Shown piece by piece: positions 1 through 64,000 of a stretch of 64,000 nucleotides of DNA. A program made the translations under genes and the position numbers. Source of the stretch: Straminergon stramineum (lineage: Eukaryota; Streptophyta; Bryopsida; Hypnales; Calliergonaceae); the NCBI GenBank assembly GCA_963920665.1, contig OY987267.1, forward strand, positions 7,812,001-7,876,000, given 5' to 3'. Position 1 is the stretch's first letter, and each line of letters opens with the position of its first letter. Below the pieces are notes generated by a model. It worked only from the letters and a program-made list of their open reading frames with translations. It was not told the DNA's origin and did no database searches.

Positions 1-61
1 CAAGGCAAGCTGCACGCAAAAGTAGAGCTAATCGGCAATATCCTATGGCTGGTGCACATAC

Positions 62-161
62 CTTCTAGTCGATTCCGGTCACCCTTCTGCTGCAACGCTC
101 GTTTCATGTCTTCCCATCTAGGCAATTTTGTAGCCTTGGGGCCAATTTTTTCACAATCGTG
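62..161 (-). CDS. Possible partial exon at left edge
   Basis: On the minus strand, an open stretch of about 33 codons ends at a good splice donor (GAAG|GTATGT, donor G at base 61). It encodes a basic, hydrophilic peptide containing KIGPKATKLPRWEDMKRAL. A stop at 164-162 bounds it upstream, so an acceptor would have to lie just inside. I do not recognise the protein. It could be an exon of a gene continuing past the left edge, or a gene fragment carried by a repeat. Base composition here is less AT-rich than in the following kilobases, which weakly favours coding origin. Confidence 0.2.
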
Positions 162-289
162 TCACTTGTAGGGTCTCATTGAATCCCTCGTAAGCTTGTC
201 CCGAAAGCAACCTCATGTTGCTGGTAATCGACCGGGGATCTACTGCGACACCCCAAAAGCAAGGTCTCTGTGTTGCACTTCACCCTTGA

Positions 290-1221
290 TTAACCCCTAA
301 AGGACCAGCCTTGTGTTTTTGGCAACATAACTTTTTTGGGCAGGTACATGTGAGGGGTGATTTCACTCATTTAGGCAGAAATTTTTTGACAAGGTGTGGA
401 CGAGGAATATCTTTCATGCATGCTAAATTTCATTTCATTTGAGTGTACAAGTAAAAAGTTATGATGCAAAATGTTGTTTATTTCTCAACTCGGGCAGCTC
501 GGGCAGATCTGAAAAAATCACTTTTTTAAAAAATAAAAATTTGAAATTGGTTTTCTAGATTTACATATTTGGGGAAAGCTTTGAATTAGTCCATTTTGAT
601 CAATGTAATGAAAGTTATGAGGAATTTTAGTTTGCGGGCAGTTAAGGAATCTCTACTCTAAAATAAACTTTGAAGTCCTTTATTTAACTCAATTTTTAAT
701 ATTTTTTGAAAAAAATAAAATCATAGGATGTAGATTGTTTATTACAACATTACAACCATTGGGATTGTCATTTTTCAATTCCATAATTAAAATTTTGACA
801 ATTTAGTATTTTGAATTATTCTCTACTTCTTTCTACTTACTATTTTTTTCCTACATGTTGTACAATTCCAAATGATTTGAAAATTTTCAAGAACATAGAC
901 AACTTGCCTTGAAGAATGAATCCAAAGATGCACCACCATTTGGGACATTTTTTCATACAAATGTGACTTTCTGAAGTCCTGCTGCCCGGTTTTTTGCAGG
1001 GCAAAAAATCTGATTTTTGTCACTTCAAATGTTAATATCTTGCTATCCACACGGTAGAAATTTCTGAATTTTTTTTCACATCTTTTCAAAACAACTTACT
1101 ACAAGATCCTACGGTTACATGTGTTCTAAAATGTTTTTTTTCTTAAATTTTTTTTTGTGCTAAAAATGGCAGTTTTTGAACGTTTTTGGTGAAAACATAG
1201 TCAAGGAACTTTAGGGGTTAA
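290..1221. repeat. Non-autonomous TIR element, TTAACCCCTAA family
   Basis: A 932-bp AT-rich segment is bounded by inverted ends, TTAACCCCTAA at 290-300 and TTAGGGGTTAA at 1211-1221. The similarity continues a few bases inward. No supported coding frame lies inside. The same terminal motif bounds other repeats in this window (18,086-18,670, its inverted partner ending at 18,049, and a diverged copy from about 36,552), so this is a MITE-like family. The target duplication is not clear. Confidence 0.5.
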
Positions 1222-2634
1222 CTACTAAAATCTGTGCATCTGATCATCCGAAGCCACAAATTTTCTTAGATCTAGCATCGCCTCTAAGCTCACTACTATA
1301 TCAAATGACGGATTTCCACAATACCGCCGAAATTGCCTCCATGGCTCGATTCTTTACTATCGCTTACTTGAGCATGATGTTGATGCAAATGAAGGTTGGA
1401 TGGTGAAGGGTTAAGTGGTTTGTGATAAGGTGTATGGAGTTTAAGTTGTCAATGAAGATGTGTTTATTGTTACCTTAGGGAGATCACTCCTTGTAATTTA
1501 AGGTATACACCTAAGTTAAGAGGGTATTTGATGTGGGGCTATTTACATTCATTATTGAATTTAAGATGATTGTATTTTTATATAAAAAGCTACAAGGGTG
1601 TATTTTCAATACCCTATGTTTTTGTAAATTTCTTCATTTCGTTTTTTAAGTGAAGCTATCTTATATACAAAATTTAAGTGTCTAAATTTTTTTCGTTGGA
1701 TCCTTCTTTGCAAATTTTCCCTTCCCTTTACTACATGCATGTATGTGTAGAATATACACCATAAAATCAACAACAATCAATTAAATTCAAGTGCCATTGA
1801 CCAAGTGACGGTTTTTAATACCCATTGAAACTCTCTCATGAAGATTCCAAGTGATATGAGTGTATTTAACACATATGGCTTCACAAGTTGAAGTTGAGTG
1901 GATTATAAACTCTATCCTTATATTGTACAATTTTTAGGTCATTGGATCCACTAAGGTAAACCTCCCTATTTGTGCAATGTGACAATTTTTGCCATTTGTG
2001 GTCAATTTCTTACATTTACATTTACATTTTTTGATATATACACTATTAATACAATGGCACAATTTAAATCAACCACCCTTCATTGTAGATTTTTTGATTG
2101 TGTCCATTTTATCATCATTATGAATTTATTTGTCCTTATTAATACTCATGGCATGAAAATTCGCTTAGCCCCTATCTGTGAAGGCTAACATATTAATAAA
2201 AATTCCTACTACATGATGTTATAATGTAGCCTAATTTATATATATTAGAATATGTGGAATTTCATAGACCCTATAGAAGCCCTACATATTATATAAAATT
2301 TTCCCCCTTTGAATTAAATGGACCCTATCTTTTAATTCACGTAATTTTCTAAAAGCCCAAAAGTAATCTACTTGGGATTGTTACTAACAAGGATGTTGTA
2401 ACTTTCAAAACATTTGTAATAATCATTTTTTAATAAGATCTATTTCATCTAGAGAGAGAAGGATATATCTTTGAGTATTCTCTTTTTATTGTTTTGCATA
2501 TTTTTAGAGCTAGTTTTCAATCAAGAAAACAATGAATGATTGTCTAATTTATAATATTATCTATCCATGGAAATCAGGTGTATGCCTTTGGTAATTAGTA
2601 CAACCAAGAGATGGATGAAGCATATTGAGCTCTA
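1222..2634. other. AT-rich intergenic, nothing recognised
   Basis: About 1.4 kb of AT-rich DNA with short low-complexity runs. The open frames are short and have no recognisable domain or splice context. No RNA gene or clear repeat boundary was seen. Confidence 0.5.
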
Positions 2635-2644
2635 TTTCTCAACC

Positions 2645-2860
2645 CAATGACGCTAGCATGTGAGCATGTGAGCATGAGCCTATGAGCGGTGAGCAAGAAT
2701 TATGTGAGCCTAGAGCCTAGAAATTTAAAATATGATGTTATTCCTAAATTGTTTTTGGTAAAAAAGTTAAAATACAAATGTTTTTTCAACAAAATTTAGT
2801 ATATTTAGAAAAATATGACCTATCACCATGGGACCTATGACTGTAGATTTGAGATTTAAA
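2645..2860. repeat. Element 1 left terminal inverted repeat
   Basis: The left TIR begins CAATGACGCTAG and runs into clustered TGAGC motifs (at least six between 2660 and 2715). It pairs with the inverted right TIR at about 14,340-14,479. Iterated short motifs in Mutator TIRs are plausible transposase contacts; that role is inference. Confidence 0.75.
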
Positions 2861-3165
2861 AGCTTAGGAAGTTGGTGCTATAGCATTTTTCAAAATTTAT
2901 AAAAAGCCACCTCATAATGGACCAATAAAGTAAATGAACAAAGAACTAAGAGGCAATTGAAAATACAAGATGAAGATGAATGCATGGTGAATATTATAAG
3001 ATGTAGAACATTATATACATAATAAAAAATCCTATCAATACAACAAAGGATACATATAGGAATAGGAATATAATATTTTGCAACTAAAATTTGGAAATTT
3101 GGAAGATTATATACCGGTACTACATATCTACTTCATATCATGCTAATATCTATCAACTAACTTGG

Positions 3166-6100
3166 TCACTCGCATGTCTTCATGATTCCGGCAGCAACAA
3201 GTACTTGCTTAACTTCATCCAAGCTAAGGGTAGGAGCGTGGATGAATGCATTTGTCTTATAATCCAATTTGCAGAAGTAACGAAAGATGTAATAAAGGTG
3301 TTTGCAATTTATGTACATGCCACGCTTTCCAATGGAGGTCCCATTCATACTTCCATAATGGGGACAAGTACAAGATGGAAAATTGCAAAGTGTAATGTTA
3401 TAAACCTTTTCATTAGGTTCAATCCCAGATAGAAGTGTAATAATAGCACCAAGTCCAGGGTAAGGAAGGAAGTTCACCCCAGTAATACTTGTAGTAACAT
3501 TCCTTGCACTTTCCCATTGATTGTGGTGATTTTCAGTGGGTGTTTTAGTACTCCGACGAACTTGCTTGCCATTCCGAATGGAAGGGATTCTTTCAGCATG
3601 TGTTGGTCGAGGATGAGTCCACAATACAGGCTCAAATATCTTTGACGAGGTAAAGAGACGTCGAGGTGACATTGGTACACTCGATTGCAAACGAAACCCA
3701 GCTTCTTCAAGCTCTATGATTTCGGTACGAGTAAGATTGGTATTAGTAAGAATAGGCCAGACTTCAGGGATCTCAGGTCGAGTAAGAACATGGGAACGTT
3801 TAGGTCCCATGACACATTGTGCAATTTGATCTACACAAAACCAAAAATCTTCAGTCTGAACTGCCGTGCCTTTATATTCACGCTTTTGCCCTTTGTAAGT
3901 AGGGGCAGCAGTGGATTTACCATGCCTAACAATCAAAAGCTTGCATTTGGCCTGTGTGTACTTTTGAATGGCATGACATTGTTTTCTTGACTTGTGTGAG
4001 ATTCGTGCTATGTGCCACTCTGATGTATCGCAATCTGTTTCCACTACAGATCGGGTATGGGGCATGACTGTGTTAAACTCTTCACATATAGTCTGAAGTT
4101 GCACTTTAGAAATGACTCATCTAGTTTGAACCCGAGGGTGAGAGAAGTTAACCTTATCAGGGTAATGAGAATCACCCTCACAACCAATCGGAAGGTCCAA
4201 TTTCCTTTTACTAGAGCCGAATACCTCTTCCCCCTCCAAGTGCGGAATCCAAGTACAAATGTCTTTCGCTCCAGGCATCTCACTAAGTGTGTCTGCAATT
4301 TTCTTTCCATCTCCAGATGCCATAGCTCTCTTGAGTTTCAAATCTCCTTTGGAAGGGCCTTTCCCAAACGGTCCGCCACACAGATAAGCCCTGTAGTTGG
4401 TCATTTGCATGAAGGCTCGAACCCAATCATCACATGTGGCAACAAACAGGTCAGATCCGCGTTTACCGGAAGCTTGCATCCATTTGTTATGCACAGTTTC
4501 TGCCAAGTTGCATGTTGGGATGTCTACTAGTTCCTCTGTTGTCAATTTATGCAAAGATGGTGAATGAAATTATTATTTGAACAGACAAGGGTATAGAATA
4601 AGAAATAGAAAAGAAGAAATGAGAGTAAAGTTCATACTGTTTCCATAAATCCACCCCATTGGCGATAACGAAAGTGCCAAAATGCAAGCCAATCCTCGAG
4701 TTCACGAATTGCTGGTTTTGATGCAGCTCCAGAAGAGTACCACCAAGCTCTGATTTCTAGGTACATCTTGTCCGCCTCAAACATTGATGTTGCATCCTTG
4801 TATTGTCTGCAAAGTCGGATATGTTGGTTTTGGAATTCCTTGGCAATTAGCTTCTCTGTGTGCTTGTGCATGCTTGTTGCCCAATGGAACAAGCAAGTCC
4901 TTTCTCGGTCCACCATTGGAATGGATGGATCCCTTGATCCATACACAATGCAAACTGCATTAAAGTTGGCTTGGGTACTATCACACATGAATCCCTTGAA
5001 GGTTGGATTCGACACCCCATTTTGTATTATGACCTTATTAAGACAATGCCAGAAAATGATTTGGCCTTCGGTGCCCTCAGTCTGCATATCACATACGGCA
5101 ATGGTCATGACTTTGCAATAAGTGGAGTCATAGACATGACAAACAATAGTTGTCCACAATTTCACCCTCTTCACATGATCAAACATGACAAAGCAGTTCT
5201 CAAGGTCGCCACTTGGTTGCATCCGTCGTACGAGATCGACTCCACTCCCAGGTCCATCCACAAGCATCTTGAACAAATACACCTTCTCTTGCCCTTGTCC
5301 AGGGAAAACACTGTCATGGATGTACTCCATTTTGGCACGTCCCTTCATGTCAAGAATACAATCAATCTCCCCACCACCATTGTTGTTGCTTCGAAAAGAG
5401 GATATTATGTTGCGCACATTGGGTGAGCTAAGAAGCTGGAACTTATCCATGACATTCTCTAATGCATCGCCGTGGAGCATCTCCTTTGGTCTCGATCCAT
5501 TGTGAATAAGGAATGTGTCAAGGAACTCCTTGCTTGTTGCCATGGCAATGGTGGAAGTTTTGGCAATTGGAGTTCTAGCCACTTCGTGAGCGATCAATCC
5601 AGTGATTGCTTCTACAGACTCTCTACACTAGCCGTCTGCAACTGGATGCGAATGGACACCCAAATGGATGCATGCACGTGACAAATATCCTGCTCTAAGT
5701 ACATAATAAATGCGCGAGTTACATAGATTGAGGCAAGTAGGAGATTGTCTACAAACTTTACAAAGCACAGTAGAGTCTAGTGGAGGAATGTGGCCTATGC
5801 TAAAGGAATGTTTGGTGGTCCCAATCCACTCTGTTTCGTTACTTTTCAAAGCTCGTGTGCGGTAGTCACATTTTGTATTCTCACATATCAAATGGCCAAC
5901 ACAATTCGACTTTCTAAACTTTAAACCTAGGTCATTATGGATGTTGGACGTCATTGTGCGACACCATGTGTGACCGTCATACCGTTTATCCATGCCCACC
6001 ATGCCTCTAGCCCCACTTGTAGATGCATGACATGGCGGCAACTCAAAGAGAACATCACCATCAAATCTAGTTGGGAGAAATTGGACTTTCTGATATTGAA

Positions 6101-6788
6101 TGGCATCAAAATCAATCTGGGCAAGTTCATTCCGTGACCCAGGCATTGAAGACAATTTGCGAAGGCATTGCAATACACTTAGGGAATCGCGATGATTGGG
6201 AGGGAGAGGAGGACGAGAAAACCTAGAAGATGCAGGACTATGAAGGATACTACAGAAGGTAGTAGGAAGGGATGACTCTACCATAGATGGCAAAGCAACA
6301 TTTGAAGAAGAAGGTTGGGAAACTGTAATAGGTGTCTCACCTTCAGAATCACTAGATAAGTCTATTACTAGGTCTAGGGACTCACGTTTAACATTGTTGA
6401 CATGGATTAAAATTTTGTTCTTGGAACATCCACTGCCTAGAGACTCCACTTTGACTTGATGTAATAATGAACTTTCAGCATTGGACTTCTCAAAAATAGG
6501 TGTTAGTATTTCAATTGAAGATGGCAAGAGCTCCTGCGAGAGACCATAAACTCTATAGTGTCCTGAAGAAAGAATCCAGTAGAACCCTTCATGATTGCTA
6601 CATCTTGAGTGCAAGATAGATTCCTTAACAACGCCAAAGTCATCTTCGACTTCTTCCTCTACAACAATAGAAGAAGGGCAGAATCCAAAACGAACATGAA
6701 GGAGATGGGCAGGCACATGCACAAAACCTTGACTACCTATTGGTAAAACAAATGGGACCTCATGACCTTTAGCGACAATACTAGCCAT
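3166..6788 (-). pseudogene. MULE transposase (mudrA-like), two in-frame stops
   Basis: The MULE family transposase cuts and joins Mutator TIRs in the nucleus. The reading frame starts at ATG 6788 (MASIVAKGHEVPF). In order it shows an acidic N-terminal region; a zinc-cluster domain of the WRKY-GCM1/FLYWCH kind with the sequence CIHLGVHSHPV (about 5640-5900); a MULE RNase-H core with YDSTYC (about 5130) and GFMCDSTQANF, followed by RTCLFHW (about 4,890-5,000); and a SWIM zinc finger CTC..NCKHLYYIF near the end (about 3,290-3,380). An intron fits from 4637 to 4534 (phase 0), joining GGFMET to ELVDIPTCNLAETVH. The frame is broken by TAG at 5630-5628, inside a conserved block, and by TGA at 4119-4117; both sides continue in the same frame with sensible sequence. 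It is therefore probably dead unless read through. The gene reads toward the left TIR and diverges from the ParB-methyltransferase gene. Confidence 0.85.
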
Positions 6789-7469
6789 AGTGAAGTATTG
6801 GAGGAAATCATAGAGAAGCAACAACACTGAGAAGCAATGAGAACCAAACAATGATGTTTGCAAGTGCAAGGGGTGTGAATATAAAGAAGGAAAGATCTAT
6901 AGGGATGTTCCAAATGAAAGGAGAAATTTTCGTGGATGTAGTAAAATTTGAAATAATATTGATGATGGGAATGTTAATTATTACATATCCTATCAAGATT
7001 GAATATAGAAGAGGGTATATGAACAACATTTGAAATGGAGGTGGGTATGGCGGTGTACTACATGGCATCAATAAACACATCACCAGTAATAAATGGATTA
7101 TAATACAAAGGACGTATGAAATTGTGTCAGACCCTATTGGCATTGTTATAAATAGCACTGACAAGAGATGATGGATCATCATGCATTGTATTGCATGATG
7201 ACCATAACATGCTTACATTTATAATTATATATCTAGAGACAAATTAAGAATCTTGTGGTTGATAAAGATATCAATAACAGACAAAAGTAGCCGTTACTTA
7301 GTACTAAAATGAAACAGTAAGCTACTAGAGAGGAGTTGTCACAGTTTCATATAATATAAAAGCATGTTGAACGGAATGAAGTAGTATATAGAAATGCATG
7401 TTTGAAAGACTGTGTGATGTATCATAGAGGATGTTGCCATTATAATGCCTTGGTAGTTGATTATTTCAG
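6789..7469. promoter_or_regulatory. Divergent intergenic region of Element 1
   Basis: About 680 bp of AT-rich DNA separate the start of the leftward transposase from the rightward open frame. It probably holds both promoters. No TATA box stands out clearly enough to place a start site, and no repeat was found in it. Confidence 0.35.
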
Positions 7470-7889
7470 ATGCAAGAAAACTTTTTTTCTCCATTATTAG
7501 TGTTGGCCACTCCAATTCAGGGTAGAAAAAAGAGGAGGAGAAAAAGTAGCTTTCGTTATTCAAGTAGAAGGCAATTGTTAAAGGCTAGAATGATTAGACG
7601 GTTGCCTCGAATCACTGAAGGTGATATGTCGAGCACAACGAGGAATTTAACTTACATAGGTGTTGTTTCACGTGAAACAATTGGAGAGGATAATGCGGAG
7701 GTTGAACCCATTTCAAACCAAGTTCAACCAAGTATGCCTTGTAGTTGTAGTGATTGGGATCAATACATTAACAACGAGGAAGAAGAAGAAGAAGTAGATG
7801 AAGAAGAAGACCACGAGCTTGAAGCACCACCACCAACATTGGAGTTGGAGGTAGATCCTGAAAGTACAAATAGGATGGTAAGAAAATAA
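7470..7889 (+). CDS. Small basic-then-acidic protein, unknown
   Basis: A 139-codon frame lies inside Element 1. Residues about 20-30 are very basic (GRKKRRRKS, a likely nuclear localisation signal). The C-terminal half has a long glutamate/aspartate tract (about residues 104-120) followed by a proline-containing acidic tail. I recognise no domain. The first codons may belong to an upstream untranslated region or an exon boundary (a CAG precedes GGTAGAAAAAAG near 7520). It may be a small accessory protein of the transposon or an upstream exon of the ParB-methyltransferase gene. The parS-like 16-mer at 7664-7679 lies within it, encoding VSRET. The composition suggests a nuclear, disordered protein; function is unknown. 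Confidence 0.4.
   Translation: MQENFFSPLLVLATPIQGRKKRRRKSSFRYSSRRQLLKARMIRRLPRITEGDMSSTTRNLTYIGVVSRETIGEDNAEVEPISNQVQPSMPCSCSDWDQYINNEEEEEEVDEEEDHELEAPPPTLELEVDPESTNRMVRK
7664..7679. promoter_or_regulatory. Exact match to bacterial parS consensus
   Basis: TGTTTCACGTGAAACA is a perfect 16-bp palindrome identical to the widely conserved bacterial chromosomal parS consensus bound by ParB. It contains a plant G-box core, CACGTG. It lies about 700 bp upstream of the gene with a ParB-like domain in the same transposon. One copy was seen. Whether it is a functional site is unknown; a G-box bound by bHLH or bZIP factors, or chance, are the alternatives. Confidence 0.5.
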
Positions 7890-8354
7890 TGATCCCAAGT
7901 GATATTAACTTTGAATGTATGTGAAATATTTTATGAGATGCAATTTTTGCAATTTTTCATGATATTGTTCACGTCGGAAGCACGATTCCAACGGTATATA
8001 GCATGCAAAAAACGGACACATATTGAGTCTTTTACGGCCTAGAAACAAATTCAGCATCTTGGAATCTTTCCTGAAATCTTCAGATTTCGCAGATTTTTAG
8101 ACGAAATCCAGCCCTTTTATTTGTTGTCGTTTTTGCTGATTTTTGTAACATTGCTCGAGAGTCAAAAAATTCTTTAAAAAATTGGAGTGAATTTGATGCA
8201 CATAATTTGTAGGCTAAAAAAGTTTTGGCCTAGAATTTCAAAAATTGAAGGAGTCATTTAAAAGATTCTCTTGAGGTAAATCTACCAATCTCTTCCTTGT
8301 TTTTTTGTGTTTTTTTGGACACTGACCTAAACCTAAACCTTGTAGCATCTTCTA
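7890..8354. other. Leader or promoter region of the ParB-methyltransferase gene
   Basis: This AT-rich stretch lies between the small open frame and the ATG at 8355. GTATATAGCAT near 7995 could serve as a TATA element. No repeat or coding frame is supported. Confidence 0.3.
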
Positions 8355-11300
8355 ATGTTGTCTTCGAAGGTGCCCAAGCAACAACATACGGAAGAAGAAG
8401 AAGAAGAGGAGGAGGAGGAGGAGGAAGAAGCTACCACGATGGACGAAGGAGAGGCAGCGGAGGCTGCAACGGAATCCGCGCGGCAACAAGATGAGCATGG
8501 AGAACCAATTTGCAAGGCAAATGAGGGGATAGCAGGTGTGCGAACTAAGACAAGTCTAGGTGAGTGTTTTAGTTTCTACCTTCTCAATGGCCACCCGTTA
8601 ATGGCGGCACTTTTTTGGATTCTAGTTTGCTTTCAACGTAGTTCTGATTTAGTAAAATCCTCTAGTTTTGGGGGCCTTCTCAATGGATGGCCATTAACGG
8701 CTGCACTTTCTGGGATTGCGCTTTAGGTCAATAAATGCTCCAAAATTTGTGAACTCCTGAAATTTTTGACCTGCTTAGGAGCACAGCCGTTAACGGCTAC
8801 GGTTTTCAGGCTTCAGATTTTTTTCCCCTCAAATCGACAAACTCGTGAACTCTTGAAATTTTTGTCCCGCTTTGGAGCACAACTGTTAATGGCAGTGGTT
8901 TTTAGGCTTCAGATTTTTTTCCCCTCAAATCAACAAACTCGTGAACTCTTGAAATTTTTGTCCCGCCTTGGAGCATAGCCATTAATAGCTGTGGTTTTCA
9001 GGCTTCAGATTTTTTTCCCCTCAAATTGACGAACTCATGAACTCCTAAAATTTTCGTCCCGCCTTGGAGTACAGCCGTTAATGGCTACGGTTTTCAGGAC
9101 TTGGATTTCTTCTCTACATATGTTAGGGACTCTTATCTTATGCTGAAATTTTGGGCCATCCTAAACCACAGCCGTTAACGGCCACAATTTTGGAGACGTA
9201 CATTTGTTGCCCATATATAGTAGACATTTCTTTTCAATTCAATTTCTTAGGTTGTCCCAAACCATAGCCGTTAACGGCCATGATTTTTGTGACTCACATT
9301 GGCTACCCATATATGCTACAAAGTTTGTCCAATGTTGAAATTTTTGGACTCTCTTAGTGGAACATGGTTGCTATATTTAGTTCTATATTATATGATACAT
9401 TGATACAAATTACAACTGCTTCTAACATTGCTTTTGATATCATTTTAGAGATGTTGACACAAGAAGATCTACAAGCACAAGGAGTAGACGTTGCACTTCG
9501 GCCTCTTTCTCAAGATTAACTTGAGTTACAATTGCATGGATTTCTAAAGAAGGAGACTACAAATACTTCTTCTCGTCTTGAGTGGTTGAGGTATCAACCA
9601 AGGGCAAAATCCAAAATCAACATTCCTTTATGTCGTATGATTTCTTTGCCGGTTGTGAGGCCTTTTTTGAAGAATGATGTGATGAGCCTAGCTACACACT
9701 TTGTTACTTGTGGTTATATGGAAGGAAATGGAGTTTTTTATGTGTCCTTGGAGGACAATGAGGGGAAAACAGTACATGTCACAGATGATATTGTTAAATC
9801 TTGGAGTGCCAATTGGGTGCGTGGAAATGATGCATTTGAAAAATAATTGCAAAATGATGAAGATCTCAAAGTGTTCTCTGGCAAGATGTTTATGGTGTGG
9901 GATGGCAATCATCGTTTACAAGCATGGTTGCCTATTATCAACCGAGATCATGTGCATGATTTCACATGGCATTGTGCTGTTGAAAGTATTATTTTGGAGG
10001 TTAAGGAGGACATTGCAACTATGTTGGCAGCATTACATGAAGTCAATTGGTAAGCCCTTATGTTCCTTTATCTATTTCTTTTTCATTTCATTTCATAATC
10101 TCAAGAGCTTGTTTGGTTTGGACCATTGCAATTGTCATTGTTCTAATTTTTTTCTTAATAGGATGTTTGCTTTACATATTCTAACACAATATATCTTGTT
10201 TTACGAGGAGAAACCAAAAATCCCATGTTTCCATAAATCTTGTTCACAAACTTTATCGCATTCAAAGTATTGCTGGGCAACCACTCTCGTATTTTAAAAA
10301 ACTTGTCTCCAACGAGGATCTCGTTGCAGCTGAAGCCAAGCAAAAGTCAAAACAGAGGACTTGGTTCACTTTGACCATTGAGGCTCTAAATGGAGTTTTA
10401 TACCAAGTTCATTTCTAAAGTTTATTTTCTTTCAATTCTTAAGTCATTCTCTTGCTCTTGTTGAATTGAATTCACATTGTCTTCTACATATAATTGTTGT
10501 CATCATGCCCAATGTTGCTTATTCTAACACATCATTCATTTTTTCCAGCAAGAGTTGGGCGATGCTGTTGCTACTGCTCAAAGAAAGTTTTATGAGAAGT
10601 ATCCCAATCCAGCTGATTGGACTCCAAGTGCAGTTGATGAATGGGTCTCCAAAGCTATTGACAAGGTGAAGGTAGCTTTTCATTCAAAATTGAGGAAACA
10701 ACTCCCAATTGTAGATCCAAAGCATACGGCGGTTTTTTTGAGGAAGTGAAGCGTCACTATGAAACTCATGATGAAAATCCAGAAATGACTCAAGAAAAAC
10801 TCTGGATGTTGGCAACTTCAGCAATGGACACTTCTATGAAGATCAAGTGGTTGGAGAGGTGGAACAAGTCTCCTACTCTTCGAGAGGCTCTCAAATTCCC
10901 TAAACCAAAATTCAATGATATTGACTTTCCTGAGTGGCTTCATAAAGCTACATGGTGGGCTCAGGTAAGTACTTCTCTTTTTCTGTTATTGTTTTACTAT
11001 TATTTCTTTGAACCTTTTCATTCTATCATAACGTTCTTCTAATTGAGTTTTTGTATGTGGCAGTTGGCTATTGAGACAAAGAAGCTATTCGATGCTACAG
11101 TTGCTGATCTAGATGTATCTATTAACTATCTTCCGGATGGTATGGATCCTTTGCCCACTATTTTTGATTATGTGGAGACGATGCGCATATTGTTGTGGGA
11201 TACTGCATTCTTCCGTGAATTTACTGTGGATAAAGGGGTCCATAAGAACCACAAGATTGAGAAGCAACTCAACTTCAAACCAGCTATGCAAAGGGTGTTT

Positions 11301-13490
11301 TATAGGTACTTCAAGTATGTTCTTTTCCCTGCTAAAGCCATTTCCAAATCTCCCACTTTCTTTGCAAATTATTTGGACAAAGAAAGTGAAGAGTGCATGT
11401 TCACAAAGGGGATCATGAAATCTTGGGATCCCTTGCATTGGGAAAAGTGTGGGTGGTATTTAGATTGTCCCTCAAAAGACCTCCCACTTTTGACATTGCC
11501 CTTCGAGATGCCATTGAACCCGCCCTCAAAGGTACAATTGTAATTGTTCCTAAACCCATGGACAAGGATGCAACCAAGAAGCCCAAGAAGACAAAGCCTA
11601 AGGCAAAAAAGGTAGTGGTTGAACTTGACAATTTTGATGAAGGTGTGCCAGTTCAACACAGTCTCCAAAAACTTGTTGTTCCTGGGCCTTCTTCTTCAAA
11701 TGTTGAGGTGATATCCCCTGCTTCAAAGCGGCAAAAGACATCTCCTACTCTTGAGGTTCTCATGCCAACCTCCTCTCCTATCTTTGAGCTACCTCCCAAG
11801 CTTAGAGGTATGATGAGTACTTTGACTCCTTTGCCTACAAAGCATACATCTTTGGATTTAATCTTGAATGATTCTTTTGTTAGAATCATTGAGGAGAAGA
11901 AGAAGAATGGTACCTTTGGTGCACCATATGATGACATTGTGGCTTTTCTATCAAAGGTGAGTTAATTCTTTTTTTTTTTCTAATTTCATGTTTTATTGTT
12001 ATCAAATTTTAGTTACATATTCTATAAAATTCATCTCTTCTAATTCATGATGTTTTGTGACTTTGACATCTCCAATCATGAATTAATATTCTTAAAATTT
12101 GTCTTTGTAGGTTGGTCAAGGCAGAGAGTTCTTTTTTGATGGAAAAGTGCAAAAGAGACCTGCTGCGGACCTTATTATTGCAGAATACCCAGATGGTCTT
12201 CGAGTTCCAGGGGGCTCAAATCCACCATCTCAAATTCCACATTGGAATGCCACGATTCCAAGTTTTCTTCAAGTAATGATGGCATTCTCTCTTACCTATC
12301 TTCATGATGATGGAGCATTCCTTCTATTTTATCCTGACAATTCTACAGTGAAGAGAGAAGTGGTAGGATTCTTCAAGAACTACAAGTTCAAGATCAAGGA
12401 TGAGTGGACTATCATTAACTACTTACATTTGGCAAATCCTATGAACCCATCTAAAAATGTAAGTATTCATTTCAAGCTTTCATTTATGTCATTGATTCAA
12501 TACTTATTACATTTCCACTGATTTTATATACACTTTCTAATTTGAATTTGATTTCCAAACTCTGAAGTTCAAGGCTTTATTGTTGATTCGATCATTTACC
12601 TCTCCCATTGCAACGCAACCTCAAGAGTTTGTAATTACTATTGATCCTTCAATTCTTGAGGTTGATTTAACCACGGACGGTGTTCTCTTCAACTCTATTA
12701 CTACAACAACTCAGTTATGTAGAAAGGAAGATGGCAAACCATGGAGGGGTGCTAAAGAGAAGTCAAAGGTTCTAATGAAGCTTTTCATTCATTGCTTGAG
12801 CCCTGTAGGTGGCATTGTGGCAGACATGACTGCCTCTACAGGTATTGTAATCTACAATATTGAATTATTGTTGTCTATTGTCAATTTCATTTTTTAATCT
12901 ATACTTCCATTTGAATGTTTTCATAATGTTAAAATTGTGTCTCATTTAGGTTCTTCAATAAGAGCGGCTCATTCATCTAATCGCCATATCCTAGCATTAG
13001 AAAGTGATGCCAAACTCTTTGATCAGGTACTAAAGCCTTTTATAACACCTACAACTATCTCCAAGACTCTTGATTCTACTACCATATGTGATGGCATGAA
13101 GATTGATGATGATTCTCCAATTGAAGATGTCGCACTACTTGACTTATGTGAGTAAGTTTTATTTATGTTTTCTTTTTTAACAACTTTAGTTATAAATTTT
13201 TTTCTTTTGTATTTTAATTTTTTACAACATATTCTAATATATGGTTTGTCGTTTGCAGTTGGATGAATCCATTGCCAAGGCAAACTTTGCCTTTTTATCA
13301 ACACCGTGGATTTTTTAGAAGTCCCTCCACTAGTCCTCGTGGCCTCCCTATTTATACTAAAGATATAGCATTAGCTTATGCTAATGCTTCATCTGATTCA
13401 TCTTCAATTTCTCTATCACCTTGTAGATCTTATGATCCTAGAGTATGTTCTTACTTTGAACTCAGTGCATCTGAGTCAGATGATATTTGA
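8355..13490 (+). pseudogene. ParB/Srx-like domain fused to permuted DNA methyltransferase, nine exons, broken
   Basis: Exons by splice sites: 8355-8559, 9449-10049, 10162-10406, 10549-10964, 11064-11956, 12111-12458, 12568-12841, 12950-13151, 13259-13490. Phases match at the junctions checked. Exon 1 is glutamate-rich. Exon 2 holds a ParB N-terminal-like domain: a start resembling IPLxxI, then MVWDGNHRLQAW (residues about 217-228), the GxHR signature of ParB and sulfiredoxin folds. A helical middle follows. Exon 5 has a basic KKPKKTKPKAKK stretch. Exon 6 has DLIIAEYPDGL where methyltransferase motif IV (DPPY-like) is expected. Exons 7-8 encode VADMTASTGSSIRAA and ALESD, which fit motif I plus the acidic ribose-binding residue. 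Motif IV preceding motif I is the permuted (beta-type) order. ParB-methyltransferase fusions are known in bacteria and phages. Breaks: TAA at 9517-9519 and 9844-9846; frameshifts near A5 at about 10,218, T7 at about 10,734, and between 11,460 and 11,500. Motif IV is degenerate. Probably inactive here. Confidence 0.75.
8592..9281. repeat. Eight phased palindromes, 96-bp period, in intron 1
   Basis: Intron 1 (8560-9448) of the ParB-methyltransferase gene contains eight copies of a GCCGTTAACGGC-type palindrome. The TTAA centres are at 8599.5, 8695.5, 8791.5, 8887.5, 8983.5, 9079.5, 9176.5 and 9272.5, so the spacing is 96 bp throughout except for one 97. Several cores are perfect (8786-8797, 9171-9182, 9267-9278); others differ by one or two transitions. 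The intervening DNA is also repeated (TTCAGGCTTCAGATTTTTTTC-type blocks), so this is a diverged tandem repeat whose palindromic core is its best-kept part. Confidence 0.85.
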
Positions 13491-14339
13491 GTTTGTTTTT
13501 ATGATTTGATATTCGATTTCTATTGTCTTGTTTTTCAAATTGAATCTACCTATATATGATGTGGCAAAAATCTGATTTCATGGCCTAAGACTTCACCTTA
13601 TGCCCAAATTGAACAATAATTCTTAAACCTTGAATTGTACTCCATCATTGAACTTTTTAAAATTTCACAAAGAAGAGTTCAACAATGAAACTATTAACAT
13701 TGAATCCATTATTTAGTCTATATAATAGAAATGATATTTATTTCTAGAAAAAAAGTTCAAAAAAGACAGTTCAAAAAAGAAGGACATCAACTTACTAGAA
13801 AAATGTTTGGTTATGTCATTTGGGGATAATACATTTATTTGGTATATAATATATGACTACTATGTTTATTTTCAATATTCAATGTCTAAGATATTTTTGT
13901 TCTTTATTAAAAGTATAGTTATAAAAAGAAAAGAAAAGAGGTGGACCATTTTCATCCTTTAAATTCACATAAAGGCCAATGATGAAGACTATATTTATCA
14001 CTCAATCATTCAAAAGCATTTTGTGCATATAATATTTAGAACCTTTGTCTATTACTAGATTTCTGTTCAATTTTAGTTTTTTACAACCTATGTTTTTTTC
14101 TCTTTCTATTTTATACTTTACAAATGTCTCATTTATGATGGTGTTATGATATATTGCAATTTTACATTTCTATGCTTTGTTGTGAGACACCCTAAACCAC
14201 TACACCTATTTTCATTATGTGTTTGATTACAAATATTGTCTACTTTGATTATATCTCAAGTTTTGGATATATATTTGTTCTATTTTTTGGTACAAAATAG
14301 AAAAGTGGCATATTCGTTTGTTGTTCATTTGAGCTTTGG
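13491..14339. other. 3' region of Element 1, no gene
   Basis: AT-rich DNA lies between the last exon and the right TIR. It probably includes the 3' untranslated region of the preceding gene. No open frame or repeat is supported. Confidence 0.4.
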
Positions 14340-14479
14340 ATACTTACATCTAATTCCACGGTCATAGGTCCCCCAAAATTTAAAAATCCTAAATTGAAAG
14401 AAAAAAATGGAGGCTCACAGGCTCACACGCTCACATGCTCACAGGCTCATGCTCACAAGCTCACATACTAGCATCCCCG
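14340..14479. repeat. Element 1 right terminal inverted repeat
   Basis: This is the inverted partner of the left TIR, ending CTAGCATCCCCG. It contains six or seven GCTCA motifs at 14,412-14,465. It is immediately followed by the target duplication at 14480-14489. Confidence 0.75.
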
Positions 14480-14489
14480 TTTCTCAACC

Positions 14490-16705
14490 TCCTAGATTTT
14501 TCTTGAACCCATTCTAGACTTTTTGCAAATTTGGGCAAACTCTAGTGACTTCAAATTCCTTTGAGCCATTGCATGAAATTTTCAAAGCAACTCCTAATCA
14601 ACATCTTCCATGTATGAAGTTTTGTTTCATGCCATTTCGTAAGTATAACAAAAGATTTTTTTGAAACTTAACACTATAAATCTTGAAATGGAATGCTATG
14701 AATACCTACTTATAAAGTTTAATTGATTAGATTAGATTGGAATGGATCTAGTTTGATATCTACACATATAGTTTTGAATCATTGTATTCCACTTAATTGA
14801 AAGTTGTGAAGGACTTTGTTTTGTTCATATTAAATTCAAAAATAACATATAAAGTTCTTTTGGAACTCAATTTTCAATTTGAGGGGATAAAAACAAAAGT
14901 GTAGGATATTTTTTAATTTACAAGAATATTTTCACAATAATTGAGATCAACATTTCTAATTCCATGTCAAGGTATTAGTGATTTGGATATGTACCACTTT
15001 TCAAATAATTTTTTCTTATAACATAAATATTGTTTGTTTGTATTTGGGGGGGGGCATAATATAGCTTAAATTATTACGAACCTCAAGGGGAGTCACCAAC
15101 ATCAATCTAAAATATTTAGGTGAATTAAAATATACTTCTAATTGCTTCATTTTTGCTTAGCAACAAAACTCTAAAAACTTTAAAAAAAAATAAGGGCTTT
15201 ATAAAATCACATGCAAGCTTGATCTCTAAATATTTCATGTATATTTTGGAAAATTCTATTTCAAGTATGTTTCTAATATATCCTAGAAATATAGTTTGGA
15301 CACATGTGGTTACAAAATAATGCAAAGAATTCACTACTACAATGAGTTGAGAGCCCCTTTCATTGCAAAGTTAGAATATAAAGGTGTTATAAGGTCACAT
15401 GCATCTATATTCATTATTAGAAAATGAAACTAGAGGCATAAGTGATTAACCCTTAAGTGCTCAAGCTACTATTTTTTGGTTGTTGCTCGACTTCGGGCAG
15501 CATTTTTGAGCAAATTTTTCTTTTTCTTTTAAAAGATTAAGTTGTCTTTCAATATTTATATTCAAAACTAAGATCACTACAGTCAAATAGAAAATATAAG
15601 AGAAATAGCACAAAGTGATTAGGATTTGACAAGTGTTGAAAAGTTTATTATTTGGAGAAACTATTGGTGTGTACATTACTATATTTGATGCATTTTTCAC
15701 AAATCAATAAAAACCAAAAAGAATTAAAATGCTAAAGAGAGAAATTGTATTTTTGGTGAATTTTTGAAGTTATATCTTCAAAATTCATTTGCACGTAATC
15801 TAAAATTAATTTAATAATTTTGACTTTATAGGTACTTTCTACTATTTGTGCTTCACATTATCTTTGTTGATGCAAACTTCAAAAAATTTATAAAACCTAT
15901 ATTTTAAAACACATTTGTATTTTGTCTAAACCCCTTGGGCTTTTAGGGGGTAGCAGACAATACTTACATATAACAAATCCATAAAAATTTGAAATTGTTC
16001 TAAGAGATCCATCTTACTAATTATCTTATAACATACTAAAAAGTTCTACTAAATTTCCCAAAAGTTATGAAAAATGAAGTATTGATTCAATTAGAATGGT
16101 TGAAAATAGCGTACATACTCACAAATGTCCACTTCAGAACTACTACTACAAATGTCACTCTAAAAGCTATTACCATGTAGCAATTGAAGTAATTCATTGC
16201 AAGGATTTTTTTTTCAATTTTTTTGAAACAAAGAATAAAAAATGCATATAAAAGAGAAAAAACATTAGAAAATTAGAGCTTCTTATTTATCTTCATTATT
16301 CATTGAATTAGAAAATGGGGTAGGTTGTTAGGAGCTCTATCTAATATAGTTAGGTCATTGTGTGAACCACAAACAAATTTGAATATTCATTCCTTCAATG
16401 AATATGGTTTTTTTCCCTTTGAAAGATGAATAAAGGTTAAAAAGGACAAACAAACATACAATATGGAATAGCCTAAACAATTGATTGTCCAATCAAGTTG
16501 GACAAGTTACACTTGAGTAGAAACTAATTTTGACTAGGAAGAATGTAAGAGCAATGATATCAATATAACAAAACCTTAGAATCTCCAAATTTTTGATGAA
16601 AAATACACATTTATATACTAAGATGCACCTTCTAATATTTTTCCAGACCATTGCCAAAAAATCCAAAGTTGTCATTGTAGTTATAATTATTGTCTATTCA
16701 CTACT
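14490..16705. other. AT-rich intergenic
   Basis: No coding frame is supported. It contains a G9 run at about 15,046-15,054. TTAACCCTTAA near 15,449 resembles the end of the TTAACCCCTAA repeat family, but a matching second end is not convincing. Confidence 0.45.
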
Positions 16706-16909
16706 CACTACAAGAGAAAGAGGTTTTCTAAGTATAGGCCTAGTAGTATAGGCCTATAAGTAATGATTTCAAAGGGAAGTTTATAGTAAAATTTTACTAA
16801 AAATACATGTTTTTTTAGTAAAAGTTTATTATAAACATCCCTTTCAGATCATTACTTATAGGCCTATACTACTAGGCCTATACTTAAAACATCCCTTTTT
16901 CTTGTAGTG
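16706..16909. repeat. CACTA-like MITE, near-perfect foldback
   Basis: A 204-bp element starts CACTACAAGAG and ends CTTGTAGTG. Its two halves are inverted copies over most of their length, including TATAGGCCTATAAGTAATGAT and its complement, so the transcript would fold into a long hairpin. CACTACAAG termini are typical of CACTA-type non-autonomous elements in plants. A 3-bp target duplication is not evident. Confidence 0.7.
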
Positions 16910-17463
16910 GATCTTCTTGAACTCAGGATTGCATGCTCAAATGTTTCACACAAAACAATTGAATGACAAAATGACAAGAATGAGTAAATTAGAGGGTCAA
17001 ATTGTGGAGTTATTGTAGCTTTGTAGATGTTCCTGTTGGACAAACTCCTAAACCTTTGAATTGTACGCACAATGCAAACGTGCATAGGCAAAAAGTATAT
17101 GAGAGGCCGCCCAAGATTTGTGATTTCAAAGGTTGCAATGGCTGGTTCTATACCCCTAAATTCAATGACTAAATGTACCCGCATAGTATTTCTAGCTTGA
17201 AATTGGAGGTGTGCAAAAAAAATTTATAGGCTACAACTAGTGTATTTTGGGGTTTTTTGGACCAATGGTTATAATGACCTTATTTTCAAGTAGGATTCAA
17301 ATTCTTTGGCTCCTTTCTTTTTGGTGGGCTCAAAGCAAAAGTGTCCAATTTTGAATGTGCAATTTTTGTATGTGTTGGTTCTACATGATAAATGAAATGA
17401 GGTTTTAGAAACATTGTGGTAGCAGTGCATAGGGTCATGATTATAGTTTGGCATTTTTAATTC

Positions 17464-18049
17464 TTTAGCACCCAAATGTCCAATTTATGAACGATGAATA
17501 GAGTGAAACTAACATTACTTCTCATTATTGCTTGAATGAAAGTCATCCTAATTTGTAGAGATACTTTATCAAGTTGTTGTCCTATTTGATGGTTGGATTT
17601 GATGTTACTAGAATACATATTTTTCTAAAATTACAAATGTGCAAGTATTTCAAGTGGTTGACCATGCCAAAGTTTCATTGACTCTAGTTCAAAAATGGAT
17701 TTGCCAAAATGACATTATATATTAGATGTTAAGAACACAAAAATTTCAAAAAATCACCATGTGAAGAGAACCTTGTTTCAAATTCCTTCCAACAAATTTT
17801 ATTCAAAAATTGATAACATTTTGCTTGTAATTGAATTTAGAAGGAATTTTGGAAATTTTCCTTTCCAAATTTATAAAAAAATATTGGTGATAGAATTGGT
17901 GAATCTAATCGTACACATGGAATCTAGAACTCAAAATCTACAACCTTTACTCGTATGTCAATTCCAAAATATTCTTCCAAATAGCACTTTATAATGCTTT
18001 TTCTCAAATCATCAATTCTAGAGACGAATCTTGACATTTAGGGGTTAAC
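17464..18049 (-). repeat. TTAACCCCTAA-family element, inverted copy
   Basis: About 585 bp form the left arm of a large inverted repeat, ending with TTAGGGGTTAA at 18039-18049. The sequence is an inverted, diverged copy of 18,086-18,670. No coding frame is supported. Another copy lies near 36,552-37,815. Confidence 0.65.
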
Positions 18050-18085
18050 TACTTGCTTTGTGCATACCATAACTTTACTTACCTT

Positions 18086-18670
18086 TTAACCCCTAAATGT
18101 CAAGATTCATCTCTAGAATTGATGATTTGAAGAAATCCCTAATAAAGTGCTATTTGGGAGCATATTTTGGAATTGATATAAAAATAAAAGTTGTAGACTA
18201 TGAGTTGTAGATTCCATCCGTACAATTAGATTTACTAGTGCTATCACCAATATTTTTTTATAAATTTGGAGAGAAAAATTTCAAAATTCCTTCAAAATTC
18301 AATTACAAGCAAAATATTATCAATTTTTGAGTAAAATTTGTTGGAAGGAATTTGAAACAAGGTTCTCTTCACATGGTGATTTTTTGAAATTTTTGTCTTC
18401 TTAACATCTATGACCTCATTTTGGCAAATTCATTTTTGAACTTGAGTCAATGCCGTTTTGGCTTGGTTAACCACTTGACATACTTGCACATTGGTAATTT
18501 TAGAAGAATATGTACTCTAGTAACACCAAATCCAACCCTTATTTAGGACACAACTTGATAATGGATTTCCATAAATTAAAATCACTTTCATCCAAGTAGT
18601 AAGGAGGATGAAACTTCAGTTACAATCTATTCATCTTCCAAAAAATGGACATCGAAGCGCTTAGGGGTCA
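18086..18670 (+). repeat. TTAACCCCTAA-family element, direct copy
   Basis: Starts TTAACCCCTAA at 18086 and ends TTAGGGGTCA at 18661-18670. With the preceding copy it forms a head-to-head pair separated by 36 bp, so a transcript through both would fold into a hairpin of about 580 bp. This could be two insertions or one foldback element. Confidence 0.65.
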
Positions 18671-19538
18671 TCCATGAATCGTCAATGCTATACGATGGTA
18701 ATGCATTTTTTATGTGGAGCAACACAAACATGCCATTGGAAGGACAAAGTTTCTCATCCAAAAGTCACTACTTGTCACCTATTTTGTAGATGGTTAATTT
18801 TGTAGAGGATTCTTGACAAGAATTCTTAAAATAACAGGTTCCAAAAATTTTCCCGTGGTGAAAATTTTGAAGGCTTGTACCTCAAATCCACATAATCTCA
18901 ACATCTGAATGATGATCAAGCATCCATGCAAAGCGATTCATGAATGTTTCAAAATGGAACTGAAGGGCATGTGTAGCAAGCTTCTCAAAGAATCAGTCGT
19001 GTCGTGTTGTTTTGAAAGCACAATCTCTCTTTGCTGACTCTTGTCAATGCTCTGTAGTACGTGTGCCCAGAGCTTCCCAACAAGCCCAAAATTTTCGTCC
19101 TTAACTTATTAGTGTCGCATTGCTCCCATTTTCAGGTCTTCTGTTCTTTGTCATCACCTCGTTGTTGTCGATTGCAATTTTATCTTGCATTGAGCGTGGA
19201 ACTGCCGCAAGTGCTACAAATGCGCCTAGTGAGTGCGTCTTTCAAAGCAAACACTACATTCGGTTGTGTTCGTGTTGTTGTCAGGGTTGGAGGTTTTATG
19301 CCTTTGTGTCAATTGACAGGGTGTTTTGAATCAAAGAATATGTGTGCATGGCGTTTTGTACAAAGTTTTTAAAGTTTCCGGCCTTTTTCAGCTTCCTTAC
19401 AATGTGCAAGCAAGATTGTATGTGGTGTTGGAGCTTTGTTTTGTTGAATTGTTTACTTAGATTGTTGTGCTTCTTCGGTTTTTCTTGCTCTAATGATAGA
19501 ACTCCTACACTGTTCACTCATTGTGTGTAATAGGGCAG
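18671..19538. other. Intergenic, no supported gene
   Basis: Composition is less AT-rich from about 18,950. A hydrophobic frame at 19,120-19,329 (LLFFVITSLLSIAILS) could encode a membrane segment, but there is no good start context or domain. It may be the 5' part of the gene fragment at 19,539. Confidence 0.3.
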
Positions 19539-19700
19539 GGCCTAGAAGACGAGAGACTGAGGCAACAAGGGTATCCCAAACTTAATATGCAACCTCGCAA
19601 TTTGCCACCGAAGCCAGATGAGCTAAGCTATATCTTTGAGAGAGCTGCAAAGTATAGAATGCTTCAAAAGAAGGTACAAAATTGGTTACATAGGAATTGA
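19539..19700 (+). CDS. Possible exon of an unrecognised gene
   Basis: After an acceptor-like GGGCAG, a frame runs GLEDERLRQQGYPKLN, then LPPKPDELSYIFERAAKYRM, to either a donor-like AAG|GTAC at about 19,673 or a stop at 19,698-19,700. The amino-acid composition and codon use look coding rather than random. No domain is recognised. A short frame beginning MDIDPWCETHIDACEDE follows near 19,702. It may be a captured or degenerate gene fragment. Confidence 0.3.
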   Translation, partial: GLEDERLRQQGYPKLNMQPRNLPPKPDELSYIFERAAKYRMLQKKVQNWLHRN

Positions 19701-21805
19701 GGATGGATATTGATCCTTGGTGCGAAACTCACATAGATGCTTGTGAGGATGAGACGCTTGCAGACAGTGACTGTGAGTGTTGTTGTTTTGATTAACGATT
19801 TGAAGAAGTAGTCCATGTAAAATCCTTTTTATAGATCAAATGTATTGTGCATTTTAGCCTCGTCATAGTTGTGGGTTCAATTCTTGATTGGTGTATGTGT
19901 AACACAATGCATGTTGCCACTCTCTCATCTTAAAAGTCAAATTCTTAGGTTTGAAGACTCTTGTAGTGTGTAGAGGGTGTAACACCTTTTTTGCTTCAAA
20001 TGCTTGTAACAAATAATAGGTGTCAACTTTTGGTGGATCGCAAGCATTCACTAATTTGCTTCTTTGCATGCATACAAGTGGTTGTGAAGAATCCTTCCTT
20101 TGTTCTTAGATACTATGAGCTTGACATTCAATGAAAATGCCACTATTTTTATTTGTCTCCAAAGACATACTCAACTTGGAAAACGCCATTAGATGAGATT
20201 TGGGCCAAATAGAAGATTGCGAGTTCCCAATAGTGGGGAATTCACCGAATTGTGCCTCTGTAGCAATGTTGATGTGGTCGGGCGATGACCACGTCAATTT
20301 TTTTCATTTTTTTTTGTTAAATCTATTTTTTCTATTTTTTTTCAATTTTAAGACCAAAAAAAATTAAGTTTTTTAGTATCTATGACAATTGACAGTAGTC
20401 AACTATGCCCTCACTACTACAAAAATAGCATGGGGAACAAGCCTAAAAGGGCCCCTTATTTTTCCAAATCTCTTCTAATGATTTGATCTATGTTTATGTC
20501 TATTGCATATTTTGCAAGTGAAACAAGCCTTGCTTCATGATACGTTTGCCAATTATGAGCAATGTTAAGTTGAAGATGCAGTCATGCAAGCAAAAATTGT
20601 GGAATTGGTGAATTTGAAGTCTTCTTGTTAAAACCTATTACTTAGTTTAATAGATTTTATCAAGTTCTAATAGAAATCAACTTAGATGAAAAACAAGAAA
20701 TCTAACAAAAAAATTTGATAATATTCTATTAAAATCTTTTAAACACGACGTGTCTTGACAATTATTACTACATTAAACCACATTAAACCAAAAAATACAA
20801 AACACAAATCCAATGAAACAAAATTTCACCATATCTAATGTAAATAGGAATGGTGGTTTTGTACTAATGATTTACATCAATCTCAAAAAAAGATTGGAAT
20901 TATATCTCTATTTATTTCAACTTCCCTTACAAATGCTCAAAGCCAATGTAGAGACAATGGCCTTGGGTTTTTAAATAAGGTCCACCAACCTATCACCACT
21001 TTGATCCCATGAGTACCTTAAAAGACAACTTTTGAGTGGTTTCTATTTGAAATTCAAGTGGCCAAATGAATTATATGTTTTTGATAGAAAATAAATTTTA
21101 TGGATTCTCAAAGTAGTTAGTCTAGAAAATATAGAATCCCTCATTGGTAGGGAACACGAGCGTCCAAAATAAAACTTGAAACCACCCCAAAATAAATCTT
21201 ACATCAACTCCCTTAAATTATATTTTCATGTTTATAATGTCTTAAAATTCCCTTGAAGCACCTCCGTAATGAATGATGTAATTTCGATCATACGTTGTCA
21301 TTTATAAACTGTGAATTAATTTATGTAATATTAGTCAAGCCTATTGCCATTCATTGAGAATTGTAAAGTTGCCTCATTGTCTTCCATTGGATTGCTCAAT
21401 TAACTTTTCAAATTTCATTCCAAAATTGATGAGAGTGAATGTAAATTTAAATTCAATTGGAGTGGTTTCATAGGTGCCCTAATTGGATCATGAGTGCTAG
21501 TAGTTTGGTTTAGCTACTCCTAAGGTATCACAATAAGCTTAGTTTAAATTTTCAAAAAATTCAATGTGAAGATGGTTTGTAAAGTTCAACTTAGAGAAAT
21601 GATTTATTTACTATAATGTTTTTCTTGAAAAAAATTTGAAAACAATTATTATAGATCATAAACACATGTTTGAATCTAACAATGTACTAACCAAAATTTC
21701 TAAGATAAAATTGATACCAAAAATTCAATATTATTTCAAAAAAATTATTTATGAATAAAATCATTTATCAATTTTTTTTTCTTGCTATAAGTTTAACCTC
21801 TAAAC
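19701..21805. other. AT-rich intergenic
   Basis: No supported gene. CACTACTACAAAAATAGC at about 20,413 resembles a transposon terminus, but no partner end was found. Otherwise nothing is recognised. Confidence 0.45.
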
Positions 21806-22084
21806 CAATGATACTAGTATGAGAGCATAAAAATGTGAGCCTACAAGCCTTGAGTCTAAGTATGAGCAGATACTCTACATCCACTAAAAGTGCCTAAAAC
21901 ATAATTATGTATCTAAAACATAGGTATCTTATAACCATGAAAGTGCTTGTAATATGGGTACTTAGTATAACATAAATACTCTATAATCATGAAAGGTGTG
22001 TATAATATATATACCTATAACATAGATGCCTAGGCTCCTAGACTCATGGGGATCAAGATTCTAGGCTCACATACTAGCACCCCT
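21806..22084. mobile_element. 279-bp non-autonomous derivative of Element 1
   Basis: The left end CAATGATACTAGTATG matches the left end of Element 1 (CAATGACGCTAGCATG). The right end GCTCACATACTAGCACCCC matches the right end of Element 1. The interior is short and non-coding, with repeated ATAGGTATCTTATAAC-like units. Flanks ACCTCTAAAC and CACCCTAAAC are a possible worn target duplication. It would depend on a transposase supplied in trans. Confidence 0.65.
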
Positions 22085-23159
22085 CACCCTAAACAATGAT
22101 CCTTAGACCATATACTCAACCTTAATATTCTTTACTTGGAATGTTGTAATTTTTCACTAAATTTGCTAGTGGAAACTTTTTCACTTTATTTTTCGAAGAT
22201 GAATCCACATGTCTTCTACAAATCCTAAAATTATCATGGAAAATTGATGAAAATTGGAAATTATTTTGAATTTACGAAGAATTAGTGAAAGAAATTTGTA
22301 CTAAATACACAAAATGCTTAAAAAAATCTTTAAATCTCATTATAGCTGTAAAATATGAGGAATTTAGGGTTTAAAATTTAAGACACCAACTTAAGGTGAA
22401 AGCCAAAATTTCTTTCATTCAATACTCAAAAAATGAATAGATTCTAGTTGTTGATCGTAAGTTCAAATTGAAATAAAATAGTCAATTTTAGGGATTTTTT
22501 TAAAACTTCAAATTAATATATAAACTAGATTTACTAACATTCATTTCAATAGTTCAAGTTCAAAAATTATAAGTTTCTTGTCTACAATTTCATATCGAGA
22601 GCAAAGATGTGCAAGTCATCAAAAAACACTAAAAAAGTTGCATCTTTTGTCATCCATTTTTTTAGCATCCTCTTATTAAGAGAGGTCATTGATAATACCT
22701 CAATGAGGTAATTTTCACCACGACCTACAATATACTCTTTCAAGGAACCCTTCCAAAATAATTGGATGAAAAATCTTAGTCCTTCATCTAGAAATTTGCA
22801 TTAGAAATCATTAAGGAGACACTTTTTGGTTGCAACGCAATTTGTGGTCAAAATTTGGGATTTAAAATATAGTGATTAGAAAAAGATTTATTTTCACCTA
22901 TTAGTAAAGTCATTGGGATTATTTTGAAATGAAAAAAACCATTAAAATTTTGAAGTGACACATAGTAATCTGCTTTGAACTACAGAATGTTTGGAAAAAA
23001 AATTGAAAATCCATATTCATTGGTATAAATATCAAAGAAACTAAGACAAAAATCTTTATACAACCAATAGATGAAATTGGTTCTGTGATTGTGTCTATTG
23101 AGTACATCCATATTGAAAAGCTAAAGAAAATCTAAAATAGATCAATTGAATGAGTAAGC
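22085..23159. other. AT-rich intergenic
   Basis: No supported gene or repeat boundary. At its right end (about 23,111-23,158) lies a 48-bp sequence repeated directly after the Tc1 element at about 24,651. Confidence 0.4.
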
Positions 23160-24648
23160 CAAGGTACTTGCAATGGCCACTACTTGTGAATCCATTTAGC
23201 ATGCAATTGTAGAGAGAGGTTAATGAAGCCGCCTCCCAAATTAATTAGGGTTAATCAACATCATTTAATGTAGTATTAGGTGGCTTCCTTTGGGTAATCC
23301 AAGTGGTACATTTTTGTAGGAGTGGTTCAAATAATCTCAAGGGTGGCCAACTACATATGTTGACAATAGTGACTTCTTCTTCCACTTCTGTTTCCATTGA
23401 GTGTATAGATCTTTGAGAGCTTCCAATAGTCTTAAGTTGAGATTCTTCACATTTCTAGCGGTTACAATGAAGAAAACAAGTTTTCATAAGCGTTCCCAAG
23501 TCATAGCATTGAGTGAGGAAGGATTTTCACAACGTTTCATAGTTGACCATCTTCACATTCCTTGTAGCACAATTGGCCGTCTTCTAGTTCAGTTCAGAGA
23601 AAATGGGGAGGTGTCTAACCATCCAAGATCTAGGAGACCACATCTTTTGAGCATTCGGGATGAGAGGCTTTCTATGAGGACTCTCAATCAGCCAAAATCA
23701 AAGATTGCATCAGCTATAGGTCGTAGTTTGAGACTGTGATGTAGAAAACTGGAGTCATGTCATTTGGTCAGATGAGTTCAAGTTCAATGTTTTTGGTTCA
23801 GATGGCCGTCAATGGTGTTGGAGAAATCCTACAAAGCCTCTTCATGATTGTCATGTGCAACATATGGTTAAACATGGTGGAGGTAGCATCATGGTATGGG
23901 GATGCATGAGTTGGGTAGGTGTAGAAAACCTTCGCCGCATTGATGGCATTACAAATTCGCAAGTTTATCTTGACATTTTACATTTGCAATTGTTGGTTAC
24001 TATTGAGAGACAAGGTCTTGATGAGGCAGAAGTGATTTTTCAACATGATAACGACCCGAAGCATACATCTAGTCTTGTACAACGATGGCTAGGTCAACAG
24101 GATTTCTCTGTAATGGAGTGGCCACCACAATCTCTCGACCTAAATCCTATCAAACACTTGTGGAATGAAGTAGATAGACACTTACGATTGTTTGGCGATT
24201 CACCCAAAAGTAGAGATGACTTGTGGGAGAAGATCTAGGTTGTTTGGCAAAACATTGAAGTAGAATTTGTGCAGAAGCTAATCTGTACATTCAATGCCAA
24301 CAAGGGTGGTTTATCTTCTTGTAGCTAAGGGTGGATACACACGTTGGTAGACATGCAATTGTTGTACATATTTAGCATTTGCTACTTACTAGCTTTTCAT
24401 TTTGAGTTTTCTTTGTGTTATCATGATTTCCTACTTAATCAACATAAGTTCTTGGCCATGCTTTTTGCACACTTCTTTCAATTTCTTTTTAACATTTCGA
24501 TTTTTTTTTCACAAATTTTTGATAACATGTTCTTGACAACTTGTATGGTATCTATGACAAATCTTGCTTATTATTTCTCACTAGTCTAAGAGCTTTTGTC
24601 CAATTTTCACGATCACAAGCAATGGCCAAGTACTTTTGTGAGTCATTG
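23160..24648 (+). mobile_element. Degenerate Tc1/mariner-type element
   Basis: The right end reads TACTTTTGTGAGTCATTG followed by TA (24649-24650), in the style of a Tc1 terminus. The left end near 23,160 (GTACTTGCAATGGCC) is scrambled relative to it. It carries the broken transposase at 23,467-24,238. A 48-bp host-like sequence is repeated directly on both sides, which a simple TA duplication does not explain. Confidence 0.6.
23467..24238 (+). pseudogene. Tc1-like DD34E transposase, deleted and catalytically dead
   Basis: The N-terminal helix-turn-helix part (MKKTSFHKRSQVIALSEEG, then CSTIGRL) is read from 23467. The frame then shifts at about 23,737 and a segment is missing before DVENWSHVIWSDEF. 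The catalytic region has D in VIWSDEFKF and D in FQHDNDPKHTS. Exactly 34 residues after the second D, the expected third residue is K (LNPIKHLW) instead of E. The DD34E spacing places it with Tc1 rather than with the DD39D mariner-like elements usual in plants. The frame ends at 24,238, short of the C-terminus. It has lost a middle segment, a frame and a catalytic residue, so it is inactive. Confidence 0.85.
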
Positions 24649-24650
24649 TA

Positions 24651-25915
24651 TATTGAAAAGCTAAAGAGAATCCAAAATAGATCAATTGAATGAGTAGTCA
24701 AAGGTTAAGTTGTCTTACTTTCACATGCACTAAGAATCACTTGTGCAAAACCTCTATGGAATGAAATGGTTTTATAATTAATCTCTATTAAAGTTTATTC
24801 AAATTTTCTTGAAAGTAACATAGAATTAACTCTAAACAATGTTAGACCATGGTGGATTTGTCTTACTGAATGTAGAGACAATGAAATAGATATTAAACTC
24901 AACTCCATCAAAGTCTCAATTCTAAACACTATCAAAATCATCTCATATTAAATCATGCTTGTTTTTTACTATTGTAACAAGAATGAATTGTAAAAAGGCT
25001 ACATGAGTGGTGCAATGATGTGACAAGTAAAGCATTTAAACAAGTCACAATGGATGTTGATAATGTTGATTAAGAAATTATTGCATTATGACATGAAATT
25101 AGTTGTTGAGATACAATTTCACATTCATAAGAAAGTTCTTTAAGAGAGTCGATTTTAAGATACTTTTATGATGGTTTAAAAACACTCGTCATTTAGCTAT
25201 ATGTCAGATAGTGATTGCTAATGGATATCTTTGGTGTGTTTGAAGCCCCTATCTACAAATGGATTTATCATGCATTTCTAATAAATTTCATGTAAAAATG
25301 TATAAAACTTACAAATTGTATGTATATAATCTCGATTTCTATGCAAATTTTTCTACATTAAGAATTGTCTTCCTATAAAGAACATGAGTAACAATTGGCA
25401 TTATCAAAGGTATTCAAATTGCTTGAATATGAAGTAATATATGTTTATCTCAAACTTGATTTAACATCTAAAGTCTTGGAGAGTTTGTTTGGTAATTTGG
25501 GTAATTTGGGGTAGGTTCTAGTGATTTTACATATTTGTAAGAAATTTGTAGGATAATATCTACTTGTTATATTCTATATTTGAAGCTTTGTTTCATAAAA
25601 TTCCAATAAATGTCACAAAATTACAAGGCTTTTTTCATTACTATTTGAAAGGAACCAATTAAACTAAGTCATGTATTTTGAATTTAATTTATCGATTATG
25701 TTTTTGTTGGATAGGATTGCATCTATCCAAATCACTACTTTAAGATATTATATTATGGTTGATGAGGTGAAAGTTATAAAGGCACTTTAAAATTCAATTC
25801 TCAAAATTTTCAAACAATATACTTTGTTACTTAGTAGAAGACATTCACTATTGAGATTGATATTTCTCATTTATAGGTTAAATATCCAGGGGTTTAAATT
25901 TTAATTATATTGTAT
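24651..25915. other. AT-rich intergenic
   Basis: Begins with the second copy of the 48-bp direct repeat flanking the Tc1 element. Otherwise no gene or repeat structure is recognised up to the left end of Element 2. Confidence 0.4.
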
Positions 25916-25945
25916 GCCACATTTAACTACTTTTGGACTTTGGAG
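25916..25945. repeat. Element 2 left TIR
   Basis: Thirty bases beginning GCCACATTTAACTAC match the inverted right end with one mismatch. A half-palindrome, ATCTCCAGATG, follows at about 25,970-25,981, mirrored by a half-site at a similar distance from the right end. Confidence 0.75.
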
Positions 25946-26245
25946 GGAATTCCGGACTTTTTGTCGAGAAATCTCCAGATGAAAGCTATGTACATTATGA
26001 TGCATTTGAGACCACAATGATGTTTGATGTAGGAAGGACTCTATTTGATAGAGCCTATATATATACTAAGAGCTTTATGAGATAACATATTTTAGCAATG
26101 CAAGCATGAAGATTGACCAATCCATCTGGAGATATCTTCACATAAAAGAATAACAAAAATTAGCTCTTAAAAACTGTAGATTGTATGTAAGCAATGAGCA
26201 TTCATATTCTAAAACATCTATATGATGATGTAGAGGCATTCAGTT

Positions 26246-26890
26246 CCTCCATCAAACATCGGACTTCCAATACTTAAATTTGAAATTAGAGATCTAGAGA
26301 TCTTCAAATGCCATCCCTCAACTTTCTTCCACAAGTTCATACACAAAAGAGAATTCTAGAACTAAACTTGGGAATGAGAGATCTGGAGATCTTCAGATAG
26401 CTATCCCCTCAACATTCTTTCACAAGTTCACACACAAAGAGAATTCTAAAATAGAACTTGGGAATGGGAGATTTGGAGATCTTCGGATAGCCATCCCCTC
26501 CACTTTGTTTCACAAGTTCACACACAAAAAGAATTCCAAAATAGAACTTGGGAATGGGAGATCTGGAGATCTTCGGATAGCCACCCCCTCCACTTTGTTT
26601 CACAAGTTCACACACAAAGAGAATTCCAAAATAGAACTTGGGAATGGGAGATTTGGAGATCTTCGGATAGCCATCCCCTCCACTTTGTTTCACAAGTTCA
26701 CACACAAAGAGAATTCCAAAATAGAACTTGGGAATGGGAGATCTAGAGATCTTCGGATAGCCATCCCCTCCACTTTGTTTCACAAGTTCACACACAAAGA
26801 GAATTCCAAAATAGAACTTGGGAATGGGAGATCTGGAGATCTTCGGATAGCCATCCCCTCCACTTTGTTTCACAAGTTCACACACAAAGA
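26246..26890. repeat. 90-bp tandem repeat, about seven units
   Basis: The unit is exactly 90 bp in the last five copies (CACAAGTTCACACACAAA at 26511, 26601, 26691, 26781, 26871), with older copies at 26421 and about 26330. Each unit contains AGATCTGGAGATCTTCGGAT, a relative of the Element 2 palindrome. Because 90 is divisible by three, stop-free frames exist on both strands (26,409-26,885 minus and 26,505-26,909 plus). These are best read as repeat artefacts. It is a subterminal repeat of Element 2. Confidence 0.85.
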
Positions 26891-26991
26891 CATTTATCTA
26901 CTGAAGTAAAGAGGATTCACCCATATTTATTCACTTCGAGATACAAACGAATAGGCCTGTGCCTTCTATTGCTTAGAGTTCTGAAGCTAGT

Positions 26992-27420
26992 CTATTTGAT
27001 ATTTGGAATGCAGGTATCCCTAATACGAACATGTGGGAGTATTATAGACCTCTGTCGCGTGTTTAGGGGATTGATGTCAATGAACATAACAATGTGATTC
27101 CTAAGCAAATTGCGCATTGCATCCCTACTAAAGAGTTCCCTAAAGAAGTCCATCCTATTAGGATGCGGATCCGACTTGTCCGGTAAATCACATCCTTGAA
27201 CAACAAATAGCCTGGAGACTATATCGCATGGAAGAATAAATTGAAGGAGGTCTTCCAATTTTGAAGTATTCATCCTTGACCAGATACCAACGGCAGTGCG
27301 TCCCAGCAACAATCGAACCAGATATCTGAAGCTCTCCAAGTACGCATTCTGTTCAGCAACAGAGACAGCACCCTCAATGGACAGAGGACCCGTCAGTACG
27401 ATGACCACCACCCTCTGCAA
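26992..27420 (-). pseudogene. FCP1/NIF-type HAD domain fragment
   Basis: The reading frame contains TAVGIWSRMNTSKLEDLLQF, then LFVVQGCDLPDKSD..HPNRMDFF, then NHIVMFIDINPLNTR. These correspond to the middle and C-terminal blocks of FCP1-like (RNA polymerase II CTD phosphatase-type) HAD domains. The N-terminal catalytic DxDx motif is absent from this frame, and no convincing upstream exon supplies it. It may be a decayed second copy of the HAD-like gene at 28,085-28,717, or a downstream exon. The frame ends near the 90-bp repeats. Confidence 0.5.
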
Positions 27421-28044
27421 AGACCCACCTCAACACATAATCAATTGTAGACAACTTCCAAACGTATAACAAACGAACTAAAAACAACAGGAGATCTCCA
27501 GATATCCCACGGCACACCAAACAAGGCTCATACAGAAATGGTCCCCTTATCCGCATTTACCACAAAACGAGCAGGAAGAACACAAAGCAGAATTTATAAT
27601 TTCAATGACATCTGCAAGTTACCAAAATCCTATGCGGGTCTTGTACCATAAGTGCTATCCTTATGCATTACTGACCTAACGATTCAATACAATACGTAAA
27701 TTATTTCAATTGCAATAGATTCTTCAAAATACAGACTAAGAAAAGTGTCGACATGAACAAATATTTTTCATTACATATCCACATAAAAACTGCCAAATGA
27801 AAACTACATATGTTCACTTGCAACGCCAACTACCAAAAAGTAATTGACAAATGCACCTACAATTTTACATACAATAAGATTACACTGCCTGTCATTCGAG
27901 AATGTACAATAGTTATGGCGCTAAAGGTAAAAGAGAGAGCATCCCCAATATTTACGATATGTTCAAGAATATCAGAGTCACTATTTCCATTCCTATATAC
28001 ATCTATAGAAGTAGAGTAACTTGTAATAATGCCATGGAATTTAT

Positions 28045-28064
28045 CATCTAGAGATCTCCAGATG
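28045..28064. repeat. Element 2 palindrome, single copy
   Basis: CATCTAGAGATCTCCAGATG, one transition from the perfect palindrome. It lies 3' of the HAD-like gene. A related half-site lies near 27,490. Confidence 0.8.
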
Positions 28065-28084
28065 ATATCTTCCAGACACAAGTA

Positions 28085-28717
28085 CTAGGCCTCCAAACAT
28101 CCCTTCAAGACGCGATTTCCAAGACTGCCCAGTGGATCCTTTGACATTTGACTACCGAAAAGCAGATTAGCTCGGACATAAACCGGCACTGCTTCGTTGG
28201 ATGTTAGAAGACCGTCGAGCCAAGGCCGTAAGCAAGCATTCAAGAAGTTGTCAAACTCATCACCAGACCAGGTCTGCGGATGAATGGCATTGTGAGAATT
28301 ATTCAACAAATTCTTCACTAGACTGTTGTCAATCAGGAGGACGTTGTCTACAGAATCTACTTCCTCCATGCGAATCAGGGTTGTCAAATCCTTCAAAAAA
28401 TAAGGCTTATTTGGTTGAGCTGGATTCTTATAAGACGATCGAGTGCAATCCATCTGCGTAAGATACAGGACCTCTTTGTAACCAATAGTAGTGCGTGACA
28501 GAACTGCTTGTAACAACGGCAACATGTTCTTCTCCAAAGCACTACTCCAGAAGATGATCCGTGCCCTGGGAAATAGCCATTCAAGGAACTCCGTTAGACC
28601 CGGTCTCCGCTTCACTGTTGGATTAGTTCTATGGAAAATCCGGTGAATGAGAAGTCCATTCAAATCTAGGATGACATTATATTCCCGTCTTAATACCTGA
28701 TCGGGCACAGTTGTCAT
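28085..28717 (-). CDS. FCP1/NIF-like HAD protein with altered catalytic motif
   Basis: A 210-residue frame starts at ATG 28717. It resembles the FCP1/SCP HAD phosphatase domain: ILDLNGLLIHR (residues about 16-26) occupies the DxDx(T/V) position, then RPGLTEFLEWLF, then FWSSALEKNMLPLL, then PYFLKDLTTL, then VLLIDNSLVKNLLNN. Active family members use two aspartates (DxD). Here the second, the general acid, is N, so phosphatase activity is doubtful and a binding role or decay is possible. It lies in the leftward unit of Element 2, 177 bp after the ParB-like gene stop. It could be a captured host gene or a regular cargo gene. A cargo role near a CTD-type phosphatase (transcription control) is speculation. 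Confidence 0.6.
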   Translation of the reverse strand: MTTVPDQVLRREYNVILDLNGLLIHRIFHRTNPTVKRRPGLTEFLEWLFPRARIIFWSSALEKNMLPLLQAVLSRTTIGYKEVLYLTQMDCTRSSYKNPAQPNKPYFLKDLTTLIRMEEVDSVDNVLLIDNSLVKNLLNNSHNAIHPQTWSGDEFDNFLNACLRPWLDGLLTSNEAVPVYVRANLLFGSQMSKDPLGSLGNRVLKGCLEA

Positions 28718-31700
28718 CGTCTCCGCAGCCTGGAGTCTACCTGGACACCAAGGACAAAGACCGAGTTAGAAGCAAGGGAAAAAGACCAAGTTAGAGAGGT
28801 AATGTACACCACATGTAACAAAAAGAGAATGTCACCTCAGGCACCTTTGACGATGCCCACATCACTGTCCTTCCCCTCTTGGAACTCCCCCCTCTACCCC
28901 TCCTTCACAATATGGGATCCCTCGTCCACTTCCGACTCGGCCCCTACCCCCAACACAGCCATATCCGACCCCTTCTCAACATCGCAATTGGGCCCAATAG
29001 CAGGAGGCTGCAACATGTCCGCCCCCTTCACCAACTCACTTGCCCCTAATTCAGATTGAGGGATAGACTGTGGACTAAATGGGTTCAAGTCCGTCAAAGT
29101 ATCACTTCGAAGCGACTCGGACATTCCTTCTATAATCAATGGATTCATAACCATCAAGGGATCTCCAGATGCACTTGGGCCTTTCACTACCTCTACTCTA
29201 TCCTCCTCTAGACAAGGTGAGTCTATGACTTGTGGATTCAGAGATTGTTGAACAACTTGTGGAATCTCTGGACAAGAGCACTGAACAACTGGTACAACCG
29301 GGGCCACCACGGAAACATTAAGTAGAAGATCAACTGCAACGCTATCATCGTCATTTCCAATGCCAGTGTCAATAATCTGATCATCAGCAATTTCAGCATC
29401 AGGCATGGATGCATCCGAAACTCCACCAAGTCTCGAACTACCGAGGTCCTCAGATGCATCCCCTGAAATATTGGCAGCCCGATTCAACGCGGCACTCGAA
29501 CTTCCCTTTCCTGCAGTCTTCCTTATTCTGGGCGGTTTCGTGGCCTTCTTTCGATTCTTCGCTGCAGGTGGATTCTTGAGCACTTGCGAACTCCTACCCT
29601 TCTTCTTGCTTGGTCCCTTCGACAACTCTGAAGGCTCTGATCGTTTGATAGATTTTGTTTTCGTAGGAGTAGGGTTCTTCAACTTCTTCGGCGGCGTCGG
29701 TGGAGGGGGAGGTAAATCCTGAGATAATTGTATACAATACATCAGACTCGAGACATACAAAACAAAAGCACCAACCCAACATCTGGAGATCTCCAAATGA
29801 TTAAAGGTCCAGCAATACTCACTTCAAGTAAGATACGTTTGCATGCCACAATCCCCTCACTTCTCTCGGAGTAGGAGTCATCACTGTTCGGTTCTGATTC
29901 AGATGTATCGGCTGAAATTTCCTCAATCTCAGATACAGCTTGCCGACTCAAAGCCGCAGGATCACGTCTCGGAACTTGAGACTGGTGTTCCGAATCCGAA
30001 GTTTCAGAGATTCCAGTTGGAGCGGGAGGTTTACATCTATCATTAATGTCGAACTGTTCTACGATATGCTTGGCAATCATTTGCCCCGTCGACTCCGCAT
30101 CCTTGGAATGAAAGATTTCAAGGACCTTCACTCGGCCCCACTGGTCCAAACAACAAATAGAAGTGAGTTTCCAATGAAAAAACACAAATTATCGCAAATC
30201 AAAGTAATATATGTCCAGAAATCGTACCGCTCCTAGGTGAGTAATTTCCAGTCCGCCATTCACATTCACCAAAACCATGTCGGCCTCAAGGAAACCAGCA
30301 AATATTACTAATGCTGTAGTTGACCTCAGATACGGAACACCTGGACGTTTCCAAGACATGTCAACGTCCGTTGGCAGGTCCTTTGAATAGTACACTGTGT
30401 CGATGGGGGCATCGTTGGGGAAAAAGGTTTTGAACTGTTTCCGTGCACTTTCGGCTCCATTATATCCGAAACAGAATACTATGTAAACATCGAATTGGTC
30501 TCCCACAGCACCCTCAGGAAAGCCGTCCTCGGTTTGTGTAATGTAGTGAATGAAGTGCCAGTCCCAAAGACGGTTTTCAGTTTCAAAATTTCTTTTGCTC
30601 AAATGAGCCAATATTTCGTGAAATCCAAGAGTATCCATCATAAGAATCATAGGAGAGCAAACTTCAACAGTGTTCCGATCAGAGTCCGTGAATTCAAGTG
30701 CATCAAAAAGTCTTCACAGCTTCCTGTCTTCCAGAATCTTGGCCCGGGGTCCGCTGGGTGAGGCTTCAAACATGTACCACATGTACAGGTGTCTTTTTCC
30801 CTTTCCCCGCCAAGCAACAACGTCTGGTTGAGCGAGGACTCCGCTAATGTTCCAGAAATGCTCGTCCATGATTTTAGATAGATAGAACTCTGCAAAGCCC
30901 TTTTCCAAAGCCTCCGCCACAGCCACTTCCGCCCTGGCATTGATAAACGAATCCCACATGTCGTGCACAGCCTTTGGACAATCCGAGGGCTTGTGGGTTT
31001 TGTTGAGATTCCTCGTTCGTCCTTCCAACCACTACTTTCCGGCCTCAGTCGCCATAGCTTTGTCAACCCAATGACAGATTTCCAAACGAGTGATCTTCTT
31101 CTCTGACGAGAACTCCGCCCAATCCGCATCCGTATATGGCACATACTCGGGCTTCTTGCTTGGAAGATGGAACTTCCGATAATGGCACATCAATTCGTTT
31201 TTCATTGCCCGGACAAGCCTCTCTCTTTGACCACCATCATATAGAGACGGGAGTGAAAAGCCAGTGCCATGTTTCTTGGCCTTTGTGCTCTTAACGCAAA
31301 TTTTCTCGTTTTCTACAAGACCCGCCAAAAAGCTAATATCCTCAGGGCGAAGTCCGTAAAGAGGCTAGAAGTCGTTGATTGTCAACGGCTTTCGCCTTGC
31401 GTCCACTTTCTTGGATAAGCTCCCTTCAGTACCAGGGAGCATATATTGGACGTACTTCTCTTCGATTCGGATCCATCTGTTAACGTCTTCGTCCTCGTCA
31501 AGGAATAGCAATGGAATTTTCGCGTCCGCTTCATTCCCTTTTACAGTTGTAAAGATGGTCGACATAATTGGAAAAAACTCCTGCATTCGAGAACAGTAAA
31601 AATTACTTGAAGGCCGGATAAAACAAATGACGGTCTCCAAATCCATCTGTAAATGAAAATCTTATTTGTATGAAGATCGTATTCCCACATTGTAAATGGA

Positions 31701-31818
31701 CTATATAGGACTAACCGATAATGCAGTGAGAAATGATAGGATTTATATCCAAGAAGGCAATAATCGAAGTAGTCACTCTGTGGGCCAAGCAAATAAAATA
31801 GGAAATGAAGTCTGAAAT

Positions 31819-32553
31819 CATCTAGAGATCTCCAGATAGTTTAATCCGGAATGTTTCGCCAATGGAAAACAAAGGACGTAAAATATGGAGACAACAGGTT
31901 TTTTGGGCATTTCACATCCTATCTATTTCATCGCCTAAGCATTCGGGATTAAACTGTCTAGAGGCCCCCACATTAATTGAATAGAAATGGTATTCAGAAA
32001 CTACAATAACAAAACTTAGCTCTGAAAGCTGCATTCAGATGGATACATACGAAAAAAATGGGAAATGAAGATTAGAATCACCTGGAGATCTCCAGATGAT
32101 TCTACGATAAATCGTTGAACAAAAAAATAGGAAATGAAAGTCCTCCATGTTAAAGTCATCTGGAGATCTCCAGATGATTCTACGATAAATCGTCGAACAA
32201 AAAATTAGGAAATGAAAGTCCCTCCATGTTGAAGTCATCTGGAGATCTCTAGATGACTTCAACAGAGATAGTCGGCCGAAAAACTTAATGTTCTTCTAAA
32301 TGAAAAGACTGCCTATACGGAAAATTATCTATACAGACTTGGATGAATTAAATAGAATGATACTCACAAAATAAAAGTAAACAAATTATCTAAATCAGAA
32401 GCTATTATAAGATTGGTCACTAAAAGAGATATCGGAAACGAAATCAAGATTCAACTCGATTTGTTTAAATTATTTCAAGATAAGTCGCGGAGCCCAAAAA
32501 ATATAGGAAATAAAATTCTTTTCCTCTTGTGACCATTTGGAGATCTCTAGATG
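31819..32553. repeat. Five palindromes in intron 2 of the ParB-like gene
   Basis: Copies start at 31819, 32079, 32157, 32236 and 32534. 32157 is perfect; the others carry one or two changes, mainly CTGG to CTAG or CCAG to CTAG. The three central copies sit on a duplicated unit of about 79 bp that includes ATTCTACGATAAATCGT. Confidence 0.8.
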
Positions 32554-34193
32554 ACTGGAAGAGAATATTCATCTACAAAGAATTAACTGACAAATGTAGA
32601 CGAAATATAAAACCGCAAAATAATTGTATACGAATTCCACCTAGAGAGATTTACGGTTCCATATAAAGTAACAACAAGGAATAGACAAGGACACATGACA
32701 TACCAGATACAGCTGTGAGTGCGCTCGGCCACCGTAGGAAGGTTGAGGACACCCCATTTCTTTCCACTTGATTCTTGCATGCATCAGTTGCTTGGTAAAT
32801 GATTGCTCCCTCTGTTCACCAGCTACGTTCTGGTTCAGGGCTCGCGAGAGCAATATGAGGTCATTCCATTTGCTGCGTGGGGCATATACTGGAATTATAT
32901 TAAAAGTAGAGGCTTCCTGCTTATCACACTTAGGGATCTCTCCATCCTGCACTAGGATCCTGTATGCTTCCACTGTGTGCTGCCCTCCGATGATATAATA
33001 AGGCGTGTCATTTTGGAGGAATTCCCTCTTCGGGCAAGTATCATAGAATTTGGCTTGCCCGTTAGCACCATATGGCCCTTGCTTGACGGGAAGAACGGTA
33101 ATGTGTCTGAATTTAGATTGATAGTCGGTTTCGAGGCGTGCTTTGTTTTTGATACTCTTCAATCGACCCTCATCGATTCCTCGGTATACAAGTTGAGGGA
33201 CTGGGGCCTTATGCAAATAATCAAAATGCACCCGCAGTGGCTCCCTGACCATATCTGTGAATGGTTTTTTTCCCCATTTGTACAATGGATCGAATGTAGT
33301 CTTGTACAGAGCCTTCATGACCTTCATGTCCTTCGGTTGAAGCTTCTTCACTTCCACCTCATTCATTTTCATGCATTGGGCAAGTGTAAGTTTCTTCGCA
33401 TCGTCTTTCTCGGCGTCGCCGGGAGCACCTACCAGAGACTTCCGCTTCTTAGTCTTCTTCTTAGGAGACGGTTCCAGCGTCTTGCCTTCATCATTTTGGG
33501 GGGTAGGGTTCACGTCATCCCGGGCCTCTTTGATCAGATCCCACTGTACACTCATGCTCTTAGGAGTCCACCCCAGGACATCATTCTTATAAAACAATAA
33601 CCCACGCTCCACACAGCTGTGACACAGACCAAGGTCCATTTGCCTGTAGTCTAGAATAAGCCCATATATTCGAGAATTTCCGGATTTTCCTATCTTCTCT
33701 TCAATTACAAGGAGAACGCTGAACTTGTCGAGACCTTGCATTTCGAGAACGTTCAGGCCTGCGGTCATGTTCACCCTCGCGTGGTTGACAAAACTTGGAA
33801 CAATTCGGACTACACCATCAGCATCCTCCTTCCACTCAATCCCCCATTTTGTAATTTTCGCACGGCAGCGATATATGGCTCCAACGTTGAAATCTCCACG
33901 ATATGTGAACTTATGAACCCAGCCGTCATAGAAGGGGGCAAGCTTCACTGGTTGAGCGTCCTCAGGACCCTTAGACAAGTGTTCATCTCTGCATCAAGTA
34001 AATGAGGATAGTAAGTATTTCCCTTCACGGTGAAGAAGTCATCTGGAGATCTCCAATTGATAGTGAAGATAACACGGACGACCCTGTTAGATAATCAGAA
34101 TTTGCTAATTTTTTCTCAACTTTAAGCTTAATTGGTTATACAATTCCATCGATATGTGAAAATTACGTATGGAGTGTGTGGTTCATACTCTGT

Positions 34194-34829
34194 CATCTGG
34201 AGATCTCTAGATGATATGTAGACTATGGGTTGTTCATAATCTGTCATTTGGAGATCTCCAGATGATATGTCGACTGTGGGTTGTTCATAATCTGTCATCT
34301 GGAGATCTCCAGATGATATGTGGACTATGGGTTGTTCATAATCTGTCATCTGGAGATCTCCAGATGATATGTGGACTGTGGGTTGTTCATAATCTGTCAT
34401 CTGGAGATCTCCAGATGATATGTGGACTGTGGGTTGTTTATACTCTATCATCTGGAGATCTCCAGATGACAGTGTATGACTATGGGTTGTTCATACTCTG
34501 TCATCTGGAGATCTCTAGATGATATGTAGAGTGGATTGTTCATTTTTTTCCATCTGGAGATCTCCAGATGATATGTACACTATGGGTTTTTCATTTTTTT
34601 CCATCTGGAGATCTCCAGATGATATGTACACTATGGGTTATTCATTCTCTGTCATCTGGAGATCTCTAGATGATATGTAGAATGGAATGGATTGTTCTTT
34701 TTTCTCTATCTAGAGATCTCCAGATAGAAGGAACTGAACAACCCATTCCATTCTGCATATCCTCTGGAGATCTCCAGATGGAAAAAAATGAGCAATCCAC
34801 TCTACATATCGTCTGGAGATCTCCAGATG
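34194..34829. repeat. Thirteen-copy palindrome array in intron 1 of the ParB-like gene
   Basis: Copies of CATCTGGAGATCTCCAGATG start at 34194, 34245, 34296, 34347, 34398, 34449, 34502, 34551, 34602, 34653, 34707, 34761 and 34810. Seven of the first nine intervals are exactly 51 bp; the others range from 49 to 54. A further copy is at 34040. Spacers share GATATGT...GACTATGGGTTGTTCAT. After 34707 the spacer is inverted (GAACAACCCATTCC), so the array has two opposed arms. It lies wholly between the donor at 35029 and the acceptor at 33989. This iteron-like layout suggests a protein-binding array. Confidence 0.9.
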
Positions 34830-35076
34830 ATGCTTACACTAATTCCTATAGATGTTGCAATTAATAGTACAAATACTATATTCATGGTACATTTTTGTTC
34901 TTCTTTTATCCTATACTGTACTCACTAATACATACAGGGTGATCTCTACGTATATGCACGGTAATAGGTGCTTTTTCTTTGTATTTCCACGGCAGAGGTT
35001 TACAGAAGGTTGAGAGTGTACAAACTTACGTGTCATCCCACAACGGCAGGATTCTCTTGCCTCGATCTGGTTCCAT

Positions 35077-36551
35077 GATCTTCGACACTCAGAACCCGCT
35101 GGAGCTTTCTTGTGTACAACGAACATAGTATAAATTGAAAAACGTCCTCCACTCTCAATTTGCGGTGTAATAGATGTTTGATTTCTTATAAATAACTAGA
35201 ATTTTAGGTGTACCATTGGAAAGAATTGTGAAGACACTAGTTGCAAGAAAGACCGCATCTAGAGATCAATAGACAGAGAATGCCCCTCTCCATAACTAGA
35301 TGTCCATTGCCAACTGGATGTCAAAAAACAAAAACACAATTGCGAAGTGCCTACTTACTGATGATGTTGGTAAGTGCGGCAAAGCATACCCTCCGGAAGT
35401 TAGACTAACGTAAGTAAGACTGTCTCGCATCATAACCCTATTCCAACAATGGAATTCTGAGACTACATTCATGTTTTATTTACAAACTTACCAGACTACC
35501 GTTGATCAGTTGTTTCTGCAACTACAAAATTCAAGCACACAATCCTAGTAACGACTGTCGCGAACACTGTAAGGAAGTTACTTTCTCAAAAATAAATAAG
35601 AACCTGATTTCCTGCGGCAAGAGGCAACTCGTGGAATATAATATGAACCTACATTCAATGGAATGAATGACATTCAAAGTTTGGCAGACCCTTACTATGA
35701 GGAGGTAGCTTCTGCGCATGTGAACTATCCTATAGTGGAATGAAAATTAAAGTTCTTTGTCTATCGTTGAGAAAAAAAAAATGGGCGGATTTGAACATGC
35801 CTAGATTAGCATTGTGCAACTTCCGTGTCCCAACCTACAGTGCTAAACAAACAATGCACTATGATTGTGAGGAAACTAGTCAGACTTTCATTGCAAAATG
35901 AAGAGGACTAAATAATGATTTAGTTTCTACTTACCTAAACTGCAACCACGTGAGCTCCAGGCGTTCCAGGTCCCCACGTCCAGCACCACGCACCACGCAC
36001 AGCACCTCGCGCCCCCGTGCCCCATGCCCCGCACCATGCAAAGCACTTCGCGCTTGTCGCCTGCATAGTGCCTCGCGCCCCGCGTGCCTTGCCTTCCTCA
36101 AAATCTTAAAATCAACTCTAGTTTGAACCACCGTCACCTTCTCTAGGCAGGAGGTACTCACAACTCATGCACTCACACACCGAAAACGGAGGAAGGAAAA
36201 TCAGTAAAATAACTACAAGCTGAAGTTCAATTCGCACGCCCGCTCCCAATCCGACTAGGAGAAACAAACAATCGCAACAAACAGTCGATGGCGAGAAACA
36301 AACAACCGCGAGAACGAAAGCACCAATTGCACGAAGCTGAAGGAAAGCAAGAGGGAGAGGAGGAAGCCATTGGGGGAGGAGGAAGCCATCGGGGGAGGGA
36401 AGGGGGGCAGCTGGAGTTGACGTCTTGGTCCTCCATCATGAAGGCGCCACCCCAACCCATAATGACAGGTGAACTCAAGTGAACCTAAGCGTCAACTCAA
36501 GGTAAGTTCTCCTTACTTGGGATTAGTGAATGTTATTAATTTAGGGTTTTT
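35077..36551. promoter_or_regulatory. Upstream region of the ParB-like gene, with a GC-rich island
   Basis: Minus-strand TATTTATAAG near 35,190 could be a TATA box for the gene starting at 35076. A GC-rich block at about 35,945-36,110 contains CTCGCGC or TTCGCGC three times, embedded in GCAC/CACG repeats. Around 36,290-36,480 a purine-rich stretch encodes nothing recognisable in either direction. The GC-rich part may be an old promoter or a captured 5' region. Confidence 0.3.
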
Positions 36552-37815
36552 TTAACCCTTTACCCCCCTGAACTTACAAATTCATCTCCCGAATTCCTAA
36601 TTTGAGAAAATTAATTCAATGTGAGTGGGGGCAATTGGAAGCATATGTTGGAATTGATATACAAATGGAACTTGTAGATTTTGATTTATATCTTCCATCT
36701 CTATAGTTACATTCACCAATACTATCATCCATATTTTTTTTTAATTTGAGACATAAATCCCGAAAATCCTTTTAAAATAATTCAATTAGAAGAACAATAT
36801 TATCATTTTATAGTAAAACTAGATGCCACATCACTTGACAAATTGAAAGTTAGGAAACTCAAGATTGATGATGTGCATTGTAGTTGGCATATTTCAGACT
36901 GATGTAAGTTGCCATAAACAATCTGAATAGAAAATTTGTTGTGAAGGTGGTGTGAAATCAAATGTTGGAAGTCTCGAGATGAAAGCACTAAAAGATAGTT
37001 AAAAAATAGATAGAAATTTATAGTTTCTGAAGCTCTTAGCTTATTTTTGTGAAATGAAATTGAAATTTAATGAATAGAGAGATGTAGAAATTGTATGAGC
37101 AGAGATCACAGTTTAAGTTAGAGATTTTTTTTTATGTTTGTAAATTAAACACCAAAAGAATGAGCTTGCATAATTGTTCTTATAGATTGTATTTGGAGAT
37201 GAGTTGTGGAATTTGCTCTTTTCAATTCAATGAGTGTAAAGAAGATTATGGAAGTGAATCTTTAGTTTAAATTTAGGTTAGATGTAGACCCTGCTCAAGG
37301 TATGCAATTTTAGGGAAATTGGATTTTTAGGCAAATTTCAACATTGATCTCTACAAAGAATTTGTTGAGGATTCTCATTGCGATGGATTGCCCTTGAACC
37401 TTATTGTGCAATGCACAAGACTTTGACAAAACTTTGATGAAATTATTATTTTAGTATCTTTTATTTGTTGGAATGGATTTATAATGAAATTCTCTTCACA
37501 TGGTCATTTAATTTTTGAAATTTCAATGTTCTTAAAATCCATGACCTCATTTTGGCTAATCCAATTTTGAACTAAAGTCAATGCCATTGGACCACTTCAC
37601 ATACTTGTACATTATAGATTTAGAAAATAATTATATAGTGTACTCTCTTAACACCAAATCCAAACCTTACACAGGACAACAACTTCATATAATTAAAGTT
37701 ACTTAGTATCTCCACAAATTAAAATATCAATTTTCATCCTACATTAGCAGTTACAAGGATGAAATATGATTCGTTCATAGTCCAAAAAATGAATGTCAAA
37801 ACGCTTATGGGGTAA
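36552..37815 (+). repeat. Diverged TTAACCCCTAA-family copy, interrupted
   Basis: About 36,552-36,790 matches 18,086-18,320, and about 37,480-37,815 matches 18,340-18,670, in the same order. About 690 bp of other AT-rich DNA lies between them. It marks the start of the palindrome-free middle of Element 2 and supports later insertion. Confidence 0.5.
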
Positions 37816-40800
37816 TTTGTTATGTATTTCAAAACTCAGTCTTTAAGCTTGCTAGTGTACATATTTTGAATTTCTCAAATTAACCCCTTTATTAGCAGAC
37901 CCAAAGCTATAATTCCTCCTTAAAAACACACTTAGAATTGCTAGTTCTATTACAAGAGAAAAAAACTTGAAAACTTGTTTTGGTCTACATATCAAATGAT
38001 AGGATCATGCACTAGTAAGACTAGAATGATCATAATTATATGATTGAAAGAAATTTCATATTAAACTTCAACAACATGATAGATTACAACATATTTGCAT
38101 CCAAAGTAAAGGAAACCATTTTTTTACAACTTAGTATTTATGTAACTAAATTTTATGGCTTTCTGAACTTCTAATTTATGTATTATTTTTTTTCATTTTC
38201 TAGGTTTCTATATTGAATACTTCAGTGAGGATCTATGAAAAAATTTCACAAAAAAAACAAATATTTCCTATTTTACTCATTAAGAAATTGTTATTAATAA
38301 GTAATAGTAGGTTCCAGATTGAATGAAAAACTAAATCATCCATAAATCTAAGATGAAATTGAAGTACAATAATTCCAATGTTGTGATTGTTCTAATAACT
38401 AAAGCAAACATAACCCTTTGTAACAAAAAATTTGGAAAACGAATCCTTTAAGTTATTTTTACACAAAGATGCTTAGATTGCTCGAAAAACTAAGACTATC
38501 CATAACTTTCTCATCACTAGTGAAAATAGAATGAATCAATGCCTCAACGGTGGAGAACAAAATTATGCTTTCATTAGGAAAAAAAATTTAATTGGTTAGA
38601 CACTATATGATTTCTTCGAGCTGACTGCTAGCCTCCATTTATGGCTTCTTGATCCATCAATTTTTCCCACAAGCATCAATTCACATAAAATCTATATATC
38701 CACAAAGCTCTTACAAAATCGCACTTCCTCCCCCCCCCCCCCCCCAAAAAAAAATTCCTAAGAATTAAAGTCATATGAACTTAACAAGGCCAAAATGTCC
38801 TCCGAGGAAACAAAGTATCATCCTTTACCAATTAAACACGTTACCCAATTGAAGTCATTCAAGTGTTGTCTCTCAAAACAATGAAGGCAATTGATATTAT
38901 ATTTTTTGGGCAAAGTGTGAAATGGTTATGAATTTGTAATTAAAGTGGGAAAACCATCTTTCAAGGCCAAAAAGAATCTCTCTAGTCCTTGAGAATCACC
39001 CAAAACTATATCCATTGTGCTCCATCCACGTTCTTAAAAGAACCACTTTGACTAGCAATAGAACTAATTATGTTCAGAGCCATAAACTTCTTATTGATGT
39101 ATCGGACATGCATTAAATTTTGTAGGGTGTCTATGAAGACGTTGGCAAAACAATCTCCAATTCCGTTCACTTTAGGGTTTAGGATTTGGTACATATTGCT
39201 TGCAAATAATACTTTATTTAGGAACTATTTTGCAGTTTAAAAAAAGTGCTTAATATAGAATTTGTTAATTCAATTTTGATCATAAGTACTTCTGGGATTA
39301 TGCATTTTAATTTGGTAAGAGTTTTCATTATTTCTAACAAATGTACTAGTCTTCACAATTGATAATGAAGTATAGTCAAATACATGTTTTTTATTTATAT
39401 TAAATATGGTGTACTTTGATCTACAATCCACCCAAAGTCGCAACACTCCATTCAAAATACATGAAATGCATTATAATTATCATTTTCACACAAAATGGAG
39501 AGAGATATAATTACAAACTCATTCATGTGTTTCTAGAATTTATCACAGTTCTGAAATCATGAATCTAGAATTGCATTTATCGTTAGACAATTAAGCTTGC
39601 TATAAATTAGAATCTCCCACAATAGAATTGCCATTTTGTTATGCCACAGCCCTAGATAGCATCTTCAATACATTTATTTGGTTGTTTGGACATTGAAGAA
39701 ATTAATCTCCAATTTCATTTAGGGGTACTTTACAGTTAGACATGTATTGTGTACTACTGACATGATTAATATATTTGATCAATCTCCAATTCCCTTTATG
39801 ATTGAAGGTTTCAAGTGAATCTTCTAGGATTCTCTTCAATAGTAGTTAGTCTTACAATAAGAAGTGTTTCTTGAATTCACTAACATGTGAAATGCCTATT
39901 TCTTTTATCTTAAGTAATGAATTTAATGCTTGTATACCAATTTCATGCTCCTTTACACTATCAACCTTAAATACAATTAGAACTATAATTTGTCAAATAT
40001 AGGGATACAAATTATGAAGGGGATTTATTTAAAACAATCATTTTGGAGAGACTTACACCACCTTCGATGTTCTATAATCATAGGATAATTAACAAAATGA
40101 ATATACCTCGATGGATAGCTTTAATTCTAAACTTCATCTACAATTACAAGTCATGACACTGTTATGTTTAACTGAACATGACAGTGAACTTTTTTGTTGT
40201 TCTTCAATGAAATATGGCATGATGATGCTTTTTCTAGCTTGCAAACATATTTCAATCATGGTGAAAGGGCACAATTACCAGTTTGATTCGTACTTTATTT
40301 ACATAAAAATTATGAATGATGAACGTAGTTTATGCATTAAGAAAGGCAAGAACTATTCTAAGGCCCAGGAAATAAAAGACCATAAAGAATCCTAAACCCT
40401 AAAACTTCAAAACAAGAATGACAAGAAAATGTAAAATTACATTTAGAAATTGTTATGAAGAGAACCCAACAAATTCTAAGGCCTAAACAACCAAGTTTCA
40501 TGAAGGAAGACACTGAGGTTCGAAAGGTATGAAATTTGTCTTTTTCCTTCTCACCCTATTCTTTGGGGTAAGACACTTTGGTTGGTGTAAATTTCTTTCC
40601 CACACTTTTGTTTGGGGGGAAGACACTTTCACAAGAATTTAGGATATACTTGTGAGATCGAGGTTCATCATAGACATTTCTATAAGAAAAAACAAACCAA
40701 TTGGATTTTTTGCTACAACATTATCACCATTAGGTCTTCCAATTAAATTTTTTTTTTTAAGTCAGAGTGGAAGAAATATAAAATTATGTCAATTTCTGTG

Positions 40801-43364
40801 ACTACAATTTTTCTTGTCCTTTGAAATCAATCTATGTTCCAATGTATTGAAAGAGATGAAAGTGTACCTCATAGTAGGACATAATTATTTGTTTTTTCCT
40901 CAAATTGTTGAAAGATAGAACCTCCCCTCTAACTTGGAAGTATTGAGAAAGCCTACCTTTAGAAGTTCAACCAATTGACCTAATTTTAGAAATTATCGGT
41001 GGATATATAATGCACTCTAAAATGATTCTATTGATCCTATTGCTAGATTCCCTAAAATATAAATATTTATGAAGTGAACAGTCATTTCACTTTCCATGCT
41101 TGACAAGTGTAGAATTTATGTTTTCCATGGTTTACAACTAACGAGTTGGGATATTAGGGTGTATGGTTGGCACACAATGAGGTAGAGGTAGAGGTTATGT
41201 AAAATCCTAAACATATGAAGTTTCTATATAGATATTCAGACAATGATCAACTTCAAGTACATAAAAATGGTCATTTATTTACTATAGTGAGTATGTATCC
41301 ATTTCATTGACTGTGTCAAATGACTTTACCTCTTAATTGAAATGAAGTTGGATTTCATGAAATGTAGTTTTAACTACCTACGATTATAATGTATAAAGGA
41401 AAATAATATCGTCATAAACAAAGAATTTCAAGAATTTTTCATGAAAATCGATTTGAAAGTTGAAAAAAATGGTTCTATTTTACGTACTTAGTTACCTCTA
41501 CAAGTACCATTTAGAATATTAAAAACTAATTACTTGGAAACAACTTACATTTAGTGGTACAATTATAAATGAAATATGTAATTTTGGGAATACAAATTTA
41601 GTAAATTTTGCACTATGATGCTTGCCCATCACAAAATTTAGCAATTCTTCTCATCATTCTTTATCAATAGATCCCCAAAAATTTGACATTTACATTTTTG
41701 AAAATCATTAGTAACATACATCTTCATTTTGGTCTCTTGAGGTGTAAGAATATTTGTTCAATCTACGACCACAGTGGTCACTTGATCAAAATGATAAAAT
41801 TAGACAAACTTTGGAGGGTTTAAACCAAAATTACCTAGTTAGTCTGTCCAAAAAGTGATACCATAAGCTGACCATTACCCCTTCCAATGCTTTTACTATA
41901 TGTCATGATTATCTGTAGAAATCTCTTGATGCTTATGTTCATCTCCAAATGTTTGCATACATCTCCAGATGTTTGCATACGTTTGCTTTTGCTTTAGTTG
42001 GCGACCTCTAAATCTTCAAAGTTGATGTGTTCATGTTCTAGATACAGAAGAAGGGTTTCAAGCAATGAATCATTGAGATTGTTGACAATGTAGCTGTATT
42101 TCTTGTAGATTGAATTTTGAGATGGGTTTACTATCTAAATTTTTGGTGATCTTGCAGTCATCCAAATTCAATTTTCAATAGCAAATCCCTTTTTTAAAAC
42201 AACTATTTGTGCATTCACTGAGTTCAATGATTGGGCATTATTTCCAGATATATATTATTTAAGATGAAAAGAAAAGAGTGAAAGAAGTCACTTGAATTTC
42301 AAGTCATACTTCTAGATAACGATGACCACATTCATTGGTATTATTGATGTGTACTAGGGTTTAGTTTTTATGTAGGGGCTAAGGTTGAGGGAGTAATGTG
42401 TTGTTTGTTCAATACATTGTCACCTTTGGAAGCATCTACAAATCTTCATGACCTTGTTTCAAGTATGACTTCATAAAGTAATTGTGGATGAAATTCTAAA
42501 TATTAACTATGGAGATCCATTATTTGTTAATCCCTTGACTCCAAAAAATTATTTACGTGTGTCAGTGGATAAGTATTCATGGCCTTCCTACGTGTGTAAC
42601 TTTATATTAAAGTGTTTGTCGACAAAATTCTAAATTATCTTTGAGATCCTTTAGTGTCTATAATCCTGATTCTTGTAAAATAATCCTTGGTCTGAGACAA
42701 ATAGTTTATGTCTATGTGCAATGTACATATGTATCAATATTTGTAGAATACAAAATTTGGCTAACCTCTATCACGTGGCTAATAGCCTCATTTATTTATT
42801 TCCACAAGTTAGATATTGTACAAACTAAAACCGATGTAAACTTAACAACAATAATTAGTATTCCTAAGTATTGGGTAGTATATATATATATAAATATACT
42901 TTGACAGAAATTAACATTTTCTTGGGTATAAGTCACGTGTTATTTCATTAGAAGACTGAAACTCACTAGATTTCATAATAAAATAGGTTAGAAAACAATT
43001 CTAGATTAATAATTACGTTAGGTGCATTGAAACTACAACTTACTTAATTTATGATCATTCTAAGGGTTAATGTATCATTAGGGAAAGTACTAAATGGACA
43101 ATACGTTCTTATCATTGTGTGTTGAGGTTTACGGTTCCTTTTAGTATGATTATTGCCAACTCAAGTGACATGAATACTCTCCATCAGCCTTTAGAAATAT
43201 GAGTTTTAAAATTTCTTCACTATTATTTGAAATATAATTATCGAGTTTTATTCACCTAGCCACATGGTCCAGAATGTTATCTACGTTTTCCATGATGTGA
43301 AATATTAATAAGGATCCGCAAATATTTAGTATTCTCTCAAAAATAATTGGAATATAGATTGAAA

Positions 43365-43365
<1 letters not shown>
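37816..43365. other. AT-rich palindrome-free middle of Element 2
   Basis: No supported gene. A C16/A9 run lies at 38,730-38,754. A short direct repeat, CATCTCCA(A/G)ATGTTTGCATAC, lies near 41,941-41,980. Composition is unlike the flanking parts of Element 2, which suggests inserted repeat DNA. Confidence 0.4.
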
Positions 43366-43431
<66 letters not shown>

Positions 43432-43452
43432 GTGTGTGTGTGTGTGTGTGTA
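43366..43452. repeat. TA then TG microsatellite
   Basis: About 60 bp of uninterrupted TA repeats are followed by about 22 bp of TG repeats. Confidence 0.95.
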
Positions 43453-44818
43453 CACGTTTCATTGTGAATCTCGAAATTAAAATAATATGAATGTAAGGAA
43501 TTGTTTGATTGAACTACGGTAATTGAAGATTCCTTTTGGTCATTGGATGAATTCCTTCACAAAAGCTCTTTCAATTTGTACACAATAAGTAAATGAAAAC
43601 AAGATTGCAAAAATTAAAAATAAATCCTTAGTACTAACTTCAGTACCTTCCATTTTTTCCTTTTCTTCAAAACGGGAGATTCGATTTACGGGGAAATAAG
43701 GTAGACTAGCCTATTACAACCTTGATTTTGAATCTAAGTATATTGGGACGACCTCAAGGAGGGGCACATAATTTTCAGAGGTGTGCATGCCTTTCATGAA
43801 TGAAACCCAACTACAAGAATAGTTTTCGGATGAAAATTGTAATTTATATGAATTTCTGAAGTGGTATACCTCAAATTATAAACCCGCTTGTAGACTACAG
43901 TGATAAACGTCCTAAAACAACCAAGAACCGCCTTGACTTGTACTTATGAGCACTTCAATTTCCATCAATGAAACACTACCATGTTACCCAAGTTGGAATT
44001 AATGCACAGTTAAGATTGTCAGGAAAGTAAATGTATGTACATAAGTTCTACGGCTGAGATGGAGCCCAAAATAGTATGGCGGGAATAGGAAGGTAGTGCA
44101 AATAGGTTGGTCTACCTTCGGATCCCAAAGCACCATAAAATAGAGTTGACCAGGCTAGCATCTTCGGAAGGCAGATCATGAATCCACGAGCCCATGAAGG
44201 CGCAGAATCATATCGGAATTGATGCCTTGTCGTCCAGAATATCGTCCTTTGGTCAAAGTTTGTAATCAAGAGCCGCCACAAAGGAATCTTGTGCACATGG
44301 CTGTGGCGGGAGTTCAAATTCAAAAATGAACTCCCTCCTAAGGTGTCGCCAACCATCTCATTCTCGGTCCTTATGTTTCTGTTGAACTTCTGATGAATCC
44401 TTTTGCACATGTCCACTCTCACAGCTGGGGCGATTCACGAGGGTGACGAAGTTTCTTGGCGGCCCTGTCTTTCCATGTGGAGAAGTTCTTCTTCGACGGT
44501 GGCTTCGAGCGACCACGCGCCATTGACAGTTCCAGGTATGCAACTTCTTTAGTGTTCCTTTCGATTATTTATGTAGGAAAGTCTTATGACAAATGACTCT
44601 TGAATCAATTGTCACATCACTTAAGATCCAACAGACCTAGTTTACTGGTTGAAGAGGATTTGATCGAATCGACAGCTCCGTTGCGTATGGCTATTTGCAG
44701 TAGAAAACTAATGTTCTCTTGGACAAGAGGTGAAGGAACGCCATGTACTGTTGCTCTGTTGGATTGAATGAGAGAAAATAGATCAGATTCCATCGTGAAA
44801 CGGATATCAATTAAAGAA
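43453..44818. other. Intergenic, possible remnant reading frames
   Basis: GC content rises from about 44,040. Minus-strand frames at 44,048-44,543 (start MARGRSKPPSKKNFSTWKD, then a shifted frame) have a plausible basic start but no recognisable domain and would need a frameshift. I cannot support a gene call. Confidence 0.25.
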
Positions 44819-44826
44819 TATAAATA
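44819..44826 (+). promoter_or_regulatory. TATA box candidate for the DUF7869-type gene
   Basis: TATAAATA, a canonical plant TATA sequence, lies about 1.3 kb upstream of the ATG at 46140 and just upstream of the palindrome array. If used, the array would sit in the transcribed leader or first intron, mirroring the ParB-like gene. Confidence 0.35.
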
Positions 44827-44928
44827 GGTCAGCTGTAGTTAAGTATTCGTAGAAAATACATATCAGGGACGCGTACGAGTACAACGCGTACAGGATGCTT
44901 CATATTGGTACATGACTTCTTCATTACC

Positions 44929-45807
44929 CATCTGGAGATCTCCAGATGGTTGGAGACGCGGTCTACAAACCTTGAATAATCGTGACAGAATTGGGTGAGG
45001 CATAAGGAACGTTTCCGCCATGATTTATCATCTGGAGATCTCCAGATGATCCTAGTATAAGAATTGTAGAGCCAGTAGTACCCCATCATAATGCCAGGTC
45101 ATTGTAGTTTTGATGGAGTTTCCTCATCTGGAGATCTCCAGATGGAGGCAGCTTATGAGCCAGTTAACGATACCATGATGAACAAGGATGAACGGGAAAT
45201 GTCTACACTAGATCTTCGAAGTTTAGTTGGATCTTCGTTATCTGGAGATCTCCAGATAGAGGCTCACGTAGGACTAGTTTACGGCATCGTACTTAACATA
45301 GATTGTTGCCGCGTCTCTATGCTGGATGAACAAAGTTTACTTTGATCGCAATCAGCTAGAGATCTCCAGATGAAGTCGGATGTAGGATTAAATGTAAATG
45401 ACATGGTATAGTAGGTTGGATGTCGCTACTTTGTGGTAGATCAACAAAGTTTTGTCTGATTCTTCTGATCTAGAGATCTCCAGATGGGAGATGCTGTTAG
45501 AATCATTTGACAGAAATATGGAAAATTAGGGTGCATGTCTTATCCTAATGCTAAATCTCCGGTGCTTAGTTTTATATTTTTTATCTAGAGATCTCCAGAT
45601 GAAGGCGGCTTTTTGAATAGTAGACAGCGACATGATAAGATAGATTATATGCCGCGTCCATGAAATTTCTTGAAGTGCCATAGCTCCATTACGTGATCTC
45701 TAAATGCTGCTATATTTTGGAACTTGTTTCGTGAATAGGATAAAACGTGATGGATTTGGCATATATGGTTTGACGGGTAGGACACCCTATCTGGAGATCT
45801 CCAGTTG
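44929..45807. repeat. Eight-copy palindrome array upstream of the DUF7869-type gene
   Basis: Copies start at 44929, 45029, 45125, 45239, 45353, 45467, 45582 and 45788. Four successive intervals are 114, 114, 114 and 115 bp. The first three copies are perfect; later ones carry CTGG to CTAG or end changes. The intervening DNA is partly repeated (GATGAACAAAGTTT and GATCAACAAAGTTT). Together with the intron-1 array of the divergent gene, this brackets the centre of Element 2. Confidence 0.88.
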
Positions 45808-46139
45808 AGGATGGATTCTTGTAGCCCCGAGTATACGAGTCACCGACTGGGTGGTCTTCGTGTGTCTTGCTTATTAGATGATGTCTTCTCGTTTCGAAAG
45901 TCGTCGAATTTTATTAGAATGACGAGTTCGTCTTGTAGGAATTTATGTGGTCTTTGTATTTTCATAGGAGTGTTTCTTTTTGTAAAGTGTCCAGGGACAT
46001 CCACATACAATTAGGACCACAGAAACCCTGATTTGCAAAATAGGATGATGCTCAGTGCTTACAATGCTTGTTTGATTATCAGGTTTGTTGACCCTGGGAG
46101 GTGTCCCAATACTCTAAGGTCATTTCCAGGGAAATTCAG

Positions 46140-49100
46140 ATGGATTCCTTTGGTGGTTGCCATGGAACTACTCTCGTTTCATACTCTAGTAACCCACCGA
46201 TGGAAAAAGCCTCTGAAGTTTCAACCACTCGATGTGAGCCGTTTCACAATGGAGATGAAGTCAAGCTATCTGTTCCTGGATTTGGTGAAGTTGGAGGAGG
46301 ATTGGTTGTTGATGCTTGTCCGCTAGGCCAATGGCTTGGGGTGGACATATCTTTAGAGCCAGGGCTTTTTATTTTGTTGCGGCCGCATACTGTTTTTCAA
46401 GAAGCCCACAGTATCCCTCTATCCCCCTCCCAAAGGGGTATTATGTCATTGTGGGAGGCCATTGACCGGACTATATTGTGGAACACCAATGATGTGAGGA
46501 AATTATTTGATGATCCGCTGATGGATATATCTCCATTTGTTCCTCAAGAGAATTGGATTGGGCTTGAAGTGCATCTTCAGAATTGTGAGGGCACTGTTGA
46601 GGCGTCAAGTAGAATTAATTGTTGGAGGTCGGAAGATCATTTCCAGGATGGAACACTTGGCGAGGAATATGTGGGTGTAACTATGTTGGATGTGTTTTGG
46701 GGGAACAAGGAGGCTTTAATGACCCACGCTCGGTGGCCAATATCTTCTTGTTGCTTTCCTAGTGGCCGCTCTTTGAAAGAGACAATCGCCTATTTTGCCG
46801 CCATCCCTGTTCCTAATGATCCATTGGCATATCTAGGAGGAAGATTGAAAGCGCCTTACCGATTCGTCAAGCGGAAGCCTAGTGTATGTGTCAAGGAGTC
46901 CTTAGTCGCCCGTAAAACTCAAGATTCTGAGATTTGGAAGGTTAGTTCTACCAGATGCTGCAATAGGTTGTATTGCCAATTTTTTTCTCATGAGCAAACA
47001 CTAATGATAAGGCAGAGATTCTATTTGAAGTCTTTTGAAGACAGACGTGAATACGGCGTCAGTGCCCGTGGTCAAATTCACCATTTTGACAGAGATCAGA
47101 ATCGAAAAGTCATTACACTAGAAGGTGCGGAAGTATGTATTCCGACATGGTACATAATTCACGAAATCTCAAAGTCCACTTATCACAGTTATTCACTCAT
47201 GTACAAAGATGGGGTTCTTTCGGGGACTCATGGAAACAAGGGAATTAAACGACCTCGGATTGGAACCGTTCAAGTCACTGGAACTATGAAAGCAATCATA
47301 GACGAGAGCGCTGATCAAATGCCACACCAAATGCGCAGCATTGGTCATGGACGAATGGACACTCTCAAATTTCTACCTGCAGGAAATAACTGGAAGCGCT
47401 TGCATACTGAGGCACACGAGGTAGTTTTTCAACTTCTATTCAGTGTTGTGAATCATCTAGAGATCTCCAGATGATCCGACCACAACTTGCATTACGTACT
47501 AGTTGAGGAATTCTCATTTGCCTTTGTTTCCTTTGAAATTACATTGTACCGCTCCAGCAACTCATGCATGTTTTTTCGGGGTTGCGTAGTTAAGTATTGA
47601 CTATGGCCTTCCGCCAGTGAGTCAGTCCACAATTAGTCGAATCAAGAAAGAGCACTTTAACAATGTCTCCATCAAGCCTGTTGGAAGTTCTTTTGCAAAA
47701 TGTACCACCTGCAACGAGCTTCAACAGTTTATATTGAAATCACCAAAGGGGAGCCCCGAGTCCGTGGAGTTTATGAAGCAACGGACTGAACATCTTAATT
47801 TGCAAGCCTCTTGCCGTCGCCTATATGCATCTTGGCGTGAGGAGTCCAAGAGGAATCCCTTGGAAATTCTTTGTGTAATTCACGACAAAATGGACATGTC
47901 AAAGACAGCCCTTCCAAGGATGCGCGTGACAACAAAGGCCACACAAGGTTTGGGTCAAATTCCGATGAGTGTTACTGGAATGGTAGCTCATGGTCAAGTT
48001 GATGGTGCATACACGCGTTATGCCCCATCTTGTTGGCTAGCAGACTCGAACTTCACAATATCCTCATTGGCTAGATTGTTTCGTCGACTGGAAGGTCCAC
48101 CAATTCGAGAGACCGGTGACCTCTTCCCACATCCGCCGGCAAACCCTCTGTTTGAGGCACTATTATGAGGGAAGTCAAGATGCGTAGACTGTTTAACCCT
48201 AACAGAACCATCAGCCAAACGTGGATCTTGCCCCCTTCCTAGAAATTTATACCTCCAGCTTGACAACTCTGCAAAGGATAACAAGAACCAGTACCTAATG
48301 GCGTTCTTGTCCTTGTTGACTGCACGTGGTGTCTTCAAGGAAATTCAGGTTGGGTTCCTACTCGTCGGACATACTCACGAAGATATCGACGCTTATTTCA
48401 ATCATCTTTCGAAGGCCTTGAAGTCGAAGAACACTTTTGTAGTTGCTGACCTCATGAAAACCTTCATGCAGTCTCAGGAAATGGCATTCATGCCAGAGTT
48501 CATACAAGAGGTGGCGGACTTCAAGTCATTCATCAAGGATTATGTAAACAATGGCACCGCTAGATTAATTGGATTGGGAGAAATGCATCTTTTCAAGTTC
48601 TATGTGGACAATGATGGTGTCCCCATCATGAGATACAAAAAGTCTGCTGTTGATACACAATGGTTACCAGCTGATAAACCATCTCTTCGCCTCTAGAAGA
48701 AAGACAGTAATGGTCAGCCAAGGCTTCCCCCGGGTTGTCCAAAGCCTGTTCCATTCAAGCCTATGTGGGGAAGCAAAGTTCCAAGCACGACCGGGAATCA
48801 AGAGAAGGCCGTGGAGTTGGCAAGGAAAGCTACCCTAAACAAGAATTTCATTATGGTAGGACTTGAGAAGTACCTACAGTACTGGCAAAACAGTATGTCC
48901 AAGTGTGAAGGATTTGCAACGGCCTTCAGTCCATACGTGGATTATTGGAATTGCGTGTTGGGGGAACTGAAGAAACCAGTACCTGATTGTCCTCCAGAAT
49001 TAGTAGAAGGCTTTTGGCCAGAACACGATTGGAGGAAGCCACTTCATGAAATCCCTCATCAGTCATTAATGGTGAATCTTGTAGATGTCATTCCTGAAGA

Positions 49101-49524
49101 GGAGGACCGAGAACCGTATTGTGGCCCAGCAAATGAAGTGCCACCAGAAAGCTTCAATCCTTGGCTTGACATACATCCAGGCTCATGGATTCTTCTCAGA
49201 CCTAAAGACCCCTCAATTTGTGCTGTTTGGCAAGGAAGAGTTTTGTCCAGCGTGTGCAGAGTGCTAGGAGATGAGAATAACGAGAAGTTTTTGTTGCAGT
49301 ACTGGAGACCGGATAACTCCGAAGCGACTTTGGAGTTAAGGTACCGGAATTGTTGGTATGGCAAATGGGTTGTTGAGAACACTTCTCCTACATGGGTGGA
49401 TGCAAATTGTGTAGTGTATTCAAATTGGTCTAAGATAGTAGATCCAAAATCAAGGACAATTCCTAAGAAGAGTAGGGAGGCTACCTTGGTGAATTTGAAT
49501 AGGGCGAATGAGGTAGATCCTTGA
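46140..49524 (+). pseudogene. DUF7869-type transposase-like gene, two in-frame stops
   Basis: Exons: 46140-47420 and 47590-49524, joined in phase 0. The intron carries one palindrome. The start is chosen at ATG 46140 (MDSFGGCHGTT), after an acceptor-like TTCAG. The N-terminal part has NGDEVKLSVPGFGEVGGG. The middle has RCCNRLYCQFFSHEQ and VCIPTWYIIHEISKSTY, typical of this family. The second exon has FAKCTTCNEL, HDKMDMSKTALP (about 47,881), LDNSAKDNKNQY (about 48,257) and LVGHTHEDIDAYF (about 48,367). The ordered D, D and H/D motifs resemble an RNase-H-like core, so a DDE-type transposase role is likely but inferred. The C-terminal 200 residues contain WLDIHPGSWILLRPKD and an aromatic-rich module. 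Stops: TGA 48166-48168, TAG 48694-48696, both inside continuous homology-like frame. It reads toward the right end and diverges from the ParB-like gene. Confidence 0.75.
47454..47473. repeat. Palindrome in the intron of the DUF7869-type gene
   Basis: CATCTAGAGATCTCCAGATG, one transition from perfect, lies within the intron 47421-47589. Confidence 0.85.
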
Positions 49525-49551
49525 CTGAGTTCTGTGTCCTGCTAGTAAGGT

Positions 49552-49571
49552 CATCGGGAGATCTCCAGATG
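49552..49571. repeat. Palindrome just after the DUF7869-type gene
   Basis: CATCGGGAGATCTCCAGATG, one mismatch, lies 28 bp after the stop codon. Confidence 0.8.
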
Positions 49572-50459
49572 CATTTTCTATCTGCGCTTGTGAGGATAGG
49601 TGAGGACATGAGGTTCTTATTATACAAACCTCTTTCTAATTGTAATCAGAAAATTCAGTGGATTATTCAACAAAGTTCTGTTTGATGTTATGTGTAAATA
49701 TAACACATCAAGAGATTAGGTGTAGCGTTCCAACTATTCATTTCTTCGATGTTGGAGAATGGAAACCCGGAAGCCTCAATCTATACTTGGCTTTGTATTT
49801 GGCATTGTCTTTAATTGCTCTCATTTCTTGGAAGTGAACTCGTGCATATTTGAATGAAAAGAATAATTGCATGCTTAGAAATGACAAGCATTTGTAAGTT
49901 ATGAGTCAATAAGATTGTCTTTCATGCCAAATTTAGTGTTATGTCATTGTTGGGTAGGCCTACTTATATTGTACCATGTATGCATTCATCTTGGTATCTT
50001 GAATGAATGATTGACCAGATTAATAAGTGCGCTCCTCTAGACAACAATGTTGAACTTAGACTCACTTCTGACACTCACTTTCTAGACTTCCGGGGTATTG
50101 GACTTTGTTCTTCTAAGTTACTATAAATTACTTGAGGTATTTAGTTAGTATTGGAGATCAATTGAGGTGTATATGGTATCCCACATTCAATAATTGATCA
50201 ATTGCTTGGGGGTGGGAGCCATATTCGCTTCTATTGTTTGTCATCTAGAGATCTCTTGATAGGTAGTGTCACGTTTTCTATGTTGAACAATGATTGGATG
50301 CAACCTTCCTTGCCATAGGGATAACTCAAGAATTCCTATCTAGAGAACTCCTGATCAAATTATAGGAATTCCTTTGCATAAGGATGTATTTGAGACACTT
50401 CTAAAGAAGATGGGCCCCAAACTATATAATTTTTTTGCTCTCCAAGCACAAAAAGCAGT
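49572..50459. other. 3' flank inside Element 2
   Basis: No gene. Contains a degenerate palindrome at 50,242-50,261 and TCTAGAGAACTCCTGATC near 50,339. Confidence 0.4.
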
Positions 50460-50740
50460 CCTTAGAATTATTACAAGTATAGAATTTGGAGCATGTGAAG
50501 CGTGTATACAACTTTCTCACAAGAGTTCTCCAAGTATAATTACATATACGGTAGAATTTGAAGCACATGAAACATCAATATTACTTAATTCCAGGAGATC
50601 TCCAGATGTAGGTACATATAGGGTACAATTTGAAGCATGTGAAACATCAATATTACTTGATTCCAGGAGATCTCCATATACATCAAGGAAATGGAGAGAT
50701 CTCCAGATGCAACACTAACCATCTGGAGATTTTAGTAGTT
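50460..50740. repeat. Right subterminal repeats of Element 2
   Basis: Three diverged units of about 70-75 bp contain GAATTTGAAGCA(T/C)(A/G)TGAAAC. The last two end in CCAGGAGATCTCCA half-palindromes. A frame through them (50,374-50,718) is repeat-driven and not supported as a gene. A final half-site, CATCTGGAGATTTT, lies at about 50,720. Confidence 0.65.
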
Positions 50741-50756
50741 TTTAATTTCTGGACTT

Positions 50757-50786
50757 CTCCAAAGTCCAGAAGTAGTTAAATGTGGC
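50757..50786. repeat. Element 2 right TIR
   Basis: Inverted partner of 25916-25945, ending GTAGTTAAATGTGGC. The adjoining CTGGACTTCTCCAAAGTCCAG-like sequence is itself an imperfect hairpin. Confidence 0.75.
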
Positions 50787-53213
50787 ATTTGTATATTTAT
50801 TTCTATTTCATATTTTTATCAAATAGAAAATGAATATATGTTTTTGGCTAATTATTAACATGTGCTTTTGATATGTTTTAGCATGTAGTTAAAACTATGC
50901 AATTTTTATCTTAAAACTTTGAAAAATAAAATTTTACCTTTCAAGGTCATTGTAAAAAATATTGTTAATAACTTTTTGGAAGACTTGCATGATCATGCAA
51001 ACTAAAGATCTTATAGTTGAATTCATTAAGAAACAAGAGACATAAAAATCTTAGAATTATTTTAGGAAAAAAATGGGACTCATTATTGTTCTTCAAAATC
51101 ATTCAAAGTTTGAGGGACTAATTGTGGCATGATCTTCATTGTAAATATGCAAATGAACTTGTAAATGATAGTCACACCCTTGTGCTTGTTTGTAAGAGAA
51201 GCCTATATCTTGAGACCAAATCATTCAATAGAAACTTATCCTCATTATGAGAAACAATTTGATTAGGTGTGTTTATAATTTAACTTGTCATTTCTCTATA
51301 AATGTTGGAGTTTAGATTTATTAGAATAATCTTTGAGAATTCTAATTATCAAATTATACATTGCCCATCAAGTGGTGAAAATGGAAGTGTGCTTGTTTAT
51401 TCAATGCTATTGGCACCTAATTGTTCAATTAATTTTGCTTAACTATTGACTACTCTAAAGCCTCCTACTTGCCCTCAACCAAGCATTAATGCTATATTTT
51501 ATTAAAAGATGGTTCCCAAATTACTTGTGATGACATTGAAGGGTTAATTTCTTGTCGTAAGTACTTTTTTGTTTACTTTTAAAATGAATTTTCATCAACC
51601 ATGATAAATTATGAGCCTTAAAATTTTTTATTCATGTTGCATTTTTCCTAAGTTGCAATGTTTGAAAAAATATTGGATTATTTTGAGACTATTTTGAGAT
51701 TTTTCTCCACTTTTGAATGGATGAAATTGTCAAATTTCACCCTAAATTTTTTCAAATTATTACGATGTTGCCACATTCGAAGATTATACATACATTTGGA
51801 TGAATAATTTTTCATTCCTAATCACCATATGAATAAATATAAGTATCTTTATGATTCAAGTCAAGATTTCATATTACAATCATTACTTTAGAAGATTAAA
51901 TGTGCACTCCTTGAATGACATCATTATCAAATAAACCATTACTATTTAAAGCCAAATGTACCAATGTTCCTTGTCAAGAGTAGTTGCATGCTATAGAGGA
52001 GTTAAGCCCTTAACATTGTCTTTACATTTCTTTGTAACGACCATTTCCACTTTTAGACTTTCTTTGTAAAATAAATAAGAAAAATTTCTTGAGATTGGCA
52101 ATTCCTCAAAATAGTACTTTTTTCAATAAACAAAACTTTGGCATAATAAATGATGGTGATTCTTTCTGCATTTGTACAATAGGAGACTTGCTATTGGTTA
52201 AAATTTAACCCTAGGAGGGCTTGAAAGCCCTTTGTGGCCATGTAGTATATTATGTATTTGGTGGTATTTGATTAGGAAAACATTGACCAAATACTTTTCA
52301 GTACAAAGTAAATTAATGATCATAATAGTATGTAAATAAAGATGTATCATAACGCATCTATTAAACCATAATTGAAGAGTTATAAAGCAAAATTTTGGTG
52401 ATATGCCTTTTTTATAAGATGAAGTTTTTTGACACTAGTAGAAACATACTATGGAATGTAGACATACCAAATGGTTTGTGAGTCTATCTCCATAAGAAAA
52501 ACCTAATTATAACAGCATTGGTCCAAAAACCATTATGAAGGAAGAATCTATGGGGAATAGTTTGACTATCTAAAAGTCAAGAACATGAAACAACCTACAA
52601 TGTAGTTATGTATAGGGAGAAGAATGCTTTGAAAGAAAATTATTCCCATAGGGAGTTCTAAAGGAAACTTTCAAAGAAAAATTTTCATCAGACATAAAGA
52701 CAATATTCATTCCTCAATATTAATTTAAATTTTGGATGGACTACAATTTTGTTGTCCTCTTGGAAAATTTTCCATAATTCGTACCTTGTAAATGGGAGGG
52801 ATTTTTTAGCAAATTCATCAAAGGTCTAAGGTGGGTTATTGTCAAATCAACTCTGGATCCATTTCCATCATAGTGTATTTGCCCTCTTCTATATAGAATG
52901 CCAATCTAGGGCTATCTACCATATTTTTTAGTTAAAATATCCTACAAGAAGAGATTTTGAACAATCTTAGATGTGCACACTATTGTGACAAACATTCCTT
53001 GATTTGACAGAATTAGATTACAATTGCTTTCACAACAACTCACCCTTCGATTTGTGTACTTGTAAGTCATCACTACCAAAATCTGATACCTCCATTCGGA
53101 CTGCTAACAACAACACTGAAACCTCATAATGATGACACAAGATGTACACAATCAAAGCCTAGAGGAACCTAGTTAGTTGATTTTGGCACACCTTCATAGA
53201 ATCAACTTATATA
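50787..53213. other. AT-rich intergenic
   Basis: No supported gene or repeat boundary; all open frames are short. Confidence 0.5.
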
Positions 53214-53294
53214 CTCCCTCTCTTTCTAAAAAAGATTTGTATTCCTTTACTATTTTACAAAAGAAACACGGATCTTTTTCAGAACCAGAGGGAG
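53214..53294. repeat. Stowaway-like MITE
   Basis: 81 bp with CTCCCTCTCTTTCT at the left and AGAACCAGAGGGAG at the right, flanked by TA on both sides (53212-53213, 53295-53296). The termini fit the plant Stowaway consensus. It lies about 600 bp upstream of SAR1. Confidence 0.8.
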
Positions 53295-53296
53295 TA

Positions 53297-53645
53297 ATTT
53301 ATACCTTATTCATGTGGTGTCCAAATAATGGGTGCTGAAGTATGTTAGAGTCCTCTTTCACTTGCCACTAAGATCTATTCCAATCAATTTATGTTTAGTA
53401 ATTGTAAGCATAGTATTGCTATTACCGGTAGTGTCAATTAAGTGGCACTTACCTTGTTTGGTAATCACCAAAGAAGCGCAATAATTGATTGCCCACATCA
53501 AATGAGTTCCGGCGTCACAATACAGGCAAAGAAAGCAAAGGGCATTGGCTCTGTCGTCACTAATAATTTTTGCATCATGTCAAAGGAATGGAAAATAGCC
53601 GCGTTCACATGAATCTGAGGGGAGTAGGCAGGCACACCCCAGGCC
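53297..53645. other. Distal upstream region of SAR1
   Basis: Composition changes from AT-rich to mixed. No gene is supported and no clear TATA box was found. Confidence 0.35.
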
Positions 53646-53912
53646 CTTTACCTTAGTCTTCGCTCCTCTTTCTCCGTCGTGGAGTCTGTGCTGCGTTTTG
53701 CTCGTCGTCCGTTGTGAAGCTCTCGTGCGGAGTCTCCAAGGCCGCGGGCGGGCGGGCGGGCCCTTTTGCCCAAGTTGTCCTCTCTCTTCCTCTCTTCTTC
53801 CCCCCCTTTCTTTTGCTGCTGCTGCTTCTGGGAAGTGACTTCCGCGGGCACTCTCTCTTTTGGGTGCACGCGCGGCGGTGGCGCTGCGGGGAGCGCGTGG
53901 GCTCTGGCCACG
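53646..53912 (+). promoter_or_regulatory. GC-rich SAR1 leader or proximal promoter
   Basis: A GC-rich block precedes the SAR1 ATG. It includes four GGG runs separated by single C bases at 53746-53760 (a G-quadruplex-capable motif on the sense strand), then a pyrimidine-rich tract at about 53,775-53,830 and a GCT triplet run. Open frames on both strands here are composition artefacts. The transcription start cannot be placed. Confidence 0.5.
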
Positions 53913-55554
53913 ATGTTTTTGTTCGACTGGTTCTACAGCGTGCTGGCCACCCTAGGGTTATGGCAGAAGGAGGCCAAAATCTTGTTTCTAGGCTTGGATA
54001 ACGCCGGCAAGACTACCTTGCTCCATATGCTCAAAGATGAGGTACAGCCGCCGGGGTGGTTGGGCTCTGGAGGGTGCTACAGCAATTCGTGTCCGCTGAT
54101 GTGTGTGTTCGTGGTTGGGGTGACTTATTTCGTTGTGTGAATGTTGCTTTTGGAGAGAGGGGAGGGTTTTCGAGGCGACGGTCTTGATTGGAGGCGAGTG
54201 CGTGTGAGAAAGATCCGGAGTTATAAGCGAGTGACGCTATCTTGTTGCTTTTGTTTTGTGCAAATAGATGTTCCTGTATATGCCGTTTTGTTGGACAGGG
54301 TTAGGGGGATGAAGTGATTGGGGTTTGGAGTGGATGGCCTCTTGCCGATTCGCTCTTTATGAGTATAGGGACGCGATCTGGAAGGGATTATTTGTGTTGG
54401 CGAAGTATTTAAGAGGAACTGAATATTGGGCTTTGAATTTGTTCTTACGAAAGCACTTCTGGCTGTGTCGATGCAGAGGTTGGCGCAGCATCAACCGACG
54501 CAATATCCGACATCAGAGGAGTTGAGTATTGGGAAAATTAAGTTCAAAGCGTTTGATCTTGGGGGTCACCAGATCGCCAGACGAGTGTGGAAGGATTATT
54601 ATGCCAAGGTTATTTTCTCTCTCGTGTGTTACCTATCAGATGTCACCAGTGTGTTGTGCACTAAGTTCATCGCATGTCAGGAGATGGTGCGTGTGACGGT
54701 GAGGTTTGTGGTGAGCCTATCCTGAAGGATCTGCTATGGTCTCTAAGCGCTACTGCGGAGTTGCCTCTTGTTGGTCCCCTTTCTAAATAGATTTCCTATG
54801 CTCTGGGTTCTGGTTATCAGCATGGGCAATGATTTGACGAGGATGCCGTAGAATTTCTGGGTTGTTAATTAGTGCAATTAGTTCTTGGGTTCCTTTTGGG
54901 CAAATTATTGTTTGGACATGTTGTCGTTTTGCTTAGTTAGGGTTACAGACTTTACACTTGTGACCTCTTTGCTACTTCCTGAAATCTCTTTAGAAGCTTT
55001 TAGCTTTTACTTTTCTTCACGCACTTTGTTCTTTTTATTTATTTACCTTTTCCAGGTAATGTTCTATAGTTGTGGTGGCACAAATAGAATCATAGTGCAC
55101 CGTGCACCATGACGCGGGTCCATTCTAGGGTTTCTATTTGTAATTCTTCTTATTTCATTGGCAATGAAGAACCGAATGAGGTTTGAAGTGTTGGATGTGA
55201 GTCTGCTCGCTGATAGTGTATTTTATCGTACAGGTCGACGGCATCGTCTACTTAGTTGATGCAGCTGATAAAGAGAGGTTTTCGGAGTCCAAGAAGGAAC
55301 TGGATGCTCTATTGTCAGATGACTCGCTGGCGCAGGTGCCTTTCTTGATTTTGGGAAACAAGATTGACATCCCGTATGCGTCTTCAGAAGACGAGTTACG
55401 GTATTCATTGGGTCTGAGCAATTACACGACAGGAAAGGGCAAGGTCAATCTTGGGGAAACAAACGTGCGACCTATTGAAGTTTTCATGTGCAGTATTGTT
55501 CGAAAGATGGGTTATGGTGAGGGCATCAAGTGGATGTCCCAGTACATCAAGTAG
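53913..55554 (+). CDS. SAR1: SAR1 GTPase, COPII coat initiator
   Basis: Coding exons 53913-54041, 54477-54608 and 55234-55554 (phase 0 junctions) give 193 residues, the usual SAR1 length. Sar1 is the small GTPase that, in its GTP form, inserts its N-terminal amphipathic helix into the ER membrane and recruits Sec23/24 to build COPII vesicles. Visible features: [18 protein letters not shown]-terminal helix; P-loop GLDNAGKT (27-34); TSEELSIG switch I region; DLGGH (70-74), with the H expected for GTP hydrolysis; NKID (129-132); C-terminal [12 protein letters not shown]. No break was seen. The start is fixed by the conserved MFLFDWF. Introns are 435 and 625 bp with GT-AG ends. It is surrounded by repeats but has normal codon use. 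Very confident. Confidence 0.97.
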
Positions 55555-56700
55555 ACATGAAGAAGCTTTTCACGTGGGAGGGAAGGCCTGGAGTTTGCAA
55601 GGTCTTGAAGGGGGAGATTAAGGTTAAGATTGTTTGGATTTTATGTGCAGTTTCCGTTTTGAGGTGGTAGCGTACTGAGTTTATGGTGAGGCTCATTATG
55701 GTGACTCCTTACAGATTCTAGACGTCACATAGTATTATTTAGGACTCCGATCCGCAGATTTTAGACCGTTACAGTAGTAGTGCTCACGTCATGCTGTAGG
55801 TGGCAGTTTCTGAGAGATGCCCTTTGAAGTAAGGATTTTTTTTGGTTCTTGCGTGCGGATAACCAGTTCGTGGAAACCTTCCAGGTGCACGAAGTGGTTC
55901 TTCACGGTATAACAGATCCAGCTCCTTACGGCCGTGTAGTAATTGCAGATGTGGAAAACAGGTGCAGTCAGTAGGGCTCCCTAACATCTGTTGGCCATTT
56001 GATCACGCTTTTTATACCATTCTGTAAAGCCTATTGTTTTCAGATAAACTCGTGACCCACTTACCAGTCGTTTGCCACGAAGTCCACTGCTTGGGGCTGA
56101 TGACTACTTGACTGGCCGCCATTACGTTAGGCGAGCTACAGTAACTGGTACAGTATTTGCGTGTCACATGTGACACTTCCTGTCGTTGCATGATTCATTC
56201 TATATGGAGATTAATATTGGCCAACACATTGGGTCCTCCGCTCAGGGCTATGAAGTTTGATGCTAGCAGAAAGCAACAACGATGTCTCCGAATGGAAAAA
56301 GAATCCGGGGGCAACGTGGGAATGGTGGGAGGCGGCTTTCACCGACGACGTTCCTCATGCTTGGATTCCTGATTTCCTGTTTGTTGGGACGCAAAGCGCG
56401 CTGGAGTGGTAACTTAGCCCCGGGAGTTGTGGCAAGTCTCCACGAGGACTCCACACTTTTGACTGCTGTGTCGCTTTCCAGCCTGTGAGGTTCCAGAATC
56501 CAGGTGTCGTCTGGAAAGCGTGAACCCTCCCGAGTCACGCTTGCCATGCTAGCATTGCTCCTCACCATCCTGGACTGGCCTTGGTTGGGTGAGGTAGAGT
56601 GACCTTATTACGATCAGTGTTGTGTTTTGAAGGCAGTTCACTCTCCGTACGAAACGGTGGCCCAGTTTGCCTTCTGCGTTCAGTTCGGTCTGCAAGTCTG
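55555..56700 (+). other. SAR1 3' region and unexplained mixed-composition DNA
   Basis: The first few hundred bases are probably the SAR1 3' untranslated region. Composition stays less AT-rich to about 56,700. Frames such as the minus-strand one at 56,263-56,568 have no recognisable domain. I see no second gene. Confidence 0.35.
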
Positions 56701-59700
56701 TCAAAATTAATAGCCCTGCAGGTGCGGGTTGTTAAAATATATGTAAATTAAACGACCTCTAAGGGAGGAGGTTCATAAACTGAGCATCTAAGGGATAATG
56801 GACCTCAGTAGGAAAATCAGTAGAGCGTAGCATTTTTTCACTTATTTTTGGTAGAAAGAGGAAAGAGAAACAATTCATTGACAATTTAAACCGTAATTTT
56901 CTGACTTACAATGAATTCACTATGAATTTTCAAAGTGAAAGGTGTGTAGGTAGTTATTGGTGCTCATAGATTGGACCAATCTTAATCAAAATCAATATTT
57001 GAATGGAACACTTCAAACTTAGGATGTTTCTATAATTTTGACTCTTTGAGAATGATCCATATCATGCTTTCATTTATTTTAGCCTTACATAAATGTATAT
57101 TTTTCTCAAAGGGATTTAAGAGCACAATTAAAAAGCAAAAAGTACATTGAAGGAACTGTAATCCATTTTTGAAACTCTATGCATTATTCATGATAGTTTT
57201 ATTGTGTGTTTGTGAATGCCGACCTACAATACGAGCCTCCTACCTTAATGTGCCTTGTGCCGTTGTCACAACCAAAAGAAAAAAAAAATTTAATTCAATA
57301 AAATCTTCAAACTTTAATAACTTTCAAGTTGTGAGTTGGAATGCCACAAAACATAGCCCATGTAGGCCTCCTCATTGAGGACTTTTTGATGGTACTACAA
57401 ATGTGGCTAGGAGATGTGTGGTCCATGAGATCTCAACGTAACAATCAAATAAATAGCTTAACTTAAGGTATGGATTGGAAAATACATTGAACTAAGCTTC
57501 ATTGAAACCTAATAAATCAACATAATATATCGAAGAACTTCAAACTAAAACACTTCTAATATTCAAGCCAATAAGGTAAAAAAAAAAGCATGACCGTCCA
57601 TTTAAGCAATTTAGCATAGTTGGAGGTACTTGTTTCTAGAAAAATCACATTTTCAGTATTAGCAATTGAAAATCATAACTTTTCCAAAAAAAAATTAGAA
57701 TTTTTGGATAAGGCATCTAATTTCTATGAATTCTCAAAGTAGAACTCCCTAGGGTACCCTAAACCTCACTCTAATAAAATTGCCTTGGTTTTGGTACCAA
57801 AATCTAAAAAAATAAGAGCCTACCAACCACAATTAAGCATGGGGATGGTTTCAAGGTACTCTTGGAGACACTTTAAGGAAACTCTACAATCAAAATATAG
57901 GTACAATGATGGTTATGGGTGTTGCTACCTTATAATCTATTTAGGTATAGGTGCCACAAATTTATCCAAGTTGTTCTAAGTTTATGTCCAATTCAACTAC
58001 CTTGTTTTGTAGGAGTTCATGCCATTGTATATAACAAAGATGCCAAACCAATCCATATCTTTTATTTCCTATCTATACAAGTATACCTTCACAAGTTGTA
58101 TTTAGCTATGCAAATCAAAACTCATCCAATTGTTTTTTTATGAAAAGCTACATTTTCTTGAGGTTGTGTCTGAAGGAATTACCATCAACTTTTACCAACT
58201 ACAAAGATATGATAAGAACCTTATTTATCCCCTCTCCCTTTGTAGGAATCTCTAGGAGTGTTACCAACATGACCATGGTTAAACCATCCATATAGAATGT
58301 TGTCAACTTTATACTTGACATGATATAATAGTAAAGTAATTGAGCATTTAGTGAATTGGTTTCAAGATCTTTGAGACAATTCAAAGACACAACCATTGGG
58401 CACTTTAAGTAGTTTTAAAATATAAATTCATAAAATTGTTTAGAATTCTCATGTTTCTTTTTTCTTTTTTCTTTCTTTTTTGTTTGTCTACAAGTAAAAA
58501 GTAGGAGCTAATCATAAATTTGGTTCTATTTGTGCATATGCTTTTAAATGAATAATTTTAGATATCTCCACATATTTGAATCCCTAAGTGCCTATGCTGT
58601 TCTAAGTGTGTACTTTTTATTAAAAAAAATAACATAGATTTATAGTTATCCCCAATGAAACAAATTGTGTTTTTTTTCGAAATTTCATTGTATAGATGTT
58701 TGAAGAGCTTTGCTATTAGTATACATACCAATTTTGAGAGTGAAATTGCACAAGAGTTATGAGATTATAACAAGAACAATGTGCACCCTACAATGTTTGA
58801 GAAATTTGCATATAAGAGTTTTGGAGATATGGAGATGATGTGAACCACTAAAAATCATGTTAGTACACAAGAATACACTTTCAAAAACCTTAAGTTCAAA
58901 TGAAGAGCTATCAAATTCATTACACAATCTACCTCGCAATTGTTGAAATGCAATAGTTGTTTATTAGTAGAAATCCCAAATAACTCCAAATCCACACTTA
59001 CATGTTTAAATTTTCAATGGCGAAAATCATGAAAACACTTTACTCTTTCCATTGGGACCATTTTCAAAGCAAATGGATGAGTACAAGTTTTTAGATCTCA
59101 AAATCTAGTAAAATTGGCAAGCTTTACTCTTCCACTATTGGTACATATGTGCCTTTGAAGACCTTTGAAAAATCAAATATTTACCATTTTTGGTTGAAAT
59201 AAGAGTTTTCAATAGTTAACCTTCACTATTGCTTGTAAAGTTTTTTAAAATACTTAAAGGAATTTAACTGCCTACATACAAATGAGCCAAATGTTTTGGA
59301 TCTAACGTACATGAATATTTAGATAGTTAGGGATTAATGAGTGTAGACAAAGTAACAAAAAATCATTTGAAACAAAAACAATGTGCAAGGGCACCTTTCA
59401 TGCACTTAGGAAACCTCATTTTTTTAGATATATTCAAAAACAAAAAAACAACCATTTCAAATATCCATTCAAGAAAAGATTGAAATTCAAATAGAAGATG
59501 ATGAAGTTATTATTGAACAAATGTTTCTATAAATTTCAATTAAGATGGAGTCATTTACCTCCTTTTGGGGCATGTAAATTTTTTCTATTAGATGTCCAAA
59601 TCAAAAGTTATACAATTTGAAAAAATCCATGCATTAGGGTCAATTCAATCATCTTTTGCTAAATTACTCATCTACTTTTGAAATTTTGCATGTATGTAAC

Positions 59701-62400
59701 TAAGATGATATGATATACAATTGTATAAAGAAACTATCTACTTTTAGAGCAAAAATCTCATACCAAGAGGAGTCTAAACTCTACAAACCATGTTGGGCAA
59801 GTTTGAATATATACATTTTCATGGCTAATTACAAACACTATTATCTTGAGATATATACTCTCAAAATTCTTCAATTTTTTTCCACACATTTCAAATGTTT
59901 GTCTATGAGTTTATAAAATTTGGATTTCAAACAAAAAATTCCTCATTTTACAAGAAATCATCAAAAAATAACCAGTGTATTACCAATTTACTTGACCTCC
60001 TTGTATTGCAAGGTGACTTTGACTAAAGAAGCCCCTTCATATGCTTTTGAAAGTTTGCATGAGTATACCTAATAAGATGTAGTATTCAATGGTGTAGAGG
60101 CTCAATTTTATGTAGATAAAAAATTTTGCTCTAAAGGACTTTAAATCTATTGACTTCATTTTGATTGTTTTATAGGATTGAAATGAAGTTGTATTTATCT
60201 CTTCACACATTATAAGCCTTTGAATCCACATGGTCGAATAGGTTGATATTTTTTCTACACATTGTCACTTATGTATGGTTGAAGTTAAAAAAAGAATTTT
60301 TTTTATCATCAATTGTAACCAATGCACTAAAAAATGGTAAATTTTGACAAATTCTCTTGAAAAACACCCTTGGTCCTTTAGGAGTTAAAAAAGAGAAAAC
60401 ATTGCCCAAAAGCACTATCTTCATCATCCAGAATATGAACTTTGAAGTACATCAAGGTTAACCTCAAAAGGCCTTCCATCATCTCTTAATTTGAAGTTTT
60501 GGTAATAATTTGTAAATAGAAATTATAGATTTTGGATTATGAAATACATCTATTTGGTTAGATTTACAATTTCTTTTGCCAATATTTGTAAATATAACTT
60601 GGAACTTAGAATTGAAAATCCTTCCCATAACTAATTACATTCTAAATATTGATGATTTAATCATGAGTAAAATTTTCTATGATGGACTCATTAAGATTAG
60701 TAAAAACCTATGTAATATAAATATTTTCAAAAACAATTTTTTAAGAGTTCATTTCTTGAGGCCACTTTTTGAACTATAACAGTCAAACTTTTTAACTTGA
60801 CATTTAATGCTATATTGTTATTGTGGACACTAAGTGTCCATTTGGATGACTTCATCTAAGATTGTAGGATGGAAAAATACTTTTTTTCTTCCAATTTATT
60901 TTTTGAAGTTGCTTGAGTATACTTTCAATGAATTTCGTCATTATGGTATTGCAAACTTTGCAAATTCTCTTATTATGATATTATTGACTTTTTGAAGAAG
61001 AAGATGCTTATTCCTTAGATCACCCTTTTAGAGTATTTTGGTCATTTCTTGTTGTTTACTCTAGATGTAAATATTAGCCATATAAATGATATTTTTTGAA
61101 TTTGAGTCCAACTAATGAAATCGAACTTATCAAGTGTAGTTTCTACTCCAATTAGAAGTTTTGAAAAATTCATAAATTTCAAAATTCTACAACAATATGA
61201 ACTTTGGGCCAATAACCATGGTTGTTGATTTTCTAGTTTTGGAGTAATACAATAATTTTGGTTCATAACATGATGTTATACTTTATAATATACATCTATG
61301 GTGAAAATTTGAAATATTTTCATTGTTTTCTTAAAAAATTCACAATAATATCAAATTTTCCTCCAAAATTTGAAATTTTAATGACATGTAGCAAACATGT
61401 TATTTCATCTTTGAAAAAAATATATAATTTTTTTTCAATCATATCTAAATACAAAATGGCAACAAAGTAATAGACAAAGAAGCTCACAATTAATGGTTAT
61501 AGGCCCATCCTTCTAAGGTTAATGTACTATTTATAATGCTAATTTAAAATAATTTTAGAAATCCATACCATTCAAGTGTTACATGATTAGCACAAAAAAC
61601 AAAGAAAGTTTATATAGTTGCACTTAGTACTTTGTCCAACATCAAGGAAGTAATTTCTACAATTTATAAATTAAAGACTTATAATGAATCTCATGGATAA
61701 AAAAAATACAACAATTTCAAAAACGGATCAAGTATAATAATGTTTGATTGCATGGCAATAGAAGTCTTTCAATCCACAATATACATGTCAAACCTACACT
61801 TTCAGTAATGTGAAATATGAGGTTAAAGAAAATATCAAGCATAAACACTATAAACAAATTGTTCCATTTCAAATCTACTCTATAAATTATTAAATGAACT
61901 TGCAACGTGAACGTTTCTAAGATTTAGTGTAAGAGTAGAAGAGTCACCTCACAAGACTAGAAAATCAAGTGTTGCAATGGACCCTTCCACAAAAACTTGA
62001 ATAGACAGATCACACAACAATGCATCTCCTGAACAAATTACAACCACTTCCAAATCCTGGTGACATTTGAGGGTAGAATGATCACAATGAGCACGTAAAA
62101 AAATGCTTCAATCTCCTGCTCGCTTGCTCTCTACACAAGATCCGAAGGAAAACAACTAATAAGATGGTCTCCTGGAATACAACTACTGAATCTTGGATTT
62201 CAAGGGTTGCTGCTTCCTCATCATCGCCCGATGAGCAGAGTTCTTCATACCCAAAAAGAACAGTAGAGCTCCGAAGAGAGACAGATTCTGCACACAAACC
62301 ACTCGTCTGTCTAAGAATATTGTTTACATAAAACAAAGGAAACCCCTAGTTGACCACACAAAACCAAATCACGTTCTTTAACTAAAGAATATGTTCATCA
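56701..62400. other. AT-rich intergenic, probably old repeats
   Basis: About 5.7 kb of AT-rich DNA with short frames only. CCTTTAGGAGTTAA near 60,376 resembles an end of the TTAACCCCTAA family, but no partner was found. Confidence 0.45.
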
Positions 62401-62401
62401 A

Positions 62402-62460
62402 TCAGGAACTCCCGTTAACCATCAATCAGGAATGGCTACTACGTTAACGGGAGCTCCTGA
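62402..62460. repeat. Inverted repeat near a TATA box
   Basis: TCAGGAACTCCCGTTAAC (62402-62419) and GTTAACGGGAGCTCCTGA (62443-62460) are inverted copies with one mismatch and a 23-bp loop. AATCAG motifs surround them. They lie about 70 bp upstream of TATAAATA at 62528. Confidence 0.7.
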
Positions 62461-62527
62461 TTAACGAAATAGTTTCTGATTAACTAAAGGAGACGTCCAT
62501 CAATCAGCACTAGCAATGGCTACTATG

Positions 62528-62535
62528 TATAAATA
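62528..62535 (+). promoter_or_regulatory. TATA box candidate
   Basis: TATAAATA follows the inverted repeat at 62,402-62,460 and repeated ATCAATCAG motifs, which looks like a promoter. No downstream gene is recognised, so it may belong to a retroelement LTR or to a non-coding transcript. Confidence 0.35.
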
Positions 62536-64000
62536 CATGGCTTTTATTGACCTGTTCCTGCTAGTCACAAGGACAAAGACAAACCTTCTTGCTGTGGACT
62601 ATTTTCCTGACTGACGCTGTGTCTCAATCTCATTACCGTATCCGGTCGTCGGTCGGCAGGCTCGGCAAAAAATAATTCTAAAAGTGGATGTCGAAATTTT
62701 TGATAATTTTTTTGTATGGAAAGAAAAGGCACATTGCAAAATATTGGCAGAATATTCCTAGTTTTCGGCAGAGAATGTTAACCTGCCTTACGAGTACGGT
62801 AATTCCGAAAGGACCAGGATGCCAAAATTGGAGTCTCCTGTTTTCTAGCAGTTTTGAGAAGGTCATACGGAAATTTCCTTCTATCCACTTCTATTTAATA
62901 TTTGGCCAACAAAAGCACTGTTCTTCAACGATTCAGGTCATATAGAATTTCACCCCATCTGGATTAAATTTTTCACAATTTGATCAACTGAAATGATCGA
63001 TTTCAAGCCAAGGGATCCTTTAAGGCTTAACATTAAGTCGATGGCTATGCACTAGAACATCAGTGAGGACCAGAGCCTTCAGACGGTTTTAGGGATTTGG
63101 ATATCACCCTCACTTCTAGACTAATTTAGGTCTGTCTGATCTTGGATATCTACAGGTCTCTTAAGAGCACGGGCAGGACAAGGTTATGAGTGAGACAAAA
63201 GGAACCAGGCGAGATTTCAAGAGAGAAAGTACCTTCAAAAATGAGTTTAATTGGTGCAAATAGTCACCAGTTGAAATGTCATAGTTGTAGAAGTCATGCA
63301 TAATTGGTGTCACTAAAGCAATGAAGGTCAGCTGCAATCACCACACTCATAAGAATAGCATTCAAATACCTGCTTCCCAAGATTACAGGAAGAACATCTC
63401 GCTTGTCCCTCACAAAAACACACAACATAAGATAAGACCTACTAGATTCATCTCTTCTGGACGCATGGACTTGTAACCTTGAAAGTTGCTGAAGTGGACA
63501 AACTCACTCTCCCTGAACCCTTGGGTTTTGGAAGGTGGTCTCCATTCATTCTCTCTACATTGCTATGAAATAGTATACAACTAGAAGATAATGAGAGTAG
63601 CTAAAACAACTCACTAGGCTAAAGATTCAAAATTTCAAAAAGGAGATTTGAATCCATCAGTGTAAACAGTTGCTGATATAAACAATCAGACCCACACATT
63701 ATTCACGTTCAATCTACCTGAATCTCTACCACTCCAATGAAAATTGAGGAAGTAAGCTGCAATATGTACTAGACAACCGGAGGCCATCACGGTCTTTAGC
63801 CATAACCCTCTCCTCTAACTAAATTAAGACCGTCACATTTGGAGATCTACAGCTCTCTGAGGACGCAGGGAGGATAAGAGTTATGACTCGAAACCCTCCA
63901 CTCGTTTAATGCATCAGAGGTGGCGAAGAAAGCGACAAGAGAGCGTTATGGTATCTTCACAACAAGCAACATATCTTATTCTTAAGTGGGCAAGCAAAAT
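62536..64000. other. Right-edge region, no gene identified
   Basis: Mixed composition. Two diverged blocks share TTGGATATCTACAGGTCTCTTAAG-like and TTTGGAGATCTACAGCTCTCTGAG-like sequence (about 63,140 and 63,838), suggesting a repeated unit of about 700 bp. No domain is recognised. Confidence 0.35.

Follow-up and report, generated by a model that had tools for sequence, protein, structure and literature searches.

How a transposon escapes silencing by its host is understood at the level of protein and site in few cases, for example for VANC on VANDAL elements. The locus considered here, a window of 64,000 nt (contig OY987267.1, positions 7,812,001 to 7,876,000, forward strand), raises the question whether two transposons are each equipped with a module for self-recognition, composed of a divergent accessory gene with a ParB/Srx fold and many palindromes specific for the element. 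This is our preferred reading, which we hold tentatively and at somewhat less than an even chance. The predicted fold, the gene arrangement and the families and positions of the sites have been established by computation, as has, weakly, a methyltransferase-like region in one of the two elements.

Two unrelated transposons in one window

The initial annotation had described two unrelated elements, each with a ParB/Srx-like gene divergent from the transposase gene, and the termini and gene order of both bear this out. Element 1 (E1) comprises:

2645..14479, unstranded: element 1, MULE-like, bounded by 10-bp target duplications TTTCTCAACC
3166..6896, minus: transposase gene (ORFs 6896-5631, 5627-4635, 4569-4120, 4116-3169)
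7461..7886, plus: possible exon 1 of the accessory gene, 142-aa ORF, GTAAGA donor near its end
7664..7679, unstranded: exact parS 16-mer TGTTTCACGTGAAACA, within an 18-bp perfect palindrome (7663-7680)
8355..8559, plus: acidic exon preceding the palindrome intron, GT/AG, phase runs on to the exon at 9449
8560..9448, plus: palindrome intron of 889 bp; eight palindromes of the GCCGTTAACGGC type, at 8594, 8690, 8786, 8882, 8978, 9074, 9171 and 9267
9449..10049, plus: ParB/Srx-fold exon, DGNHRLQAW, interrupted here by two TAA codons in frame
12111..13152, plus: DNA methyltransferase-like region, PF01555 under cut-off

The perfect target duplication of E1 was read directly from the flanks and the inverted ends (2649-2694 and 14429-14475) share 87% identity, so that E1 has both traits expected of a MULE, inverted termini together with a duplication in the range of about 9-11 bp. 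The transposase ORFs are separated by stops and a presumed intron; no transposase was matched by Pfam, whether in the ORFs or, with E values up to 10 allowed, in the joined protein, and a CxC...CxH arrangement near the C-terminus, which we take to be a SWIM-like motif, was spotted by eye. This copy is decayed, with a stop in the transposase, the two TAA codons in the ParB exon and frame breaks further on. The ORF 7461-7886, basic and then acidic in composition, is without a Pfam match, and the methyltransferase-like region is assumed to be part of the gene that contains the ParB exon.

Element 2 (E2) comprises:

25914..50788, unstranded: element 2, 32-bp TIRs and 4-bp duplication TTGT
26289..26890, unstranded: 90-bp tandem array of the left subterminal region, containing palindrome copies that are imperfect (sites 26385-26835)
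28085..28765, minus: NLI-interacting-factor/CTD-phosphatase-like ORF that closes the minus-strand coding blocks on their 3' side, PF03031 E 7e-18
28894..31661, minus: downstream coding blocks of minus-strand gene(s), broken by stops
31824..32548, unstranded: five palindromes in the intron following the ParB exon
32704..33988, minus: ParB-fold exon, GGQHTVEA, open frame
33989..35029, minus: intron 1, 1041 bp, 14 palindromes mostly 51 bp apart
35030..35076, minus: short exon 1 (MEPDRGKRILPLWDD..), GTAAGT donor, phase runs on to the ParB exon
44934..45802, unstranded: eight palindromes upstream of the transposase ORFs
46092..49521, plus: transposase gene with DUF7869, stops present, PF25273 E 4.4e-43
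47459 and 49557: single palindromes, in a presumed transposase intron and just 3' of the transposase gene
50480..50704, unstranded: 72-bp repeats of the right subterminal region, containing three copies of the palindrome (sites 50594-50695)

The TIRs of E2 are 97% identical; a 4-bp target duplication is also that of Sola-type transposons. Palindrome sites are absent from 34825 to 44933, an interval that includes a probable nested insertion, the AT-rich stretch at about 36.4-44.0 kb. Stops are present in the transposase and in the downstream part of the accessory gene, and the ParB exon is open. No family was found by Pfam for the blocks 28894..31661, and the ORF at their 3' end also matches TIGR02251, below cut-off. 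No paper on DUF7869 was found in a literature search largely confined to journals outside subscription.

The predicted ParB/Srx fold and the search for its partners

Among the outcomes that the initial annotation named as refuting its proposal was a structure prediction lacking a ParB/Srx fold; the proposal survives this check, as in structure comparison of the predicted folds ParB N-domains are the best match of both the E1 and the E2 domain, the latter covering about residues 240-391 of the 33990-32707 translation. The E2 model was folded whole at more than 400 residues, a length at which folding by domain is advised, and Foldseek with this whole model gave no ParB in the best 50 of 654 rows, ParB surfacing only after VIA re-ranking. 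The GxHR motif ascribed to both genes is correct for E1, where every residue of DGNHR is at least 90% conserved in 48 sequences, but not for E2, where the R is replaced (GGQHT). By themselves, sequence profiles named neither domain ParB: two E2 relatives weakly matched phrog_1033, a 'ParB-like partition protein' (E 0.011 and 0.04), two matched DUF6551 (best E 0.029), and neither the E2 exon nor the E1 and E2 profiles retrieved anything relevant from PDB by sequence.

Bacterial ParB uses a separate helix-turn-helix domain to read the palindrome. The decayed accessory genes were scanned with Pfam in pieces, in which no helix-turn-helix was found above cut-off (one weak match, E 0.13); equally, no ParA was found in the subset of window ORFs scanned with Pfam.

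Palindrome sites

Regularly spaced palindromes, as initially reported, are present in both elements. The eight copies in E1 (8594-9267) are spaced by 96, 96, 96, 96, 96, 97 and 96 bp, and of the 14 TCATCTGGAGATCTCCAGATGA-type palindromes in E2 intron 1, 13 are spaced by 49-54 bp. Such regularity is what tandem duplication gives. Selection on phasing was considered and rejected: gap events per mismatch amount to 0.18, 0.30 and 0.28 in the arrays and to 0-0.27 in other decayed repeats of the window, and we do not claim the spacing as selected because this ratio matches that of the other repeats.

In the window, GGAGATCTCC with at most one mismatch is found 41 times, whereas 100 shuffles average 1.34 matches and reach 5 at most; 40 of the 41 matches lie inside E2. 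The scattered sites keep a 20-bp dyad in unrelated flanks, and symmetry is among the lowest in the subterminal copies, at 12-16 of 22 positions. The window contains 21 perfect palindromes that are 14 bp or longer and include four or more G+C, versus a mean of 3.05 (maximum 5) in 20 simulated sequences. Pfam matches to DUF4097 and cupin in the E2 intron read-through were taken as artefacts of translating the repeat array.

The count evidence for the E1 sites is weaker than for E2, and it is the even spacing that is striking. Up to two mismatches give six matches, all inside the array; three mismatches give 13 matches versus 5.12 expected, a number reached by one of 100 shuffles. Unlike those of E2, the E1 sites are confined to one intron, with no match near the element ends at up to three mismatches. 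The location in intron 1 that the initial annotation gave for both arrays applies to E2, where, however, this intron holds only 14 of the 40 in-element sites; the E1 array may reside in intron 2 of the predicted accessory gene, since the ORF 7461-7886 with its good splice donor at the end may be exon 1. An exact parS 16-mer is expected 2.5e-5 to 3.2e-5 times per window and one was found, in E1; the array palindromes differ from parS, and E2 has no parS match with up to three mismatches.

The methyltransferase-like region and relatives of the accessory genes

The methyltransferase-like region of E1 is weakly supported. PF01555 matches with E 4.9e-4 and 20.6 bits, versus a cut-off of 26.7, over about the last 67 of 221 model positions. 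The motif order reads as permuted (beta-class), with a motif-I-like ADMTASTGSS and a non-canonical motif IV, AEYPDG, in which Y, P, D and G reach 90% conservation or more across 36 aligned sequences. No relevant match to the region came from NCBIfam or PDB, and methyltransferase models matched none of the 36 members of the motif-IV exon alignment. In E2, no methyltransferase was recognised by Pfam, and we do not claim a hidden one, hhalign comparison of the downstream region with the E1 motif-IV alignment having given a probability of 0.1%.

The E1 ParB exon has 125 relatives and the methyltransferase-like exon 82; the gene is therefore widespread and not a one-off capture. Palindromes of relatives were judged by protein read-through. 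A motif filter placed 67 of the 120 listed E1 relatives, of which 11 had at least 10 residues upstream; two of the 11 have palindrome traces. The filter missed at least one relative, P0026, which is without a palindrome trace by eye. For E2, one of 17 relatives has a trace. No DNA-level relative was confirmed in scans of viral contigs, one of them with the palindrome itself, or of genome contigs.

What the palindromes might do

In the reading that we prefer, the accessory product would recognise the palindromes of its own element, probably as a dimer or larger assembly, and the chromatin state of the element would then be altered. Most likely, host silencing marks would be kept off, as by VANC on VANDAL elements; as an alternative route in E1, the DNA might be marked by the fused methyltransferase. 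With sites both in the intron and ahead of the transposase, the accessory product would also be able to regulate the two genes. Each element looks as if it recognises its own copies, which are perhaps thereby kept from silencing. The protein/site module suggested by the initial annotation is thus plausible, more so in E2 because the sites span the whole element, while its suggested role in segregation or replication is poorly supported.

The E2 sites in the subterminal repeats of both ends and upstream of the transposase could belong to a transposition factor resembling TnpA of En/Spm. Such a protein, which might itself belong to the transposase, would bind the palindromes, pair the ends and regulate the element's promoter. 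However, most E2 sites are located far from the ends (14 in intron 1, five in the next intron, others scattered), the subterminal copies are poorly symmetric and the E1 ends are devoid of matches; we consider this model to be on the unlikely side. Palindromic 6-bp cores are typical methyltransferase targets, and the palindromes have such cores (GTTAAC or AGATCT), at which a ParB-like/methyltransferase protein might methylate adenine or cytosine of its own palindrome, as proposed for algal transposons. The PF01555-like region of E1 and the ParB-like plus methyltransferase architecture described in the accessible part of PMC12477816 point in this direction, but a motif IV that is conserved yet not canonical, a Pfam score under cut-off, the empty NCBIfam and PDB searches and the lack of a recognised methyltransferase in E2 make it improbable.

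Alternatively, the two features might be unconnected: the ParB-like genes would have been captured as cargo, and the arrays would be common tandem repeats in which a palindrome is present by chance. Tandem duplication, a spacing constraint no greater than in other window repeats and thin evidence from relatives are in line with this; it is nevertheless quite unlikely, as the scattered E2 sites keep their dyad despite unrelated flanks, all but one of the E2-type sites lie inside the element and the E1 gene is widespread. A ParABS-like segregation or replication module would accommodate the ParB fold and the parS of E1, but integrated elements do not need partition, no ParA is among the scanned ORFs, parS matches are missing from E2 and no helix-turn-helix is confident, so that this is very improbable. 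More daring, and decidedly doubtful, is the proposal that a ParB-type NTP-dependent clamp loads at element-specific palindromes, spreads and shields the element from silencing, that it joined two or more transposase superfamilies in separate events, each time with its own co-evolving palindrome, and that the E1 parS is genuine and of bacterial or phage source.

Comparison with known systems

The closest precedent is the Ectocarpus element Sola1-1_Ec32, in which a ParB-like gene opposite the transposase is fused to a DNA methyltransferase (PMC12477816, where precedents in green and red algae are credited to Iyer 2011 and Petroll 2025). The ParB-like domain is also on the strand opposite the transposase in E1 and E2, and the proposal, self-binding with self-marking, is the same. 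Different are the transposases (MULE-like and DUF7869), the non-canonical motif IV of E1 and the lack of a recognised methyltransferase in E2; element-specific palindromes are without mention in the accessible part of PMC12477816. The initial statement that no description was known consequently fails for the protein and stands for its pairing with palindromic arrays, which was not found in literature searches on ParB with transposons, plants, MULE and palindromes that covered few subscription papers.

A phage ParB-methylase (A0A0F6WDY6) with a ParB fold, named a DNA methylase, was matched with E 2.4e-3 in a comparison of the ParB part only. Bacterial ParABS shares the ParB N-domain fold, palindromic sites and the one exact parS, but has the helix-turn-helix and ParA that could not be assigned to the scanned sequences of E1 and E2, whose array palindromes are not parS. 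En/Spm has repeated TnpA sites near its ends and promoter, and the fold of TnpA differs from ParB/Srx; repeated candidate sites for an element protein are common to these systems, whereas those of E1 and E2 are mostly internal.

To our knowledge, VANDALs are without TIRs. They carry VANC anti-silencing proteins and motif arrays on the element, and, as far as the accessible parts of the sources describe, targets of an element-encoded accessory protein grow by tandem repeats, as here (PMC5735166, PMC10398659). Their motif is repeated in three places, namely introns of the accessory gene, the region upstream of the transposase and non-coding DNA at the termini; E2 uses all three and E1 one intron. 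According to the same sources, VANC contains DUF1985/DUF287, neither of which was matched by Pfam in the E1 and E2 accessory pieces scanned, and the VANC21 motif, YAGTATTAY, is a short sequence rather than a long palindrome. If our preferred reading is true, a second solution, unrelated to VANC, is common to transposons of algae and, probably, of plants, the published idea of self-binding and self-marking gains candidate binding sites, and the ParB fold has an unexpected use in eukaryotes.

Structure of the two elements

Two transposons in the window each carry an accessory gene divergent from the transposase, in which one exon codes for a ParB/Srx-fold domain (the ParB exon).

2645-14479: element 1, MULE-like; inverted ends 2649-2694 / 14429-14475 (87%); perfect 10-bp flanking duplication TTTCTCAACC
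8355-8559, plus strand: acidic exon of element 1, followed by an 889-bp intron
9449-10049, plus strand: ParB exon of element 1, phase continuous with 8355-8559
25914-50788: element 2; TIRs of 32 bp (97%); 4-bp duplication TTGT
35030-35076 (47 nt), minus strand: first exon of element 2, followed by a 1041-bp intron
33988-32704, minus strand: ParB exon of element 2, open

The transposase gene of element 1 is on the minus strand and broken (ORFs 6896 to 3169), with a SWIM-like CxC...CxH recognized by eye; as no Pfam transposase model matches its ORFs, the label 'MULE' is given on the strength of the ends and the target duplication. The element 2 transposase, on the plus strand, is of the DUF7869 type (PF25273, E 4.4e-43). 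The element 1 ParB exon, which codes for FSGKMFMVWDGNHRLQAW, is interrupted by two TAA in this copy; read through, it has 125 protein matches with at most 84% identity among the 120 listed, and its alignment comprises the query and 47 of its relatives. The first exon and the ParB exon of element 2, the latter encoding YYIIGGQHTVEAYRIL, form 444 stop-free codons, and all 17 relatives of this ParB exon have been aligned.

Element 2 also contains an ORF (28085-28765) resembling NLI-interacting factor/CTD phosphatases (PF03031, E 7e-18), perhaps a carried pseudo-phosphatase; the HAD motif is DxDx(T/V), and DLNGLL stands in its place. An AT-rich, palindrome-free stretch at 36400-44000 probably represents another repeat that inserted into the element, pieces of 36580-37816 being 70-76% alike to pieces of 17567-18671. 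Elsewhere, a foldback-like, nearly self-complementary inverted repeat of 1.2 kb (17476-18652, 84% identity), a remnant of a Tc1/mariner-like transposase (23401-24235; DDE_3, E 2.6e-9) and a SAR1-type small GTPase gene of several exons (53784-55551; PF00025; best PDB matches SAR1), the only clear host gene seen in the window, were observed. The GTPase gene shows the host to be a eukaryote; it is probably a plant, in line with the initial annotation.

Element-specific palindromes

Eight palindromes of the GCCGTTAACGGC type lie 96-97 bp apart within a single intron of element 1. The even spacing is their striking feature; the whole-window count alone is not strong, with 13 occurrences at 3 mismatches versus 5.12 expected and 1 of 100 shuffles reaching 13.

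The palindrome of element 2, with ATCATCTGGAGATCTCCAGATGAT as its best form, is far more frequent than by chance: GGAGATCTCC with at most one mismatch occurs 41 times in the window versus a shuffle mean of 1.34 and maximum of 5 (n=100), and 40 of these matches are located between the element 2 TIRs, the remaining one at 63841. While the initial annotation had described an array in intron 1, which is indeed present, the palindrome is not restricted to this intron but is found throughout the element.

Distribution of palindromic sites in element 2
Left subterminal array: 5
27490, 28050, 29785: 3
Intron after the ParB exon: 5
Intron 1: 14
Upstream of the transposase ORFs: 8
In or adjoining the transposase gene: 2
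Right end: 3

The coding 32% of element 2 contains none of the 41 in-element sites (the 40 and a two-mismatch copy at 26745), according to our own exon boundaries, with 29785 and 47459 non-coding solely through the chosen exon ends and 28050 just beyond an ORF. For the 16 sites outside TRF-reported arrays, 8 of which form a diverged array upstream of the transposase, this absence has P = 0.002 if the sites are independent; the P for all sites is smaller but inflated by duplication. These 16 sites have 20 bp with dyad symmetry in common and little else. In the array upstream of the transposase, cores are 88% alike versus 32-51% for sampled spacers (ungapped); aligning adjacent units with gaps makes the spacers more alike but takes many gaps, 43 gap events against 363 matches and 145 mismatches. 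Such alike cores between dissimilar spacers are the pattern to be expected of a bound site. A test for constrained palindrome spacing was negative.

Among the 8 palindrome copies of element 1 (8594-9278), 8 of 10 substitutions are C-to-T or G-to-A at the two CpGs. In the element 2 core, the most frequent change, with 12 of the 46 substitutions counted over 31 sites (28050-49566), is the symmetric one from C to T at CAG/CTG, a CHG position. Both patterns fit cytosine-methylation decay in silenced plant DNA and are a likely footprint of past methylation.

Traces of the palindromes in relatives were sought through intron read-through of predicted proteins. A motif filter placed 67 of the 120 listed element 1 relatives; for 11 of these, the sequence ahead of the exon is 10 residues or longer, adding up to 359 residues. 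RPQPLTATI in P0019 corresponds to KPQPLTATI in the window and AVNG occurs in P0114, with neither trace in the other 9 of these 11 listed relatives; the sole near match among the 17 element 2 relatives is HLGISR in P0001, about 12 residues past the exon. These are hints that other copies of the elements carry the same sites.

Proposed mechanism and alternatives

The arrangement in element 2 suggests sequence-specific self-recognition, which would serve anti-silencing or marking; autoregulation would come as a by-product. Bacterial ParB reads parS through a helix-turn-helix domain. As no such domain was found with confidence in the ParB-like accessory genes, the ParB N-domain alone is no proof of site reading; this domain may serve as an NTP-dependent clamp or dimerisation switch, with another part of the protein reading the DNA. 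Element 1 contains TGTTTCACGTGAAACA, the canonical bacterial parS sequence, at 7664-7679 within an 18-bp perfect palindrome (7663-7680); the same 16-mer stands alongside 'parS' in seven published papers. In element 1 it falls within an ORF of 142 aa that precedes the ParB exon. Exact matches are expected about 3e-5 times per window, a figure to be read in the light of its being spotted after the fact among 21 listed palindromes; in element 2 no copy turns up even when three mismatches are allowed, and the occurrence may be a coincidence. Alternatively, the protein could be a TnpA-like transposition factor, or the ParB-like gene and the palindromes might have no link at all.

A further alternative is self-marking by a putative methyltransferase. 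Downstream of the element 1 ParB exon, on the same strand, PF01555 (N6/N4 DNA methylase) matches at model positions 152-218 of 221, with E 4.9e-4 and 20.6 bits, below the cut-off of 26.7; that this region and the ParB exon form one gene is only assumed, because the intervening exons are broken. A motif-I-like PVGGIVADMTASTGSS inside the matched part is preceded by a motif-IV-like AADLIIAEYPDG, an order read as beta-class. For the exon encoding AADLIIAEYPDG, 82 relatives were found. Aligning 35 of them with the query (36 sequences) shows conservation of 90% or more for each of the motif residues Y, P, D and G; AADLIIAEYPDG differs, however, from the canonical (D/N/S)PP(Y/F/W). Scanned with the motif-IV exon alone, none of the 36 sequences matches a methyltransferase model, and NCBIfam and PDB searches with the element 1 region gave nothing relevant.

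Comparison with known systems

Our literature search found neither an element-specific palindrome family paired with a ParB-like transposon gene nor a genome with two transposase families carrying such a gene. Sola1-1_Ec32 of Ectocarpus is reported to carry, on the strand opposite its transposase, a ParB-like gene that includes a DNA methyltransferase domain; that report cites precedents from green and red algae and suggests that such proteins may bind the transposon they come from and modify it epigenetically (PMC12477816). Element 1 most likely belongs to this kind, of which element 2 is a variant without a recognised methyltransferase. In VANDAL21, VANC21 motifs are described from introns of the accessory gene, from the upstream side of the transposase and from non-coding DNA at the ends, and the VANC21 protein binds its motifs and removes methylation from its own family (PMC5735166; PMC10398659). 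The sites of element 2 are laid out alike in all three locations, and it is this likeness that leads us to favour sequence-specific self-recognition.
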